64,000 nt of DNA from Tricholoma matsutake (taxonomy: Eukaryota; Basidiomycota; Agaricomycetes; Agaricales; Tricholomataceae), in contig AP026538.1 in NCBI GenBank assembly GCA_026075535.2, positions 11,718,001 to 11,782,000 on the forward strand, read 5' to 3'. The position numbers and the translations under genes are program-made. Under the pieces are notes generated by a model. It was given only the letters and a program-made list of their open reading frames with translations. It was not told where the DNA came from and searched no databases. Shown here in pieces: positions 1-64,000 of the stretch. Position 1 is the first letter of the stretch. Each line of letters starts with the position of its first letter.

Positions 1-400
1 GGATGAAAACCATCTCATAGTCGGAGGGTGTGAATTACCCCATTTAGAAGATGGAAGTCATCCCAAGGGATAAATTCAATGGGGTATGAATACAGACAGA
101 TTTTGAGGTGTTTTCAACCTCTTAACTCATCCACTCTGAGGGGGAATTTTCACAACTTTTAGGGTATGTTTTTCCCTGAAAATCAGATGATTTTTATTCT
201 TTTTCAATGGCCACAAAGGATGGAAATTCTACCCAAAACAGATGACTTTCTACTCAATTCCTTCACCTCAGTGGCTGAATTACTGGATGATTTTCCACAT
301 CCATGGGTCTCACTGTGCTATGAATTTCTGGCTGAAAACATGCACAAGGTTGGGAAAACATAATCTACCACTTTGGCACTTTCCGGCCCTCTGTATGGCC
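1..400. other. No gene recognised; flank of split ORF X
   Basis: No convincing reading frame, repeat or motif is seen here. By position it lies just beyond the stop of split ORF X (stop near 400 on the minus strand), so it may be a 3' flank of that locus. Confidence 0.4.
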
Positions 401-562
401 TCAATTGAGCTTATGTGCAAATGGTGGGAATATACAAATTGTTGTACACACCTCATAGCCTCCACCTATTGCTGTCCAGGGGCTTGATGTTGTGCTGCTT
501 TCATCTGGGCTGTTAAACAATGGTGTATTATGCTTGGGTGGACTGTCAACCAATATTGGTTG
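401..562 (-). pseudogene. Split ORF X, distal fragment
   Basis: A minus-strand open frame enters at 562 and stops near 401. It ends exactly at the target-site duplication (GGTTG, 558-562) of the family C gypsy element. Its reading frame is continuous with the plus-strand frame that ends at 22094: with the element removed, ...DTNRQP is followed in frame by ILVDSPPKHN.... The residues are rich in Ser, Pro and Thr, and no domain is recognised. Function unknown. It may belong to an old DNA transposon gene or a host gene. The evidence that it is one gene cut in two is the shared 5-bp duplication plus the maintained frame; the identity of the gene is not established. Confidence 0.55.
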
Positions 563-1862
563 TGTAGTAAAGTGGAGGGGTAGACTTACATCACACACTG
601 CAAGAACACGATTAATGTTGATGATACTCAACCCAGGAAAACCACCAAAACAGCCGATGAGGCAATTGATGATATTTGCGACGAGTCAGAGGAAGGGAGT
701 GAGACATTCCGAATGTTTGTAGTCAAACCTATGGAAAGATAACTAGTGGGTACTAGTCGCAAAGGTAGTGCTATAGGGGATGAAGGTATTTGATGCAGTC
801 CGATGGGGTATCAATCAATATCGAGGATGATTGACAAGATTGACAATGAACGAGTTCTATCGCTGATGGTCGAAGTGTGAGTTCCAAGGACCTTTTGATG
901 GGTCAAAAGGATCTGAAGGCTATAACTGATGGCTAGGACATATTGGAAGGGTTGCTAGTGCTAACGATCAGAGGATCATAGGAAGATCGATGACGACGAT
1001 GGTCGTAGAGTTTTCTCGTCGATCAAGAAAACTCATAGAAGTTTAGATTGTTTTAGAGGATAGATCTGATTCTTAGAACTTAATACGAGATGATAGGTGA
1101 AGACAATTTCTCTCTTTCCAAGTAGATACTACAGAGTTTTATATGTTTTAAAGAAACTTCCTATAATGGAATGAGAAACATGTGTAGAACATGAGGCAAA
1201 AGATATGAGTTAAGACACAAGGCCAAAAAGGAGACTGGAATCTGAACAAGAAAGATATATATCATATGATGAAAGAGTAATAAAGGGTATAGAACTAAAA
1301 GGGGACTGTCCTTTGTGTATAAACCATGCTAAGTCTCCCAATAATGCGTCCATCAGGTTCTGTGCATGATAGGGACTTGGAACAAGGCTGACCTACTATC
1401 AGCAGGTTTGAGCATGAGTTGGAATACTTCCTGGTGCATGGTATTCCACCATATAGATAACAAATGTGGCGCCTGATGTCGCTCACAGTCTCTCAATATT
1501 GATCGATGACGCTCGACGATGTTTGATTGCATTCAATACGATGCTTGATCGCATTCAATACGATGCTCAATTGTGTTTGATATGATGCTCGACGATGTTC
1601 GATTGCATTTGATATGATATTGCGCTTGGTAGACTTGGTCGGGAGTGGTCACGCTGCTTCTGGGACCTCATGCGAGTTATCCGATGTGGTCGAAATGGTG
1701 AATTGGCCTTTGAGCTGAGGAGACAACCTATCAACATATATTTTGCTGTATGTAAAAAAGTCTGTTGTTGTAATTAAAACCGGCCCTTATAAAGGGACCA
1801 GTGGCTTGTGCAAACACTAAGTAGATATATGTAAAGACTGGACATCACCCTGGATCACTACA
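563..1862 (-). repeat. 3' LTR of gypsy C1, interrupted by a solo LTR
   Basis: Outer boundaries are TGTAGT at 563-568 and ACTACA at 1857-1862, a perfect 6-bp inverted terminus. Removing the inserted solo LTR (619-1733) and one 4-bp duplication leaves about 181 bp, matching the 182-bp LTR at 22095-22276, of which it is the reverse complement. It contains the same TATA-like stretch (CCCTTATAAAGGG). A purine-rich tract (minus strand AGAAGGGGAGAA) abuts its inner end at 1863-1874, as expected for a 3' LTR. The outer flank GGTTG (558-562) is the reverse complement of CAACC at 22090-22094, so this is the missing 3' LTR of the element that starts at 22095. Confidence 0.9.
619..1733 (-). repeat. Solo LTR, gypsy family E (copy a)
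   Basis: A 1.1-kb LTR with termini TGAT...ATCA, read on the minus strand. It matches 55161-56336, 5594-6758 (inverted) and 63476-64000. It sits inside the 3' LTR of gypsy C1: the uninterrupted LTR at 22200-22230 reads through the insertion point. Flanks are ATGT (615-618) and ACAT (1734-1737). Both can derive from ACGT by one CpG-to-TpG or CpG-to-CpA change, so a decayed 4-bp TSD is inferred. No internal region is present. Confidence 0.85.
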
Positions 1863-1874
1863 TTCTCCCCTTCT
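1863..1874 (-). other. Polypurine tract of gypsy C1
   Basis: On the minus strand the sequence AGAAGGGGAGAA lies directly before the LTR start TGTAGT. This is the standard position of the plus-strand primer of LTR retroelements. A 10-bp inverted repeat (GGCTTGGACC/GGTCCAAGCC) lies just inside it near 1873-1895. Confidence 0.75.
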
Positions 1875-4628
1875 GGCTTGGACCCATGGTCCAAGCCAAA
1901 ACCCCAAAGAAACAAGATATGTACAGGAAAATTCCAATGAGATCGGTTGATGTCTTCACCATGATGGCAGGAAGGAAACTAAGTCCCAAAGTGACAGGGT
2001 GATGGAAATCCATTCTGCATCAGAGCGGGGTGGAGATGAGAGTCGTGCAAGAACTTATTTTGCCTCCTTGCCACATAGGGAGGAGGTGGAAGGCAAGGGT
2101 TCTGTATCAACAGGGTCATCAAGATCCATCCCGCATCCAAGTGGAGTGGAGAGAATAGTGGGGGTTAGAGGAGCCATGGTTTGGGAGACAGGGTCAGAGG
2201 AACATGGGAAGGCCCAGGTGACTGTTCTTTTCCAAGGGGAGCAGTCATGGAGCCCGGCTCTTCATCAGTCTCTGACACCGAGTCAGTCTCCTCAGTGTCA
2301 TATCCATTTTTGTTTTGTCGACTTCAGGTGACCCGCGAGTTGGGGAAGCTAGACTGGATTGCTCCAGACTTGTTTGGAGCCATGCTCACGGCGGCGGCAC
2401 ATTGTCTCCTTTGATCATTCTTGGCACAATCATTATTGGCCTTGGTTCAACGCAGGGGACCCACATAGGTCCATCCCCCATCAGCATAATCTGGGGTCGC
2501 CAATACTTGGGAGGCAGTTCCTTGAACCAGCTTGGGGACTCCAGGGATCAGATTGGACTCAACCGCAATGATGGGCTGAGTAGGAATAGGATTGGTGGAT
2601 GGGGGAACGACAGCAGAGGGAACTGTCATTGTGGATGCATTGATATTCAATGGTGCCTGAGGCAAGTCAGGATGAATGGAGAGGGATCAAAAGCCAGATG
2701 GGCCCACTGGTGGGGAGACCACCGAGGTTGGAGCAGCAGGGGGAGGTGCAGTAGGAGACATGGGGTGTCAAGGTGCAGCGTGCATGGATGCTGACAACCC
2801 TGGGTGGCCGCCCAGGGGTGATGCAAGGTCGAGTGCATCAGGGTCTCATTTCCGCTTGGGAGGTGGGGGCTGAGTTAAACACCTGCTCCCTGGTGGGGCA
2901 ATCCACCACTGGGGTTCCATCATCAAAGGGGTGTTGTTGGCGTTGGGGGCAGGTAACTGCTTCAAATGTCAGAGAACGTCTGAAGCTGGAGCCAAGTCTT
3001 CTTCACATTGCGACTCCACTGCCCTGGTGACCCATCCTAGCCCATAATGATAAGCTTCTCTGATCTCATGGTCAGAGACTCCCAGAAGAGCGAGATGGTG
3101 AACCACATCCTTGATGGTGATGTTGGGAGAAATGTTTGACATAAACTGTCAATCATGCCAAATGCTCAGAGATAGGTGTAGCTCTTGGCAGGTCCTTCAG
3201 TATAACCTGGGGGTACAGAACACTTCTGCCAGGAGTAGTTGTAATAGTTGTTTTTGCTTCTGGGGAATCCCAGAAGGAATCTGTTGCCTCATGGGGAGCA
3301 TTCCTCAAACATGAGGGAGGCTAACTCGCGAGTAATCCAGTATCAACCCAGGGGCATTCCGGAATTGAAATAGTTGGTGATGCATAAACTGTGCCCAGGA
3401 CTCTGGTGATTCATTGACCAGAGGCTGAGGCATCCAGTCAGGGTCCTGGAGTCGGTGGATTCCCTTAGCTGACTGGTGCTCCATGGGCAACCACTTGGGA
3501 AGTCTCCAGGTCACAATTGCATGGCTCATGAGCAACATGCGAGCCGCAGGGGCAGTTAGACTGGCCATGGGTACATACATACAACTGGGCCCATCGAAGG
3601 TCCAGTTCATTTCCTTCTCATTGGGCAGCCACCACCCAGCGATTGAACTCCACTGTACTTTGGGGCAGTTCTGGGGCCGTAGACGGGGGTTCCCTAGGAG
3701 CGGGTACCCAGTTGGCAGACCGGGTACTGGAGAGGGATGAGACCTGGAGGTGATGTTTCGGAGAGGTGGGCAGAAGTGGTGGGTAGTGGATGGCTTTCAC
3801 ATCCACATCCATAGCATCGATGGGGGTTCGAGGAGGATGGGAAGGACCAGTGGGCAGAGCAGCAGGCCTTGAAGCATCACCTGCCTAGTTGGATTGAACA
3901 AGGGACCCAGAGACTGGGGAAGGCTCGCGAGTGCGGGATCTCTTAGTGGGCCGGTCTTCTCACCGTCGGTCCACCTGATCCTTGAGGCTGTGAATCTTAG
4001 CCTTGGGGTTGGCGATCTCATCGTTGTAGCTGTCGTATGTCTGCTCAGCGGTGCATCTGACTTCTGCCATGAGGTCTCAGTCTCATCGATCCCAAGCCTC
4101 AAAGTAGTCCCTGTCCTGTTCGAATTCGTGCTGGTACATGTGCATCGCATAGGCCTTGCATACTTCACATCCTACCCAGTGAACTATGACACCCAGGTGA
4201 CTATCATACCTCCACTCCTCCCTAGGGGGGGCGGTCCTTGTTTCTCATCTCTGATCAACTCTCGCATACTCAACGGAGCCACCAGTTGATGGAGACCATC
4301 TTCTCCTATCCTCTCTCCTTGAGCCTTGTGGTTCAAATTCTCTCCTCACTTCCCTCCTCAAACCTTGCAGTTTGAGGTCCCTCCTCCTCCCTCCTATCCC
4401 TCCCCCTTTGAGGTACATCGCCCTCACAAAAACGGTGAAATGTTGGCGAGTCATCCATTGAGTAGTCGTCGGACTGGCCATCCATGATGAATGGTTGGAC
4501 TTGAAGAAAGAAAAGAAAAAAAATTGATTCAACTCCGCTGGTCAACTGTACAGTACCTTCCCATGCCTCAGGAAAAACATGACAGTCATGCCTGAAGAGT
4601 TCGAATCTTCCCACCATTGTGGAAGATG
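1863..4628 (-). pseudogene. Gypsy C1 distal region: accessory third ORF, decayed
   Basis: This is the part of gypsy C1 downstream of integrase, displaced from 22095-29567 by the inversion. Minus-strand frames near 4617-4245 start close to the junction. Further on come a Cys-His-bearing stretch (CEVCKAYAMHMYQH, near 4170-4120), a probable coiled coil ending in a basic KRSR stretch (near 4080-3930), a long Pro/Ser-rich linker, and a better conserved block near 3430-3300 (ESPESWAQFMHH). Several stops and frame changes break it. I believe sense-strand accessory ORFs like this occur after pol in some Agaricomycete gypsy elements, but I know of no assigned function. The region ends at the polypurine tract beside the 3' LTR. 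Confidence 0.6.
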
Positions 4629-4633
4629 CCAGG

Positions 4634-5035
4634 TGTTAGGGCGACACCCACTATCTGCTAGCTAAGACCATGCAGGTTCTCTCTACAAGAAGGGGGCAGG
4701 ATCCATGCTCGTGATGGGGGAACTGACGGTTTTGATGCAAGGGGTTATTAATAGGTGAGTTTGTTGAGATAGGCCTTTCACACCAAAAATGTAGGTGGAA
4801 TACCTAAGAGAACACAACTGAGGTCCCCTAGGCATATATTTAGGGTTTATATACTATGTTACATATATTGTACATTGTTGTTACCAATGCACTCATACAT
4901 GCACATCCATATTGATGCATGCGAAATAAAATTCTCATGCTATCAAAGTGTAGCATCATTTGGCGTCATGTAGCATAATTCGACATAATAAAATAAAAAT
5001 GAAATTTTATTAGGTAATGGGGTGGTTTCCTAACA
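4634..5035 (-). repeat. 3' LTR of chromovirus A
   Basis: 402 bp, plus-strand termini TGTTA...TAACA. It pairs with the LTR at 11570-11971 and matches those at 29568, 36138 and 54026. In roughly the first 165 bp compared by eye with 11570, about 15 of 17 mismatches are transitions. A polypurine tract (minus strand AAAAGGGGGGTAA, near 5036-5048) abuts its inner end. Confidence 0.95.
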
Positions 5036-5046
5036 TTACCCCCCTT

Positions 5047-5589
5047 TTATGCCTCGACTTCCAGGCAAGAAAATATTGTGTCTGTCCCCTCTGTGAAATT
5101 TTGGTAAGGCCAGAATCTCATCCCCTCATACACCATTCTCGCAATGCGACGCAGAGCATTTGGATTATGTTTAAAGAATTGGGTGATTGCGTTGCATGCT
5201 CGCTTACAATTCTCTTTGGGCTCCCACAAATTATTTTTGTTGGTATAGTTTTTCCACTTTATTAAGAACTCCAATTTGTTCCATCGAAGTCGTGAGTCTA
5301 AAATTTCTTCAACTACATATTCTGGAGCACCTTCTACTATTATTGGAGGTTGTGGAGTAGTTTATTGGCCAGGAATAGTGGGTGGGCGGTAAGGGCATAG
5401 GAGGGATACATTAATCTCGGGATCAATCTTGAATGATCGGGGTAATTTTAGCACTACCACATTAGGTGAGATCACTTTAGAGATTGCATATAGGCCAACT
5501 TGTTTCTCCGTGAGTTTCCTCGAAGGTTGTGGAATATTCAGGTCCTTGGTACTTAGCCACACCAAGTCACCAACTTTGTACTCTGGAGC
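5047..5589 (-). pseudogene. Integrase C-terminus and chromodomain, chromovirus A
   Basis: This is the 3' end of pol. The frame near 5565-5362 carries the integrase C-terminal region (VWLSTKDLNIP..., INVSLLCPYRPP). The frame 5274-5047 carries a chromodomain with the hallmark LIKWKNY and WEPKENC motifs, then a tail ending LEVEA and a stop beside the polypurine tract. In fungal chromoviruses this module guides integration to modified chromatin. It is separated from the rest of integrase by the nested solo LTR at 5594-6758. One stop lies between the two open stretches. The intact counterpart in B is at 35580-36126. Confidence 0.9.
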
Positions 5590-5593
5590 GCGC

Positions 5594-6758
5594 TGATAGG
5601 TCGTCTCCTTGGCTCAAGGACCGATTCACCACTTTAGCATCATTCTAATCACATGGGCTAACTCCTATGACATCCCAGATGCAGCACAACCCAGTCTATC
5701 AATCATGATATCATATCGACTGCGTCGAAACATCACCAGCGACATCAATCATATCAAGAGCCCACATTGCACAACCTTAGGACTACCCCGAAAGTCCCTA
5801 AGATCCCCCTACACAACCATCGAACATCCCTGATCAACTTCGAACAGCCACAACCGCGATCAAGCATTGTCGACCATTGTCGAGCATCATCGATCAATAT
5901 CAAGAAACTACGAGCGACATTGGGTGCCACCTTCATTATCTAAATGGTGGAAGACCATGCACTAGGATGTATTCCAACTCGTGCTCAACCCTGCTGATCA
6001 TAGGTCAGCCTCGTGCCAAGTCCCTATCGCACACAGAACCCGCGGGATGCATTATTGCAAGACTTAGCGCAGTTTATACACAAAGGACAGTCTCTTTTAG
6101 TCCTTTCCTTTTATTACTCTTTCATCATATGATATATATCTTTCTTGTTTGGATTCCAGTCTCCTTTATGGCCTTGTGCCTTAACTCATATCTTTTGCCT
6201 CATGTTCTACACATGTTTCTCATTCCATTTTAGGAAGTTTCTTTAAAACATATAAAACTCTGTAGTATCTACTTGGAAATAACAAGAAATCATCTTCACA
6301 TATCGTCTCGTATACAGTTTTAAGCATCCAATCAACTTTCTAAAAACAATCTAAGTCTATGGGTTTTCTCGATTGATGAGAAACCTCTGCAATTGTCACA
6401 TCCTCAATCCTCCCTCGATCCTCTCGTCATTAGCTCTAGTAACCCTTCCAACACTTCATAGCCATTTGCCACACCCTTCGTATACTATTGACCTATCAAA
6501 AGGTCCCCAGAATTCACATATCGACCATCGATGATAAACTCATTCACTGTTGATCTCGTCAATCGATACTCGATCGGACTGCGCGGAATGCCTTCGTCTC
6601 TCATAACACTACCTTCACAACTAGTACCAACAGGTCATATTTCCATTGGTTGGGCCACAAACATTTGGAACAACTTGCAACCTTCCTCTGACTCGTCGCA
6701 AATATCATCAATTGCCTCATCGGCAGTTTAGGTGGTTTTCCTGGGTTGAGTATTATCA
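5594..6758 (+). repeat. Solo LTR, gypsy family E (copy b)
   Basis: 1165 bp, termini TGATAGG...TATCA, inserted in the integrase region of chromovirus A opposite to A's transcription. Flanks are GCGC (5590-5593) and GCAT (6759-6762). Aligning the empty site with B (near 35580) gives the same length, with differences only at CpG positions, so a 4-bp GCGC TSD with CpG decay is inferred. Confidence 0.9.
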
Positions 6759-6762
6759 GCAT

Positions 6763-7791
6763 GCTCGAGTACGATCTGCGTGTTGCATCATGTCATCACA
6801 TGCTTTCTTCAATGCTGCCTCTGCTTCCTCTTGTACCTTTTGCATCTTAGATACAAAGTCTTCTACCAACTGTACTTTGACTTCCCTTCTGGGTTCTACT
6901 CCCATGCGAGGATGCTATCCATAATGTGCGAAAAAGGGTGACATACGAGTAGCCGAATGGAATTTGTTATTGTGGGAAAATTCAGCAATTGCCAGCCATT
7001 CGGGCCAGTTGGTTTGTTGGTAGTTGACAAACATACGTAGGTACTGCTCCAACTCTCTATGTCTGCCCATCAGTCTGCAGGTGATATGCTGTAGATAATT
7101 TAGCATGAATCCCCAATATGTTGTTCAGTTCTCACATAAATGCGGAAGCAAATTGTGGTCCACGATCAGAGATAACAGTATCGGGTAACCCATGTAACTG
7201 CTATACCTGATTTAGATAGAGGCACGCCAAGCCCAATGATGAGGTTTCTGTAGTAGTAGGAATAATATGGACCTCCTTTGTGAAGCGGTCACATACTATG
7301 AATATTGCATCGTACCCTTGAGCTTTGGGTAATCCAGTAATAAGATCCACAGATATATCTCACCACGGTGCTTTAGGTATAGGGTTTGGCATTAATTTTC
7401 CTGCAGGTTTCTCTGGAAATTTCTTCCCCCTCATGCACATATCACATCTATCCACATACCCCAACACATACTTTGAAATTCCGGGCCACCAATAATTTCT
7501 CATTACTAATTCCAATGTCTTCCATCTTCCTGGGTGTCTGGCAGTCAGCATATTATGATGTAACTGGACGATCTCCCTTTGCAAATACTGATCCTTCGGT
7601 ACATACACTTTTCCTCGAAACAACACCAACCCTTGTTCCTCAGCCCATTCATCTCCTCTAATATTACCTTTCTTCTCTCCCTTCAGAGCTTTCACGGCTT
7701 CCACTACTTCATTGTCCATTTCTGAACATTGTCTAATTTTAGACAACATTTCCATTTCCGAGCTATCTATTAATAGATGCCCTTGACACAT
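6763..7791 (-). pseudogene. Integrase core, chromovirus A
   Basis: The frame 7791-7360 carries the end of the RNase H linker and the zinc-binding HHCC region (QLHHNMLTARHPG, CDMCMRGKK). The catalytic core follows across 7360-6915, with PDTVISDRGPQF near 7195-7150 and the block around 7106-6915 ([13 protein letters not shown]). A stop and frame changes break it near 7360 and 7110. By comparison with B the D,D,E residues are expected in the broken part, but I do not claim all are intact. The distal portion beyond 6763 lies on the other side of the solo LTR. Confidence 0.85.
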
Positions 7792-7838
7792 AGTGCCAAT
7801 GCAAAAGTTGAGTAAGGTAACATTTTTATTGTCCTCCT

Positions 7839-8327
7839 CTACCCCCTTTTATGATCAATACGTCTGGATAATGCATCTGCTTTCCTCATTAAGCTTCCCA
7901 CTTTGTGGACCAAGTGAAAATTGAAACACAATAGGAATAGTGCCCAATGTGCTTGCCAGCGATTAAGCTTTGTAGCGGACATGAAGTATTGCAGATTTTG
8001 ATGATCCATCCAGATCTCAATCTGATGTGTACATCCCTCCAAATAATGCCTCCATGCCTCCAACACTCATATTATTCCCAACATCTCTTTGTCATGTACA
8101 TCATAATTCCTCTCTACATCATTCAACCCTCAGGACAAATATGCACAAGGATGCCATTTGTCATCTTTGCACAGCATTGATAATACCTCTCCAGTAGCAA
8201 AGTCGGATGCATCAGATTCCACTCGTAAAGGGCGTGTGAAATCCACTGGGGCTAATATTGGTCCCTCTACAAACTTCCTTTTCAACTCCTCAAACGCTGT
8301 CTGCTGCTGCTCTCCCCACCTCCACAC
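7839..8327 (-). pseudogene. RNase H domain, chromovirus A
   Basis: The frame 8327-8130 holds VESDASDFATGEVLS, the first acidic block of Ty3-type RNase H. The frame 8066-7839 holds EIWMDHQNLQYF and the ADALSR motif at the end of the domain. A frame break lies near 8120. It corresponds to 33994-34480 in B. The enzyme would remove the RNA strand during reverse transcription. Confidence 0.9.
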
Positions 8328-8336
8328 TACTCCCTT

Positions 8337-9155
8337 TCACATAAGGTTATGTAAGGGTGTGGCAATTTTAGAAAAATTGTGCACAAAGCGACAATAGTAA
8401 TTTGTGAGTCCCAAGAAGGCTTGAACCTCCTTGACACGGGTGGGTGCAGGCCAATCTGTGATTGCCTGTACCTTGATTAGATCCATTTTGATCCCGTCAG
8501 GGCTGATCAATAATCCTAGGAACTCGATCTCGCTTGCCCCAAACACACACTTCTCCGGTTTTAAAAATAGATCATTCTCTGCCAACCTCCATAACACCTC
8601 CTGCACTATTGCCTCATGATTCTCTTCATCCTCCGTAAATATCAGAATGTCATCAATAAATAATATTACCATGCCTTTGTCTATGACATTGTTGAAAATG
8701 TTATTCATCATATTTTGAAAGGTTGGGGGACTATTAGTCATCCCAAAAAACATGACAAGCGGCTTGAAGGATCCTCGATGCATGGCAAATACAGCCTTCC
8801 ACTCATCTCCTTTCTTTATTCATACATTATTGTATCCCCATCATAAATCCAATTTTGTAAAGACTTTGGCTTTTCCCACCTTGTCAATTATTTCTGAGAT
8901 CAATGGCAGGGGGTATGCATTCTTCACTGTCCACTCATTCAGGTACCTATAATCTGTACACATCCTCTTCCTTTGGTCTTTCTTTGGCACAAAGAATATT
9001 GGTGATGTCTGCAGTGATTTCGAAGGTCGTATGTATCCTTTGCACAATTGCTCCTTCAGGAATGCATCCACTTCTTCTTGTTCCATTGGAGATAATGGAT
9101 ATACCTTCGACTTTTTTGGCACAAACCCTGGCTTCATCTCGATCCTGGCTTCCAC
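8337..9155 (-). pseudogene. Reverse transcriptase, chromovirus A
   Basis: The frame 9155-8841 has [23 protein letters not shown] and VFTKLDL (first catalytic Asp). The frame 8783-8337 has FGMTNSPPTFQNMM and the catalytic FIDDILIF. The two are out of register near 8830. Upstream near 9140, a short deletion relative to B (about 10 bp) shifts the protease-RT frame. The YxDD-type box is intact here, unlike in B (FIDN). Confidence 0.92.
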
Positions 9156-10009
9156 ACTGGCATTCGCTCAGACTCCTTCTTCTGGAACACTGACAGATAT
9201 TCATGATACACTTTTGGCACCCACTCCTCCACCGGCTTCTCCACCTTCATGATATTCTTGTCCCATGACTGTCCTCCACAAATTGCTCTAAAGGTTTGCT
9301 TCTGCTCTTCTTTCTCAAGCATGAGTGGAACTTCCCCATTTGGCATTTCCTCATCCTCCACTTCCTCCATAGTAACAGAATACTTCCTTGGATGTTCTGT
9401 CTCTCTCTTTTTCCTTTTTTCCTTCTTCATCATCCTTCCATACACATTACATTCTTTAGGACAACAAGTCATTTGTACTTTCCCAGTTTTCCAATCAATT
9501 TCAGGATTATGCTTCCATAACCATGGACATCCTATTATTAGATTGGTTTTCCCACAATCGCACACTTCAAATACAGCTTGCTCCTGATGCTCCTGATACC
9601 TTAGTACCATAGTCACCTCCTCCTTGATAGTTCCTCCATGATTGACTGTTCTGTCAATAGTGTACACCATTATAGGTTGCGCCAGCTTGCATGTGTTAAT
9701 ACTGTTTCTGGTAATTAAGGACTGATTAATGAATAATCCTGTAGCACCACTATCAAGCAATGCTTCCACATCAATCGCTGCATGCATGTCCACTGTCTTC
9801 AGTCCCACAGTCAAGGTGATTTTGGGTTCTATTTGCACAGAGCGAATAAAGAATTTAGGGGTTTTTGGAAATAGTGCTCGGCAATTTTCTTGGTCATGTG
9901 ATTTCCAACAGTTGTACTCCTCCTTGATTTCCTTTTCTGATTTACTCTGAGTTTCCTTGGATACTAATACATTGTAACGATTCTGGGTCACCAATGGGGA
10001 AACCTTCAC
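9134..10009 (-). pseudogene. Aspartic protease and linker, chromovirus A
   Basis: A 291-residue open frame. The retropepsin motif LLDSGATGLF is near residue 84, with the second conserved region IIGCPWLWKHNPEIDW near residue 165. It is followed by a very acidic/basic linker (KKEKRKKRE, EEVEDEEM) leading to RT. It starts with KVSPLVTQN and lies in the -1 frame relative to the end of gag, which it overlaps. It ends after the frameshifting deletion near 9140. Confidence 0.92.
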
Positions 10010-10019
10010 TGGGAACCTT

Positions 10020-11091
10020 CCAGAAAATTCTTCTGCCTGCCTTCCTCCGGCTTCACTTCCTCAATTGTAGCTTCCCTAATCTTTCTTTTCTGCCTACAAT
10101 TCCTGGAAATATGTCCTAACTGCCCACAGTTAAAACATTTAAGTGGGGCTCATCTCCCTGCTTGATCAACCTCCATTGCCTCTGCTGGTGCTACTGACTC
10201 TGTAGCCATAGGTGTCACTGCCATGGCCAGTGGCTGTGCCCTCGGAGCTTGTACCTGAGGCGCCTTTCCTTTCTCGGACTTTCCTCCAGATGACTTTCCA
10301 AATTTACTACTTCTGTACATCAACTTTGACTCTGCCTGTTCCTGCTGATATTGCCGATCAAGGCGCATTGCCCAATTATACCACTCGTCCAATTTCTCTG
10401 GCATAGAAGGTAGTCGGTAGATAGACTTGAATAAAGAGGGATTTAATCCTGCTTTCAAAAATTCTACCAACACGGCTTCTCCCATATCCATTTGCAAAGC
10501 TTCTGCCTTGAACTACAAAATAAATTCATCCGCTGTTAGGGAACCTTGGCGCATGGTCTTTAATTTAGCATTGGCTGTCGCCTTTGGATTAGGGTCTCCA
10601 AACTGTGCCTCCAATCTCTCCAAAAATTCCTTGAAGCTTGCAAATGGTTTATTTCCCACGGCAATCTGATTAATAGCCTCGTTTCTCCAGAACTGTGCTT
10701 TCCCCCCCTGAATATATGAGAGAGCAAACATAATCCTAGACTCAGCTGTATGAAACTCTGGCTTCCTCCCATGGATGTAAAATACTATAGAGCTGATGAA
10801 GGATTTTGTATTCTCCATGGTACTGTCAAAGATTTGCGGGGGCGCGTACTTAGGTAAGCGCACTTTTCCATTTCCAGATTTCTCCACTGTCTCATCCTCC
10901 TGCAATATCCACTCCACCTCATCATCTCTTTCTCCTATCGTCTCTGGCTGTACTTCTGCTTGTCTGGGCTGTGATGCTGCCAATACTGGCACTAACTGCA
11001 ACATTTGTGCTGTAAGCGCATCAATTTTTGCCTCTAGCACTGGGGTGGGAACAGGATTAGGACCAGGATTAGAAGTTGAAGGTTTGGACAT
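10020..11091 (-). pseudogene. Gag, chromovirus A
   Basis: It starts with MSKPSTSNPGPNP at 11091, with a Pro/Ala-rich N-terminus. The conserved Ty3-type gag core follows (KSFISSIVFYIHGRK, EFLERLEAQFGDPN, LVEFLKAGLNPSLF) to 10150. A TGA (AGA-TGA-GCC) then comes just before the CCHC zinc knuckle CFNCGQLGHISRNC (about 10137-10096). An additional stop lies near 10510. The TGA before the knuckle is present at the same place in B, so it predates their divergence or is read through. Gag would form the particle and bind RNA. Confidence 0.9.
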
Positions 11092-11556
11092 AATTGTAGA
11101 ATCTGTGATGAATCACTTCTTCGACAATTCAAAAAAAAAAAATTTCAAGACCTCTCCAAACGTCTACGGGTCACGTGATATGGTTCGTCAATCATTTGTC
11201 GTTCGTCGGGCGCCTAATTTGACACTTCGGATCAACAACTCTCCCAACAGTGCCTGATCTCGGAGATATCACTGAATTTGGCTTGTAACTAAAATAGTCA
11301 TCCAAATAGAGTAATGTAAATCATAACTAAACCAGATCCAATCGGTTGTCTGGTTGCAGCTGTCCTAATGACGAGTGCTGCCTCTCGATCACTGGTGGTT
11401 GCAATGTAAGGCGAGGCCTGGCATCGGCTTACAAAAGAAAAGGTAGATTACATATATACAAGTACTTCCAGCTCGTGCCAAAAGGGTGAGTAATCAGATG
11501 TGGCACGGTGAAACAATGATGTATGTGCAAGTAAGAGAAGGTGCACTGATATGGGA

Positions 11557-11567
11557 AGTTGTGTTCT
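11557..11567 (-). other. Putative self-priming site, chromovirus A
   Basis: Two nucleotides from the 5' LTR end, the element reads AGAACACAACT (minus strand). This is the reverse complement of AGTTGTGTTCT at 11745-11755 in the LTR, about 34 bp downstream of the TATA-like box. This is the Tf1-type geometry in which the RNA 5' end primes reverse transcription. It is inferred from sequence only. Confidence 0.65.
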
Positions 11568-11569
11568 TC

Positions 11570-11971
11570 TGTTAGGGTGACACCCACTATCTGCTAGCTA
11601 AGACCATGCGGGTTCTCTCCACAAGAAGGGGGTGGGATCTGCGCTCATGATGGGGGAATTGATGGTTTTGATGCGAGGGGTTATTAATAGGTGAGTTTGT
11701 TGACAAAGGCCTTTCACACCAAAAGCATAGGTGGAATACCTAAGAGAACACAACTGGGGTCTCCTAGGTGTATATTTAAGGTTTATATACTATGTTACAT
11801 ATATTGTACATTGTTGTTACCGACGTGCTCATACATGCGTGTACATATTGATGTGTGTGAAATAAAATTCTCACGCTATCAAAGTGTAGTGCCATTTGGC
11901 ATCATGTAGCATAATTCGACATAATAAAATAAAAATGAAATTTTATTAGGTAATGGGGTGGTTTCCTAACA
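11570..11971 (-). repeat. 5' LTR of chromovirus A
   Basis: 402 bp with plus-strand termini TGTTA...TAACA. It contains a TATATAAA-type box (minus strand, near 11775-11790) and the putative RNA start segment AGTTGTGTTCT at 11745-11755. The outer flank CCTGC (11972-11976) does not match the other flank of A but is the reverse complement of the 3' flank of B. Confidence 0.95.
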
Positions 11972-12804
11972 CCTGCTTCCTCACTGCTTTCAATTCCTCA
12001 ATTGTACTTCCATCCATACCGCTGCCTTTTGAGGTACAATACTCTTTAGTGTGCCAGGGACATTTACAGTTGCTGCAGATTGTATTCCCAGAAGGCTTGG
12101 CCAATTTGGAGGTTGCAGCTAGAGCAAGGGAAGGGGAAGTATCGGCACATCGGTCATTGTCCTGGAGAGACTGTTCACCAGACTGTTCACTTTCCAGAAA
12201 AAGGCAAATATTCTTGGATGTGTATGGTGCAGACGGCATGGATGTAGCAATGTCACAGGAAATAATGGAACATGCATGAGGAAAATGTGAACTGAGGGAA
12301 TTCAAAGTGCGATACAGCATAAGAGGTCAGAGGTAATATCTCCCATAGCAAATGCACCCTCAATAAGCATGCAGATCCATTCAGCCATTTTGGGGAGGGG
12401 TGTATTCAGTGTGCACTGGATAGCAAGTGCTTGCTGTAATAAAGTGACTTGCCTAACTGGTCCTTCCTTCTGATGATGGTTCCGCAGGGTCTCCCAGTTT
12501 GTCTTCACAGATTTCAAAGAATCTAAGAAAGAGTGTTCATATGATGCTACCCTGGAGGCAATGAAAGCATATGCAAGGTGGGAATTAGCCTTCCAATTAG
12601 ATAGAGCACGGGGTTCATTAGAGGTGGGCTCTGGTACTTCACCAGTGACATATTCGAAAAGTCCATTGAGGGACAAGTGATGCTGATATCCTCCTTCCAT
12701 TCTTTGTAGTTGGATTTAAGTTTATCGAGCTTGTCCCCAGAGTATTGAGTGGAAAGCCATATAAGGGAAATGGATGGGGGGTGAGGTTCGGTGAGTGCAG
12801 TCAT
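11972..12804 (-). pseudogene. Copia gag, 5' part (cut by chromovirus insertion and inversion)
   Basis: Gag of a Ty1/copia element, starting with MTALTEPHP at 12804. The N-terminal half has the UBN2-like gag pattern (KLKSNYKEWKEDI, YEHSFLDSLKSVKTNWETL, QALAIQCTLNTPLPKM). A frame change lies near 12675. A CCHC knuckle CSNCKCPWHTKEYC is encoded near 12090-12045. The frame runs to the edge of the chromovirus LTR with ...AVRKQ, and continues in frame at 36545 as AYDKQ when the 5-bp GCAGG is counted once. The segment is therefore half of a gene interrupted by chromovirus B and then separated by the inversion. Confidence 0.88.
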
Positions 12805-13008
12805 TTTGGGAAGCAAAAAAAGGCAAAAACAAGAGGGTAGGTGAGAGGGAGGTTTGACTCAAGCAGGGCACAAAGGGATCTAACATGCACGGTATGATGC
12901 ATGCTGATAAGATATTGATCGAACAATTGATTGAAGAAACATGCAACAAGGCACAGAGCAGTCGAGTGGCTAGGCAAGATATCTATCATCACCACACATG
13001 ACAGAAGT

Positions 13009-13019
13009 GGCCCATAACC
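13009..13019 (-). other. Copia-type primer binding site
   Basis: The minus strand reads GGTTATGGGCC directly next to the LTR end at 13020. This matches the well-known copia primer site, complementary to the anticodon region of initiator tRNA-Met (half-tRNA priming). It fixes the LTR boundary and the direction of the element. Confidence 0.85.
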
Positions 13020-13574
13020 TATAGAAATCCAACCTAGATAATACATGAATAAGCTCAGTCTATGTATCATGGACTATATATTCATACCTAGATAATACAC
13101 AAATAAGCTATAAATAGTACAGTAAGTAATCTGATCAAAGTGAGTGCTAGTGAATCTACTCACCTCAGTCTGTGTATAACAGACTGAGGTGTCTATGTCT
13201 ATCTGGTCAAATATATATATACCATGAGTATAACAATGGAAGAGATGATAAAGAGACTATTAGAAAGGAATATGGACAAGGGGAAATATGCATCATTTTG
13301 TATGCTATAATTAGCATGCCACATCAAAGGGTGTATTCATGGTGTAGATCTCAACAGTCCTTGGTATAAGTGACTGAGGTGTCTATACTACTATGTATGA
13401 TATATATATGTATCCTGTGAGACAAAGAAACTGTTCACAAAGGTGTGTGTGAATGTTCCCAAACACGAGCATCAAAGGGATGTGCTAATTATAGCATATG
13501 CATCAAAGTGATGTGTGCTAATTATAGCATACACATCAAAGTGATGCATTGAGCTCATGGTGTGATTCTCAACA
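13020..13574 (-). repeat. 5' LTR of copia element
   Basis: About 555 bp. On the minus strand it runs from TGTTGAGAATC (13574) to TTTCTATA next to the primer site. A partial copy lies at 52726-53074. It includes hairpins built on CTCAGTC...GACTGAG (for example 13164-13195) and short repeats with TAATTATAGCAT. The matching 3' LTR is not visible: the element is cut inside gag. Confidence 0.8.
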
Positions 13575-14272
13575 TCTTGATGTGTCAAGATGGCACTATA
13601 ATGATGCCATACACAGAGAACATTTTGACTCCAAACATTATCACTAAAACAAAAGTCAAAACTTAATTGCTGTCTCATATGGATCAAGTCGAGACCTCAG
13701 GCTTAACCTGGTACCAAGTCTGAGACAAGGTGTCATAAGTCATGGTGGCATTGTGGGCATTATGTTGTATAGTAAGTGAAGTTGTAAGTCTGAATGTGAT
13801 GATTACCTTTTTTGCTCAAAATCCGCGTGTCGGTTAAACCCACTGGATTTGAAATATGTAGTAGGCTGACTTCAAAATGTAAGCCCATCTCCACATCTCC
13901 CCACCAAAATTATAAACTCCGATTTCTGCCGAGGAGCTGCCTCACTTAAATTTTCATTTGGATTGTCCCGAGTCGTATCTTGGACTCGTAATCTCAGAGA
14001 ATTCAATGGGCAGGTATACCGTATAATCTAGAGTACCTGACAAAACTACTGCCACTGAATGCCAAGCCTGAGGGCAGAAGCAAGTCTTGAATTAACCATT
14101 TCTATACAGAATATTCAGGGTGAATATACCTTTATCGCCAACAGCCACTGGCAGATAGGAGCTGCTCTTTTTGACTACTTTTTAGGTTCTCAGACATCTC
14201 CTCCGTGACAGGTTTCCTTTTTTGTTTTTTTGTTTGTCTACCCAGACAAATGTTGAAATGAACACTAAACAC
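13575..14272. other. No gene recognised between copia LTR and MITE
   Basis: No coherent frame or known element boundary is seen. TGGTACCAAGTCTGAGAC-like sequence at 13709 was considered as a primer site but no LTR abuts it. Confidence 0.4.
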
Positions 14273-14668
14273 TAGGGTTGTTCACAGTAGCCATTCTTGG
14301 GCCATTTTCAGCTCATTTTCAAACTCATTTTCGGCTCATTTTTGTGTATTTGGCAGAGGAACAAACAAAAGGGAATGAAAAATGAAATGGAAAATGACAT
14401 GAAAAATGGTTACTGTGAACACCCTGGGAAGGAAATTTTAGAAAAATGGAGCAAAAATGCATTTTTCTCGCCAGGCACAGTGCCAAAAAGATGAAAAATG
14501 ATCATTTTTCGGTTCCCTTTTTACAAAAGCAAGGGTGGGGTTCCATTTTACATTCATTTTACATTCATTCTCAGTTCCATTCTTGAGAAAAATGGAATCA
14601 AAATGAAATAGAAAATGATTGAAAAATGAGTGAAAATGAACCAAAAATGCCAACCATGAACAACCCTA
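14273..14668. mobile_element. MITE J, copy 1 (hAT-like termini)
   Basis: Termini TAGGGTTGTTCA...GAACAACCCTA, AT-rich interior, no gene. A related shorter copy is at 40352-40494 in the copia RNase H gene. Flanking octamers CTAAACAC (14265-14272) and CTGAGTGC (14669-14676) differ only by transitions, consistent with a decayed 8-bp TSD of hAT type, but that is weak evidence. An internal right-end-like sequence (ACTGTGAACACCC near 14410-14425) suggests a composite or nested structure. Confidence 0.6.
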
Positions 14669-16869
14669 CTGAGTGCTGAACCCCCACAGCCTGAGGTCAA
14701 GTCAATCCCACCGTCACGTCAACCAACAACCTTGTGCCAGTATGGAATTCCTTATCTGATTGCTTGCTTATGGTTATGGGATAGCGTACTAGTAAAAAAA
14801 TTGGATGGACATGGTGCCAGGGCCTTCTTGGACCAGGACTTGGAATACAAATGATCCATTGAAATAACAGTTAAATGCACTCCCATGAGTCCACAAGCCA
14901 ACCTGGGCATGAAATCAATAGTGCATAGCGCATAGCAAATGGGGAAACTCATAAAGACATTGGTGGTTTTGTGTGACCAGTCACGTTGCGCTGAGCACTG
15001 CAAGTCTGGGTCCTGGGATGTTTAGCCGGAAGCAAGCTCGCAATACTAAATAGAGCACTGGCATTCAACTAATGTGGAATATAGAAGAAGAACGTGTTTT
15101 TTCCCCTTGCAAATGAGGTGATACACAAGGGCAAGCAAGCAAGGCAGCAAGTAGATGATGGTGATTTCCCCCTGAACCAGATGTTGCCCATACATTTAAG
15201 CACTAGTATAGGCTTTTCAGATGCAGAGATGAAAAAATTGCCTGCCTCTCAATTACATAAGCCATTGCAGTTTCGTGAAACAGAGACCTCCGCCATATAT
15301 ATATATATTCGAACAACGAAGTTGATTTCCTTCTTTCAATCAAAAGCAGTGGGATGGCATTGGGAGCAAGGAAGGGATAAGGGAAGTGTTGGAAATGTTG
15401 AGGGGATTGGACAAGTGTAGATTATCTGGCAATGGCTTTGATTGCCTTTGTGGGATAGCGACACAACAGGCGCATTCCCCATCGATCTCCTTGTGCTTCG
15501 CTGCCTGGCTATCCTCTTCTGTTCCCAGACCGTAAGCGTTTCTGAGGTTGAGAAAGAGACAGCAGTGGAAAGCAGATGCAATGAGGTCAGACGGTCAAAA
15601 AAAGATGCAAAAATTGAGGCAAGTTCAACTATATCGTTCAGTTTCTGCTCATACATGAACAATGATGCCAGAAGTACTCACCATTTGGACTAGACAGGTA
15701 CAATCCCAGGGCACTGAACGAGCAATATGAAGATTGTCTTTTCGGAATGCGGTTCGGGAAAATAGCTACGCCCACTTTTTTTCTTCAGAACTCAACTCTC
15801 TCAAATATGTGGTGATATTACCCATGGGCCTGCTAATCGCTGTGCAAGACTTATCATCTGGATCAATAGGAATTATCACATTGAACTGAAAGAGAAAGTC
15901 AGAAGGTGACACATGCCATTGGTATCAAGGAAAACAACCTTGCAAAGCTCCAGCCTGTCAGGATTTGTGTCATGGAGGTATGTTCGATTCTGTCCTTAAT
16001 CACCTGCCTTCAATCGAATGATGTTGACACCAATTGGAATGTCGAAGACCCTTGTATGGTATTCCAGGAAACATCAGAGAGTGTCGAGATTCTTGTGGAG
16101 ACATGGACATGGTGGGGAATACTGGAGGAAAGTGAGCTGTAGATATCGAACAGGAGGGTTAAAGATTGTAGGGGCTCATCGCAATAGGAGACTTGAGCAT
16201 CGTTTGTTATATTGACAAGCAATTGTCAATGATCATGGGGGTCGAGATTGATGCCCTCAAAGGGCTTTGATGACTTTGGGAGGACCGGAGATACTCGCCA
16301 AGCACTTCCAAGTCTGAGTTGCAAAGAACCTGCGTCAAATAAAGGTACAAACAACAAATTTATGTTGGCATACACCACGTGACCTGACAATCAATAACAA
16401 TGACTTTCCTGACTGAGGCCAAGGCTTCTACTCGACATCGGCATCAACACACCTTCTCTCCTTTTCCCCTTCTCACATCTCTGTATCAGCCTTCGACCGA
16501 CATATATACAAGATTCTAAACATAGCATGGTAAGTAAAGCTTAACAACCGTCTCATGCGGGGCAAGGCAAGCGAATCTTAACACTTTTTTTCTTCTCATC
16601 CATTTACTTTAAAAAAAAAAACATTTTTCATTCTTAGTATACGTCCTTCTCTTGTTCAACCCAACATGCACATTCTCACAACATCTGCAGCTCTTTGCAA
16701 GCACATGCATACTAACTCTTCAATGTCGGCGACACACACACCCAACTCCTGCAAGCCTGGCATGCTGAGGTGAGGGGGGATGTATGCAGGCAGGCAGGTA
16801 TATGTTATCTGGGAGGAATGAAAGTAGCAGCAAGTGGGAGGTGGGAGGTGGGAGGTGGGGAGGTCTTTA
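14669..16869. other. Low-information stretch, possible decayed host exons
   Basis: No element boundary was found in most of this 2.2-kb stretch. An AT microsatellite lies at 15296-15309 and the end of the stretch is a GGTGGGA minisatellite (about 16838-16862). See the separate low-confidence entry for possible exons at 15690-16222. Confidence 0.35.
15690..16222 (-). pseudogene. Possible exons of an unrecognised gene
   Basis: A 70-residue open frame (16222-16010, ending in a stop) is followed 3' by a plausible acceptor (CTTTCTCTTTCAG near 15885). After it comes an open stretch beginning FNVIIPIDPDDKS and including GNITTYLRELSS, broken by one TAG near 15775. Codon choice and composition look more gene-like than the flanks. 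No family is recognised and the exon chain is incomplete, so this may be a relic host gene or chance. Confidence 0.3.
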
Positions 16870-17174
16870 CACTCCCCCCCGTATTCCTATAGGAATCCGA
16901 TGATTCCGATGATTCCAATCGGACTCCGATTGGAATCCAACCATATTCCGATGTCATTTTCACCAGCCAAATTGACATGAAATGGCACATTTAGTCCTAG
17001 TCCAGTCCGATGTAGTCCGATCAGAGTCCGATCAGACTATCAGAATTTCCTAGGAATTTCCGATCATATAAATCACATAGGACTAGTCCGAAGTTATGCT
17101 AAGACATCAGACAACATAGGATTCCAATAGGAATGAAAGCAGCCTTGCTTAGTAATATAGTATGAAAAATTAAA

Positions 17175-17260
17175 TGCACAGACAAGAATCGAACACTTGA
17201 CGACAGAAGATTATGTAAGCATAAACCGACAACAATACTATTAGGCTAAACAATCATTAC
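17175..17260 (-). other. tRNA-like segment (SINE-like), left
   Basis: On the minus strand an A-box-like TTTAGCCTAATAG is followed about 45 bp later by a B-box-like TGTTCGATTCTTG. The latter is flanked by a CAAG/CTTG stem like a T-arm, with a TTATG/CATAA hairpin between them at the anticodon-arm position. No clean acceptor stem is formed, so it is called tRNA-like rather than a tRNA gene. It lies near the left end of element K, divergent from the copy at 18531. Confidence 0.4.
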
Positions 17261-17439
17261 AGGTAAGTGATCATACTACACTACATACCATTCCCACAGG
17301 TGTGATGACAAAGCACATAGCTGCATCATCACACCTGCCAGCTCATCAACTCCCACCACCACCACCAACAACGACAAGCACGCCACCTCCATCCCCCCCA
17401 CCTCAACCACCTCAACCCAGCAACTCCCACCACTCCCAC

Positions 17440-17700
17440 TTCACCCCCATCTCTAGACAAGCCCCCAAGACCGGAAATGACTGGTTTCGATGCTGAACGA
17501 CGCCCAAATGATGCAATCGTCGTTTGGGCCATAGTAAGTTTTTTTTTTCATTCGTTTTTTACTTTTGTAAACTAACTAATTCATTTGCCTTGTTTCTAGG
17601 TTCTAATCTACATGAGTAATGATGGACTGACACAAGCCAAACCCACACCCAACAACGCCCCTGGCAACCCCCCTCCTCCCCGTCAAAACGGGATGTGAGG
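17440..17700 (+). pseudogene. Short spliced-gene fragment inside element K
   Basis: A frame with DAIVVWA (near 17508-17531) is followed by a plausible intron (GTAAGTTT..., CTAAC, TTTCTAG, about 17534-17599). A related block with SIVVWAP at 49125-49150, followed by a GTGATTTT...CTAAC-containing AT-rich stretch, occurs inside hAT element 48429-49963. It is too short to assign a function and looks like a gene piece shared by two transposons. Confidence 0.4.
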
Positions 17701-17835
17701 GTATCAATCATGGTCAGGAGCACGGGGAGCAACACCAGGAGACCCCAGAAGGGGAATACCCGCCCGGTAAGCACCAGCCGACCCCTCCCCTCGTGCCACG
17801 TCACTGACGAACTGACAACGCACCCACCCCATGCC

Positions 17836-18160
17836 TACGAGCTGCTGCTCGTAGGGTGGATCGTGAGTGCATGGACCCCCCATGACACCAATGACATCCA
17901 GCACCCCCAATCACCGCTGTGAGCGACTGCTCGCGGGGTGTATATGGGGTGCAAGAACACGGGAACGGCGTGGAGGGACGACGATGGCACCAAACGACAC
18001 ACCTACGAGCAGCTGCCCGTAGGGTGGTTTGTGGGTGCAGACAACGACGACCAGAAGGAGAGACGACGATGACACCTGCCCCACGCTGCCACCAACATAT
18101 GATGCACCACCCACTACCAGCCTCACGAGCAACTGCTCGTGGGGTGGACGGTGGGTGGAA
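17836..18160. repeat. Spaced palindromic modules (GAGCnGCTGCTCG)
   Basis: Four copies of a palindrome-centred module, e.g. GAGCTGCTGCTCGTAGGG near 17838, GAGCGACTGCTCG near 17922, GAGCAGCTGCCCG near 18006, and GAGCAACTGCTCG near 18126. Spacing is 84, 84 and 120 bp. On the minus strand they encode repeated HEQLLVG-like peptides. Related modules occur at about 49325 and 49583 in the hAT element. Confidence 0.65.
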
Positions 18161-18530
18161 CGACGAGGGAGGGGACACGAGGGAGGGGAGGCAAGATGAG
18201 GGAGGCAAGACACGATGGAGACGAGAGGGAGGGGAAATGAGGGGACAGGGCTGATGAGACAGCCAACGCGACGCACCACCACCCCCTCCCCCCTGCGAAG
18301 TGGGGGGGTGGGTTTTTTTGTAGAATTTAAAATAGTATAATTAAATAGTATAATTAATTCTCCCCCTCACATTTGCAGGGGGGTTTTTTTTTAAATCTAT
18401 ATTAGTTATCTACTCCCTCGCAAAGATGCGAGGGCTCGACAATTTTTTTTCGAGCTCTTGTGAGAGAGGTTAAAAATAAGTGAACTAATCCTAAGTGCTT
18501 TAAATGGACTTTATATTACATATTTATCAG

Positions 18531-18617
18531 TGCTCCTGTGACTCAACTGGTTGAGCACTTGTTTGGTAGTCATGTCACTTATATCCCAAGGTCTAGAGTT
18601 CAATTCCTGCTCTGCCC
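18531..18617 (+). other. tRNA-like segment (SINE-like), right
   Basis: A-box-like TGACTCAACTGG (18539-18550), a perfect 4-bp D-stem (CTCA 18542-18545 with TGAG 18552-18555), and B-box-like GAGTTCAATTCC (18596-18607). The distance between boxes is close to that of a tRNA. The acceptor stem and T-stem do not pair cleanly, so this is probably tRNA-derived rather than functional. It lies near the right end of element K. Confidence 0.5.
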
Positions 18618-18889
18618 ATTTATTTTGTAAGCACTTTCATCAAGTTAAGTCTTCCAAAATGGTGTGGTATTCCGACTACTACTTGTTGGAATTGCATAGG
18701 ACTTTACTCGGAATTTACTAGGAATTTTGTGGAAATAAAAGTACATGGTCATCAAGATACATTCCGATTGGATTCCTATCGGACTCCTAGGACTATTGTT
18801 GGACTAGTGGGACTCCTATCAGATTCCAATCGGACTCTTATTGGAAAACTCGGACTCCTAGGACTCCGATAGGAATACTGGGGGGAGTG

Positions 18890-19480
18890 CAAAGTTTACG
18901 AGGTGGGAGGTGGGAGGTGGGAGGTGGGAGGTGGGAGCGGTAAGGAGCCATGGGACCAGCGGGGGCGGTATTGGTCTAGGTGTGAGTGTGAGGTGTGGAT
19001 ATGGGTTGTGGCGAACAGCATGGGTGGCATTGTTGAGGTGTGAATATGGGGTATGAGATGTAAAAGGGCATTTCAGGGATACGCTCAGGCAGGCACGGAT
19101 CCAAACCAAAGGATCCAAACCAAATGCCCAGTGCATGCAAGTGCAAGTGCAAGTGCAAGTTGTAGATGCAACTTGTGGGGGAATGGGTGTGTGCGAAATG
19201 CAGGTTGGGAGGGGTTGTAGGGGTGGGGGGGGTTGGCCTTTTAACCCAACCATATGCGTAGTTAAGACTTTACGCTTAGTCTTGTGAAATTTTTGTTTTG
19301 GTATACTGTGCTGAGCACTGAGTGCTACGTTCCCAAAAAAGGACGCAAGCTTGAGGGTCCCATTAGCAGGGGCACAATCAAAAGCAGAACCATAATAAGG
19401 AATGACCTGTCTTCCTTTTGTTTGGTCTGCCTATGGGATCTGACTAATGTCCACCCCCACTGGTACCAGTCCATCACACC
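18890..19480. other. GGTGGGA minisatellite and no recognised gene
   Basis: 18898-18938 is a (GGTGGGA)n array continuing the one at 16838-16862. (GCAAGT)n occurs at 19138-19160. No coherent coding frame is seen. Confidence 0.5.
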
Positions 19481-20720
19481 GTTCATCCCATATTGCGCAA
19501 CGAGCTGCTTACGTCGCTAATGCCTTCAATAAAACCCCCGGTAAAAAAAAAAAGTGTCATTCACATGTTGAACCTCAACCTCAACCTCAACCTCATCGGC
19601 TCCCCACAACCAACGCCGCCGGGGCATCCTCAAATGTTTATATCTTCGAGGTCAATTGGGCAGTTCCTTCTTCTACTCCCAGACGTGACAGAAGAAGATG
19701 ACCAACCAAACCCACAGGCATTACTTACCACCATCTTCCAGGCAACAACCGGGAACCCTCAACATCATTATTGCTGAATCTTCCCTCCCTGCATCCATAT
19801 TGCAGGTGACACTGTATTAGACTGGCTCATCAGAGTAGCTGAGGCTTATATTTCAGCCACTCGATGGCACAAGCTCCCTCTATACATTTACTATACGGAA
19901 TTCAGTTTGAATGGTGGTTGGGCAGGGAGATGCAATTACCACTATGGAGGGTGGTGGTGTTACCTGGGGAGCAGTTGATGGGCACCATATACGAGTTTCG
20001 TACTGAACACTAACAACACTTTAATCAAGCTCATGAAGTGTGAGTCTTCTGTCATCACACGAGGTTTGTGACAACCCAAGACATGCAGAGCACCTTGAGC
20101 TAACTCAGTTCCGCCACGCACTAACTTTGATGTGATCAGGCATGGCATTATTTTACACATCACATGATGGAGCGCATGCTTATTTCCATCTCACTTGATT
20201 CCAAGGCGGCTTGGGCGGCGTACCTTGGTGTTCCAATCCGTCGTTCAATGTTTTACCGGCCTCACTGCTTACCATAGTGGATGGCAGATATGATCCTGCT
20301 ATTGGGGTTTCTCTCTTCATGGGGTTTAGATGCATTAGTGGACTAGTTTCGAGCTGAGATTCTGGAACAATGGACCCATAAGTAGTCTCTTTTACCTTTT
20401 TCATATATAGTAATTGCATTTCATGTTTTTTGTTGTCAGGACCAATATGTTGTCCACAGTTTTGCCGACATGCCTCTGAATATTTGGGGTGGAACACTAT
20501 CCCAGAATGACCAAATGTTACATGGTTGCCAGATCACCCCCCATTCACGCATGCATGACCCCTTATACCCTCGTCCCACCAGTTGGCGTGTTTAACTGGC
20601 ACTACATCCAGTGTGTCCTCAAAAAAAATTCTCCACCCCCGCCTATCAGCAAATCAACAATATTGCCATTCCATACAAGAGACAATGATGACGATGAGAG
20701 TGATGTTAGACTTTGATGAT
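19480..20720 (+). pseudogene. Decayed ORFs of unknown gene upstream of split ORF X
   Basis: Several plus-strand stretches read like one protein broken by stops and shifts: TVLDWLIRVAEAY and HKLPLYIYYTEF (19810-19900), DMPLNIWG (near 20470), FNWHYIQCVLKK (20592-20627), and an acidic end RDNDDDESD (20680-20713). The segments keep a consistent order, which suggests a real gene in decay. I do not recognise the family. It may or may not be the 5' part of split ORF X. Confidence 0.4.
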
Positions 20721-20989
20721 GACAGAAACATTTCAAATCCTCCTTATCCTTCTTTACCTTTGGGAACTTTCCGAGATGAGGGCATATCAGCACTTTGGAA
20801 GCAGGGGAGCACAATCATGCTATTGTGTCATGGAACTCTGGTGTCTCTCTCAGCTGAAGCCCTGCAATTTGTTTCCTTGGTCCCAAAATTTCCATCCAAG
20901 CTATCAATTCCCTTACTGTTTACATGCACCATGTGAGATTACTGTTTCCTTTGCTGTGAAGTTTATTTTTATTCACATTCATAAAATAG

Positions 20990-22094
20990 CTGCTGTTCCA
21001 TAACATAGTACATGACCAAATATTGTAAACAAAAACGAAACTTATGTTGTAGATTGTTTTGTCTGCCTGGCACCATCACCAACAGAAGATGGCACATCCA
21101 GAATGGTGCATATATGTAGGCTATTTGATAACCAGGCACCATATAATTCTCTGTTCAGTCAAGACGATGCAGGCCCATCTGGCTGGGAACAGGTTTATGA
21201 TTCAGTGTTGGCCATGGAAGCAGTCCCAGATGACATGGAGGCTAGCATCTATTAGAAACATACAAGGTATATCATATGCTGTATATGATCATAGTAAGGC
21301 TAAGGAGGACTGGCAGTTTATGTTGAATTGTTGGACATGGTGATGTGTTTGAGTTGCATATATCCAATATGTTATACAGATCGATCCACATTGTCAAATT
21401 TGCAATAGGCTGGAAAGAAAAAAGAGTCTACGGTGGAGGGGCAACAGTGGAAAACACAACTACCAGCAAAAGTTGTTTGAGTGTGAACAAAAGTCAGGTT
21501 GAAGCAACAATGATGGGAAGGCTGGAGGTGAGACCTCTCCATTGTAGGTTTGTGCCAGGCAAAACATGAAAAGCTGGTTGGTAACAGCATGTAATCACCA
21601 TCCAGAAGCTTTATGAAATGGTACATCCAAAATATGCATGCATTCAAAATAAATCAAAATTCAACCATTGAGCAAGTTTGGTGCTGGTGTCCTCCTGGAT
21701 CCATTATAATTTATGGACAGAAAGCAAGGGAACAACAGCCACTAACTACCCTGAAAGCCACAGGTCGCAGTGCATCATTTGGTTGCTACATTGGACATGA
21801 TAATGTCTCATCTGTGTGGGGGGATCTGGCCTGGAGTGAATGGTGATGTACATTGGCAACAATATCCTGAAATGTCAAAGGAGAGAAAGTGCAGTAACAA
21901 TCTGATGACAATCCTTGTGGGAGAAGATCTGGCAATGTGGGTAAAAGACAATTTTTAGAAGAGGGGCTGGAAGAGCCTATAGAACATCTTGAAGAGGAGG
22001 AGATGACACAGGCAGGTATATATTTACATTTGGTGGCATTGCTAACCCCATTACAGGACATGCCTAGGAATTCTCAAGACACCAACAGGCAACC
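20990..22094 (+). pseudogene. Split ORF X, proximal region
   Basis: It includes broken frames at 21050-21250 (MVHICRLFDNQ..., ending at a TAG), and a frame entering from 21937 (EEPIEHLEEEEMTQ) that runs to 22094 at the target-site duplication CAACC of gypsy C1. With C1 removed, the frame continues in the inverted piece 562-401. No domain is recognised. Confidence 0.45.
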
Positions 22095-22276
22095 TGTAGT
22101 GATCCGGGGTGATGTCCAGTCTTTACATATATTTACTTAGTGTTTGCACAAGCCACCGGTCCCTTTATAAGGGCCAGTTTTAATTACAACAACAGACTTT
22201 TTTACATACAGCAAAATATACATTAATTGTGTTCTTGCGGCATGTGATATAAGTCTACCCCCTCCACTTTACTACA
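22095..22276 (+). repeat. 5' LTR of gypsy C1
   Basis: 182 bp, perfect 6-bp inverted ends TGTAGT/ACTACA, with a TATA-like box in CCCTTTATAAGGG (about 22161-22173). It matches 40107-40305 (minus) and, minus its insertion, 563-1862 (minus). Confidence 0.9.
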
Positions 22277-22428
22277 CTTTTTTGAACACTCAATTCTGTT
22301 ATTTTACCAAAAGAATATCCACTTGACTTCACCTTCACAAACATCATATTGTGCCATAATATCAAAATCAACCCTGATGCCACTGGCGACAGTTCATTTA
22401 GATTTGTGATCTGAGTTTGACACTACCC

Positions 22429-25322
22429 ATGACAGACCCCAACTTCCCCAGCCCAACTGACATGTCCTCTATGAAAGTAAAGAAGAAGACCACCTGAGCC
22501 AGGACTAAAGGTGGTTCGGATTCAGAACCCCCTGGTGACCAGTCCCATAACCCAGCTGATGGGAATCAGTTGAGTGCTGTCGAAGAAGTCAAAGAAGTCA
22601 ATTCAGCATTGAGAGCATCGACCCAAGATCCAGTTCCTGCTAGCAGGGTCCATCATCAGAATGATTCACCTTCCCCATCTCCTCCCTCCTCTTCAGGTCC
22701 ACGCAATCCAGAGAGTACGCCCAGACTCTCCCCTAGTCAGGAGAGCCAGTCTGCCCCTCACCATGATTGTGGGAATACCTCGCCACGAGAGACCCCCATG
22801 CGCCCATCTGGTAGAACAGTCTCAACTCCCTCACCCACACCTATGGATGAGGGAAGTAGCAAACAACGTCGAGAGGAGAAGAAACCTGAAAACATCATTC
22901 CACCTAGCCAGGAGGAAAGGAGCATAGCCTCATACACCACTCTGGCCTGTAAGATCATCAACAGGCACCTGGATCAGGACAGTTATGACCCAACTCAACT
23001 CAATGCACAAATACAAGAGCTGATGAGTGGGTTCTCTGTCCAAATTCATTGTGAGTCTTGTAGTCAGGCCCCCGCCTCTCGGAGGAGAACAGTACTCCAA
23101 ATCTCCCTCCCCCGCTTCAAACCGTAGGGAATCCAACATTGGGACCCCTCAAAAGAAGTCAGTTCACTATGATGGAGCCAGCAAAGTGGCTCTTCAATGA
23201 TTCAGAGACTCCGCTCTCCGAGATGGACAGCATACCAATATCCAAGACCAGGGTATACATTTTGATGTCAAGGGATTCCCATATGAAGAGGCCCCCTCTT
23301 CCAAGAAAAGCCCACATGGCCATGCTCCTAGCTCTATCTGTCCAGAGCAAGGAAGAAGAGAAGAAACCCCTGGGTGCAGAGGGCCAAGGGGAAGTGGAGG
23401 TGGAGGAGGCAACTCCTCCCCTTCCGACAGCAACAGCGATGATAGCGATGGAGATGAGGAAACTCCTCCTCCCAGTGATGAGAAGGACAAGGTCAAAGAG
23501 CATAGCCTCCTTCACCCTAATTCTCAGTCCCACTCAAGGTCGAGACCCAACCCAAGCATCAGTCATCAAGGAGATACCCCATCTGCCTCTGCTCACACAG
23601 ATGCCCATTCCCATTGATGAGGGTATGGTGGGGAGCTCGACTCCTACCAAGATAAAGGCACCCATCACCCTTCCAAATACTTGAAGGTGATGCATGCCAA
23701 GTTCCATCAGCAGATCGACAATAAGGTGTCTGCAACTGTCAAGAACCGTTCCTCGCCCAATCAGAACCCGCATCCATCTGACCCTTTTCTGCACATTGAA
23801 CCCGACATTTGTCTACTCCTCCTGCTTTTGTTCCTGTCCACCTTGCACTGCCCACACTGCTCCTTGTATAGCACCCATGGCTGCCTTCCCAAGGCTGCCA
23901 TCTCTATTGCAAATTCGACTATGGATTCCTGTGCCGCTCCCACTAGGTAATTTATCTATGCAGTCAAGACACTGCTGCAGTCTTCATTCCTGTTCTGCAT
24001 TCATTCTGGACTACAGTATTTAAGCTTAGTTAGTTTCAAGACTCGACTTTAACCTGCCAATCCAAATCTCCTTCTACTCCTACCTCAGTTTCTCTAGGAG
24101 TCTGAACTCCATTCGACTCAACCTCTAGTCTTCCTCTGAAGTTCTAATCTCATCTGAACTTAACCCAAGTCCCTCTGTACTCCTTCCCACATTTACCCGC
24201 ACTTCCCCACTTCAACCTCCAAACCTTCGTCTTGAAATTAGGACACCAGACAAGGTGAAGGGCACAGCTTCTTACAAGCTGAAGCCAAGTCCTTTCCATT
24301 TTCCCCTCCACATAATCCACCATGACCCGACAACCTTCTGCTATCATCACCTGCAGGGTCCAATCAGATTCTGACATACCTTCAGGATCAGTTCTTAACA
24401 GCAACCATGGAATCGCTCCCGGATTGAAGGAATGGACCCCATGTTCCCACTCCCCCAACTTATGGCAGGAGCTCAGATACTGAGGTGTTCGAACGGTGGC
24501 TGAATGCTCTCCTTCAATGGTTGAAGGTGAGCAAAACAAGTGGTCCCAGTCTCAATGCCAAAAGGATTGAGTATACAGGCATGTACCTAGAAGGAGTAGC
24601 CCTGACGTGGTTTGAGGACAATGTGGATGGAGTATACTGCCACCAGGCCCAGTGGTCTTTTAAGGATGTGATCACTGGTCTATATGATCAGTTTATACAT
24701 GACAATGCTACCCATGATGTGGCCGATCACTTTGCAAAGGTGAAATATGATGTAGTCAAAGGAGTCATGAGCTATTACCATAAACTGGAGGGATATGCTA
24801 CCAGGATGATCAGAGCCCCGGACTGTTTCACCTTCAAGACCCAACTTTTGTCTGGGTTACCCCAGACTATGGTGTCTTTCATATTTGACAAAGGCTGTTC
24901 CGTGGAAGCCAGTTCCATGGATATGATCCTGTACTATGCCTGCGAGGCTGAAGAAATATTCAGGAAGAAGAAGAGATACCAGGAGCATAAGCACCTGGTG
25001 GAGGCCCTGTCTTCCAGTAAGGATGTTCCAAAACCCAAGGTGACCACCACCTGGGAGGGTCAGTCCCCTGAACGATCTCGCGAATGGACCTGAGATCCAC
25101 ACAGGTGAGACAATCCACCTAGAAACAGGGACAGGTCCAATAGATCTCATGAAGTGTTTTTTGCAAGGAAGGAACCTCGTGATGAGGATAGGAAGACACC
25201 CATCTCTGGAGACTGGACTCCCAGAGATCATACCCCTACTAAAAAGTACAAGGAAAACAAGCCTCCTCCCACCTGCTACAAGTGCGGGGGATTAGGTCAT
25301 TTCTCCACTGATAAGAAGTGAC
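22429..25322 (+). pseudogene. Gag, gypsy C1, with nested solo LTR
   Basis: It starts MTDPNFPSP at 22429. The N-terminus is long and rich in Ser, Pro and acidic residues; frames 22570-23127 and 23139-23684 follow. The conserved gag core resumes after the solo LTR (EVFERWLNAL, GVALTWFEDN, DVITGLYDQFIHD, 24480-25000) and ends with a zinc-knuckle-like CYKCGGLGHFS near 25278. A TGA directly follows KK where the last Cys would be expected. At least one frame change lies near 23130. The same gag, inverted and differently broken, is at 37565-40000. Confidence 0.85.
23737..24400 (+). repeat. Solo LTR F, copy 1, in gag of gypsy C1
   Basis: 664 bp, termini TGTCAAGAAC/GTTCTTAACA (inverted with one mismatch). 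The flanking TSD GCAAC is perfect (23732-23736 and 24401-24405). Removing it restores the gag frame (SATV followed by ESLP, as in the C2 copy at 38711-38760). A second copy with a different TSD is at 37823-38529. Confidence 0.93.
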
Positions 25323-25989
25323 CTGAGTACAATACCCCGGGACAATCAAAACCCGGCATGAGGATGTATGCTGCCCATGAGGAACTTGATGGCACCAAGA
25401 ATGATCCCCCTCCAGTGGAGGAGGAACAATTTGCATTAGTTCATAGTGATTCTGAGGAATCAGACCAGGATGTGTTGGGATCCCAATACAGTTCTGATGG
25501 GGATCCATACCCCCTCAACTCAGACAATGAATCAGGATCCAATGAAGGCAATGACCCCAAATGATTTGGAGCCATCCAGTGTAACCGTGCACTCAGGTGT
25601 GCATGCAGTAGATACAGTCATGTGATCTATATGGTCACGTGATCCCATGTTGATATCCACATAGACTAGGGATTGTCTGATCATCGCTACCACAGCATTG
25701 CTATACACAGCTGTTGCCCTTGCTTTTGGGCATTTCCCCTCTGCTTCTGTAAGACTGCATGTCTCCACCAGGAGGCAATCTACAGTTATGAGTCAGATTC
25801 AGCATCTGACTCATGTCCCTCCATGCAATCGGCATCTGACTCAGAGGAGGATTCCAAGGAGGAGATGGTTGAACCAAGTCATTCCCCTGAGCAGATGGGG
25901 GTGATCACTGACTCCTCCCCTCCCATCTCCATGAACCTCAGGCGCCCCCCTGCCCTGAGGAAGTCATCCAAGAAAATTGTCTAACCTCA

Positions 25990-26235
25990 TCAAATTGAGA
26001 AGGACAACTGGTGCTTCATCATAAGGATGAAGATCCATGGTCTTGAAGCTAATGTACTTCTAGACTCAGGGTGTACGGCGGACTCGGTTTCACCTGAGTT
26101 TACCATATCGGCAAATCTGAAAGTGCATGAGCTGGAGGAACCAGTACCCCTCCAGCTAGGTATGGTGGGAAGTCAGTCCAAAATCAATTTCAGGCTCTTT
26201 GCAGAGGGTGCTCTCACAGCAACTGTTGGACCTGA
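25990..26235 (+). pseudogene. Aspartic protease, gypsy C1
   Basis: Open frame beginning near 26027 with KIHGLEANVLLDSG. DSG is the retropepsin catalytic triplet, followed by SVSPEF. It ends at a TGA near 26237. The upstream linker 25358-25984 is acidic and Ser-rich. The enzyme would cleave the gag-pol precursor. Confidence 0.8.
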
Positions 26236-26389
26236 ATGAAGCGCTCTTCGCAGATAGTGAAGAGCTAGCTGAGAGCGCAAAGGCCCAAGGACCTTTGGGC
26301 AAGAAGGACATTCCCCAGTTGCAGGAGGAATGGCTTGAGGTCTGCAAGGACATCCTGCAGGGTGTACCAGAATGACCCCCTCCAATGAG

Positions 26390-27690
26390 GGAAATCAACC
26401 ATTAAATCCCATTGGTGGATAAAAAAACTACCACTTACCTAAGTGTCCTGACTCGATGTGACAACCTCTTGCTGATAAGATCGAGAGGTATTGTCAGGCA
26501 GGATGGTGGAGACCAGTGTGCATGGAGCAAGCTGCTCCAATGCTGGTGGTCCCCAAGAAAAATGGGGACATCTGTACTGTGGTGAATGCAAAAAAGAGGA
26601 ATGACAATACCATCAAGAATGTGATGCCTTTCCCTGATCAGGACTTGATCAGGCTGGATGTAGCTCAAGCAAAGTATTGTTTGAAAATCAACTTATCCAA
26701 TGCTTATGAGCAGATTCTGGTCAAACCTGGGGATGTCTGGAAAACAGTGTTCACGACGGTACTGGGCACTTTTGAGAGCCTGGTGATGCAGCAGGGCGAT
26801 TGCAATGCCCCAGCTACTTTCCAACAATTGATGAACTCCATCTTCAGGGAGTACATCAGATGGTTCATGCATGCTTATCTCAACAATATCTTTGTGTTTA
26901 GCAACTCAGTCGTTGAACATCAACACCACCTGCAGCTCGTGTTCAATAAACTACAAGAGCACGAACTGTACCTTCATGTGGATAAATGTGAACTACATGC
27001 TGAGAAACTTGGATGTCTCGGCCATATGATAGATGACAAGGGCCTCCACGCTGACAGCAATAAAATGGCGAGGATACAAGAATGGAAGGTGCCTCAAAAC
27101 TATCATGAGGTTCAACAGTTCTTGGGACTAGTTCAGTACCTAGCCCACTTCCTTCCTAATATTTTGGCATACACCAGTCCACTCTCTGCTATGATGAAGA
27201 ATGGACAATCATTCCATTGGTGTCCTCTGCACGATAGCTGTTTCCAGACTATCAAAGACATCTGTTGCTCAACCCCAGTTCTAAAACCCATCAATGCCAG
27301 CTCAGAGGAGCCGATCTGGGTGATTTGTGATGCTTTTGTATTCAGGGTTGGGGCCATGTATGGGCAGGGCCCTGAATGGCAGAGCTGTAGACCAGCCGGA
27401 TTCCTATCCAAAAAGTTCTTGGATGCTCAAAGGAACTATAGGACCTTTGAGCATGAAACCATTGCGATCCTTGAGGCGCTTCTTAAGTGGGAAGATAAGC
27501 TAATAGGTCAGTGACTTCATGTGGTGACAGATCACAAGGCCTTGGAGTTTTTCCAGACCCAGCATCAATTATCAGCCCATCAGTCCCAGTGGATGGAATA
27601 CCTCTCGTGCTTCGACTTTGACATATAATATGTCAAAGGGAACCTCAACAAGGTCGCAGATGCCCTGTCCCGGTATTACCAGTTTAATAA
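26390..27690 (+). pseudogene. Reverse transcriptase-RNase H, gypsy C1, catalytic Asp lost
   Basis: The 332-residue frame 26516-27514 spans the RT core (MLVVPKKNGDI, CLKINLSNAYEQ, CNAPATFQQLMN, HAYLNNIFVFS, FLGLVQYL) and the start of RNase H (VICDAFVF). RNase H continues to DHKALEFFQ and ADALSRYYQ by 27690 past a TGA at 27512. The usual DLSDAYEQ is NLSNAYEQ and the usual YLDD is YLNN, so the acidic active-site positions are Asn (GAC/GAT to AAC/AAT). The enzyme is dead by sequence even where its frame is open. Confidence 0.9.
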
Positions 27691-27999
27691 CTGGGAAGAC
27701 ACACCCCTGGTGCAACATTATGTGTTTGCTGATGTACATCTTGATCCTATGCACGAGGACTTGCCCTGGGATTGTCATTTGGAAATTAGGAATTGAGTCA
27801 TTGAGACATGATTCGCCAAGGCCCAGGTCCATCGAGCAGAAGAGCACCTGAGAGCCTTGCATGAGTGGGTTGAGGATCGAGAACTGGCTGCAGTGGTGCT
27901 CGCTGGTGTGCAGGATGAGAATGGAATGGGAGATCCTAAAGAGTCTTGAGGGGAAGACCCCACAGTATATGAATCACTGGCCAAACACCAGGATTTGAA

Positions 28000-28886
28000 G
28001 GTGTCCTTGTAAGAACAAGACCCAATGGATGAGGACATCCGATGGGGATATAAGGAGGACAAGGTATTTGGCAAAGTCCTGGATAACCCAGAAGATCACC
28101 CCCTTTGAGGTGATTGACAGTATAATATGGATGAAGAACAAGGGAGGAGAACATGTTGTGTGCACTCCCTCGGCGCCCTCCAAGGACATGACTTTACATG
28201 GCTGTATCATCGACCAAGCCCACTCGATCGTCAGGCACTTTGGCCTAGCAAAGACCTCTGAGTATGCTAGGCAATGGTATTGGTGGCCTTGCCTCCAATA
28301 TGAAGTGGATAAGTTCTGCAAATCCTGTGAGGCCTGTGTTCAGTCCAAGGGGGAGTATTGCTCCCCCATGGGTAAGTTACATTTGTTGCCCACCCCGATC
28401 CGTCCTTGGGAATCCATAGGGATGGACTTTATTGGTCCATTCCCTGAGTTGGAAGGGTTTAATTACCTATGGGTGGTGATATGCCGATTGTCATCTATGG
28501 TGCACCTGGTTCCCATAATGATCACCACCACCACCTCTGAGTTGTCGTCTCTTTTCATCAAAGAGATAGTTAGGCTGCATGGGTTGCCTGGATCCATTGT
28601 TTCTGACTGGGATTCCAAGTTCACCTCCTGCTCATGGTGGGAGGTCCACCAAGTCTTGAATGTAAAGTTACAGATGTCCACCTCCTTCCATCCTCAGATG
28701 GACAGTGCTACTGAGCGAGCCAATCAATCAATCACTCAGATCTTACGGTCTTTTGTGGCTTCCAACCAGAAAGACTGGGTCAAATTCCTGGCATTGGTGG
28801 AGTTTGCTATCAACTCCACCATCAATTGGGCTACTGGGATGGCTCCATTTGAAGTAACCTATGGGTATCTTCCTCGCATGATGTGA
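28000..28886 (+). pseudogene. Integrase, gypsy C1
   Basis: Open frame 28029-28886. The zinc-binding part has QAHSIVRHFG and CKSCEACVQ. The catalytic D,D,E core appears intact: GMDFIG, SDWDSKF, and the Glu of SATERANQ. The C-terminus is interrupted by a TGA at 28884, then continues in another frame. A stop precedes it near 28018. It would insert the element and make the 5-bp CAACC duplication. Confidence 0.9.
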
Positions 28887-28907
28887 GAAATACCTACTCC
28901 AGAGCAA

Positions 28908-29523
28908 GTGCCACCTGGAGTATGGACCTTTGCAATGGATGCATTATGCAACATGGCAATTGCTCACAACAATATTATCGCTGAGTGTGTGTTCCAATGG
29001 TTCCATGCTAACAAATGGCATGGAAAGGAGCCTGACATCAGACCAGGAGAGAAAGTATACCTTTCTACCAAGAACCTGACATTGCCCAAGGGGAGGGCCA
29101 GTAAGCTCCTTCCCCAAGTTCATAGGACCATATGAGGTCCTGTGAAGCTACCCAGATACTTCCAATTATGATCTGGACTTACCTTCCGAGCTCCAGAGTC
29201 AGCGGATACACAGCAGATTCCATGTGAACCTGCTACATCCCCATTATGAGAACGATGACGCCCTGTTTCTCAACAGAAGGCACCTGGATCCTTATGACTT
29301 CAGCACCCATGATGACGCTGAATGGTGGGTTGAGGAGATCACATCCCATTGTTGGAAGGGTTGTGCATTGGAATTGGAAGTGAAGTGGAGCATGGGCAAG
29401 TCCACTTGGGAACTGCTGGCCATGTGCAATGAGTTGGCTGCCCTGGACACTTACTTGGCCCTTGTGGGTGCCAAGGAGTGGATGGATCTGCCCAAGCATG
29501 CACCAGCATGCAAAGGGCAATAG
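28908..29523 (+). pseudogene. Integrase C-terminus and chromo-like region, gypsy C1
   Basis: Frame 28908-29135 carries a post-integrase block (KWHGKEPDIRPGEKVYLSTKNL). Frame 29224-29523 carries VNLLHPHY, then a chromo-like segment (EWWVEEI, LEVKWSMGKSTWELL, LAALDTYLALVG) and a tail to a TAG. Past 29523 the element continues to 29567 and, before the inversion, into 4628 and below. Confidence 0.8.
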
Positions 29524-29567
29524 AACTTCTTGACTTGGTCGAGAAGGCCAGGCAGCTGTGGGCCTGG

Positions 29568-29969
29568 TGTTAGGAAACCACCCCATTACCTAATAAAATT
29601 TCATTTTTATGTTATTATGTTGAATTATGCTACATGACACCAAATGATGCTACACTTTGATAGCATGAGAATTTTATTTCGCATGCATCAATATGTACAC
29701 ACATATATGAGTGCATCGGTAACAACAATGTACAATATATTTAACATAGTATATAAACCCTAAATATATGCCTAGGGGACCTCAGTTGTGTTCTCTTAGG
29801 TATTCCACCTACATTTTTGGTGTGAAAGGCCTATCTCAACAAACTCACCTATTAATAACCCCTCGCATCAAAACCATCAGTTCCCCCATCACAAGCGCAG
29901 ATCCTGCCCCCTTCTTGTAGAGAGAACCTGCATGGTCTTAGCTAGCAGATAGTGGGTGTCGCCCTAACA
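29568..29969 (+). repeat. 5' LTR of chromovirus B
   Basis: 402 bp, TGTTA...TAACA. TATATAAA box at 29750-29757. Putative RNA start AGTTGTGTTCT at 29784-29794. Confidence 0.95.
29750..29757 (+). promoter_or_regulatory. TATA box in LTR of chromovirus B
   Basis: TATATAAA lies 34 bp upstream of the segment complementary to the primer site, placing the expected RNA start at or near AGTTGTGTTCT. The same layout is present in copies A and D. Confidence 0.6.
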
Positions 29970-29971
29970 GA

Positions 29972-29982
29972 AGAACACAACT
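29972..29982 (+). other. Putative self-priming site, chromovirus B
   Basis: AGAACACAACT begins 3 nt after the LTR end and is the exact reverse complement of 11 nt (29784-29794) at the predicted RNA 5' end. In Tf1-type elements the RNA 5' end folds onto such a site, is cleaved and primes reverse transcription. No tRNA match was recognised at this position. Confidence 0.7.
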
Positions 29983-30456
29983 TCCCATATCAGTGCGCCT
30001 TCTCTTACTTGCACATACGTCATTGTTTCACCGCGCCACATCTGATTACTCATCCTTTCGGCACAAGCCAGAAGTACTTGTATATATGTAATCTACCTTT
30101 TCTTTCATAAGCTGATGCCAGGCCTCACCTTACATTGTGACTGCCAGTGATCGAGAGGCAGCACTCATCATTAGGACAGCTGCAACCAGACAACCAATTG
30201 GATCTGGTTTTGTTACGATTTACATCACTCTATTCAGACGACTATTTTAGTTACAAGCCAAATTCAGTGTTATCTCCAAGATCAGGCACTGTTGGAAGGG
30301 TTATTGATCCGAAGTGTCAAATTAGGGGCCCGACGAACGATGAACGATCGATGAATGATTGCCGAACCATCACATGACCCATAAATGTTTGGAGAGGGCT
30401 CAAAAAAAAAAATCTTGAATTTGTTGATGAAGTGATTCATCACAGATTTTACCATT

Positions 30457-31553
30457 ATGTCCAAACCTTCAACTTCTAATCCCGGCCCTAATCCTGTTCC
30501 CACACCAGCACTAGAGGCAAAAATTGATGTGCTCACAGCACAAATGTCACAATTAGTGTCAGTCTTGGCAGCATCACAACCCAGACAAGCAGAAGTACAG
30601 CCAGAGATGACAGTAGAAAGAGATGATGAGATGGAGGAGATGGTGGAGTGGATGTCGCAGGAGATGAGATGGTGGATAAATCCGGAAATGGAAAAGTGCG
30701 CTTACCTAAGTATGTGTCCCCGCAAATCTTTAATGGTACCATGGAGAATACAAAATCCTTCATCAGCTCTATAGTATTGTACATCCATGGGAGGAAGCCA
30801 GAGTTTCATACAGCTGAGTCTAGGATTATGATTGCTCTCTCATACATTCAGGGGGGGAAAGCACAGTTCTGGAGAAATGAGGCTATTAATCAAATTGCCA
30901 TGGGAAATAAACCCTTTGCAACCTTCAAGGAATTTCTGGAGAGATTGGAGGCACAGTTTGGAGACCCTAATCCAAAGGCGACAGCCAATGCTAAATTAAA
31001 GACCATGCGCCAAGGTTCCCTGACGGTGGATGAATTTATTTTGCAGTTCAAAGCAGAAGCTTTGCAAACAGACATGGGAGAAGCTGTGTTGGTAGAGTTT
31101 TTGCAAGCAGGATTAAATCCCTCTTTATTCAAGTCTATCTACCAACTACCTTCTATGCCAGAGAAGTTGGACGAGTGGTATAATTGGGCAATGCGCCTTG
31201 ACCGGCAATATCGGCAGGAACAGGCGGAGTCAAAGTTGATGTACAGAAATAGTAAATTTGGAAAGCCATCAGGAGGAAAGTCCGAGAAAGGAAAGGCGCC
31301 TCAGGCACAAACTCCGAGGGCACAGCCACCAGCCATGACAGTGACACGTATGGCTACAGAGTCAGTAGCACCAGCAGAGGCAATGGAGGTTGATCAAGCA
31401 GGGAGATGAGCCCCACTTAAATGTTTTAACTGTGGGCAGTTAGGACATATTTCCAGGAATTGTAGGCAGAAAAGAAAGATTAGGGAAGCTACAATTGAGG
31501 AAGTGAAGCCGGAGGAAGGCAAGCAGAAGAATTTTGTGGAAGAGTCCCAGTGA
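30457..31553 (+). pseudogene. Gag, chromovirus B
   Basis: It starts MSKPSTSNPGPNP. Compared with A and D, a 1-bp deletion near 30662 (QED to QEM register) shifts the frame, which resumes in 30648-31409 with the gag core (SFISSIVLYIHGRK, EFLERLEAQFGDP, VEFLQAGLNPSLF). A TGA at 31407-31409 precedes the CCHC knuckle CFNCGQLGHISRNC (31424-31465). The knuckle frame ends at TGA 31551-31553, overlapping the protease frame, which is in the -1 register. Confidence 0.92.
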
Positions 31554-32340
31554 AGGTTTCCCCATTGGTGACACAGAATCATTACAATGTATTAGTATCC
31601 AAGGAAACCCAGAGCAAATCAGAAAAGGAAGTTGAGGAGGAGTACAACTGTTGCAAATCACGTGACAAAGAAAATCGACATGCACCATTTCCGAAAATGC
31701 CTAAATTCTTTATTTGCTCTGCACAAATAGAACCTGAAATTACCTTGACTATGGGACTGAAGACAGTGGACATGCATGCAGCCATTGATGTGGAAGCGTT
31801 GCTTGATAGTGGTGCTACAGGACTATTTATCAATCGGTCCTTAATTACTGGAAACAGTATTAACACACACAAGCTGGCGCAACCCATAATGGTGTACAAT
31901 ATTGATGGAACAGTACATTGTGGAGGAACTATTGAGGAGGAGGTGACTATGGTCCTAAAATATCAGGAGCATCAGGAGCGAGCCGTATTCAAAGTATGTG
32001 ATCTTGGGAAAACCAATCTAATAATAGGATGTCTGTGATTACGGAAGCATAATCCCAAAATTGATTGGAAAACTGGGAAAGTACAAATGACTCGTTGTCC
32101 TAAGGAATGCAATGTGTATGGAAGGAAGATAAAAAAAGAAAAAAGGAAAAAGAAAGAGAAAGAACATCCGAGGAAGTATTCTGTTACGATGGAGGAAGTG
32201 GAGGATGAGGAAATGCCAAATGGGGAAGTTCCAATCATGATCGAGAAAGAAGAGCAGAAGCAAACCTTTAGAGCAATTCGTGGAAGACAGTCATGGGACA
32301 AGAATATTATGAAGGTGGAGAAGCCAGTGGAGGAATAGGT
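31520..32340 (+). pseudogene. Aspartic protease and linker, chromovirus B
   Basis: Frame 31550-32038 begins VSPLVTQNHYN and holds LLDSGATGLFIN. Where A has CPWLWKHNP, B has a TGA (TGG to TGA-type change at 32036-32038) and resumes at 32041. It is followed by the charged linker (KKEKRKKKEKE, EEVEDEEMPN) to 32338, ending at TAG. The next stretch 32341-32540 leads into RT. Confidence 0.9.
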
Positions 32341-32399
32341 GCCAAAGGTGTATCATGAATATCTGTCAGTGTTCCAGAAGAAGGAGTCTGACTGAATGC

Positions 32400-33990
32400 C
32401 GGTGCGGAAGCCATGGGATCATGCAATTGAGATGAAGCCAGGGTTTGTGCTGAAGAAGTCGAAGGTATATCCATTATCTCCGATGGAACAAGAAGAAGTG
32501 GATGCATTCCTGAAGGAGCAATTGCGCAAAGGATACATATGACCTTCAAAATTGCTGCAGACGTCACCAATATTCTTCGTGCCAAAGAAAGACCAAAGAA
32601 AGAGGATGTGTACAGATTATAGGTATCTGAATGAGTGGACAGTGAAGAATGCATACCCCCTGCCATTGATCTCAGAAATAATTGACAAGGTGGGAAATGC
32701 CAAGGTCTTTACAAAATTGGATTTACGATGGGGATACAACAATGTGCAAATAAAGAAAGGAGATGAGTGGAAGGCTGCATTTGCCACGTGTCAAGGATCC
32801 TTCGAGCCGCTTGTCATGTTTTTTGGGATGACTAATAGTGTTAAGGGCGAAGCCTCAACCACTCAATCTAGTCATTGTTGTTCGACGAGGTGCTTCCTTG
32901 ACGAGTCGTTCGGCACTAGTCTTACTCGGAGCATCCGACATAAGATAGGTAGTGCACTCTAGCAGGGCTTCTGCATAGAGTCGTTCAGGTTCACGCACTA
33001 AGGGGCTTCCTTAGTGGTTTCGAGTAAGTTTGCGAGTTGCAAGCTAAGGCTGTTGATTGCCTAGATCTAAACTAAGGACATCCCTACTACAAGTTGCAGT
33101 ACTTATACTAGAAGGGAGGTCCTTATCATCCAATCGGAAAGGTAGATGTGTATCAATGTAATAATAGAAACAATAGGCCTCATGCCTTGCATGAGGCATC
33201 CGATGTCACAGAGTGCTGCAGCGCAGCATGTCAGGGAACAATAAGAGATAAGCCTCATGCCTAGCATGAGGCATCTGATGTCACGGATCCGATGTCAAGG
33301 ACATGCTGCAGCACAGCATGTCGATCGTGAGAGTCCGATGTCACGGACCTCGTGTCAAGGGGGCTGTCATATCACAGCATGTGTGGGAGTGGGTTTGGGT
33401 GCATGGAGTCACCATGCATCAAGGGTGCCTTCCACGGGAAGGGGATCAAATGCATGCAGTCAGCATGCGTCGTGTGTGTGTCTGATGTCAAGGATATGCC
33501 CTAGGCATGAATCAAGAGGTGCCTCCTGTCTGGAGGGGATCATCGGGTGCATCGGGTTCCATGAGTTACAAGGAAAATTGTAACAAATAGTCCCCCGACC
33601 TTTAAAAATATGATGAACAACATTTTCAACGATGTCATAGACAAAGGCATGGTAATAATATTTATTGACAACATTCTGATATTTACGGAGGATGAAGAGA
33701 ATCATGAGGCAATAGTGCAGGAGGTGTTACGGAGGTTGGCAGAGAATGATCTATTTTTAAAACCGGAGAAGTGTGTGTTTGGGGCAAGCGAGATCGAGTT
33801 CCTAGGATTATTGATCAGCCCTGACGGGATCAAAATGGATCTAATCAAGGTACAGGCAATCACAGATTGGCCTGCACCCACCTGTGTCAAGGAGGTTCAA
33901 GCCTTCTTGGGACTCACAAATTACTATTGTCGCTTTGTGCACAATTTTTCTAAAATTGCCGCACCCTTACATAACCTTACGTGAAAGGGA
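32400..33990 (+). pseudogene. Reverse transcriptase, chromovirus B, split by solo LTR
   Basis: N-terminal half 32400-32838: AIEMKPGFV, a TGA where A has Arg (GYIRPS), [28 protein letters not shown]. After the 747-bp solo LTR and 5-bp duplication (33586-33590) the frame resumes at 33591 with the PPTF-equivalent region, the active-site box FIDNILIF (A has FIDD), and the thumb region to 33984. The Asp-to-Asn change in the box is GAC to AAC. RNase H follows after a TGA near 33982. Confidence 0.92.
32839..33585 (+). repeat. Solo LTR G inside reverse transcriptase of B
   Basis: 747 bp, termini TGTTA...TAACA, perfect 5-bp TSD AATAG (32834-32838 and 33586-33590). Removing it and one TSD restores the RT frame. 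The interior has repeated GCATGAGGCAT, GATGTCA and CTGCAGC(G/A)CAGCATG units between 33180 and 33400. No other copy is in the window. Orientation is arbitrary because no internal region is present. Confidence 0.95.
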
Positions 33991-33993
33991 GTA

Positions 33994-34490
33994 GTGTGGA
34001 GGTGGGGAGAGCAGCAGCAGACAGCATTTGAGGAGTTGAAAAGGAAGTTTGTAGAGGGGCCAATATTAGCCCCAGTGGATTTCACACACCCTTTACCAGT
34101 GGAATCCGATGCGTCCGACTTTGCTACTGGAGCGGTATTATCAATGCTGTGCAAAGATGACAAATGGCATCCTTGTGCATATTTGTCCCAAGGGTTGAAT
34201 GATGTAGAGAGGAATTATGATGTACATGACAAAGAGAAGTTGGGAATAATACGAGCATTGGAGGCATGGAGGCATTATTTGGAGGGATGTACGCATCAGA
34301 TTGAGATCTGGATGGATCATCAAAATCTGCAATACTTCATGTCCGCTAAAAAGCTTAATCGCAGGCAAGCGCATTGGGCACTATTCCTATCACGCTTCAA
34401 TTATCACTTAGTTCACAAGGCGGGAAGCTGAATGAGGAAAGCAGATGCATTATCCAGATGTATTGATCATAAAAGGGGGGTGGAGGAGGA
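33994..34490 (+). pseudogene. RNase H, chromovirus B
   Basis: Frame 33994-34431: VESDASDFATGAVLS, the Glu-containing CAYLSQGLNDVERNY, EIWMDHQNLQYF, then a TGA at 34429, and ADALSRCIDHKRG to about 34490. More intact than in A. Confidence 0.92.
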
Positions 34491-34499
34491 CAATAAGAA

Positions 34500-35640
34500 T
34501 GTTACCTTGCTCAAACCCGAGTACTTTTGCATTTGCACTATGCATCAAGGGCATCTATTAATAGATAGCTCGGAAACAGAAATGTTGTCTAAAATTAGAC
34601 AATGTTCAGAAATGGACAATGAAGTAGTGGAAGCCGTGAAAGCTCTGAAGGGAGAGAAGAAAGGTAATATTAGAGGAGATGAATGGGCTGAGGAACAAGG
34701 GTTGGTGTTGTTTTGAGGAAAAGTGTATGTACCGAAGGATCAGGATTTGTGAAGGGAGATCATCCAGTTACATCATCATATGCTGACTGCCAGACACCCA
34801 GGAAGATGGAAGACATTGGAATTAGTAATGAGAAATTATTGGTGGCCCGGAATTTCAAAGTATGTGTTGGGGTATGTGGATGGATGTGATACGTGCATGA
34901 GGGGGAAGAAATCTCCAGAGAAACCTGCAGGAAAATTAATGCCAAACCCTATACCTAAAGCACTGTGGTGAGATATATCTGTGGATTTTATTACTGGATT
35001 ACCCAAAGCTCAAGGGTACGATGCAATATTCATAGTATGTGACTGCTTCACAAAGGAGGTCCATATTATTCCTACTACTACAGAAACCTCATCATTGGGC
35101 TTGGTGCGCCTCTATCTAAATCAGGTATGGCGGTTACATGGGTTACCTGATACTGTTATCTCCGATCGCGGACCACAATTCGCTTCCGCGTTTATGTGAG
35201 AACTGAACAACATATTGGGGATTCAAACTAAATTATCTATGGCATATCACCCACAGACTGATGGGCAGACAGAGATAATGAATCAGGAGTTGGAGCAGTA
35301 CCTACATATGTTTGTCAACTACCAACAAACTGACTGGCCCGAATGGCTGGCAATTGCCAAATTTTCCCACAATAACAAATTCCATTCAGCTACTCGTATG
35401 TCACCCTTTTTCGCGAATTATGGACATCATCCTCGCATGGGAGTAGAACCCAGAAAGGAAGTCAAAGTACAGTTGGTAGAAGACTTTGTATCTAAGATGC
35501 AAAAGGTACAAGAGGAAGCAGAGGCGGCATTGAAGAAAGCATATGATGACATGACGCAACACGCAGATTGTACTCGAGTGCATGCTCCAGAGTACAAAGT
35601 TGGTGACTTGGTATGGCTAAGTACCAAGGACCTAAATATT
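34500..35640 (+). pseudogene. Integrase, chromovirus B
   Basis: Zinc-binding region: HHHMLTARHPGR (34770-34805) and CDTCMRGKK. Catalytic core: VDFITGLPKAQG (34981), VISDRGPQFASAF (35155), and HPQTDGQTEIMNQE (35250-35290). These give D, D and E, with residues visible in 34981-35290. Stops at 34714, 34750 and 35197 interrupt it. Frame 35215-36126 then runs to the chromodomain. Confidence 0.93.
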
Positions 35641-36126
35641 CCACGACCTTTGAGGAAACTTACGGAGAAACAAGTTGGCCCATACGTGATCTCTAAAGTG
35701 ATCTCACCTAATGCAGTAGTACTAAAATTACCCCAATCATTCAAGATTGATCCCGAGATTAATGTATCCCACCTACGCCCTTACTGCCCACCCACTATTC
35801 CTGGCCAACAAACTACTCTGCAACCTCCGATAATAGTAGAAGGTGCTGCAGAATACGTAGTTAAAGAAATTCTAGACTCACATCTTCGACGGAACAGATT
35901 GGAGTTCTTAATAAAGTGGAAAAACTATACCAACAAAAATAATCTGTGGGAACCCAAAGAGAATTGTAAGCGAACGCATAATGCAATCGCCCAATTCTTT
36001 AAGCATAATCCAAATGCTCCGCGTTGCATTGCGAGAATGGTGTATGAGGGGATGAAATTCCGGCCTTACCAAAATTTCACAGAGGGGACAAACATAATAT
36101 TTTCTTGCCTGGAAGTCGAGGCATAA
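35641..36126 (+). pseudogene. Integrase C-terminus and chromodomain, chromovirus B
   Basis: Continuous with the 303-residue frame from 35215. GPYVISKVISPN and INVSHLRPYCPP form the post-core region. The chromodomain follows with FLIKWKNY, NLWEPKENC and AIAQFFKHNP, then a tail ending SCLEVEA and TAA. Domain type and position are standard for fungal chromoviruses. Confidence 0.95.
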
Positions 36127-36137
36127 AAGGGGGGTAA
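36124..36137 (+). other. Polypurine tract, chromovirus B
   Basis: AAAAGGGGGGTAA lies directly before the 3' LTR start TGTTAGG at 36138; the same tract is at the equivalent place in A. Confidence 0.8.
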
Positions 36138-36539
36138 TGTTAGGAAACCACCCCATTACCTAATAAAATTTCATTTTTATTCTATTATGTCGAATTACGC
36201 TACATGATGCCAAATGATGCTACACTTTGATAGCATGAGAATTTTATTTCACATGCATCAATATGTACATGCATGTATGAGCACATTGGTAACAACAATG
36301 TACAGTATATGTAACATAGTATATAAACCTTAAATATACACCTAGGAGACCCCAGTTGTGTTCTCTTAGGTATTCCACCTATGCTTTTGGTGTGAAAGGC
36401 CTTTGTCAACAAACTCACCTCTTAATAACCCCTCGCATCAAAACCATCAATTTCCCCATCACAAGTGTGGATCCCACCCCCTTCTTGTAGAGAGAACCCA
36501 CACAGTCTTAGCTAGCAGATAGTGGGTGTTGCCCTAACA
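36138..36539 (+). repeat. 3' LTR of chromovirus B
   Basis: 402 bp, TGTTA...TAACA. The outer flank GCAGG at 36540-36544 is the original TSD of B, whose partner is now at 11972-11976 in reverse complement. Confidence 0.95.
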
Positions 36540-36704
36540 GCAGGCATACGACAAACAGATGTCCAATGCTGGAGCTCCCAAGTCTACCACAAAGGTCCCT
36601 GTTACCATGAAGGACAACACTGGTTGTGCATTCACTGTCATGATTGATTCTGCTGCTATGAACACAGCTGAGACAATTCTGGGAGAATTTGCTAGTCTGG
36701 CTTA
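36540..36704 (+). pseudogene. Copia gag continuation
   Basis: The frame beginning at the TSD reads AYDKQMSNAGAP and then CAFTVMIDSAAMN before the foldback element. It continues in frame the gag that ends at 11972 on the other strand. It probably covers the region between the zinc knuckle and protease. After the foldback only a few codons (YEAGLVSAYL) continue to a TAG, so the copia frame dies here. Confidence 0.75.
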
Positions 36705-37264
36705 ATTTCTCCTTTCTGAAATATAGTTAGAAATTCTTTGCAAAATATTATATTTGAGACTAAATTTCTACAAACAGAAATTCAAAAAATTACCCATTAG
36801 AAATATACTTTGAAAATCAATATTTCTGGTTAAATTTCTCATGACATTTCAGTGTAGATACTGGAAGTATTTCTGTAAGGTGATGTTTAACTTATCAATT
36901 GCCTGAAAGGCTTTCAGAAATTAGATCAGAGAGTTTCATTTTCTGGTCATGCTTTCTGATCTGTAAAATTCACAGACTTTGACCAACCAGAAAGAAATTC
37001 TTTTATGGATCAGAAAGCATGACCAGAAAATAAAACTTTCTGATCTAATTTCTGAAAGCCTTTCAGGCAATTGATAAGTTAAACATCACCTTACAGAAAT
37101 ACTTCCAGTATCTACACTGAAATGTCATGAGAAATTTAATCAGAAATATTGATTTTCAAAGTATATTTCTAATGGGTAATTTTTTGAATTTCTGTTTGTA
37201 GAAATTTAGTCTCAAATATAATATTTTGCAAAGAATTTCTAACTATATTTCAGAAAGGAGAAAT
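36705..37264. mobile_element. Foldback MITE L
   Basis: 560 bp that is almost entirely one inverted repeat: left arm 36705-36961, right arm 37008-37264 (257 bp each), with only a few mismatches by eye and a 46-bp loop. Ends ATTTCTCCTTTC/GAAAGGAGAAAT, flanked by TA on both sides (36703-36704, 37265-37266). No gene. TA flanks suggest a Tc1/mariner-like mobiliser, but TA is a weak signature in AT-rich DNA. Confidence 0.88.
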
Positions 37265-37265
37265 T

Positions 37266-37560
37266 ATGAGGCTGGCCTTGTGTCAGCTTACCTGTAGTGA
37301 GGGACATCCCATCATCCATAGCCAATGCCACTCTATTGATTCATATGTTTTGTCTGCTGGCACAAATCCTTATGTATCAACAACAGACTGGATTCAGAAT
37401 TACAATGAAGATTCATGCCTTTTGTGTGAAGAATGCAATCAGTGCCTTCAGTGCACATACTCATTTTCAAGAATTCCAGATTTAATTGTATTTGAGTTTG
37501 AAGGCAAGGATATATGTATAGATCCAGAGGTAACAATTACCTGCAGAGATAATCAATCTC
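37266..37560 (+). pseudogene. Cys-rich ORF fragment
   Basis: A frame with CLLCEECNQCLQC (four spaced Cys pairs) followed by SRIPDLIVFEFEGKDI and ITCRDN. The Cys cluster plus the hydrophobic strand pattern recalls ubiquitin-protease-like or zinc-ribbon domains carried by some fungal transposons, but I cannot assign it. Its end is fused with the truncated gag of gypsy C2, so the last residues of the open frame are not part of it. Confidence 0.4.
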
Positions 37561-37599
37561 ACACATCCCTTATCAAAGATAAAGGATACCATTGTCTGG

Positions 37600-40000
37600 G
37601 GTAACCCTGACAACAGTTGGGTTTTGATCGCAAACCAATCTGGGGCCCTAATCATTCTGGTAGCATATCACTCCAGTTTGTGATAGTAACTCATTACTCC
37701 TTCAATGGAGTCATACTTCACCTTTGAGAAATGATCAGCAGCATCATGGGTGGCATTGTCATGGATGAACCAGTCATATAGACCGGTAATCACATTCTTG
37801 AATTTCCAATGGACCTTGTGATTGTCAAGAACCGTTCCTCGCCCGATTGGAACCCACATCCATCCAACTCTTTTCCGCATGTTGAACATGACTTTTGTCT
37901 ACACCTCCCGATTTCATTCCCGGCCGCCTTGCGATGCCCACGCTGCTGTGCATCAGGCCGCCTTGTACAGCATCCACGGCTGCCTTTCCAAGGCTGCCAT
38001 CTCTATTGCAAATTCAACTACGGATTCCTGTGCGGCCTCCACTAGGTAATTTATCTACACAGTCGAGACACTGCCGCAGTTCCCGTTTCCGTCCCGCTTT
38101 TATTCTGGACTCTAGTATTTAAGTTTAGCTAGTTTCACCTTGTATTCCTCAGTTCGTATATTGACATAGACTCGACCTTAAACTTGTCAATCTAAATCTC
38201 CTTCTACTCCTACCTCTGTCCTCTAAGAGTCTGAACTCCATTTGACTCGACCTCTAGTCTCCCTCTGAAGTTCTAACCTCATCTGAACTTAACCTAAGTC
38301 CCTCTGTACTCCTTCCCGCATTTACCTGCACTTTTCCATTCCTACTTCCAAACCTCCAACTTGAAATTAGGACACCAGATGAGGTGAAGGGTGCAGCTTC
38401 TTACAAGCTGAAGCCAAGTCCTTTCTGTTTCCCCTCCCGCCGGATCTGCATCGACCCAACAACCTCCCATACATAACACCCGCAGTGTCTGATCGGATTC
38501 CGATGCACCCTCCTGATCAGTTCTTAACAGTGATGGTATACCCCATCAACATTGTCCTCAAACCAGGTCAATGCTATTCATCCCAGTATACTCTATCCTT
38601 TCAGTGTCAAGGTCTGGACCACTTATCTTGCTCACCCTAAGGAGAGCATTCAACCATCACTCAAACACCTTCATGTCAGAGCTTCCTCCATAAGCTGAAG
38701 GATTCGGTACTTGGGGTCCATTTTTCCGTTCTGGGAGGGACTCCACAGTTGCAGACACCTTGTTATCAATCTGCTGGTGAAATTTGGAGTGGATCACCTT
38801 CAAATACTTGGAAGGTCGACGATTGCCTTTGTCTCGATAGGAATTGAGCTCACCAACATGCCCCTGATGATGGGAACATGTATCAGTATGAGCTCCCACA
38901 GAAGGGGTCTCCCTGAGAGGGGTAGGCCCTGAGTTCATCCTCAACCTTGACTGAGGCTGAGAATTGGGTCATAGGAGGCTGAGCTCCTCAATATCATCCT
39001 CCTCCTCGCTAGGGGGAGAGTATCTTCATCATCACTATTGCTTCCAGGGGTATCATCCCTTCCTCCCTTCCCCTGCTGGGGGCCCCCAGGAGCCAGGGTT
39101 TGTGATGGCTCCCTATAAGGGGTGGCCTCCTCGAAGGGAAATCCTTCAGAATCGAACTGAATACCCTGGTCAGGAATATTGGTGTGCTGTCCCTCATGGA
39201 TAGCCTCATTTCAAAATCATTGCAGGGCCACCTTGCTGGCACCATCGTAGTGCACCATTTCTTTTTGGCACGGTTTGGTTAGCAGGTGTCCCATCTCAGG
39301 TTACTGAGCTTCCTGGGGGGTGAGGAACTCATGGATTTGACTCCTCACAATGGGGAGTGTCTCATGCTCGACCATCAGTTTCACGATGAAGCTGATTGTA
39401 AAAACCCAGAGCCAAGGCCTTGAGCTCCTCTTGAGATGAGAGGGGTCATAGCTGGGTTGGTCCAGGTGACCATGGACAAGGTCATGGGCCAAGGAGGCAA
39501 ACTGGGCTGCTTGTGTCTCCTCCCTTCCAGGGGAGGAGTTCTTTTCTGGCTTCTTCTCCTCTTTTTGTTTTCATCTTTTCCCCTCATCCATGGGGGGAGG
39601 CAAAGGTGATTGCACTGGTCCCGGAGACGAGTATGTGGAATTTTGGTGTGGCAATATGAATTCACAAGCATTGGGTGATGCAAGAGCCTGGGGTGTGTTC
39701 TCTGGGGTTTGAGGACCCAGAGAAGGGGGAGGAGAAAGAGAGCTGGAACTCTCCCTTGGTCCTTGGTTCAATGTTTTTGACATTGAATCTTCTTCTACTT
39801 CTTCAATGACACCCAATGGATTCCCATCCACTGGGTCTAAGAGTTTGCTGCCAGGGGGTTCGGTGTCTGAACCACTCTTCTGTTTTGCATGGGTTGTCCA
39901 ACTCTTCTTCACCTTGGTGGAAGACATGGCAGGTGTCATTTTTGAGAAGGATGGAGAACTGAATTTGGTCATGGATCACAAGGGCTAAATGAACTGTTGC
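37600..40000 (-). pseudogene. Gag, gypsy C2, with nested solo LTR
   Basis: N-terminal Ser/Pro-rich part 39972-39571 (MTKFSSPSFSKM..., PPSLGPQTPEN), a middle part 39492-39301, KFHQQIDNKVSATVESLP at 38790-38740, and the gag core GLYDWFIHDNATHD at 37790-37740. Several frame changes and stops separate them. It is an independent copy of the gag at 22429-25322, useful for reconstructing ancestral boundaries. Confidence 0.85.
37823..38529 (+). repeat. Solo LTR F, copy 2, in gag of gypsy C2
   Basis: 707 bp, TGTCAAGAAC...TTCTTAACA, perfect TSD GTGAT (37818-37822 and 38530-38534). Orientation is opposite to its host gag. The insertion point differs from copy 1, so the two are independent insertions into related gag genes. 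Confidence 0.93.
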
Positions 40001-40106
40001 TGGTGGCATCAGGGTCAAATTTGATGTTATGGCATGAGTTGATGTTCCTGAAGCATGAAGTCAAGCAGAAAGATATTTTATATATGAGTTTGAATGTTCA
40101 AAAAAG

Positions 40107-40305
40107 TGTAGTAAACAGAGGGTACTTGACTGAGATCACCTGCAGCAAGAACATGAATAATGTATATATTTTGCATAGGGTAAAAAAGTCCCTTTCTTAC
40201 TATGGACTGGTTCCCTTATAAAGGAACCAGTGGCTTATGAACACAAGTATGGTACATAATTGTAAAGATATATAAAGCTCTAGGCCACAGGCCCAGATCA
40301 CTACA
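40107..40305 (-). repeat. 5' LTR of gypsy C2
   Basis: 199 bp, plus-strand ends TGTAGT...ACTACA, related to 22095-22276, including the TATA-like CCCTTATAAAGG stretch. The leader beyond it (minus strand CTTTTTTGAACA) matches C1. Confidence 0.88.
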
Positions 40306-40727
40306 CTTATGGCTATTTGGAATTGGGATATACCCAACTGGAACTGACATTCAGAATGTTCACAGTAGCCATTTTTCGCTTCATTTTTCACATCATTTTT
40401 CGGTCCATTCTGATCATTCTTCTGCCACACACCCAAAAATGATCCAAAAAGGAAGCCAAAAATGAGCCAAAAATGGCTACTGTGAACAACCCTATTGGTA
40501 CGTGGTGATAATTTGAGTTCATCAGTGATCGCTGAAAATCCATGCTATCACAAATGTACCAAGCATTTTGACATAAAACATCATTTTATCCGTGATCAGA
40601 TCAAAACTGAAACTATTCAGATCAAGTATTGTCCCACAGGCAAAATGGCCACAGATATACTAACAAAAGTGTTACCAAGGCAACCTTTCAAGTACCACCA
40701 TGACACTCTCGGTGTATCCTCCACTTG
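40306..40727 (+). pseudogene. Copia RT-RNase H C-terminus, interrupted by a MITE
   Basis: The frame LELGYTQLELT (40319-40351) is cut by MITE J (40352-40494) and resumes at 40495 as LVRGDNLSS. It continues with the copia RNase H end HFDIKHHFIRD, KYCPTGKMATDIL and TKVLPRQPF, to a TGA at 40726-40728. The next bases (GAGGGGGAG) are a polypurine tract beside the LTR. The upstream part of the element is replaced by the gypsy C2 insertion. Confidence 0.9.
40352..40494. mobile_element. MITE J, copy 2
   Basis: Ends TGTTCACAGTAGCCATTTTT and AAAAATGGCTACTGTGAACA (inverted), plus CCCTA at the right. About 143 bp. It interrupts the copia RNase H frame. The left end is slightly altered relative to copy 1 (14273-14668). 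The TSD is not clear. Confidence 0.7.
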
Positions 40728-40735
40728 AGGGGGAG

Positions 40736-40953
40736 TGTTGAGGACTCGGAAGTGGTCCATGCATGGCAAGTGGAGGTCCTTGTAATGTTAGACATTACTC
40801 TTAGTATAAAAGCTGAGATCAAACTTTAATACAATAGAATATTCCTGCACACCTATTCCCATGCTCTGTCATTGTGTGAACCTATTTTCAGCTTCCAGCA
40901 TATCTACTTGTACTTTGCATGTTACACACCCTCACACTAGTCATATCTCAACA
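40736..40953 (+). repeat. 3' LTR of copia element
   Basis: 218 bp, TGTTGAGGACT...ATCTCAACA, following directly on a polypurine tract. TATAAAAGC box near 40806. Not the same family as the copia LTR at 13020-13574. Confidence 0.85.
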
Positions 40954-41480
40954 GATACGATGCTCAACACATGTGCTGCAGTCCATGACACACTTTGAAC
41001 CCAACACCTCAGGAGTGAGATCACATGAAAGGATGTAATTAACCACACAGCCAAACTAGCTTATATTGGATGTGGTAATATTAGTATTTATTACAGTTCT
41101 GTAAAATTTTAACCAAAAAAAATTCTATTACTTGAAACAAGGGGGTGGTAGGATGGGAATCTCAAACCAGATGTAGGAGGGGTCCTGTTGGAGGCTGGAT
41201 TTTTTTTTTTTCAACCATGGTGAAAATGATGCCTCTAGGTGTTGTTGAGTGCTAGTTTGTCATGGTCAGGGTCCTGGAACAACCAAATAGCATATATTAC
41301 ACATATTATCTATTACTACAGTAGTATTCCACCAGATGTCCAAACTGAGTGTACCAAGGGGGTTCCAGGAAAAAAATTAAGCATATCAGGTTGAATTTCT
41401 TTTTTAACAACCTCAAGCAGGGAACTAACTAACAGCCATGGGAGAATATTTCCTAATAAGGAAATATATCAACACCCTTT
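40954..41480. other. No gene recognised
   Basis: AT-rich stretch with a poly-T run at 41199-41210. No element boundary recognised. Confidence 0.4.
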
Positions 41481-41481
41481 A

Positions 41482-42386
41482 TTACATTACCCTCGCTGTT
41501 GCCTTCTCCTGTGTCTCACCATTTCTGCTCACCTCACATGCCTCACAGGCCCAACCACTAATGCAATAGTCAAGCTTTATGGGAGTCCATGCACTGCAGA
41601 TGGTACTAGGCACCCTTTCAGTATCTGCTGCTTTGTTTTGTAGCAATCTGTACATTGACCCATCCTGCACCTAATGATGCTCCTGCTGCTTGATATTTCT
41701 TCATGTGTCATGGCCTCACCACATGTAGATACCTCTAGGATAGCCTGCAAGTCTTGGGTTTTTTGCTTTTGTCCTATCCATGTTGCTGGACTATCAAGCA
41801 CAAACTGGTGGTCATCTGTTGGTTCGATCATGTTCAATGAAGATGTGGCTATCTCTGGCATTGATGGGTCTTGTAGCAGAGAACTTGGAGAAGCTGGGTC
41901 AGATTCAGCTGGTTGGGTTTGAGCTGGTGTTGATGAGAACTGAGATTGTGGTGAGTGCCATTGATCATAATCCATGTTGCACTCATCGCTAAGCCCCTGT
42001 TCTGGAATTTTGTCTAAAGCTTCCCCTTCTGAATCTTCAGGATCTCTTGAGACACCCTCTGGCAAGTCGCTCCCCAGATGTCTTCATTGGATCTATCATG
42101 CTCAGCGACATCCCACCAGTGAGTACTCAGCAACAGAGTGAATGTGGGAAACATGCCACAAGGTGAGCTGTGATCTATGCACTTCCAAAATGATTAACAA
42201 TGTTGATTTATCCTTTTTAGACCTGCACACTTTCTTTTCTTTATGGCAATTCTCCCAAACTTCTTTTAGTAACCGCTTCTCAGTGCTTGTAATCTGCTGA
42301 ACATTGGACGATGGGCTGGATGATATTGATGAACAAGAAATTGAGCACATGTAGACTTTGAAGTTGATTTGTTCACTCATTTCCAC
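41482..42386 (-). pseudogene. Decayed gene with PHD-like C-terminus
   Basis: Frame 42065-41577 has an acidic, Ser/Pro-rich part, then a better conserved region (EVSTCGEAMTHEEI, IIRCRMGQCTDCY). An overlapping frame near 41560-41490 has CISGWACEACE. Together the Cys spacing and the WxCxxC ending resemble a degenerate PHD-type zinc finger at the C-terminus of a larger protein. Frame 42386-42102 (EKRLLKEVWENCHKE) may be an upstream exon. Such tails occur in some fungal transposase-like proteins; no firm assignment. Confidence 0.4.
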
Positions 42387-42389
42387 TTT

Positions 42390-42998
42390 TTAAGGTAGAA
42401 TTTTGCAAATAGGGGACTGTCGCAAGGTTTTTGCACATCAGTTGCAGTTGTGACCAGCTCTGAGGCTTAATATTATGTGACTTTCAAAAACTTTTTGATG
42501 GGGTTGGGTGGGGACTAACTAACCATCCTGATATGGTAATTTCAAACTCCTAAACCCCCTTGGAGTGTTCATAAATTCAAAGTTAAAATAACTCTTGTAA
42601 GTATGCTAGAACTTATACTACCCAGTGAGGATGCTGCCAATGAATACTGATCACCGATGGATGTCCTTGGCAACCTGGTCGGTGACATCCTTCCAGTCAT
42701 CACTGTTCTTGACAGGCCAGAGATCTTATCAGGTTTGGTTCCCACGCAGTTGATACAAACATACTCATGCTTCAAGATGTCATCCCTGCTAGTTGTATTG
42801 TTGTGGATGCATTAACAATGATTGTGGTGCCTGTCTCATGGCCCTGGTGTCACCTTTGTCATCATGTGCCACAGGGCTATGAGCACCCCAGTTGCCTGCC
42901 TGTTTTGAGATGCAGGGCGGTGAAAGGTAGTTACATGGAGGTAGGTAGTGCATACCTCACTTGTAGTATCCCACTCCACAGGCCTATCTAATCTAACA
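42390..42998. other. No gene recognised
   Basis: Several short frames on both strands, none coherent. Confidence 0.35.
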
Positions 42999-43240
42999 TA
43001 ATCATTACAGTACCAGAGTGTGGGAACTCTTTTTCTGCTGATCAATAAATACCAGAAAAAATGTATAATGGCCGGGGGGATTGGTAGATCATATTTGCCA
43101 GGTTACGAGTCTATTCAACAAGTGGTTCTTGTTAAATAAAATGATCTGAGTTCATGATAAGTAAGTATTGGTTTAAATTGTTGTAGATAGAATACCTAAG
43201 TGTTTAATATCATTCCAGGGGGAATTTGAAGGGTAGTTAG
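42999..43240. repeat. Direct repeat, copy 1
   Basis: About 240 bp starting near ATCATTACAG and ending near GGGGGAATTTGAAG. Repeated in the same orientation at 43456-43697 with scattered substitutions. The spacer (43241-43455) is unrelated. No gene. Confidence 0.85.
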
Positions 43241-43455
43241 ATTCCTTAGTCAGCAATTTCATGGCAGCCGGGGAATCAGCTATCCCTTGGCTGCAGGCTG
43301 CATTAGTGTTAGTGTTAGTGTTCCATTAGCTGCTTAGGGTCACAATACGGAGTAATAGCCCCCCTTGGAGGGTTGGGGGGTCAATTGAAGTGGCCCACTA
43401 CTATTTCACACCCATACATTACAGTCAGTTCCCACCCATATCCTATCCATCATAT

Positions 43456-43697
43456 GTAATCATTACAGTATCAGAGTGTGAGAACTCTTTTATCTGGTGA
43501 TCAATAAATCCTGCAAAAAATGTTTAATGGCTGGGGGGATTGGTAGATCATATGGGCCAGGTTACAAGTCTATTCAACAAGCAGTTCTTGTTAAATAAAA
43601 TGATCTGACTTCACGGTAAGTAAGTATCGGTTTGAGTTGTCATAGATAGAATACCCAAGTGTTTAATATCATTCTGGGGGGAATTTGAAGCATAGTT
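43456..43697. repeat. Direct repeat, copy 2
   Basis: Second copy of 42999-43240, same orientation. The pair could be the long terminal parts of a small element or a local duplication; I saw no TG...CA ends or TSD. Confidence 0.85.
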
Positions 43698-43836
43698 ATT
43701 GGGAGTCCTCATGCCCAGGGTTTGGCTAGGGTTTAATAGACATTGCTGGCTCATAACCCTAAGAGGGAGGGAGGTTGTGTACAGATATGGATGGGTGACA
43801 AATGTGGATGGTGCACAACTGAAATGGGAATATATA

Positions 43837-45409
43837 CAGTGGCTCAAAAAACTGTCCCAATGTTTGCTTGTTTTGTAAAGATTGATCTGGTGAGCAATGC
43901 TGACATAAGCATAATGTTGGCGCAAATCAGGCAAAGTACTATGACATTATGTCTTTCAGAATATTCAACTTTTATGTGATTTGGATAAGAACCCATTGTT
44001 TAATAAGCAAAACAAAATGGTCACTCATTGGGACAGTTTTTTGAGCAGTTGTTTTTTTCTAGTCAATTACTTCAATTGACCCCATTCTGCCTTGATACCT
44101 GCCCTAATACTGTTGGGGATACTTTTTATAAGATGTTGGGAGACCTCTAGCATAATTCTACCCTACTTCACTACTACACCTTTTTACCATTAAGGCATTG
44201 ATTTTGATGATATCATGAATTTTCAGAATTGGCATTTCAGGTGTTTTCATAGATATTATAAGGGGTTTAGATGGTTGAATTGAACAAACTGGAATATTAC
44301 TTCAATATCATTACCTTGAAAGCAACATTTTACTTGCTTATATATATGCTTGCTGCTGTCACACTGCTAAACATATCACCTGGTCTTCAGCATTGCCAAA
44401 TTTTAAAAGTGTTCTGTATTTTTTTCCCTAAAAACTTTGCAACACTGCCTAGTATATATTCCCCCCTAACCCTTTAAAAGTGTTTCCATACTGGGCCATT
44501 CTATCTCACAGCTATATTATGTGGTATAATCACAGAACACATACTCATAATTTGAATGGCTTGAATAACTCAAAGGGAGATGGTCAGAGATCTTAGAGTT
44601 GGCTGAGTACCCTTAACCAATTTATCTTTCATAGTTTGATAAATATTTTCAGAATTTTTAGAATTTGTTTTCCTAAGTTACTGATGTACATGGCTAATAT
44701 GAGAACAATGCAACTACAAATATGCTATAACATGCATTTATCTCACATGAAATTACATAGTTGAGGTCATGGACAGTTGGAAAGAAATAACCTTTGTAAG
44801 AAATAACAGTTTTTTAAAGAAGAAAGTGGAGAAATATGTTGAAATATTGAAATCAAAAGTGATTGTGCAGTGTTTATAGTGACATTATAACCTTAAACAG
44901 ATATTCTGGCATACAGAATGGTGGAGGAAGGATGATGGAATTCAAGCACCCTTCTAATATGTTGAATTGAATGCTATTAACCTTCCATAAAATCTATAAG
45001 AACACCTGAAATGCCAATTCTGGAAATTCATGATGTCATCAAAATGAATCCTTGAATGATAACAAAATGTCATAGTGACATAGGGTAAAATTATGCTAGA
45101 GGTCTCCCAACATCTTATAAAAAGTATCCCCAACAGTATTAGGGCATGTATCAAGGCAGAATGGGGTCAATTGAAGTAATTGACTAGAAAAAAACAACTG
45201 CTCAAAAAACTGTCCCAATGAGTGACCATTTTGTTTTGCTTATTGAACAATGGGTTCTTATCCAAATCACATAAAAGTTAAATATTCTGAAAGCCATAAT
45301 GGCATAGTACTTTGTCTGATTTATGCCAACATCATGCTTATGTCAGCATTGCTCACCAGATCAATCTTTACAGAACAAGCAAACATTGGGACAGTTTTTT
45401 GAGCCACTG
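43837..45409. mobile_element. Tc1/mariner-like element M, non-autonomous, long TIRs
   Basis: Ends CAGTGGCTCAAAAAACTG and its inverse, flanked by TA (43835-43836 and 45410-45411). Terminal inverted repeats are about 430-440 bp (43837 to about 44270; about 44970 to 45409). Inside each arm is an inverted second copy of the tip sequence: sites at 43843-43862, 44026-44045, 45201-45220 and 45384-45403. The interior (about 44270-44970) is AT-rich and has no transposase. The end sequence and TA target are typical of Tc1/mariner. Confidence 0.88.
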
Positions 45410-45410
45410 T

Positions 45411-45456
45411 ACACACACACACATACACATGGACAGACAGACAGACAGACAGAACC
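45411..45456. repeat. CA and GACA microsatellites
   Basis: (CA)n at 45411-45430 followed by (GACA)n at about 45432-45452, immediately outside the Tc1-like element. Confidence 0.9.
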
Positions 45457-45499
45457 AAACATTGGCAGGCTGGATGGATATGGATGATGGACAGATATA

Positions 45500-46259
45500 T
45501 GGTGCTGTTCACTTAAGCACCGCCACTTGTGTGCAACAATTCCTCACCCTTCAAATGGTGGCTGTTTTCTTGTTCCTCTTGTAGAAACAGTCCTTTTAGT
45601 GATACCAAGATATCCTATTGAGCGATTTTCAATAGCTTCAAAATTGAGTGAGAAACTTTCTTGAGCACATGCTAAATTAGTGGGTGTGGACACATTGGCC
45701 TCTACAGCCAGCAAAAAAAGCCCTGGCTGTTATTCCTTCAGTAGAAACACTCTTTTATGTGTTCTGAAGAGATTGTATTGACAAAAACTTGATATCAAAA
45801 AAATTGAGTGAATTATTATGTTTTTGGTATCAATTGTGGAACAATGGCCAAAATCTGTAATTACTGGTCAAAAGTGTGAGCGACATTCTCTGGAATACAA
45901 CCAATCTTCATCTTCATCAGCGGGGTCATATTAATCATCCGATGACTTGCAGTCAACTCCACCCTGACCACAATCTGACTCTGAATCTGTTTCTGATGAT
46001 TGCAAATCAGCATCAGGAGTGCTGTACCAAAATGTTCTGCCTTTTGTGAGGTTATTTTCATGATACCCTTAGCCATGGATTGTAGTGATGCTCAAATGCT
46101 CAATGCCCAATTTAAATAATTCTCTATTTTGTGGCCCAAAAGATCTCACAGTTCTATTAAGTAATTCACAGCTGAAAATTAGGGTTAGGGTTGAATTTTA
46201 TTTTCCGGGGTCAGATTGGTGGTTGCACACAAGTAGTGGTGCTCAAGTGAATGGCACCA
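45500..46259. mobile_element. TA-flanked TIR element N
   Basis: 760 bp with ends TGGTGCTGTTCACTTAAG and CTCAAGTGAATGGCACCA, an inverted repeat of about 45 bp including ACTTGTGTGCAAC. TA on both sides (45498-45499, 46260-46261). No gene; superfamily not assigned. A (TTAGGG)2 motif inside the right end (46179-46190) is not a telomere. Confidence 0.75.
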
Positions 46260-46499
46260 TAGATGGTGGACCCAAAATGGGAATGCCTTAGTAGATGGTG
46301 GGAACTGAGCCAAAAATGGATGGGGTCCAAAATGGGACATTGGAGACATGTTTGACAACTGTGGAGGCTGATGATGTGGATGAAAATGGAAGGGCATGGG
46401 AACCACTCACACAATTCAGGGGTTGTGCCTGAGAATTCCTGCCAAATTTGGGAACTGTTACCCAAAAAGGACTAGATGCAATGTGGGGGTGCATTGCAT

Positions 46500-47375
46500 G
46501 GAACAGAAGTATAGAGTATACTAGACCATAGATGACAGTAATAATGGTATTCAAATTGAAGTTAGTACTTAGTAGGCCAAATATAGTATTCTGGGATGAA
46601 CAGTTTGAATTATGAAGTAAATTGATAGGAAATGGCTTATGAAACTTGAAATACTATCTAATGGAAGCTATTAGCATATACTAGAACATAGATGGCAGTA
46701 AGAACAATATTGAATTTCATAATAGTACTTGGTGGGCCAAATATGATATTCTGGCATGAACAGTTTAAATTATGAAGTAAATTGATAGGAAATGGTTTAT
46801 TAAACTCCATATACAATCTATTGGAGCCTATTAGAGTATAATAGACCATTGATGATGGTAAGAACAGTATTGAATTTCAAGTTAGTACTTGGTAGGCAAA
46901 ATACAGTATTTACTATTCCGGCATGAACAGTTTAAATTATGGAGTAAATTGATAGGAAATGGTTTATGAAACTCGAAATAATATCTAATGGGACATACCA
47001 GAGTATAATAGACCATACATGATGGTAAGAACGCTATTGAATTTCAAGATAGTACTTAGTAGGCCAATTATGGAATTTTGGCAATGGTTTGAATTATGGA
47101 AGTCATTTGATAGGAAATGGTTTATGAAACTTGAAATAATGTCTAATGGAACCTATTAGAGTATTCTGGAACATAGATGATGGTAAGAATGGTATTGAAG
47201 TTTGAGATAGTACTTAGGAGGCCAATTATAGTGTTCTGACCTGAACAGTTTGAATTATGAAACAATTTGATAGGAAAAGGCTTATAACACTTGATATACT
47301 ATATAATGGGACCTATTAGAGTATATTAGAACATACATGACAGTATGAACAGTATGGAATTTAATATAACACCTT
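46500..47375. repeat. Tandem array, about 160-bp unit
   Basis: The marker AGTACTT occurs at 46564, 46724, 46884, 47051 and 47209 (spacings 160, 160, 167, 158) with the rest of the unit conserved (TAGTATTCTGG, GAACAGTTTGAATTATG, GATAGGAAATGG). A partial unit follows. No gene; satellite-like array in AT-rich DNA. Confidence 0.9.
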
Positions 47376-48428
47376 ACTTGAGTAATACATTTTATACCAA
47401 GGGGGTGACAGGCCACAAATTTTAGACATCCACTCATAATTTTTTTTTAAGCAGCCATCTGGGACCCCTCCCCCCCTCCCCATCCCTCTATATATGGTAG
47501 TTTCCCATCACGTCTCGGCCTATTTTGGGTAACTCCCCAAATCAAAATCATCAACCAAGCCTGTCACATGCATGTCAAACTTGAGTCAATGAGTGGACGA
47601 GGTGTTTTGCGACCTGTGTGATCAACTCCCTCAGTCATCACACCTCCTATACACCTTTAGTGTCTGCTACCTTGTGCACTGAAGGCTCTTCTGTAATTTT
47701 CTCATTCTTCCTCTCTTATCAGCTGGGTATTTACACTTGATTTACTAGTAGTACACCAGTGCACCTATTACTTATTTGGTAACCTCGTGAAGGTGAGGCA
47801 ACCCCAATCAGATATTTTTGTTTGGCCTTGGTGAGCTCGCGAGGCAAACAGATCATGTGTCAGACTACCACAACTGCAAACCATAATGAGAAACCTAAGA
47901 AAACTAAATGTAGAAAACAAATAACAGGGGGCAGCATCATGCAACTTGCAAACCCAAGTTCCAACAATTTAAATACTTTGAAAGAATTGACAAGGTTTGG
48001 TGGTATTTCCAGTACAATGATGCCAATGCATTATTATAATATACTAGGGAAGGTCAGGAACAACACTGAGTGCAGGCTGGAGGCTGAATCTGCTGCATTG
48101 GGTGGGGAAACCAAGAGACAGAACATGTTTTGGAGCTGAATTTGCAGCTCTAGAGCACCCTAGACATGACCAGACCTTTCAAAACTTCAATGTCAAAATG
48201 TTTTTTATCGGGTCCTCTGGACCCCCCACCTGATGTGTAGGATTCGGGTGCCGACACCCCCTTGTTTTATACTGAACATTATGAAGAAATAGTTGTATTA
48301 TTGTTATAAATCATTCTTTCCCATGTAACTGTGGACTTCATAGACTGTATAAATGATATTACTATCATAATAACATTCAGGAATGCTGTTGTAGCCACCA
48401 TTATATGATTCCATTACTATAGTGTTAC
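47376..48428. other. No firm gene; one short ORF
   Basis: Frame 47822-48139 (105 codons, basic N-terminal part) lacks any recognisable domain and may be chance. Nothing else was recognised. Confidence 0.3.
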
Positions 48429-49963
48429 TAGTGCTGTGCTTGGCCCAGCCTCAGGCTGTGAGCCAAGCCAAGCCAGGCCATGACGACGGCTTCATAGTGG
48501 CTTTGGCCCGGCTTGCATGTTTGAAAAGCCAAAGCCAGGCCATCAGGCCATGGCTTTTCAGTAAGCTATATCAGAGAGCTATATTCTCAAATATACTACA
48601 TGTAATTAGTACCATTGGATACATCAACACATGAAAATGTCATCATTGAACCTTACATAAAGTTGCAGCTATATAGTAGGCACCATGCAATGCTGATGTA
48701 ATCAACATACTTGTTCCACATCAATATCATGATCAAACAACAGTAAACCAACTGTTATGCCCAGATCCTCAACCACCGGAGAACGTCAATAACAGTGACA
48801 AATGACCTTTATTATTATTCTTTATTGTCATTTGAACCCTAGGTATGTTCTTTTTTTCTTGTGTCTCTCATCTCGATCTGAGATAGCATGTTGGCCTGAC
48901 TAGTGTGCAATGTACGATCAATCAGCTGGTAGAAAACATGTATGGAGTGCGATGTCTGGGTCAGCAAACAGGGATGGAGGACAGTGACAACAGCTGACAA
49001 AAGTATGGCAGGTGGGGAAAATGAGCACAGCACTAGGGATGATGGGAATGATGGGGAGCATGAGCGGGACAGGACGGCAGGGACACCACAAATCCACCAC
49101 CACCAATGGACGACAACAATGATGCATGGAAGTCTATCGTCGTTTGGGCCCCAGGTGATTTTTTTGTGTTTTTATTTATTACTAACTAATAGTTTTCTCT
49201 TTGTTTTTATGTTCTATGCTACCCCCAACCCCGGCACCCCACCCAATGCAGCATAGGATGCACATCATCCCCTGGCACCAGATCTGACAACACTGGGAGG
49301 ATGGCCCAGCACCACCATCGCTGTGAGCAACTGTTCGCAGGGTGGATGGAGCTGGTGGTCCCACGATGATGGCAAATACCAATGGCAATGGCATCAATGG
49401 CTACGGCTATGTCAACACCAGCACCCAAAGCCAGCACCAAGAACAACACGAAGAATGACAGCACCCGCCCCCATGCCAACACCAACACCAATGTCAACAG
49501 GGTACCACAGCCACGCAACATCCAGCACCTGGCAATGGCGGCAAACACCACCACAGCCACTACAGCACCCCAACCCACTGCCATGAGCAACTTCTCGTGG
49601 GTGGAAGCATGGAGCAACAGGGAGGGGAGGGGATTGAATTGAGGGGCGGCGGGGGACTGAACAAAAGGCCTCACACACAGATTTTATTTTATTCTACCAT
49701 CTCCTTTGTTAGTGGTATGTTCTATATGGTATACTAGTATTACCACACATGTTTATGATATGTAGTCCTCAAATTATCAAGTGCTGGAGTGTTGTATGCG
49801 AAAATTCATTTTTACATACAAAAGCCACAGCCTGGGCCAAGCCAAGCCAGAGCCAAGCCGTGAATGGCAGCTTTGGCCTGGCCTGAGGTTTGAGGAAGCC
49901 AAAGCCACCTCAAGCCAGGCCAAAGCCAGGGCTTTCAGGCCAAGCCAGGCTGGAACAGCACTA
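48429..49963. mobile_element. hAT-type element 1, non-autonomous
   Basis: Ends TAGTGCTGT and ACAGCACTA, with a perfect 8-bp TSD AGTGTTAC (48421-48428 and 49964-49971). Subterminal regions are dense in GGCTTGGC/GCCAAGCC and AAAGCCA repeats (48430-48560; 49815-49955), typical of hAT transposase sites. No transposase ORF. The interior 49080-49640 has gene-like and palindromic sequence related to that in element K. Confidence 0.93.
49080..49640. pseudogene. Captured or shared gene-like segment in hAT element 1
   Basis: SIVVWAP frame near 49125-49152 followed by an AT-rich stretch with CTAAC. Then Gly/Ala/Asn/Thr-rich low-complexity frames, and two copies of the GAGCAAC palindromic module (about 49325, 49583). 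It resembles the interior of element K (17500-18160), although the two elements have different ends. No function recognised. Confidence 0.4.
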
Positions 49964-49971
49964 AGTGTTAC

Positions 49972-50577
49972 TAATGTCACATATGTCACTCCAAGTCACA
50001 CACATATACATAGGCCGGGTTGGCCACTGTTGCTCAACAGTGGTACTGCCAATCTCTTAGCTCTTTTGCATGGTTAATATATGCTATGATACCTTGCGAA
50101 CGAGCCCAAGAAATTTCAAAAGTTTTGGTTTTTGAGTATAAGTATAGTCATATAGAAACCCTGTATAATCTAATACCATCAGCCCTGTTTCCGCGCTCAA
50201 TGACATGATATTCAACATCCTCCTCACCAAGGACACCAGTTAACCAGAAGCTAGCTGTCAAGATCCTACCTCTATTAACTTTTCACCAGCCCTCCTAGTG
50301 ACAGAATAATATGGATAGAACTCTTTGATGTCAGACAAATGAGGAAAAGACCCTAATGTTAACCTTGAAGAGCCAAGCCTCGAATACAAATTAAACTTGT
50401 TCTATCAATAATTAAAGTGGGAGAACAACAATGGACAATGACAAGAAAGAGAAACGAGGACAGGATGAGTTCATGCTTTCTTAACTGCATCCCAGTCATG
50501 AAGAGCTTAGACTTGTACACAGTCGATACGGCTCCTGTACTGAGACAGAGTAAGGGATGATGGGTTGAATGGGTAGA
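49972..50577. other. No gene recognised; 3' flank of gene at 50578
   Basis: Some Pro/Leu-containing short frames, none coherent. Expected to hold the terminator of the minus-strand gene. Confidence 0.35.
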
Positions 50578-51592
50578 TTAGTTGCAATAATACCTCTCAT
50601 GGAGTAGGCAAAGACCTTCAAGGACACTTGCATTGGCGGAATCAACATCGCCATCCTTGCGCTGAGTCTCGGCGTTCCTGAATGTCTCCAATGCATCTTC
50701 GGCGAACTTTAGTGCTTGGTCCCAGCCATCAAAACTTGGTCTCTTCAAACCTTCCCGCTTGCCTGTGGATCCGGATCGGTCACGATACACCCTCAAGGCA
50801 AAGATATAGGTGCTCAGCATCGTGTCAAAGATCGTCTTGCATATGCAGCGAAGTTGGAGGATGAAAGGGAGAGGAGTATCCGCGGTCTTAGGGTCAGGCA
50901 ATGTCAGGCCATGCTGCAGGGGCTCTGGATCGCCAGCGAAACAGCCGTGGAAAAAAGAGGAAACTGATTCGGCTCTCTCAAACTTGAATAATTCAAATGT
51001 TAATCCGTCCGACAGGATGCAGAGAATGGGTAGAGAAAATGTACGCTTGGCATTGTTGAGATCACAACCTGAAGTTGAGGTTAGCAGCAGAAAGTTGTTC
51101 AAGTGCATCAGGCTTACCATCGCACTCCGCTATAACCTGGGCAACCGCATCCAAATGTTCCTCCTCGTTTCCTACTCTGAGCTTCATTTCGATACAAAGA
51201 ATCGCAATGGTGCCAAATGCTTTGAAGAAGTATTCAATGCGACCCCTCGTACCGATCCGACCAGTGATGATAGTTTCCAGGTTGTTCCTCAACATAAAGG
51301 TGAACTGCTTCACAAGATGGTTGAAAATCTGTGGGTTACAATGAACTTTCGAGTCATGAGAGGATTACAACATCCTCACTGGCGAGAAAAATCTCAATCT
51401 TGCCTCTTCCGTCTTATGAACATGGGGAGGACCATATTGTACCATCATGACATCCATGTCTACTACAATGGACTTGAAAAGGTCGGTTGGAATATGAGAG
51501 CGATGAATCTCAAAGGTCGAGATGTCTTGCAACTCCAAGTCTGGGTCAAGTCCGACGAGAGGAGCAGCTTTGGAGCAGCTTGCACATAAGTG
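50578..51592 (-). CDS. Probable host gene, conserved-hypothetical type, with introns
   Basis: Three minus-strand coding blocks join in frame across two short introns. Block 1 ends 51380 (DLELQDISTFEIHRSH..., HKTEEARLRFFSP), intron 51329-51379 (GTGAGG...CACAG). Block 2 is 51328-51118 (FNHLVKQFTFM, TGRIGTRGRIEYFFKAFG, CIEMKLRVG), intron 51069-51117 (GTAAGC, CTAAC, TTCAG). Block 3 is 51068-50578, ending HERYYCN and TAA, with SFFHGCFAGDPEP and SFDGWDQALKFAED. The central GRIEYFFKAFG...EMKLRVG pattern resembles a protein family I associate with Agaricomycete genomes, but I cannot name it. A frame change near 51545 and an unclear 5' end near 51792 suggest a frameshift, a missed intron or early decay. 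Coding density and splice sites look better than anywhere else in the window. Confidence 0.65.
51069..51117 (-). other. Intron 2 of gene 50578-51592
   Basis: 49 bp, GTAAGC...GCTAAC...TTCAG on the minus strand; splicing joins AECD to GCDLNNA in frame. Confidence 0.75.
51329..51379 (-). other. Intron 1 of gene 50578-51592
   Basis: 51 bp, GTGAGG...CCACAG on the minus strand; splicing joins FFSP to IFNHL in phase 0 and removes an in-frame TAA. Confidence 0.75.
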
Positions 51593-52552
51593 ACTTTGGA
51601 AAAGCTAACGCCAGCACCGTCTTCTATGTTGAATTGTCAGCAAACCTGACTTCAAAGCGAAAATGAGTCGAACGGACCTGCGGCGTCTGCCAGTAGTGTC
51701 GGGTCAATATTAAACTGTGTCATAAGCCGGCGGATAAGCGCCTGAGCTGCGTCATGTGTCAGAGGCTCGCTTCATTTTCTCTTGGGCGGCATGGTTGGTG
51801 AGTGTGAAGTATGTGGGGATGGAGGGAATTGCTGTGGATACATGAGTGGACCCTATTCACCCACGACGTTGAAAAGCAAGAAACGAAATGGTGAGCTAGC
51901 CAAGCTTCAACCCTCCCCAGACATGTCACGTGACAGGCCTGAGTATCGCAACACATCAAGCACAACTTTCACCCAGTTCGATAATGATAATATCCTTGAC
52001 GTCTATCGTGTAAATGTTCACTAATCATATAAACATGGTGTCTTGAGTAGATAATAGAATGGGTGCACGTGGTATCATGCAAACATTAAACAAATTTTGC
52101 CAATTGGAATAGCAGCGCAACATTTGCATGGCCGATAGCAATGAAAACTCACCACCACAACCCACAAGGCAGTGCGCACAGTTGAAATGCAAGAGGATCC
52201 TCAATGCAGGCTACCAGTTCAAATCTTGCAAGCGATGTAGGGAGCATGACAAGCTTGCAAAGCAAACAAAAATAGCAGCAAGACAAAGAAAATGCAGAGG
52301 CACAGAAGCAACCATGGCTAGCTGCCAATGATGACCATGATCACAACTCTCCAGAGGTGATTGTAGTAGATTCAGGGACTTCTGAAGATGAAAGTGACAG
52401 CAGAGTGAGTAATTCACCACTTTCGACGTGATAACCCCAGCCAACTTACCATACACCAGAGTATGAAGCCTATTGTGTACAAGGATAGTGAGGAGCTCTT
52501 CTTGAATCTCAGGCATGCATTCAAGAAGAAGGATGTTTCATTCAACGCAAGC

Positions 52553-53390
52553 TAGTGTTGCCAATGGTGTGGCTCAGAGCTGCGAGCCGCCCAGAGCCGC
52601 TCAAGCCGTGCTCTAAGTTGTCTAAAGTTCAGAGGTGCTAGATAACTTTAAACCTTCTGAAAATATTATAGAACACTCTGTAGAAGTCCCTGCTGCTAAT
52701 TTGAATGCATATTTTCATGCCCTATTGTAGAAAATCAGTTCCTAGAATATATGAGAATACACTCAGTCCTTGTATAAGTGACTCTATTCAATGTGTACTG
52801 TACCTAGAATACACTACAAGTACAGTAAGCAAACCATATGAAAAGTACGAGAGTTGATGCTCACCTCAGTCCTTGTATAAGTGACTGAGGTGGTCGAGCA
52901 ACTATCTCCTGTATATATACGAGTCCTGTCAGATAAAGAAGCAAAGGAATAAAGGGAAAGAATGTTTGTTTAAGCGCATCAAAGGGGTGCGCTAAGAATA
53001 GCATATGCATTACACACGTCGATCATCGCATCACACGTGTTGGTCATCGCCCTATCACGGTGTAATTCTCAACACTGCCATCTCACAAGCATTTTTTGTA
53101 ATAGGTAACGAGGAGATAAACACAGCCAAACAATCTCATCAATGATACGGATCCATACAAAACTCAATAGTATGCCATATTTCTTTTGTAATAATTGTCT
53201 ACATGACTTACTTGATGTTAAAAAGCATAACTGAAGCATAATTACAAGTAGAACGGTGAGCCCACAACTTTGGGCAATTTCAATCAGCTTAGCCAGCTCA
53301 GAGTCGCTCAGGGCGACTTAGCACCATTTTGATTGGCTCAAGTACCTGAGCCGCGCCACGGGCGAGCCGAGCCGAGCCATGGCATCACTA
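52553..53390. mobile_element. hAT-type element 2, non-autonomous
   Basis: Ends TAGTGTTGCCA and TGGCATCACTA. Flanking octamers ACGCAAGC (52545-52552) and ACACAAGC (53391-53398) differ only by one CpG-to-CpA change. Subterminal GAGCC/GGCTC repeats at both ends. It interrupts an open reading frame, which rejoins in frame when the element and one TSD are removed. It contains a copia LTR fragment. Confidence 0.9.
52726..53074 (-). repeat. Copia LTR fragment inside hAT element 2
   Basis: Plus-strand ends TGTAGAAAATC...ATTCTCAACA, related to 13020-13574, including the CCTCAGTC...GACTGAGG hairpin. Shorter than the full LTR (about 349 against 555 bp). Flanks CCTAT and CTGCC do not match, so no TSD is claimed. 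Confidence 0.75.
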
Positions 53391-53461
53391 ACACAAGCTA
53401 TGCTCTTCCAGCAGATCCTCTGATCACGGACAAGGAGCATGTACAGATGACAGCATATGAG

Positions 53462-54025
53462 ATCTGGAAAGTATCTGGGTACCATTTCTGGTGAGTATCA
53501 GGCTTGAAGCTAGATGTCCATCACCCACATAGGTAAGCTACACTGTACAGAATAATATGGTCTATCGAACACATACAGTGTATCAAATGATATGGGTTTG
53601 GTGGACACCATTGAATGCTCTCATAGTATGTATAACATGTACTAGTATCAAATGAATACACTTTTACAATTCTTGCTTGTGATACACTATGAAGAATGTT
53701 AATAATATATACAGATCATGTATAGCATACACGGTACTCGGCAATTGGCAATGGCATCAGCATAGAAGTATGGCATTGGCATCAGGCACCACTTCGCCAG
53801 AACAGTACGACCTAGCTGTGTGTACTATAGTGAATTACAATGCTTGGTATAGATGTGCATAGGAGACTGTATGGCCTAGCTATGGGCAATGATGCAATCA
53901 TTCATTCTATGTAGTGCAGACCTACCAAACAGGTCTTTTACAATTCTTGCTTGTGATACACTGTGAAGAATGTTAATAGACAGATCGGTGACCTATGAGA
54001 TAGCATTGGACACAGTATTTGGCAT
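53462..54025. other. No gene; short direct repeat
   Basis: A segment of about 50 bp (TACAATTCTTGCTTGTGATACACT...) occurs at about 53664 and 53939 in the same orientation. No gene recognised. Confidence 0.5.
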
Positions 54026-54427
54026 TGTTAGGAAACCACCCCATTACCCAATAAAATTTCATTTTTATTTTATTATGTCAAATTACACTACATGACGCCA
54101 AATGATGCTACACTTTGATAGCATGAGAATTTTATTTTGCACACATCAATATGTACATACATGTATGAGTGCATCGGTAACAACAATGTACAATATATGT
54201 AACATAGTATATAAACCCTAACTATACACCTAGGGGACCCCAGTTGTGTTCTCTTAGGTATTACACCTATGATTTCAGTGTGAAAGGCCTTTGTCAACAA
54301 ACTCACCTATTAATAACCCCTCGCATCAAAACCATCAATCCCCCCATCATGAGCATGGATCCTGCCCCCTTCTTGTAGAGAGAACCCACATGGTCTTAGC
54401 TAGCAGATAATGGGTGTCGCCCTAACA
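54026..54427 (+). repeat. 5' LTR of chromovirus D
   Basis: 402 bp, TGTTA...TAACA, with the same TATA box and AGTTGTGTTCT segment. The complementary AGAACACAACT is at 54430-54440. Confidence 0.95.
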
Positions 54428-54429
54428 GA

Positions 54430-54440
54430 AGAACACAACT
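54430..54440 (+). other. Putative self-priming site, chromovirus D
   Basis: AGAACACAACT, exact complement of the LTR segment AGTTGTGTTCT, as in copies A and B. Confidence 0.65.
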
Positions 54441-54916
54441 TCCCATATCAGTGCACCTTCTCTTACTTGTGCATATGTCATTGTTTCACTGTGCCACATC
54501 CAATTACTCATCCTTTTGGCATGAGCCAGAAGTACTTGTATATATGTAATCTACCTTTTCTTTCATAAGCCGATGCCAGGCCTTGCCTTACATTGCGACC
54601 GCCAGTGATCGAGAGGCAGCGCTTGTCATTAGGACAGCTGCAACCAGACAACTGATTGGATCTGGTTTAGTTACGATTTACATCACTCTATTCAGACGAC
54701 TATTTTAGTTACAAGCTGAATTCAGTGTTATCTCCGAGATCAGGCACTGTTGGAAGGGTTATTGATCTGAAGTGTCAAATTAGGGGCCCGACGAACGACA
54801 AATGATCGACGAACCATTGACGAACCATCACATGACCCGTAAACATTTGGAGAGGTCTCAAAAAAAAAGAAATCTTGAATTTGTCGAAGAAGTGATTCAT
54901 CACAGATTTTTCCATT

Positions 54917-55160
54917 ATGTCTGAACCCTCAACTTCTAATCCTGGTCCTAATCCTGTTCCCACACCAGTGCTAGAGGTGAAAATTGATGCGCTTACAGCG
55001 CAAATGTCACAATTAGTGTCAGTGTTGGCAGCATCACAGCCCAGACAAGCCGAAGTACAGCCAGAGACGACAGTAGAAAGAGATGAGGAGATGGTGGAGA
55101 TGGTGGAGTGTATGTTGCAGGAGGATGAGATGGTGGAGAAATCCGGAAATGGAAAAGTGC
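54917..55160 (+). pseudogene. Gag N-terminus, chromovirus D
   Basis: Starts MSEPSTSNPGPNP and keeps the register QEDEMVEKSGNGKV that B has lost, then is cut by the gypsy E LTR after GKV. It supports the idea that B has a 1-bp deletion. Confidence 0.85.
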
Positions 55161-56336
55161 TGATGATACTCAACCTGGGAAAACCACCAAAACAGCAAAT
55201 GAGGCAACCAATGATATTTGCGACGAGTCAGAGGAAGGGTGCAATGTGTTCCGAATGTTCATGGTCCAACCTATGGGAAGATAACTAGTTGGTATTAGTT
55301 GTGAAGGTAGTGCTATAGGAGATGAAGTTGTTTGGCATGGTCCAATCGATATCGAGGACGATCAATGAGATCAACAGCGAATGAGTTTTATTGTTGATGG
55401 TCGAAGTGTGAATTCCAAGGACCTTTTGATAGGTCAATAGTATATGAAGACTATAGCCAATGGCTAGGAAGTGTTGGAATGGTTGTTAGTGCTAATGATC
55501 AGAGGATCATAGGAAGATCGAGGACGACAATGGTCACAGAGGTTTCTCATCAATCGAGAAAACTTGTAGAAGCTTAGATTGTTTTAGAAAATAGATCTGA
55601 TTCTTAGAACTTAATACGAGATGATAGGTGAAGACAATTTCTTGTTATTTCCAAGTAGATACTACAGAGTTTTATATGTTTTAAAAGAAACTTCCTAAAA
55701 TGGTATAAGAAACATGTGTAGAACATGAGGCAAATGATATGAGTTAAGGCACAAGGCCAAAAAGGAGACTGGAATCTGAACAAGAAAGAGATATATCATA
55801 TGATGAAGGAGTAATAAAGGGAAAGAACTAAAAAGAGACTGTCCTTTGTATATAAACTGCACTAAGTCTCGCAATAATCCATCCAGTGGGTTCTGTACAT
55901 GATAGGGAGTTGGAACGAGGCTGACCTACTATCAGCAGGTTTGAGCACGAGTTGGAATACTTCCTGATGCATGGTCTTCCACCATTTAGATAACAAATGT
56001 GGAGCCCAATGTTGCTCGTAGTCTCTCGATATCAATTGATAACACTCAATGATGGTCGACAATGTCTGATTGCAGTCGCGGTTTGTTCGACATTGATCGG
56101 GGATGTTTGATGGTCGTTTAGAGGGATCTTAGGGGCTTTTGTTGTAGTCCTAAGGTTGTGCGATGTGGTTTCTCAGTACGATCGATGTCGCTGGTGATGT
56201 TTCAATGTGGTCGATATGATATCGCGATCGATAGACTGGGTCGCGCTGCATCTGGGACCTCGTAGGAGTTAGCCGCTGTGATTAGAATGTGGTTAGAATG
56301 GTGTATCGGCCTTTGAGCCAAGGAGACAACCTATCA
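55161..56336 (-). repeat. 3' LTR of gypsy E
   Basis: 1176 bp, minus-strand TGATAGG...ATCATCA. Full-length reference for solo copies 619-1733 and 5594-6758. Confidence 0.93.
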
Positions 56337-56347
56337 TCCTCCCCCTT
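56337..56347 (-). other. Polypurine tract of gypsy E
   Basis: Minus strand AAGGGGGAGGA directly before TGATAGG, the expected plus-strand primer. Confidence 0.8.
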
Positions 56348-56483
56348 ACTGAAATTCTGACTGTCCCGGTCAGTCGAGCCGGAATAACTGGTCATGTGAC
56401 ATTGTTGATCGTTGATTTAAGACGCGTCGTGGTTCAAACTTCTCTCTTTCCATTTGATCTCTTTCATCACCCTCCTTGACAAC

Positions 56484-57886
56484 ATGTCCATCCTTGCTGA
56501 ACTCGCCCTTCCAATCCTCGATCATGCCAAATCGATGCCCAAGGCTGGCAAGGCCGAAGAGTTCGATTTTGAAATCTGGGGTCAAACCTTTTGTGAGAAA
56601 ATGGTGTGTTTTACCCTTTCCTTCGTTTATCTGCTTCCTGACTTTGTTGATAGGCTGAATATGACGATCTCATCAGATCATTTGATGAGGCACATGATGA
56701 CCATGTGCAGGCTACATTGGATGAGGTGATCGGCCTCTTCGCACCTTTTGCTCGCGAGGCTTGGGTTTCTTGGGGTGGAAAATATCTTTTTGAGCAGTAC
56801 TCAAGGAGAATTGAGGGAGATAGGCAAAGAGAGGAGGAGAGAGTTGCTCATGAGGTGGCCATCGAGGCCAAAGCAAAGAGGATTGAGGAGAAACGCGATG
56901 TGCTGGTCGATGCTTGTTGTGCATTCTTGGCTGAAGTCTGGGCCAAGACCGTTTTGAAGGATGAATTCTGTGATTGGACTGCTGTGCTTGAGGTGATGCG
57001 CCTCTCGATTGATTGAGACAAGGCAGAAGAAGAAAAAGAACCTCTGGTTGATGACCTACCAGTCATTGAGTGGATCGTTGAGAAGCGGAAGGCTGATGAG
57101 ATGGATGAGGAGGAGGAGGGCGAAGACGAGCTCGATCAGGAGCCTGTCATCACAAAATGGGTGTGGCTAGAGGAAGGTGAGCTGATCACCTTCCATGGGC
57201 TGGTAAGTCTTTGTTTTCTTTCGATATTGTTCAGACTAATCAGGCTTTCCATTTTGATTTAGTGTGATTGTTGCACAGGGCTGAGGACGTCTCTGGAATG
57301 CATCGTTGAGGAGGGCGCCCCAAAGTGCAAATGATGCACTCAAGGCCTTCAGGGGTGTTATTGGGAGGGAGTGTCAAGGTGAGGACTCCGTTGAGGTGAG
57401 TCGAGGAAAACAGCGGGCTCTAAATGAGTTACAAAGGCTACTGAGGAGTCAATGGAGGTGTTGACTCCAAGATGTAGTAAGTGATTCTTCTCGATAATGA
57501 GGACAATTGCTAATCTGTACGATTACTTAGCAGTATGCATCCGGGCTATCCCCATCCAAAACGTGGAGGCTGGGCCCTCAAAAGTTGACGAGCGCCTGAA
57601 ACAAACGATGAAGGCGAAGATGAAGTCGGCTGAGAAGGACAAGGGGAAGGGGAAGAGGAAAGCTAGAGAGTGAGAAGTCGAACCCGAGGTTGTGGGTATG
57701 GTCGAGGGGGTGTCAATGGCGATGGAGGACGAGATGACGCAGTCAGATGCAGCAAGACTCCGTCGTCGGTATCTGGCGGAAGTACTGGTGTGGAAAAAGC
57801 TGGAGGTGGAAGTTTTAATGGAGGAAATTGAGGTGTCGGAGAGGAAGTGGGAGGAATCCCAAGAGAATTTTGTTGTATTGTTTTAA
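56484..57886 (+). CDS. Antisense spliced Cys-rich accessory gene of gypsy E
   Basis: Plus-strand gene lying between the 3' LTR and integrase, opposite to gag-pol. It starts MSILAELALPILDH. Three GT-AG introns with branch-like sites: 56604-56653, 57203-57262, 57477-57530. Removing intron 1 joins FCEKM to AEYDDLIRSF in frame. Domains: helical N-terminal part, long charged coiled coil (56830-56930), acidic stretch (DEEEEGEDELDQE), then after intron 2 a Cys cluster CDCC...C...C..C...C (zinc-binding pattern, one TGA inside), a lysine-rich tract (KDKGKGKRKARE) and a C-terminal coiled coil to a TAA. In-frame stops at 57016, 57332 and between 57393 and 57435, partly of the CGA-to-TGA type. Function unknown; plant gypsy elements with antisense ORFs in this position are known. 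Confidence 0.6.
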
Positions 57887-58266
57887 TTTTATCGTTTTTC
57901 TTGTGTCTGAGTGAGATAAGTTTGAAAGGAGAAATATCGTGTGCGATCGAAGTCAGGAAATGTAAGATATATGCGAAAAAACATAGGAGAGAAAAAGAAA
58001 AAGAAAGTAAGACAGACGATTCATCAAAATGAGACATAGGGGAAAGGCTCAGAAAATCGAGAGTTTGTTTCAATATCACAAGTAGAAAAAAGGAAAAGAA
58101 AAAATGGTCCATTCGTCTTTGTCGAGGTCAGGAATGCCTTTGTCGATGTCTCCGTCAACGTCCGATGTTGTTTGAAGTTGTTTGAGCCAACAATCATCGA
58201 TATTGAAGAAGTTCGGAGGAAGGGGAATCAATTTTTGTGCTAGATAGGGTAGAACTCAGAAAGCAG

Positions 58267-59600
58267 CTACTGGTTGATGCAGAACTGAACCATCGAGCTC
58301 GCAAAGAATATAAGCGCCACCGTAGTTTCATGCGATGACAATGAGTGGGCCGAGATATTGAGCTTGCATTTTTTGATTAAGAGCTTTCTCGATCTGTGTG
58401 TTTCACATGAGTAAGAGGTCACCTTTTTCGAAAATGTAGTCTCAAATCGTTTGCTTGTGAACTTCTTCGAAGCATTTTGCAGCTTCTCGTCGAGCGGTGT
58501 AGACTCTAGAGTAGAGTACTTCGAGATTGGTTGAGTGTTTCTGTAGTGTGATAGCACATCGGGCAATGAGATTGGTGGAGGAAAGTATCGAGTCGGGTGG
58601 CAGCTGTAGATATGTCGCTTCTGAGATGTTGAGCGGGATGAGTGGATGAGAACCTGAGATCGCAAAATAGGGTGAACAGCCCATTCGTTTTTGAACTGTT
58701 ACTCGTTCTGCCCAAAAGACTGAGTAGGTCCCAACTGACCATCGAGTTTGATCGCCATTGACAGCCTTGTAGAGTGATTGTCATGTATCGAAGTGGGCTC
58801 GTTCGATGAGGCCATTGGCACAAGAATTGTAGCCACTTATCCAGATGTGATTGATATGATAGCGCTTCACCAAGTATTCGAGAGCAGCAACGAATGCTGG
58901 GCTGTTGTCAGTAATGATCTTGTAAAGTGAGCCCCATTGACAAATGATTTCTTCAAAGATCCAATTGCCAATGGTCTTTGCTGTTTCATTGTGAAGCATC
59001 CTGAACTCTGGCCAGTACGATATCAAACATCGACCTTGTACTATATAGCGATATCCACCAGAAGGCGGCATGTGCATTGTGTCGATGTAGACTTTTCCGA
59101 ATAGAGGGGTGGGGGTGGCAACGATTGGTGGAATAAGAAGATTTTGAGTTTGTCACAACTGACAGTAGTGGCATGTTTGGATATACCATGCAATATCTGC
59201 TTTAAGGTTGGGCCACCAGAATTGTAGGGCGACGTGAGACTTCATGGTGAAGATCATTTTGTGTCCAATGTGGTCATGCGATGACCAGATAATATCGATG
59301 CGACATTCTGGAATCGCGACGATCTTGTGTTCTCCATGACGATCTTTTTGCCAGAGTTTTCCGGAATCTATGAAGAACTTGGTGCAATATTGCACGAAGG
59401 TAGTGTACTTGGTGTCTGATAGATTTGGGGGTTGCACCATATCGTCTAACCATCTATGAATGAGCAGTAATCGTTCATCTTCTTTCTTTGCTTTGTCTGA
59501 TCGAGGTACATCTTCGTATGAAACATCCTCCCCCTTAATTAAATCTGAGGCTTGGGCGAAAGTGGGATAAGTCACGTGAGAGGGGAAAGGTCAACTCGAG
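58267..59600 (-). pseudogene. Integrase, gypsy E
   Basis: Frame 59575-59153 has HDHIGHKMIFT and CHYCQ, the zinc-binding part. Frame 59077-58781 carries the catalytic core: ITDNSPAFVAAL, and GLIERAHFD with the Glu. The first Asp is in KVYIDTMHM near 59090. Frames 58684-58267 give the C-terminal region (ARREAAKCFEE). Several stops break it. Confidence 0.85.
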
Positions 59601-59629
59601 ATTGGGTTGATTTGATGAACAAAACCGTG

Positions 59630-61260
59630 TAGTTTGTCAATCCAGTCACCGAATTCTTCTTCTACTTCGACATCGTCATCTTCGGTTTGTCAAGGACATC
59701 ACAAAAGACTGTCTGGCCCATGGTGCATACCTGCAAGATGAACTAGCATGAAGTGGAACGTTAGAATGGAAATGATCCATCAGTTGATGCTAGCGCTAGG
59801 GGTGATATCGGGATTTGAGAGCATGCCTTTGATATACCTCGCATTGACCTCGATGATAAGGTTTTGTACCCCTATCAAATATAAATGAAGTGCACCAAGA
59901 GCTCGATATAGACCATAAAGTTCCAGTTTTGGTTGTGAGAACTGGGATTTGTGGTCGTTGAGTGTGATTGAGCTGAATTGACTGTAGTATTGTTTTCAAG
60001 GGTTATCATGGTCGCATTGCATTAGGAAATAGCTGATCGCCATGCTTGATGTATTGACTGCGAGGATGACTGGGGCATTCGAGGTATAGTCGATTGCTCG
60101 AATTGCTGGCGAGTTTAGGAGCGCTTGCTTGAGATCTTCTTGCCCTGCTACCTGAGATGGGTTGAATTCGAAGGGCACATCTTTTCGAGTAAGGTTGATT
60201 AGCGCAGCTGCTCGATGTGTGAAACTTTGAATAAAAATTTGACAAACTCCAACCGTTCCTAAGAATGCCTTAACTTCCATGAGCGTACAACACAGACCCC
60301 ACTTCTGAATCTTATCGATATGTGTCGGGTCAGCCATTCGACCTGGAATACTGCATCAATGACCTAAAATGATTATTTTGGGGACACAAGCAAATAACTT
60401 TGGTCCTGAGAACGTCCCACCACAATACTTCATGCACTGGACGATGCGATTCAGGTTTTCGAAATGCTCCCATACAAATCATCGAATGCCTGAGTTGTCG
60501 ACGATCGTTTCGTAAGACCCACCAATCATTCGATATTCCGATTTCGGACCCTTCACTGGTGTGTCATCGATATAAGGGATTGTAATATGAGGGACTTTGG
60601 GTTGTAGGATGAAAGTGACATTGTCGTGTAGGATTGAAACTGAGTTTGTCCAACCCATTGGTAGGGTGATGATTCAAAGTGCACCGAATGGGGTCTGGAA
60701 AGTTGATAGATCTCAAGAGGATTCAGACACAAGCCTTTCATCGAATGCAACATATAAATCCAACATTCCACCACAAGCGTGCCCTCCAAACTGTTCGGCT
60801 AAATGCTCGGGGATCGGGACAATGCCTGAGTGCTGAATCATAACTTGGTTTAGCGGCTTGAGACTGTGGACTATTCAGAGCGATTTTGCGTCTTTCTTCA
60901 CAACACAAAACCATCGCGATTGGTATGACGAGTTTGACGACTCATAGACTCCTGCTTTGATCTTCTTTTTCAGCATTTCACAGATCTGTTCATACAAACC
61001 AGGTGGTATGGGGATATTGCATTTGACCCAAGGAGTGTGAGGGACGACTGGGAACTCGATAGGGGGGAAGAAATCAGGTCAAAACCTTCCTCGTTCGTTT
61101 TCTGTCCATGCAAACCCCACTTGCTGGTTTCAAATGAAGTCATGCATGAGATCTTGTTCTTGAGGACATAGAAAATTGCCTGGATGATTTTGATCGATGA
61201 TGTTTTTGCGTTCAAGGTTATATCGGGGAGATGGTTTGAATATTGGAGGATGGGGATTTA
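59630..61260 (-). pseudogene. Reverse transcriptase-RNase H, gypsy E
   Basis: RT blocks: IKAGVYESSNSSYQSRW (about 60970-60910), the first Asp region DLYVAFDER, LPMGWTNSVSILHD, and the catalytic box YIDDTPVKGP (about 60577-60548). Then the frame 60337-59996 (DPTHIDKIQKW, EVKAFLGTVG) and RNase H (LAVNTSSMAISYFLMQ, ELYGLYRAL). Stops are frequent. The YIDD box itself is intact. Confidence 0.88.
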
Positions 61261-61644
61261 GTGGAGGCATGTCTTTGAGGGGATCACCCTCGATGTGTTG
61301 AATAATTCAAAATTGATCAGGTAGTCCAGCCACGATTGGACGGACCTTCTGTGCGACTGGTTTATACTTCTTCTTTGTCGATAAATAACTAAACTGGTGA
61401 TTGTCGGAAATAACGGAGGAATGGGACACATACAATGAAGAAGTTTTCATAGGTATAAACACCATTGAGGCATTTCGAGGAACGTGGAACTTGTTGCATG
61501 CAGATAAATATAAGTCAGAAAGTGTTGCTGATAATTCTTTGGAGGAGTCGATTTCAGGGATATTTGCAGTGCGCTCGATAAATATAGAGGAGTTAGAAGA
61601 GTCAAATGAAATGATGAAAGTGCACTGTTCCAAAATTTCATTCT

Positions 61645-62196
61645 CTAACGCTGAAAATCCTCACAAACTACTTTTCGACGACGGTGCGATCGAGGTATCA
61701 AGGGAATGGTAGCGGTCCGAGTTGAGTTTGAATCACATATTGTGATCATTTGGGCTTTGTTCCAGTAATTTCTAATGACGCTTTCTGTTAAGACGTCGAA
61801 AGGTCGTCTGAGTAAAATATTGTAAGCTGGGTCCCAAATAACATGTATCTGTATGTATAGGGTGATTCCGCTGAGATCGCAGGGTACGTTGTGTGCTAAA
61901 CCGAGTGTTTCGTCCACAGTGCCGTTGGCAGACTGCATCAGAAGTTGAATCAAGGAATTGTATGCTAGACTGAGTTCGTGACAGACATCTTCGGCCATCG
62001 ATAGGATTGAGGAACCAGGATCGACGATGCTTTCTACCTGGTTGTTACCACAGACATCCATAATAACTGATCTAATCAATGAAGTTTCTTTAGCGATGAC
62101 AAAAGGTTGAGGGATTTCACCAGGTCGGAGACTGCTAATATAGGTCTCATATGGGTCAGGCATGATAATCGCGTCAGGACTGAACATGTTCGTCAC
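61645..62196 (-). pseudogene. Aspartic protease region, gypsy E
   Basis: 183-residue frame with ESIVDPGSSILSMAED (a DxG-type active site, Pro in place of the usual Ser/Thr) and the downstream YNILLRRPFDVL. The last residues (PRSHRRRK) lead into the pol region. Frame partly overlaps the gag frame 63325-62174. Confidence 0.75.
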
Positions 62197-63476
62197 ATTG
62201 TTTCCAGTTTGTGGTACTCGTTTTGGTGTGACCTGTTCTCTCTATTTTGTTCGAACCTCGGGTGATAGCAAGAGTAGTTCTTCCGATGTAAGTGTGACAA
62301 TTGGCATCTTCATTGAGCGTGAAAAGATATTGTGCACAGTTTTCTCGTTCTGTACTGGTGCCTGTGTTGCATATGATGGTCTGTCTTTTTCTTACCCTTC
62401 GATGTGCCAGCAAAGTTCCTTTTGTGTGGTGGCAAATAGGCATTTCCCTGACCAATGCATATGGGTGTACCAAGGTTTGCATTGGGGGTATGGTGGTCAA
62501 TGACAAAGAGGTCGATGCGGGAGAAGTCAATGTCAATGCCGATGTTGGAGCCATAGTTGAAGTTGAAGGGTTGACCGTTGTTGATGAAGATGTCGAGGGT
62601 GGTGGCACTGGAGCAGTAGATGTTGACAATGCAGGAACGGGGGTTGTTGTGGCTGGAACTGAACTTCGAACCTCTTTGTTCGGATGCGAAAATGGTCGAC
62701 CACTTCGAAGCGTGAATATTTTGCACTCGAGAGCCGCTATTCTATCTTCGGAGTCAGCTGTCAACATCGAATTATGATAAATGCTTTTCATTTCTGATCC
62801 TGATGTAGAAACTGTGTCGGACTCTGTTATCGAATTGATTGCAGCTGAGGTTGAATTAGTCGAAGTCAAAAGTGCCGACGGTGCGATGCTAAATAAAAGT
62901 GTGGCTGCCGGGGTTGCATCTCGGTTGCGTTTCCACCATTTATCGATGTGTTCCTTGATAAACCTGCCAGGAATACTTCGAGGGGTAAATTGTCCATTTA
63001 GAAGTATGATCTTTCCTTCCGTGTTTCGCTTACACTTTCCTTTGTTCAAGTATGATTGACAAACCATACAGTCAGGGATAAAATGGCCCAATAAACCGCA
63101 AAATATGTAAAGAAGTGCATCAATATGTGCCTGTCTGTCTGCCGAATTAGTGCGAGGATTTTTAGTACCTGCAATATGTGTAGCGATGGTGCTAGCAAAT
63201 CGTTTGAACATTGCATTTAGATCTTTGGTTTTAATTGTAATAGTTCTGGGTGACGAGGTGACCATATTTCCAACGTTCGATGTCAAGTGCGATGAAGAGG
63301 TCAATTGGTGGATTACCGAGTTCAATGTGTTAGAGCCTGCTAGTATGAATTTTGCGGCATCGTGAATGTCATTGAGCGGATATGGATTGTCAGGATAATG
63401 GTCAGGGAATTTAAGTTCGAGTTGTCGAGCAATTCAAGTCCATAAGCTGGGTTGGAATCCTTGCACATAAGCTCTA
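62174..63476 (-). pseudogene. Gag C-terminal part, gypsy E
   Basis: 383-residue frame from 63325 with more coding upstream to 63476 (PDHYPDNPYPLNDIHDAAKF, separated by a stop). It contains a zinc-knuckle-like CGLLGHFIPDC and a following YLNKGKCKRNTEGK block, then a long Ser/Thr/Pro-rich tail. The N-terminal part of gag is missing: the sequence switches directly to LTR at 63476. Confidence 0.8.
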
Positions 63477-64000
63477 AGTAGATACTACAGAGTTTTATAT
63501 GTTTTAAAAAAAAACTTCCTAAAATGGTATAAGAAACATGTGTAGAACATGAGGCAAAAGATATGAGTTAAGGCACAAGGCCAAAAAGGAGACTGGAATC
63601 TGAACAAGAAAGAGATATATCATATGATGAAGGAGTAATAAAGGGAAAGAACTAAAAAGAGACTGTCCTTTGTGTATAAACCACGCTAAGTCTCACAATA
63701 ATCCGTCCAGTGGGTTCTGTACATGATAGGGAGTTGGAATGAGGCTGACCTACTATCAGCAGGTTTGAGCATGAGTTGGAATACTTCCTGGCACATGGTC
63801 TTCCACCATTTAGATAACAAATGTGGAGCCCAATGTCGCTCGTAGTCTCTCAATAATGCTCGATGATGGTTGACAATGTCTGATTGCGGTTGTGGTTTGT
63901 TTGATGTTGATTGGGTATGTTCAATGGTCGTTTAGAGGGATCTTAGGGGCTTTCATTGTAGTCCTAAGGTTGTGCGATGTGGTTTCTTGGTACAATCAAT
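63476..64000 (-). repeat. 5' LTR of gypsy E, truncated on both sides in the window
   Basis: Matches 55653-56180 of the 3' LTR. The inner ~500 bp of the LTR (matching 55161-55652) are absent, and the outer end is beyond the window edge. Confidence 0.9.

Follow-up and report, generated by a model that had tools for sequence, protein, structure and literature searches.

Exchanged target-site duplications and LTRs point to an inversion by recombination between two gypsy retrotransposons in Tricholoma matsutake

We analysed a 64,000-nucleotide stretch of Tricholoma matsutake DNA (the window) in which two oppositely oriented gypsy elements, A and B, have exchanged target-site duplications (TSDs) and long terminal repeats (LTRs), the elements into which they inserted are split, and a duplicate of the region shows the same state. 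We are highly confident that two ancestral elements in inverted orientation, for which we coined the names E1 and E2, underwent a homologous crossover that inverted the DNA between them, and that the region was duplicated later. E1 and E2, both chromovirus-type, would have inserted about 18 kb apart in opposite orientation, the target of E1 being an older gypsy element (D) and that of E2 the gag gene of a copia element (H). Non-allelic homologous crossing over between E1 and E2 would then have flipped the DNA lying between the crossover points, leaving A and B as reciprocal chimeras with LTRs and TSDs exchanged; finally, an inverted copy of the whole rearranged region would have been placed 1.9 Mb off on the same chromosome.

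Mismatched flanks of two inverted elements match once the segment is flipped

The two elements, their LTRs and their flanks are as follows.

4634-11971, minus strand: element A, chromovirus-type gypsy; chimera, 3' part from E1 and 5' part from E2
4634-5035, minus strand: A 3' LTR, 402 nt; sister is the B 5' LTR (17/402 differences)
11570-11971, minus strand: A 5' LTR, 402 nt; sister is the B 3' LTR (25/402 differences)
29568-36539, plus strand: element B, chromovirus-type gypsy; reciprocal chimera, 5' part from E1 and 3' part from E2
29568-29969, plus strand: B 5' LTR, 402 nt; sister is the A 3' LTR
36138-36539, plus strand: B 3' LTR, 402 nt; sister is the A 5' LTR
4629-4633, plus strand: E1 TSD, first copy, CCAGG
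29563-29567, minus strand: E1 TSD, second copy, CCTGG on the plus strand and CCAGG on the minus strand
11972-11976, minus strand: E2 TSD, first copy, CCTGC on the plus strand and GCAGG on the minus strand
36540-36544, plus strand: E2 TSD, second copy, GCAGG
11972-29567, no strand: 17,596-bp segment separating A from B, inverted

A and B lie in opposite orientation, and 10 of 11 inverted repeat pairs join one to the other at 89-96% complementarity. They align collinearly from LTR to LTR apart from small gaps and one large insertion each relative to the other (1171 columns in A and 752 in B), which the initial annotation lacked. Among the seven open reading frames (ORFs) scanned over both elements, Pfam matches above cut-off were Retrotrans_gag and Chromo in B, and RVT_1, RVP_2 and Integrase_H2C2 in A; the matches for the gag of A and the protease of B stayed below cut-off, and neither RNase H nor the integrase core (rve) was detected in these seven. 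Judged from these matches, the pair represents a Ty3/gypsy chromovirus whose gag, protease, reverse transcriptase, integrase and chromodomain are spread across the two copies.

LTRs of this family start with TGTTAGG and end with CTAACA, and the TSD is 5 bp. The present flanks match around neither A (CCAGG/CCTGC) nor B (CCTGG/GCAGG); both pairs match once 11972-29567 is reverse-complemented, with a probability of about 4^-10 that both 5-bp matches arose by chance. This observation, made in the initial annotation, proved exact when rechecked, and the element coordinates and the four flanking 5-mers are correct to the base. As controls, the ends of four other copies of the family were fetched; two were left out since the guessed 5' end was missed, and the two readable copies have matched TSDs (ATGGG/ATGGG and ACCAG/ACCAG) and own-LTR differences of 12/402 and 17/402.

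LTRs pair between the elements

Within A, as within B, the two LTRs differ at 38 of 402 positions (9.5%), so that identity within an element is 90.5%, versus 95.8% (A 3' with B 5') and 93.8% (A 5' with B 3') across the elements. Of 23 informative LTR columns, 18 join A 3' with B 5' against A 5' with B 3', one favours pairing within each element and four the third pairing; the five discordant columns could be explained by recurrent transitions. A tree of nine LTRs, in which d denotes the duplicate copy, groups A3, A3d, B5 and B5d (support 98/95), and A5, A5d, B3 and B3d (85/86, below the tool's star threshold). LTR pairing (18:1:4), this tree and the side switch of an outside copy described below, which is not significant at internal sites alone, together indicate that both elements are chimeric. 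Such exchange would mislead LTR dating: the 9.5% within A or B is about 1.5-2.2 times the true pair distances in the window.

The interrupted target elements become continuous only when the segment is flipped

Both target elements are now split.

11972-13357, minus strand: H, copia, upstream part, gag with a zinc knuckle (motif recognised by eye); E2 insertion target
36545-36702, plus strand: H, downstream continuation, whose frame continues from 11972 (minus strand) with the element omitted
22095-29567, plus strand: D, older gypsy, 5' LTR and body, cut by E1 at 29567; 5' TSD CAACC at 22090-22094
563-4633, minus strand: D, 3' remainder and 3' LTR (563-1862, with an insertion inside); 3' TSD CAACC (minus strand) at 558-562

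The copia gag frame of H is open across the rejoined E2 site, and Pfam Retrotran_gag_2 was matched on a relative. The 5' LTR of D probably belongs to the body at 22095-29567; the two LTRs of D and its CAACC duplication at present face each other and are coherent only in the flipped order. Of the 40 genomic places scored for each rejoined empty site, 38 (E2) and 36 (E1) show it without interruption, and the exceptions (two and four, respectively) are all split halves, here or in the duplicate. In three relatives (L007, L008 and L009), the flank matches overlap at the join by 5, 5 and 4 nt, as a TSD demands.

One rival account has breakage in or near the elements followed by end joining or replication-based repair, with no homologous crossover. 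A crossover located only coarsely, as below, leaves room for this; however, truncated or duplicated pieces would be expected from end joining, whereas A and B retain their LTR-to-LTR collinearity, the exchange is reciprocal and neither target site has lost anything beyond the 5-bp TSD, and we consider such repair very improbable.

That recombination between inverted gypsy copies produced the present order, as the initial annotation proposed, is thus borne out by the exchange of TSDs and LTR pairs, the continuity of the target sites and the coherence of D in the flipped order alone. Eight ORFs in the flipped segment, each 150 aa or longer, were scanned against Pfam. Three matched, all to retrotransposon domains, and no host gene was recognised among the eight; little functional effect is therefore expected.

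The probable crossover maps coarsely within the elements

We infer that the exchange was one homologous crossover inside pol, most likely in the first of two intervals.

32337-35990, no strand: interval in B most likely to hold the crossover, a coarse location (B positions about 2770-6420)
33586-35317, no strand: middle tract with unusually high similarity between A and B (76 of 1710 columns differ); may be a conversion tract at the crossover

An outside copy, L033, is closer to B in its 5' part (100 versus 59 sites) and closer to A at its 3' end (23 versus 5 sites), and takes no side in three intermediate bins (18:11, 22:22 and 19:22). In a maximum chi-square analysis with a single break, 7 of 5000 permutations reached the observed value; with internal sites alone, 337 of 3000 permutations did so, which is not significant. 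Fine mapping with L033 as the single reference failed, as there are two local optima (near B positions 2770 and 6420), and the location stays coarse; L033 may be a mosaic in its own right, since the fetched stretch showed no 5' LTR. If the crossover lies at B positions from about 2770 to about 6420, the inverted stretch including element parts would be about 23-30 kb. The 17.6 kb given for the inversion in the initial annotation thus holds for the part between the elements, but not as the total.

Outside the middle tract, A and B diverge by 7-9%. Gene conversion in that tract, which runs from reverse transcriptase to integrase, is not claimed, as its 4.4% divergence is within error of the LTR-pair mean of about 5.2%. 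The likeness of A and B there does mean that some exchange without crossover may have occurred, and could be taken to favour a history with no inversion at all, in which the elements inserted in their present order and LTR gene conversion and coincidental decay of the TSDs came afterwards. Conversion, however, cannot turn D and H around, which are continuous only when flipped (see the scored places above), and the LTR orientation and TSD of D agree; this reading is vanishingly improbable.

A diverged duplicate carries the same rearrangement

A second copy of the region, inverted and at least 108 kb long, lies at 9.79-9.91 Mb of the same contig; it is 1.59% diverged, has its own indels, and shows the same element order and the same four flanks, with all four TSD copies identical. 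Both copies of the region within this assembly are thus in the derived order, and the ancestral order is not among them. As the duplicate shares this order and these flanks, the inversion must be older than the duplication. Two probes, placed at 10.2 and 10.6 Mb, gave 1751 and 1405 first-look candidates, respectively; none of the 40 places scored per probe was a mirror-image partner, and the duplicate's ends were not found with these probes. The duplicate may have arisen by segmental duplication, or it may be the haplotype of the other nucleus, assembled into the same contig.

The duplicate bears on the alternative, raised in the initial annotation, that the assembler crossed between the elements in inverted orientation and no real inversion took place. 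Long inverted repeats at both edges, such as the pairs joining A to B, are the classic setting for this, and the assembly account in PMC10211490 has chromosome 1 of sample A built from three contigs; yet the same account gives one contig for chromosome 1 in sample B and a HiFi read N50 of 10-11 kb, which exceeds the 7.0-7.3 kb of the elements, and the 7-9% divergence of A and B outside the middle tract also speaks against such a crossing. A diverged duplicate with its own indels and the same order and flanks makes a one-off assembly error unlikely, and overall we regard an artefact as highly unlikely.

Further flipping is possible in principle because both inverted repeats survive an inversion; the segment could then be a reversible, retrotransposon-bounded switch, in opposite orientations between the nuclei of a dikaryon or between matsutake strains. 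Against this, the two copies of the region share one orientation, and nothing indicates that A and B have exchanged sequence since the duplication (seven sites at which A equals B within a locus while the loci differ, versus six of the mirror pattern), and we think a switch improbable.

Discussion

Inversion by recombination between oppositely oriented mobile elements is a well-known type of process of which this locus is a clear example in matsutake, with several independent scars. As a record of such an event, mediated by LTR retrotransposons in a mushroom, the locus is unusually complete. Its two targets, its three pairs of TSDs and the duplicate formed later allow the events to be placed in sequence: the two insertions came first (LTR pairs 4.2-6.2% diverged), the inversion followed, and the duplication was last (1.59%). 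A literature search, mostly at the level of search results, gave no recognised description of this locus.

marY1 of T. matsutake (AB028236), described as an abundant gypsy-type element of 6047 bp with a 426-bp LTR (PMC10211490, PMC10627285), is like A and B a gypsy-type LTR element of this species; compared by description, its LTR differs in length from the 402 bp found here. The closest parallel in kind is inversion 2z3 of Drosophila buzzatii, which arose when two Galileo copies recombined ectopically (PMC2775673): as reported there, and as here, homologous copies in opposite orientation lie at the breakpoints with exchanged TSDs, their ends pair between copies, and both copies are chimeric. 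Galileo, however, is a DNA transposon, whereas A and B are LTR retrotransposons bounding a small inversion in a basidiomycete; uninverted chromosomes were sequenced for 2z3, whereas here the derived state alone is seen, in two diverged duplicates. Work on endogenous retroviruses and LTR elements takes strong divergence between the LTRs of one element, or a failure of LTRs to group by element, as a mark of inter-element recombination (PMC1779541, PMC2672092), and A and B bear the same mark. The relevant passages of those papers concern age estimates and annotation, whereas at the present locus the two partners, their targets and the segment that was flipped have all been identified.

Two chimeric elements with exchanged ends

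Two chromovirus-type gypsy elements lie in the window in opposite orientations:

4634-11971, minus strand, element A, LTRs of 402 nt (TGTTAGG...CTAACA)
29568-36539, plus strand, element B, LTRs of 402 nt (TGTTAGG...CTAACA)

On re-reading, the four flanking 5-mers given in the initial annotation were recovered unchanged: CCAGG and CCTGC border A, while CCTGG and GCAGG border B. Its name 'chromovirus' is fair, because Pfam identified gag, aspartyl protease, reverse transcriptase (RT), integrase zinc domain and chromodomain in A and B; each passes its curated cut-off in one copy, the domains being divided between A and B ORFs, and neither RNase H nor integrase core was detected in the seven ORFs scanned. 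Both are broken copies.

The two LTRs of an intact insertion are expected to be most like each other. Identity was 90.5% within A and 90.5% within B; the A 3′ LTR and B 5′ LTR were 95.8% identical, and the A 5′ LTR and B 3′ LTR 93.8%. The 23 informative LTR columns favored this crossed pairing at 18 sites, the present pairing at one and the third pairing at four. In a tree of nine LTRs (those of A and B, their counterparts, marked d, in a second, inverted copy of the region on C1, and one further LTR), A3, A3d, B5 and B5d clustered with support of 98/95, and A5, A5d, B3 and B3d with weaker support of 85/86. As controls we sampled four other copies, of which two had both ends readable; TSDs matched in both, and their LTRs differed at 12/402 and 17/402 sites. 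Independently of the TSDs, LTR pairing leads to the same pair of ancestors, E1 (TSD CCAGG) and E2 (TSD GCAGG), whose crossover would have given A and B.

A solo-LTR-like insert (32839-33585, TGTTAAG...GTAACA, 5-bp duplication AATAG) interrupts the RT region of B; it is in the duplicate too, and is missing from A and from L033, a copy of the same family on C2. Related inserts of about 1.1-1.2 kb, at 5594-6761, 619-1736, 55158-56336 and 63473-64000 (the last truncated by the window edge), are hosted by A, where the ends read TGATAGG...TATCA, by the 3′ LTR of an older gypsy element, D, and by a third gypsy fragment. A third copy of the A/B family, at 54026-55160, comprises only a 5′ LTR and leader, followed by one of these inserts (about 1.2 kb).

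Target sites of the ancestral elements

We rebuilt the empty site of E1 by joining A's left flank to B's left flank in reverse complement, keeping a single TSD, and that of E2 by joining A's right flank, in reverse complement, to B's right flank. Among the best 40 candidates scored for each, which are not genome totals, the E1 site was matched across the join in 36 genomic places, the other four being two halves in the window and two in the duplicate; the E2 site was matched across the join in 38, the other two being the upstream half in the window and in the duplicate. When six relatives were aligned to the window, flank matches overlapped by 5, 5 and 4 nt at the E1 site (L007, L008 and L009) and by 6 nt each at the E2 site (L001, L002 and L004), the latter being the 5-nt TSD plus a single further base compatible with the LTR end as well.

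E2 lies within the gag of a copia element, H; once the site is rejoined, the reading frame stays open between a zinc knuckle and a protease-like stretch (motifs read by eye). An ORF of a relative matches Retrotran_gag_2 (2.1e-16). H matches three compared relatives as far as the edge of a near-perfect palindrome (36703-37266; 266-nt arms, 98% complementary, 32-nt gap, TTA at both edges) and not past it; the palindrome resembles a foldback or MITE element.

The target of E1 is D, with a plus-strand body reaching 29567 in which RT, RNase H and the integrase zinc domain exceed the Pfam cut-off and capsid and integrase core fall below it. Its LTRs are:

22095-22276, plus strand, D 5′ LTR, preceded by CAACC
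563-1862, minus strand, D 3′ LTR, split by an insertion and followed on the minus strand by CAACC

LTR likeness and the TSD are the reasons for assigning the 5′ LTR, probably correctly, to the D body. LTRs of one element face each other only if something was turned, and D falls into order once 11972-29567 and the adjoining element parts are flipped. We recognised no gene in the flipped segment. Elsewhere in the window are a tandem array (46512-47362, about 5.3 units of 160 bp, 79% matches) and a second inverted pair (43835-44259 and 44987-45411, about 425 nt each, 93.7% alike, 0.7 kb between) whose length is close to the 426 nt published for the marY1 LTR.

A second copy of the rearranged region

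The window occupies C1:11718001-11782000. In inverted orientation and as 12 separate pieces, window positions -29,999 to +78,278 align to C1:9,790,001-9,905,696 on the same chromosome. The duplicate spans at least 108 kb, both alignment ends being limits of the compared sequence on one side or the other, and is 1.59% diverged over 105,630 columns (1493 transitions, 185 transversions), with net extra sequence of about 1.5 kb near window position 15,070 and about 6.7 kb near 38.5-39.5 kb. All four flanks of its A and B are identical to those in the window. The swapped order is therefore older than the duplication or, should the two copies be allelic, older than the divergence of the haplotypes, and an assembly accident confined to this locus and of the same geometry, the alternative offered by the initial annotation, is unlikely. 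The copy itself may be a segmental duplication or a misjoined haplotype. The assembly (13 contigs, 161,040,721 bases, of which C1 is 19,249,005) was made with HiFi reads of N50 10-11 kb, and two GC peaks are described only for chromosome 1 (PMC10211490). Separately, a 1-kb probe (C1:13000001-13001000) recurs at C1:18.861 Mb (100%), 12.299 Mb (99%) and 13.245 Mb (97%), and chromosome 1 may for this reason be rich in recent large duplications.

Position of the proposed crossover

With L033 as the single outside reference, and counting only sites fixed between A and B and their counterparts A′ and B′ in the duplicate, agreement with A versus B was 59:100 at B positions 468-2750, 18:11 at 2750-4019, 22:22 at 4019-5750, 19:22 at 5750-6500 and 23:5 at 6500-6973. 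One break described these sites better than none (value reached by 7/5000 permutations), its position being poorly fixed; internal sites alone did not reach significance (337/3000 permutations). Queried with RT, A and A′ were nearest to B after its own duplicate, at 96%, with the others of the best 40 places at 94% or less. For gag, A ranked 21st among the matches listed and A′ was absent from them; for the 3′ end, A was absent from the 41 matches listed. Site counts and rankings fit a crossover midway along pol, which a conversion tract may accompany.

Order of events and comparison with Galileo

Crossed TSDs, LTR pairing, target sites and D together bear out the proposal that two inverted gypsy copies recombined to invert the segment between them. 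LTR pair distances are 4.2% for E1 and 6.2% for E2 in the window, and 5.7% and 6.0% in the duplicate. D and H are older than E1 and E2, which inserted into them, and the inversion followed both insertions and preceded the duplication (1.59%). After the duplication, A and B of one locus show no trace of having exchanged sequence with each other (7 sites versus 6 of the mirror pattern).

The mechanism brings no surprise; the value of the locus lies in clean evidence and in a second copy that puts the events in sequence. Exchanged TSDs and chimeric copies were set out as marks of this process in 2009 for Galileo in Drosophila (PMC2775673); the kind of event is therefore already known, and this locus is a new, well documented case of it.
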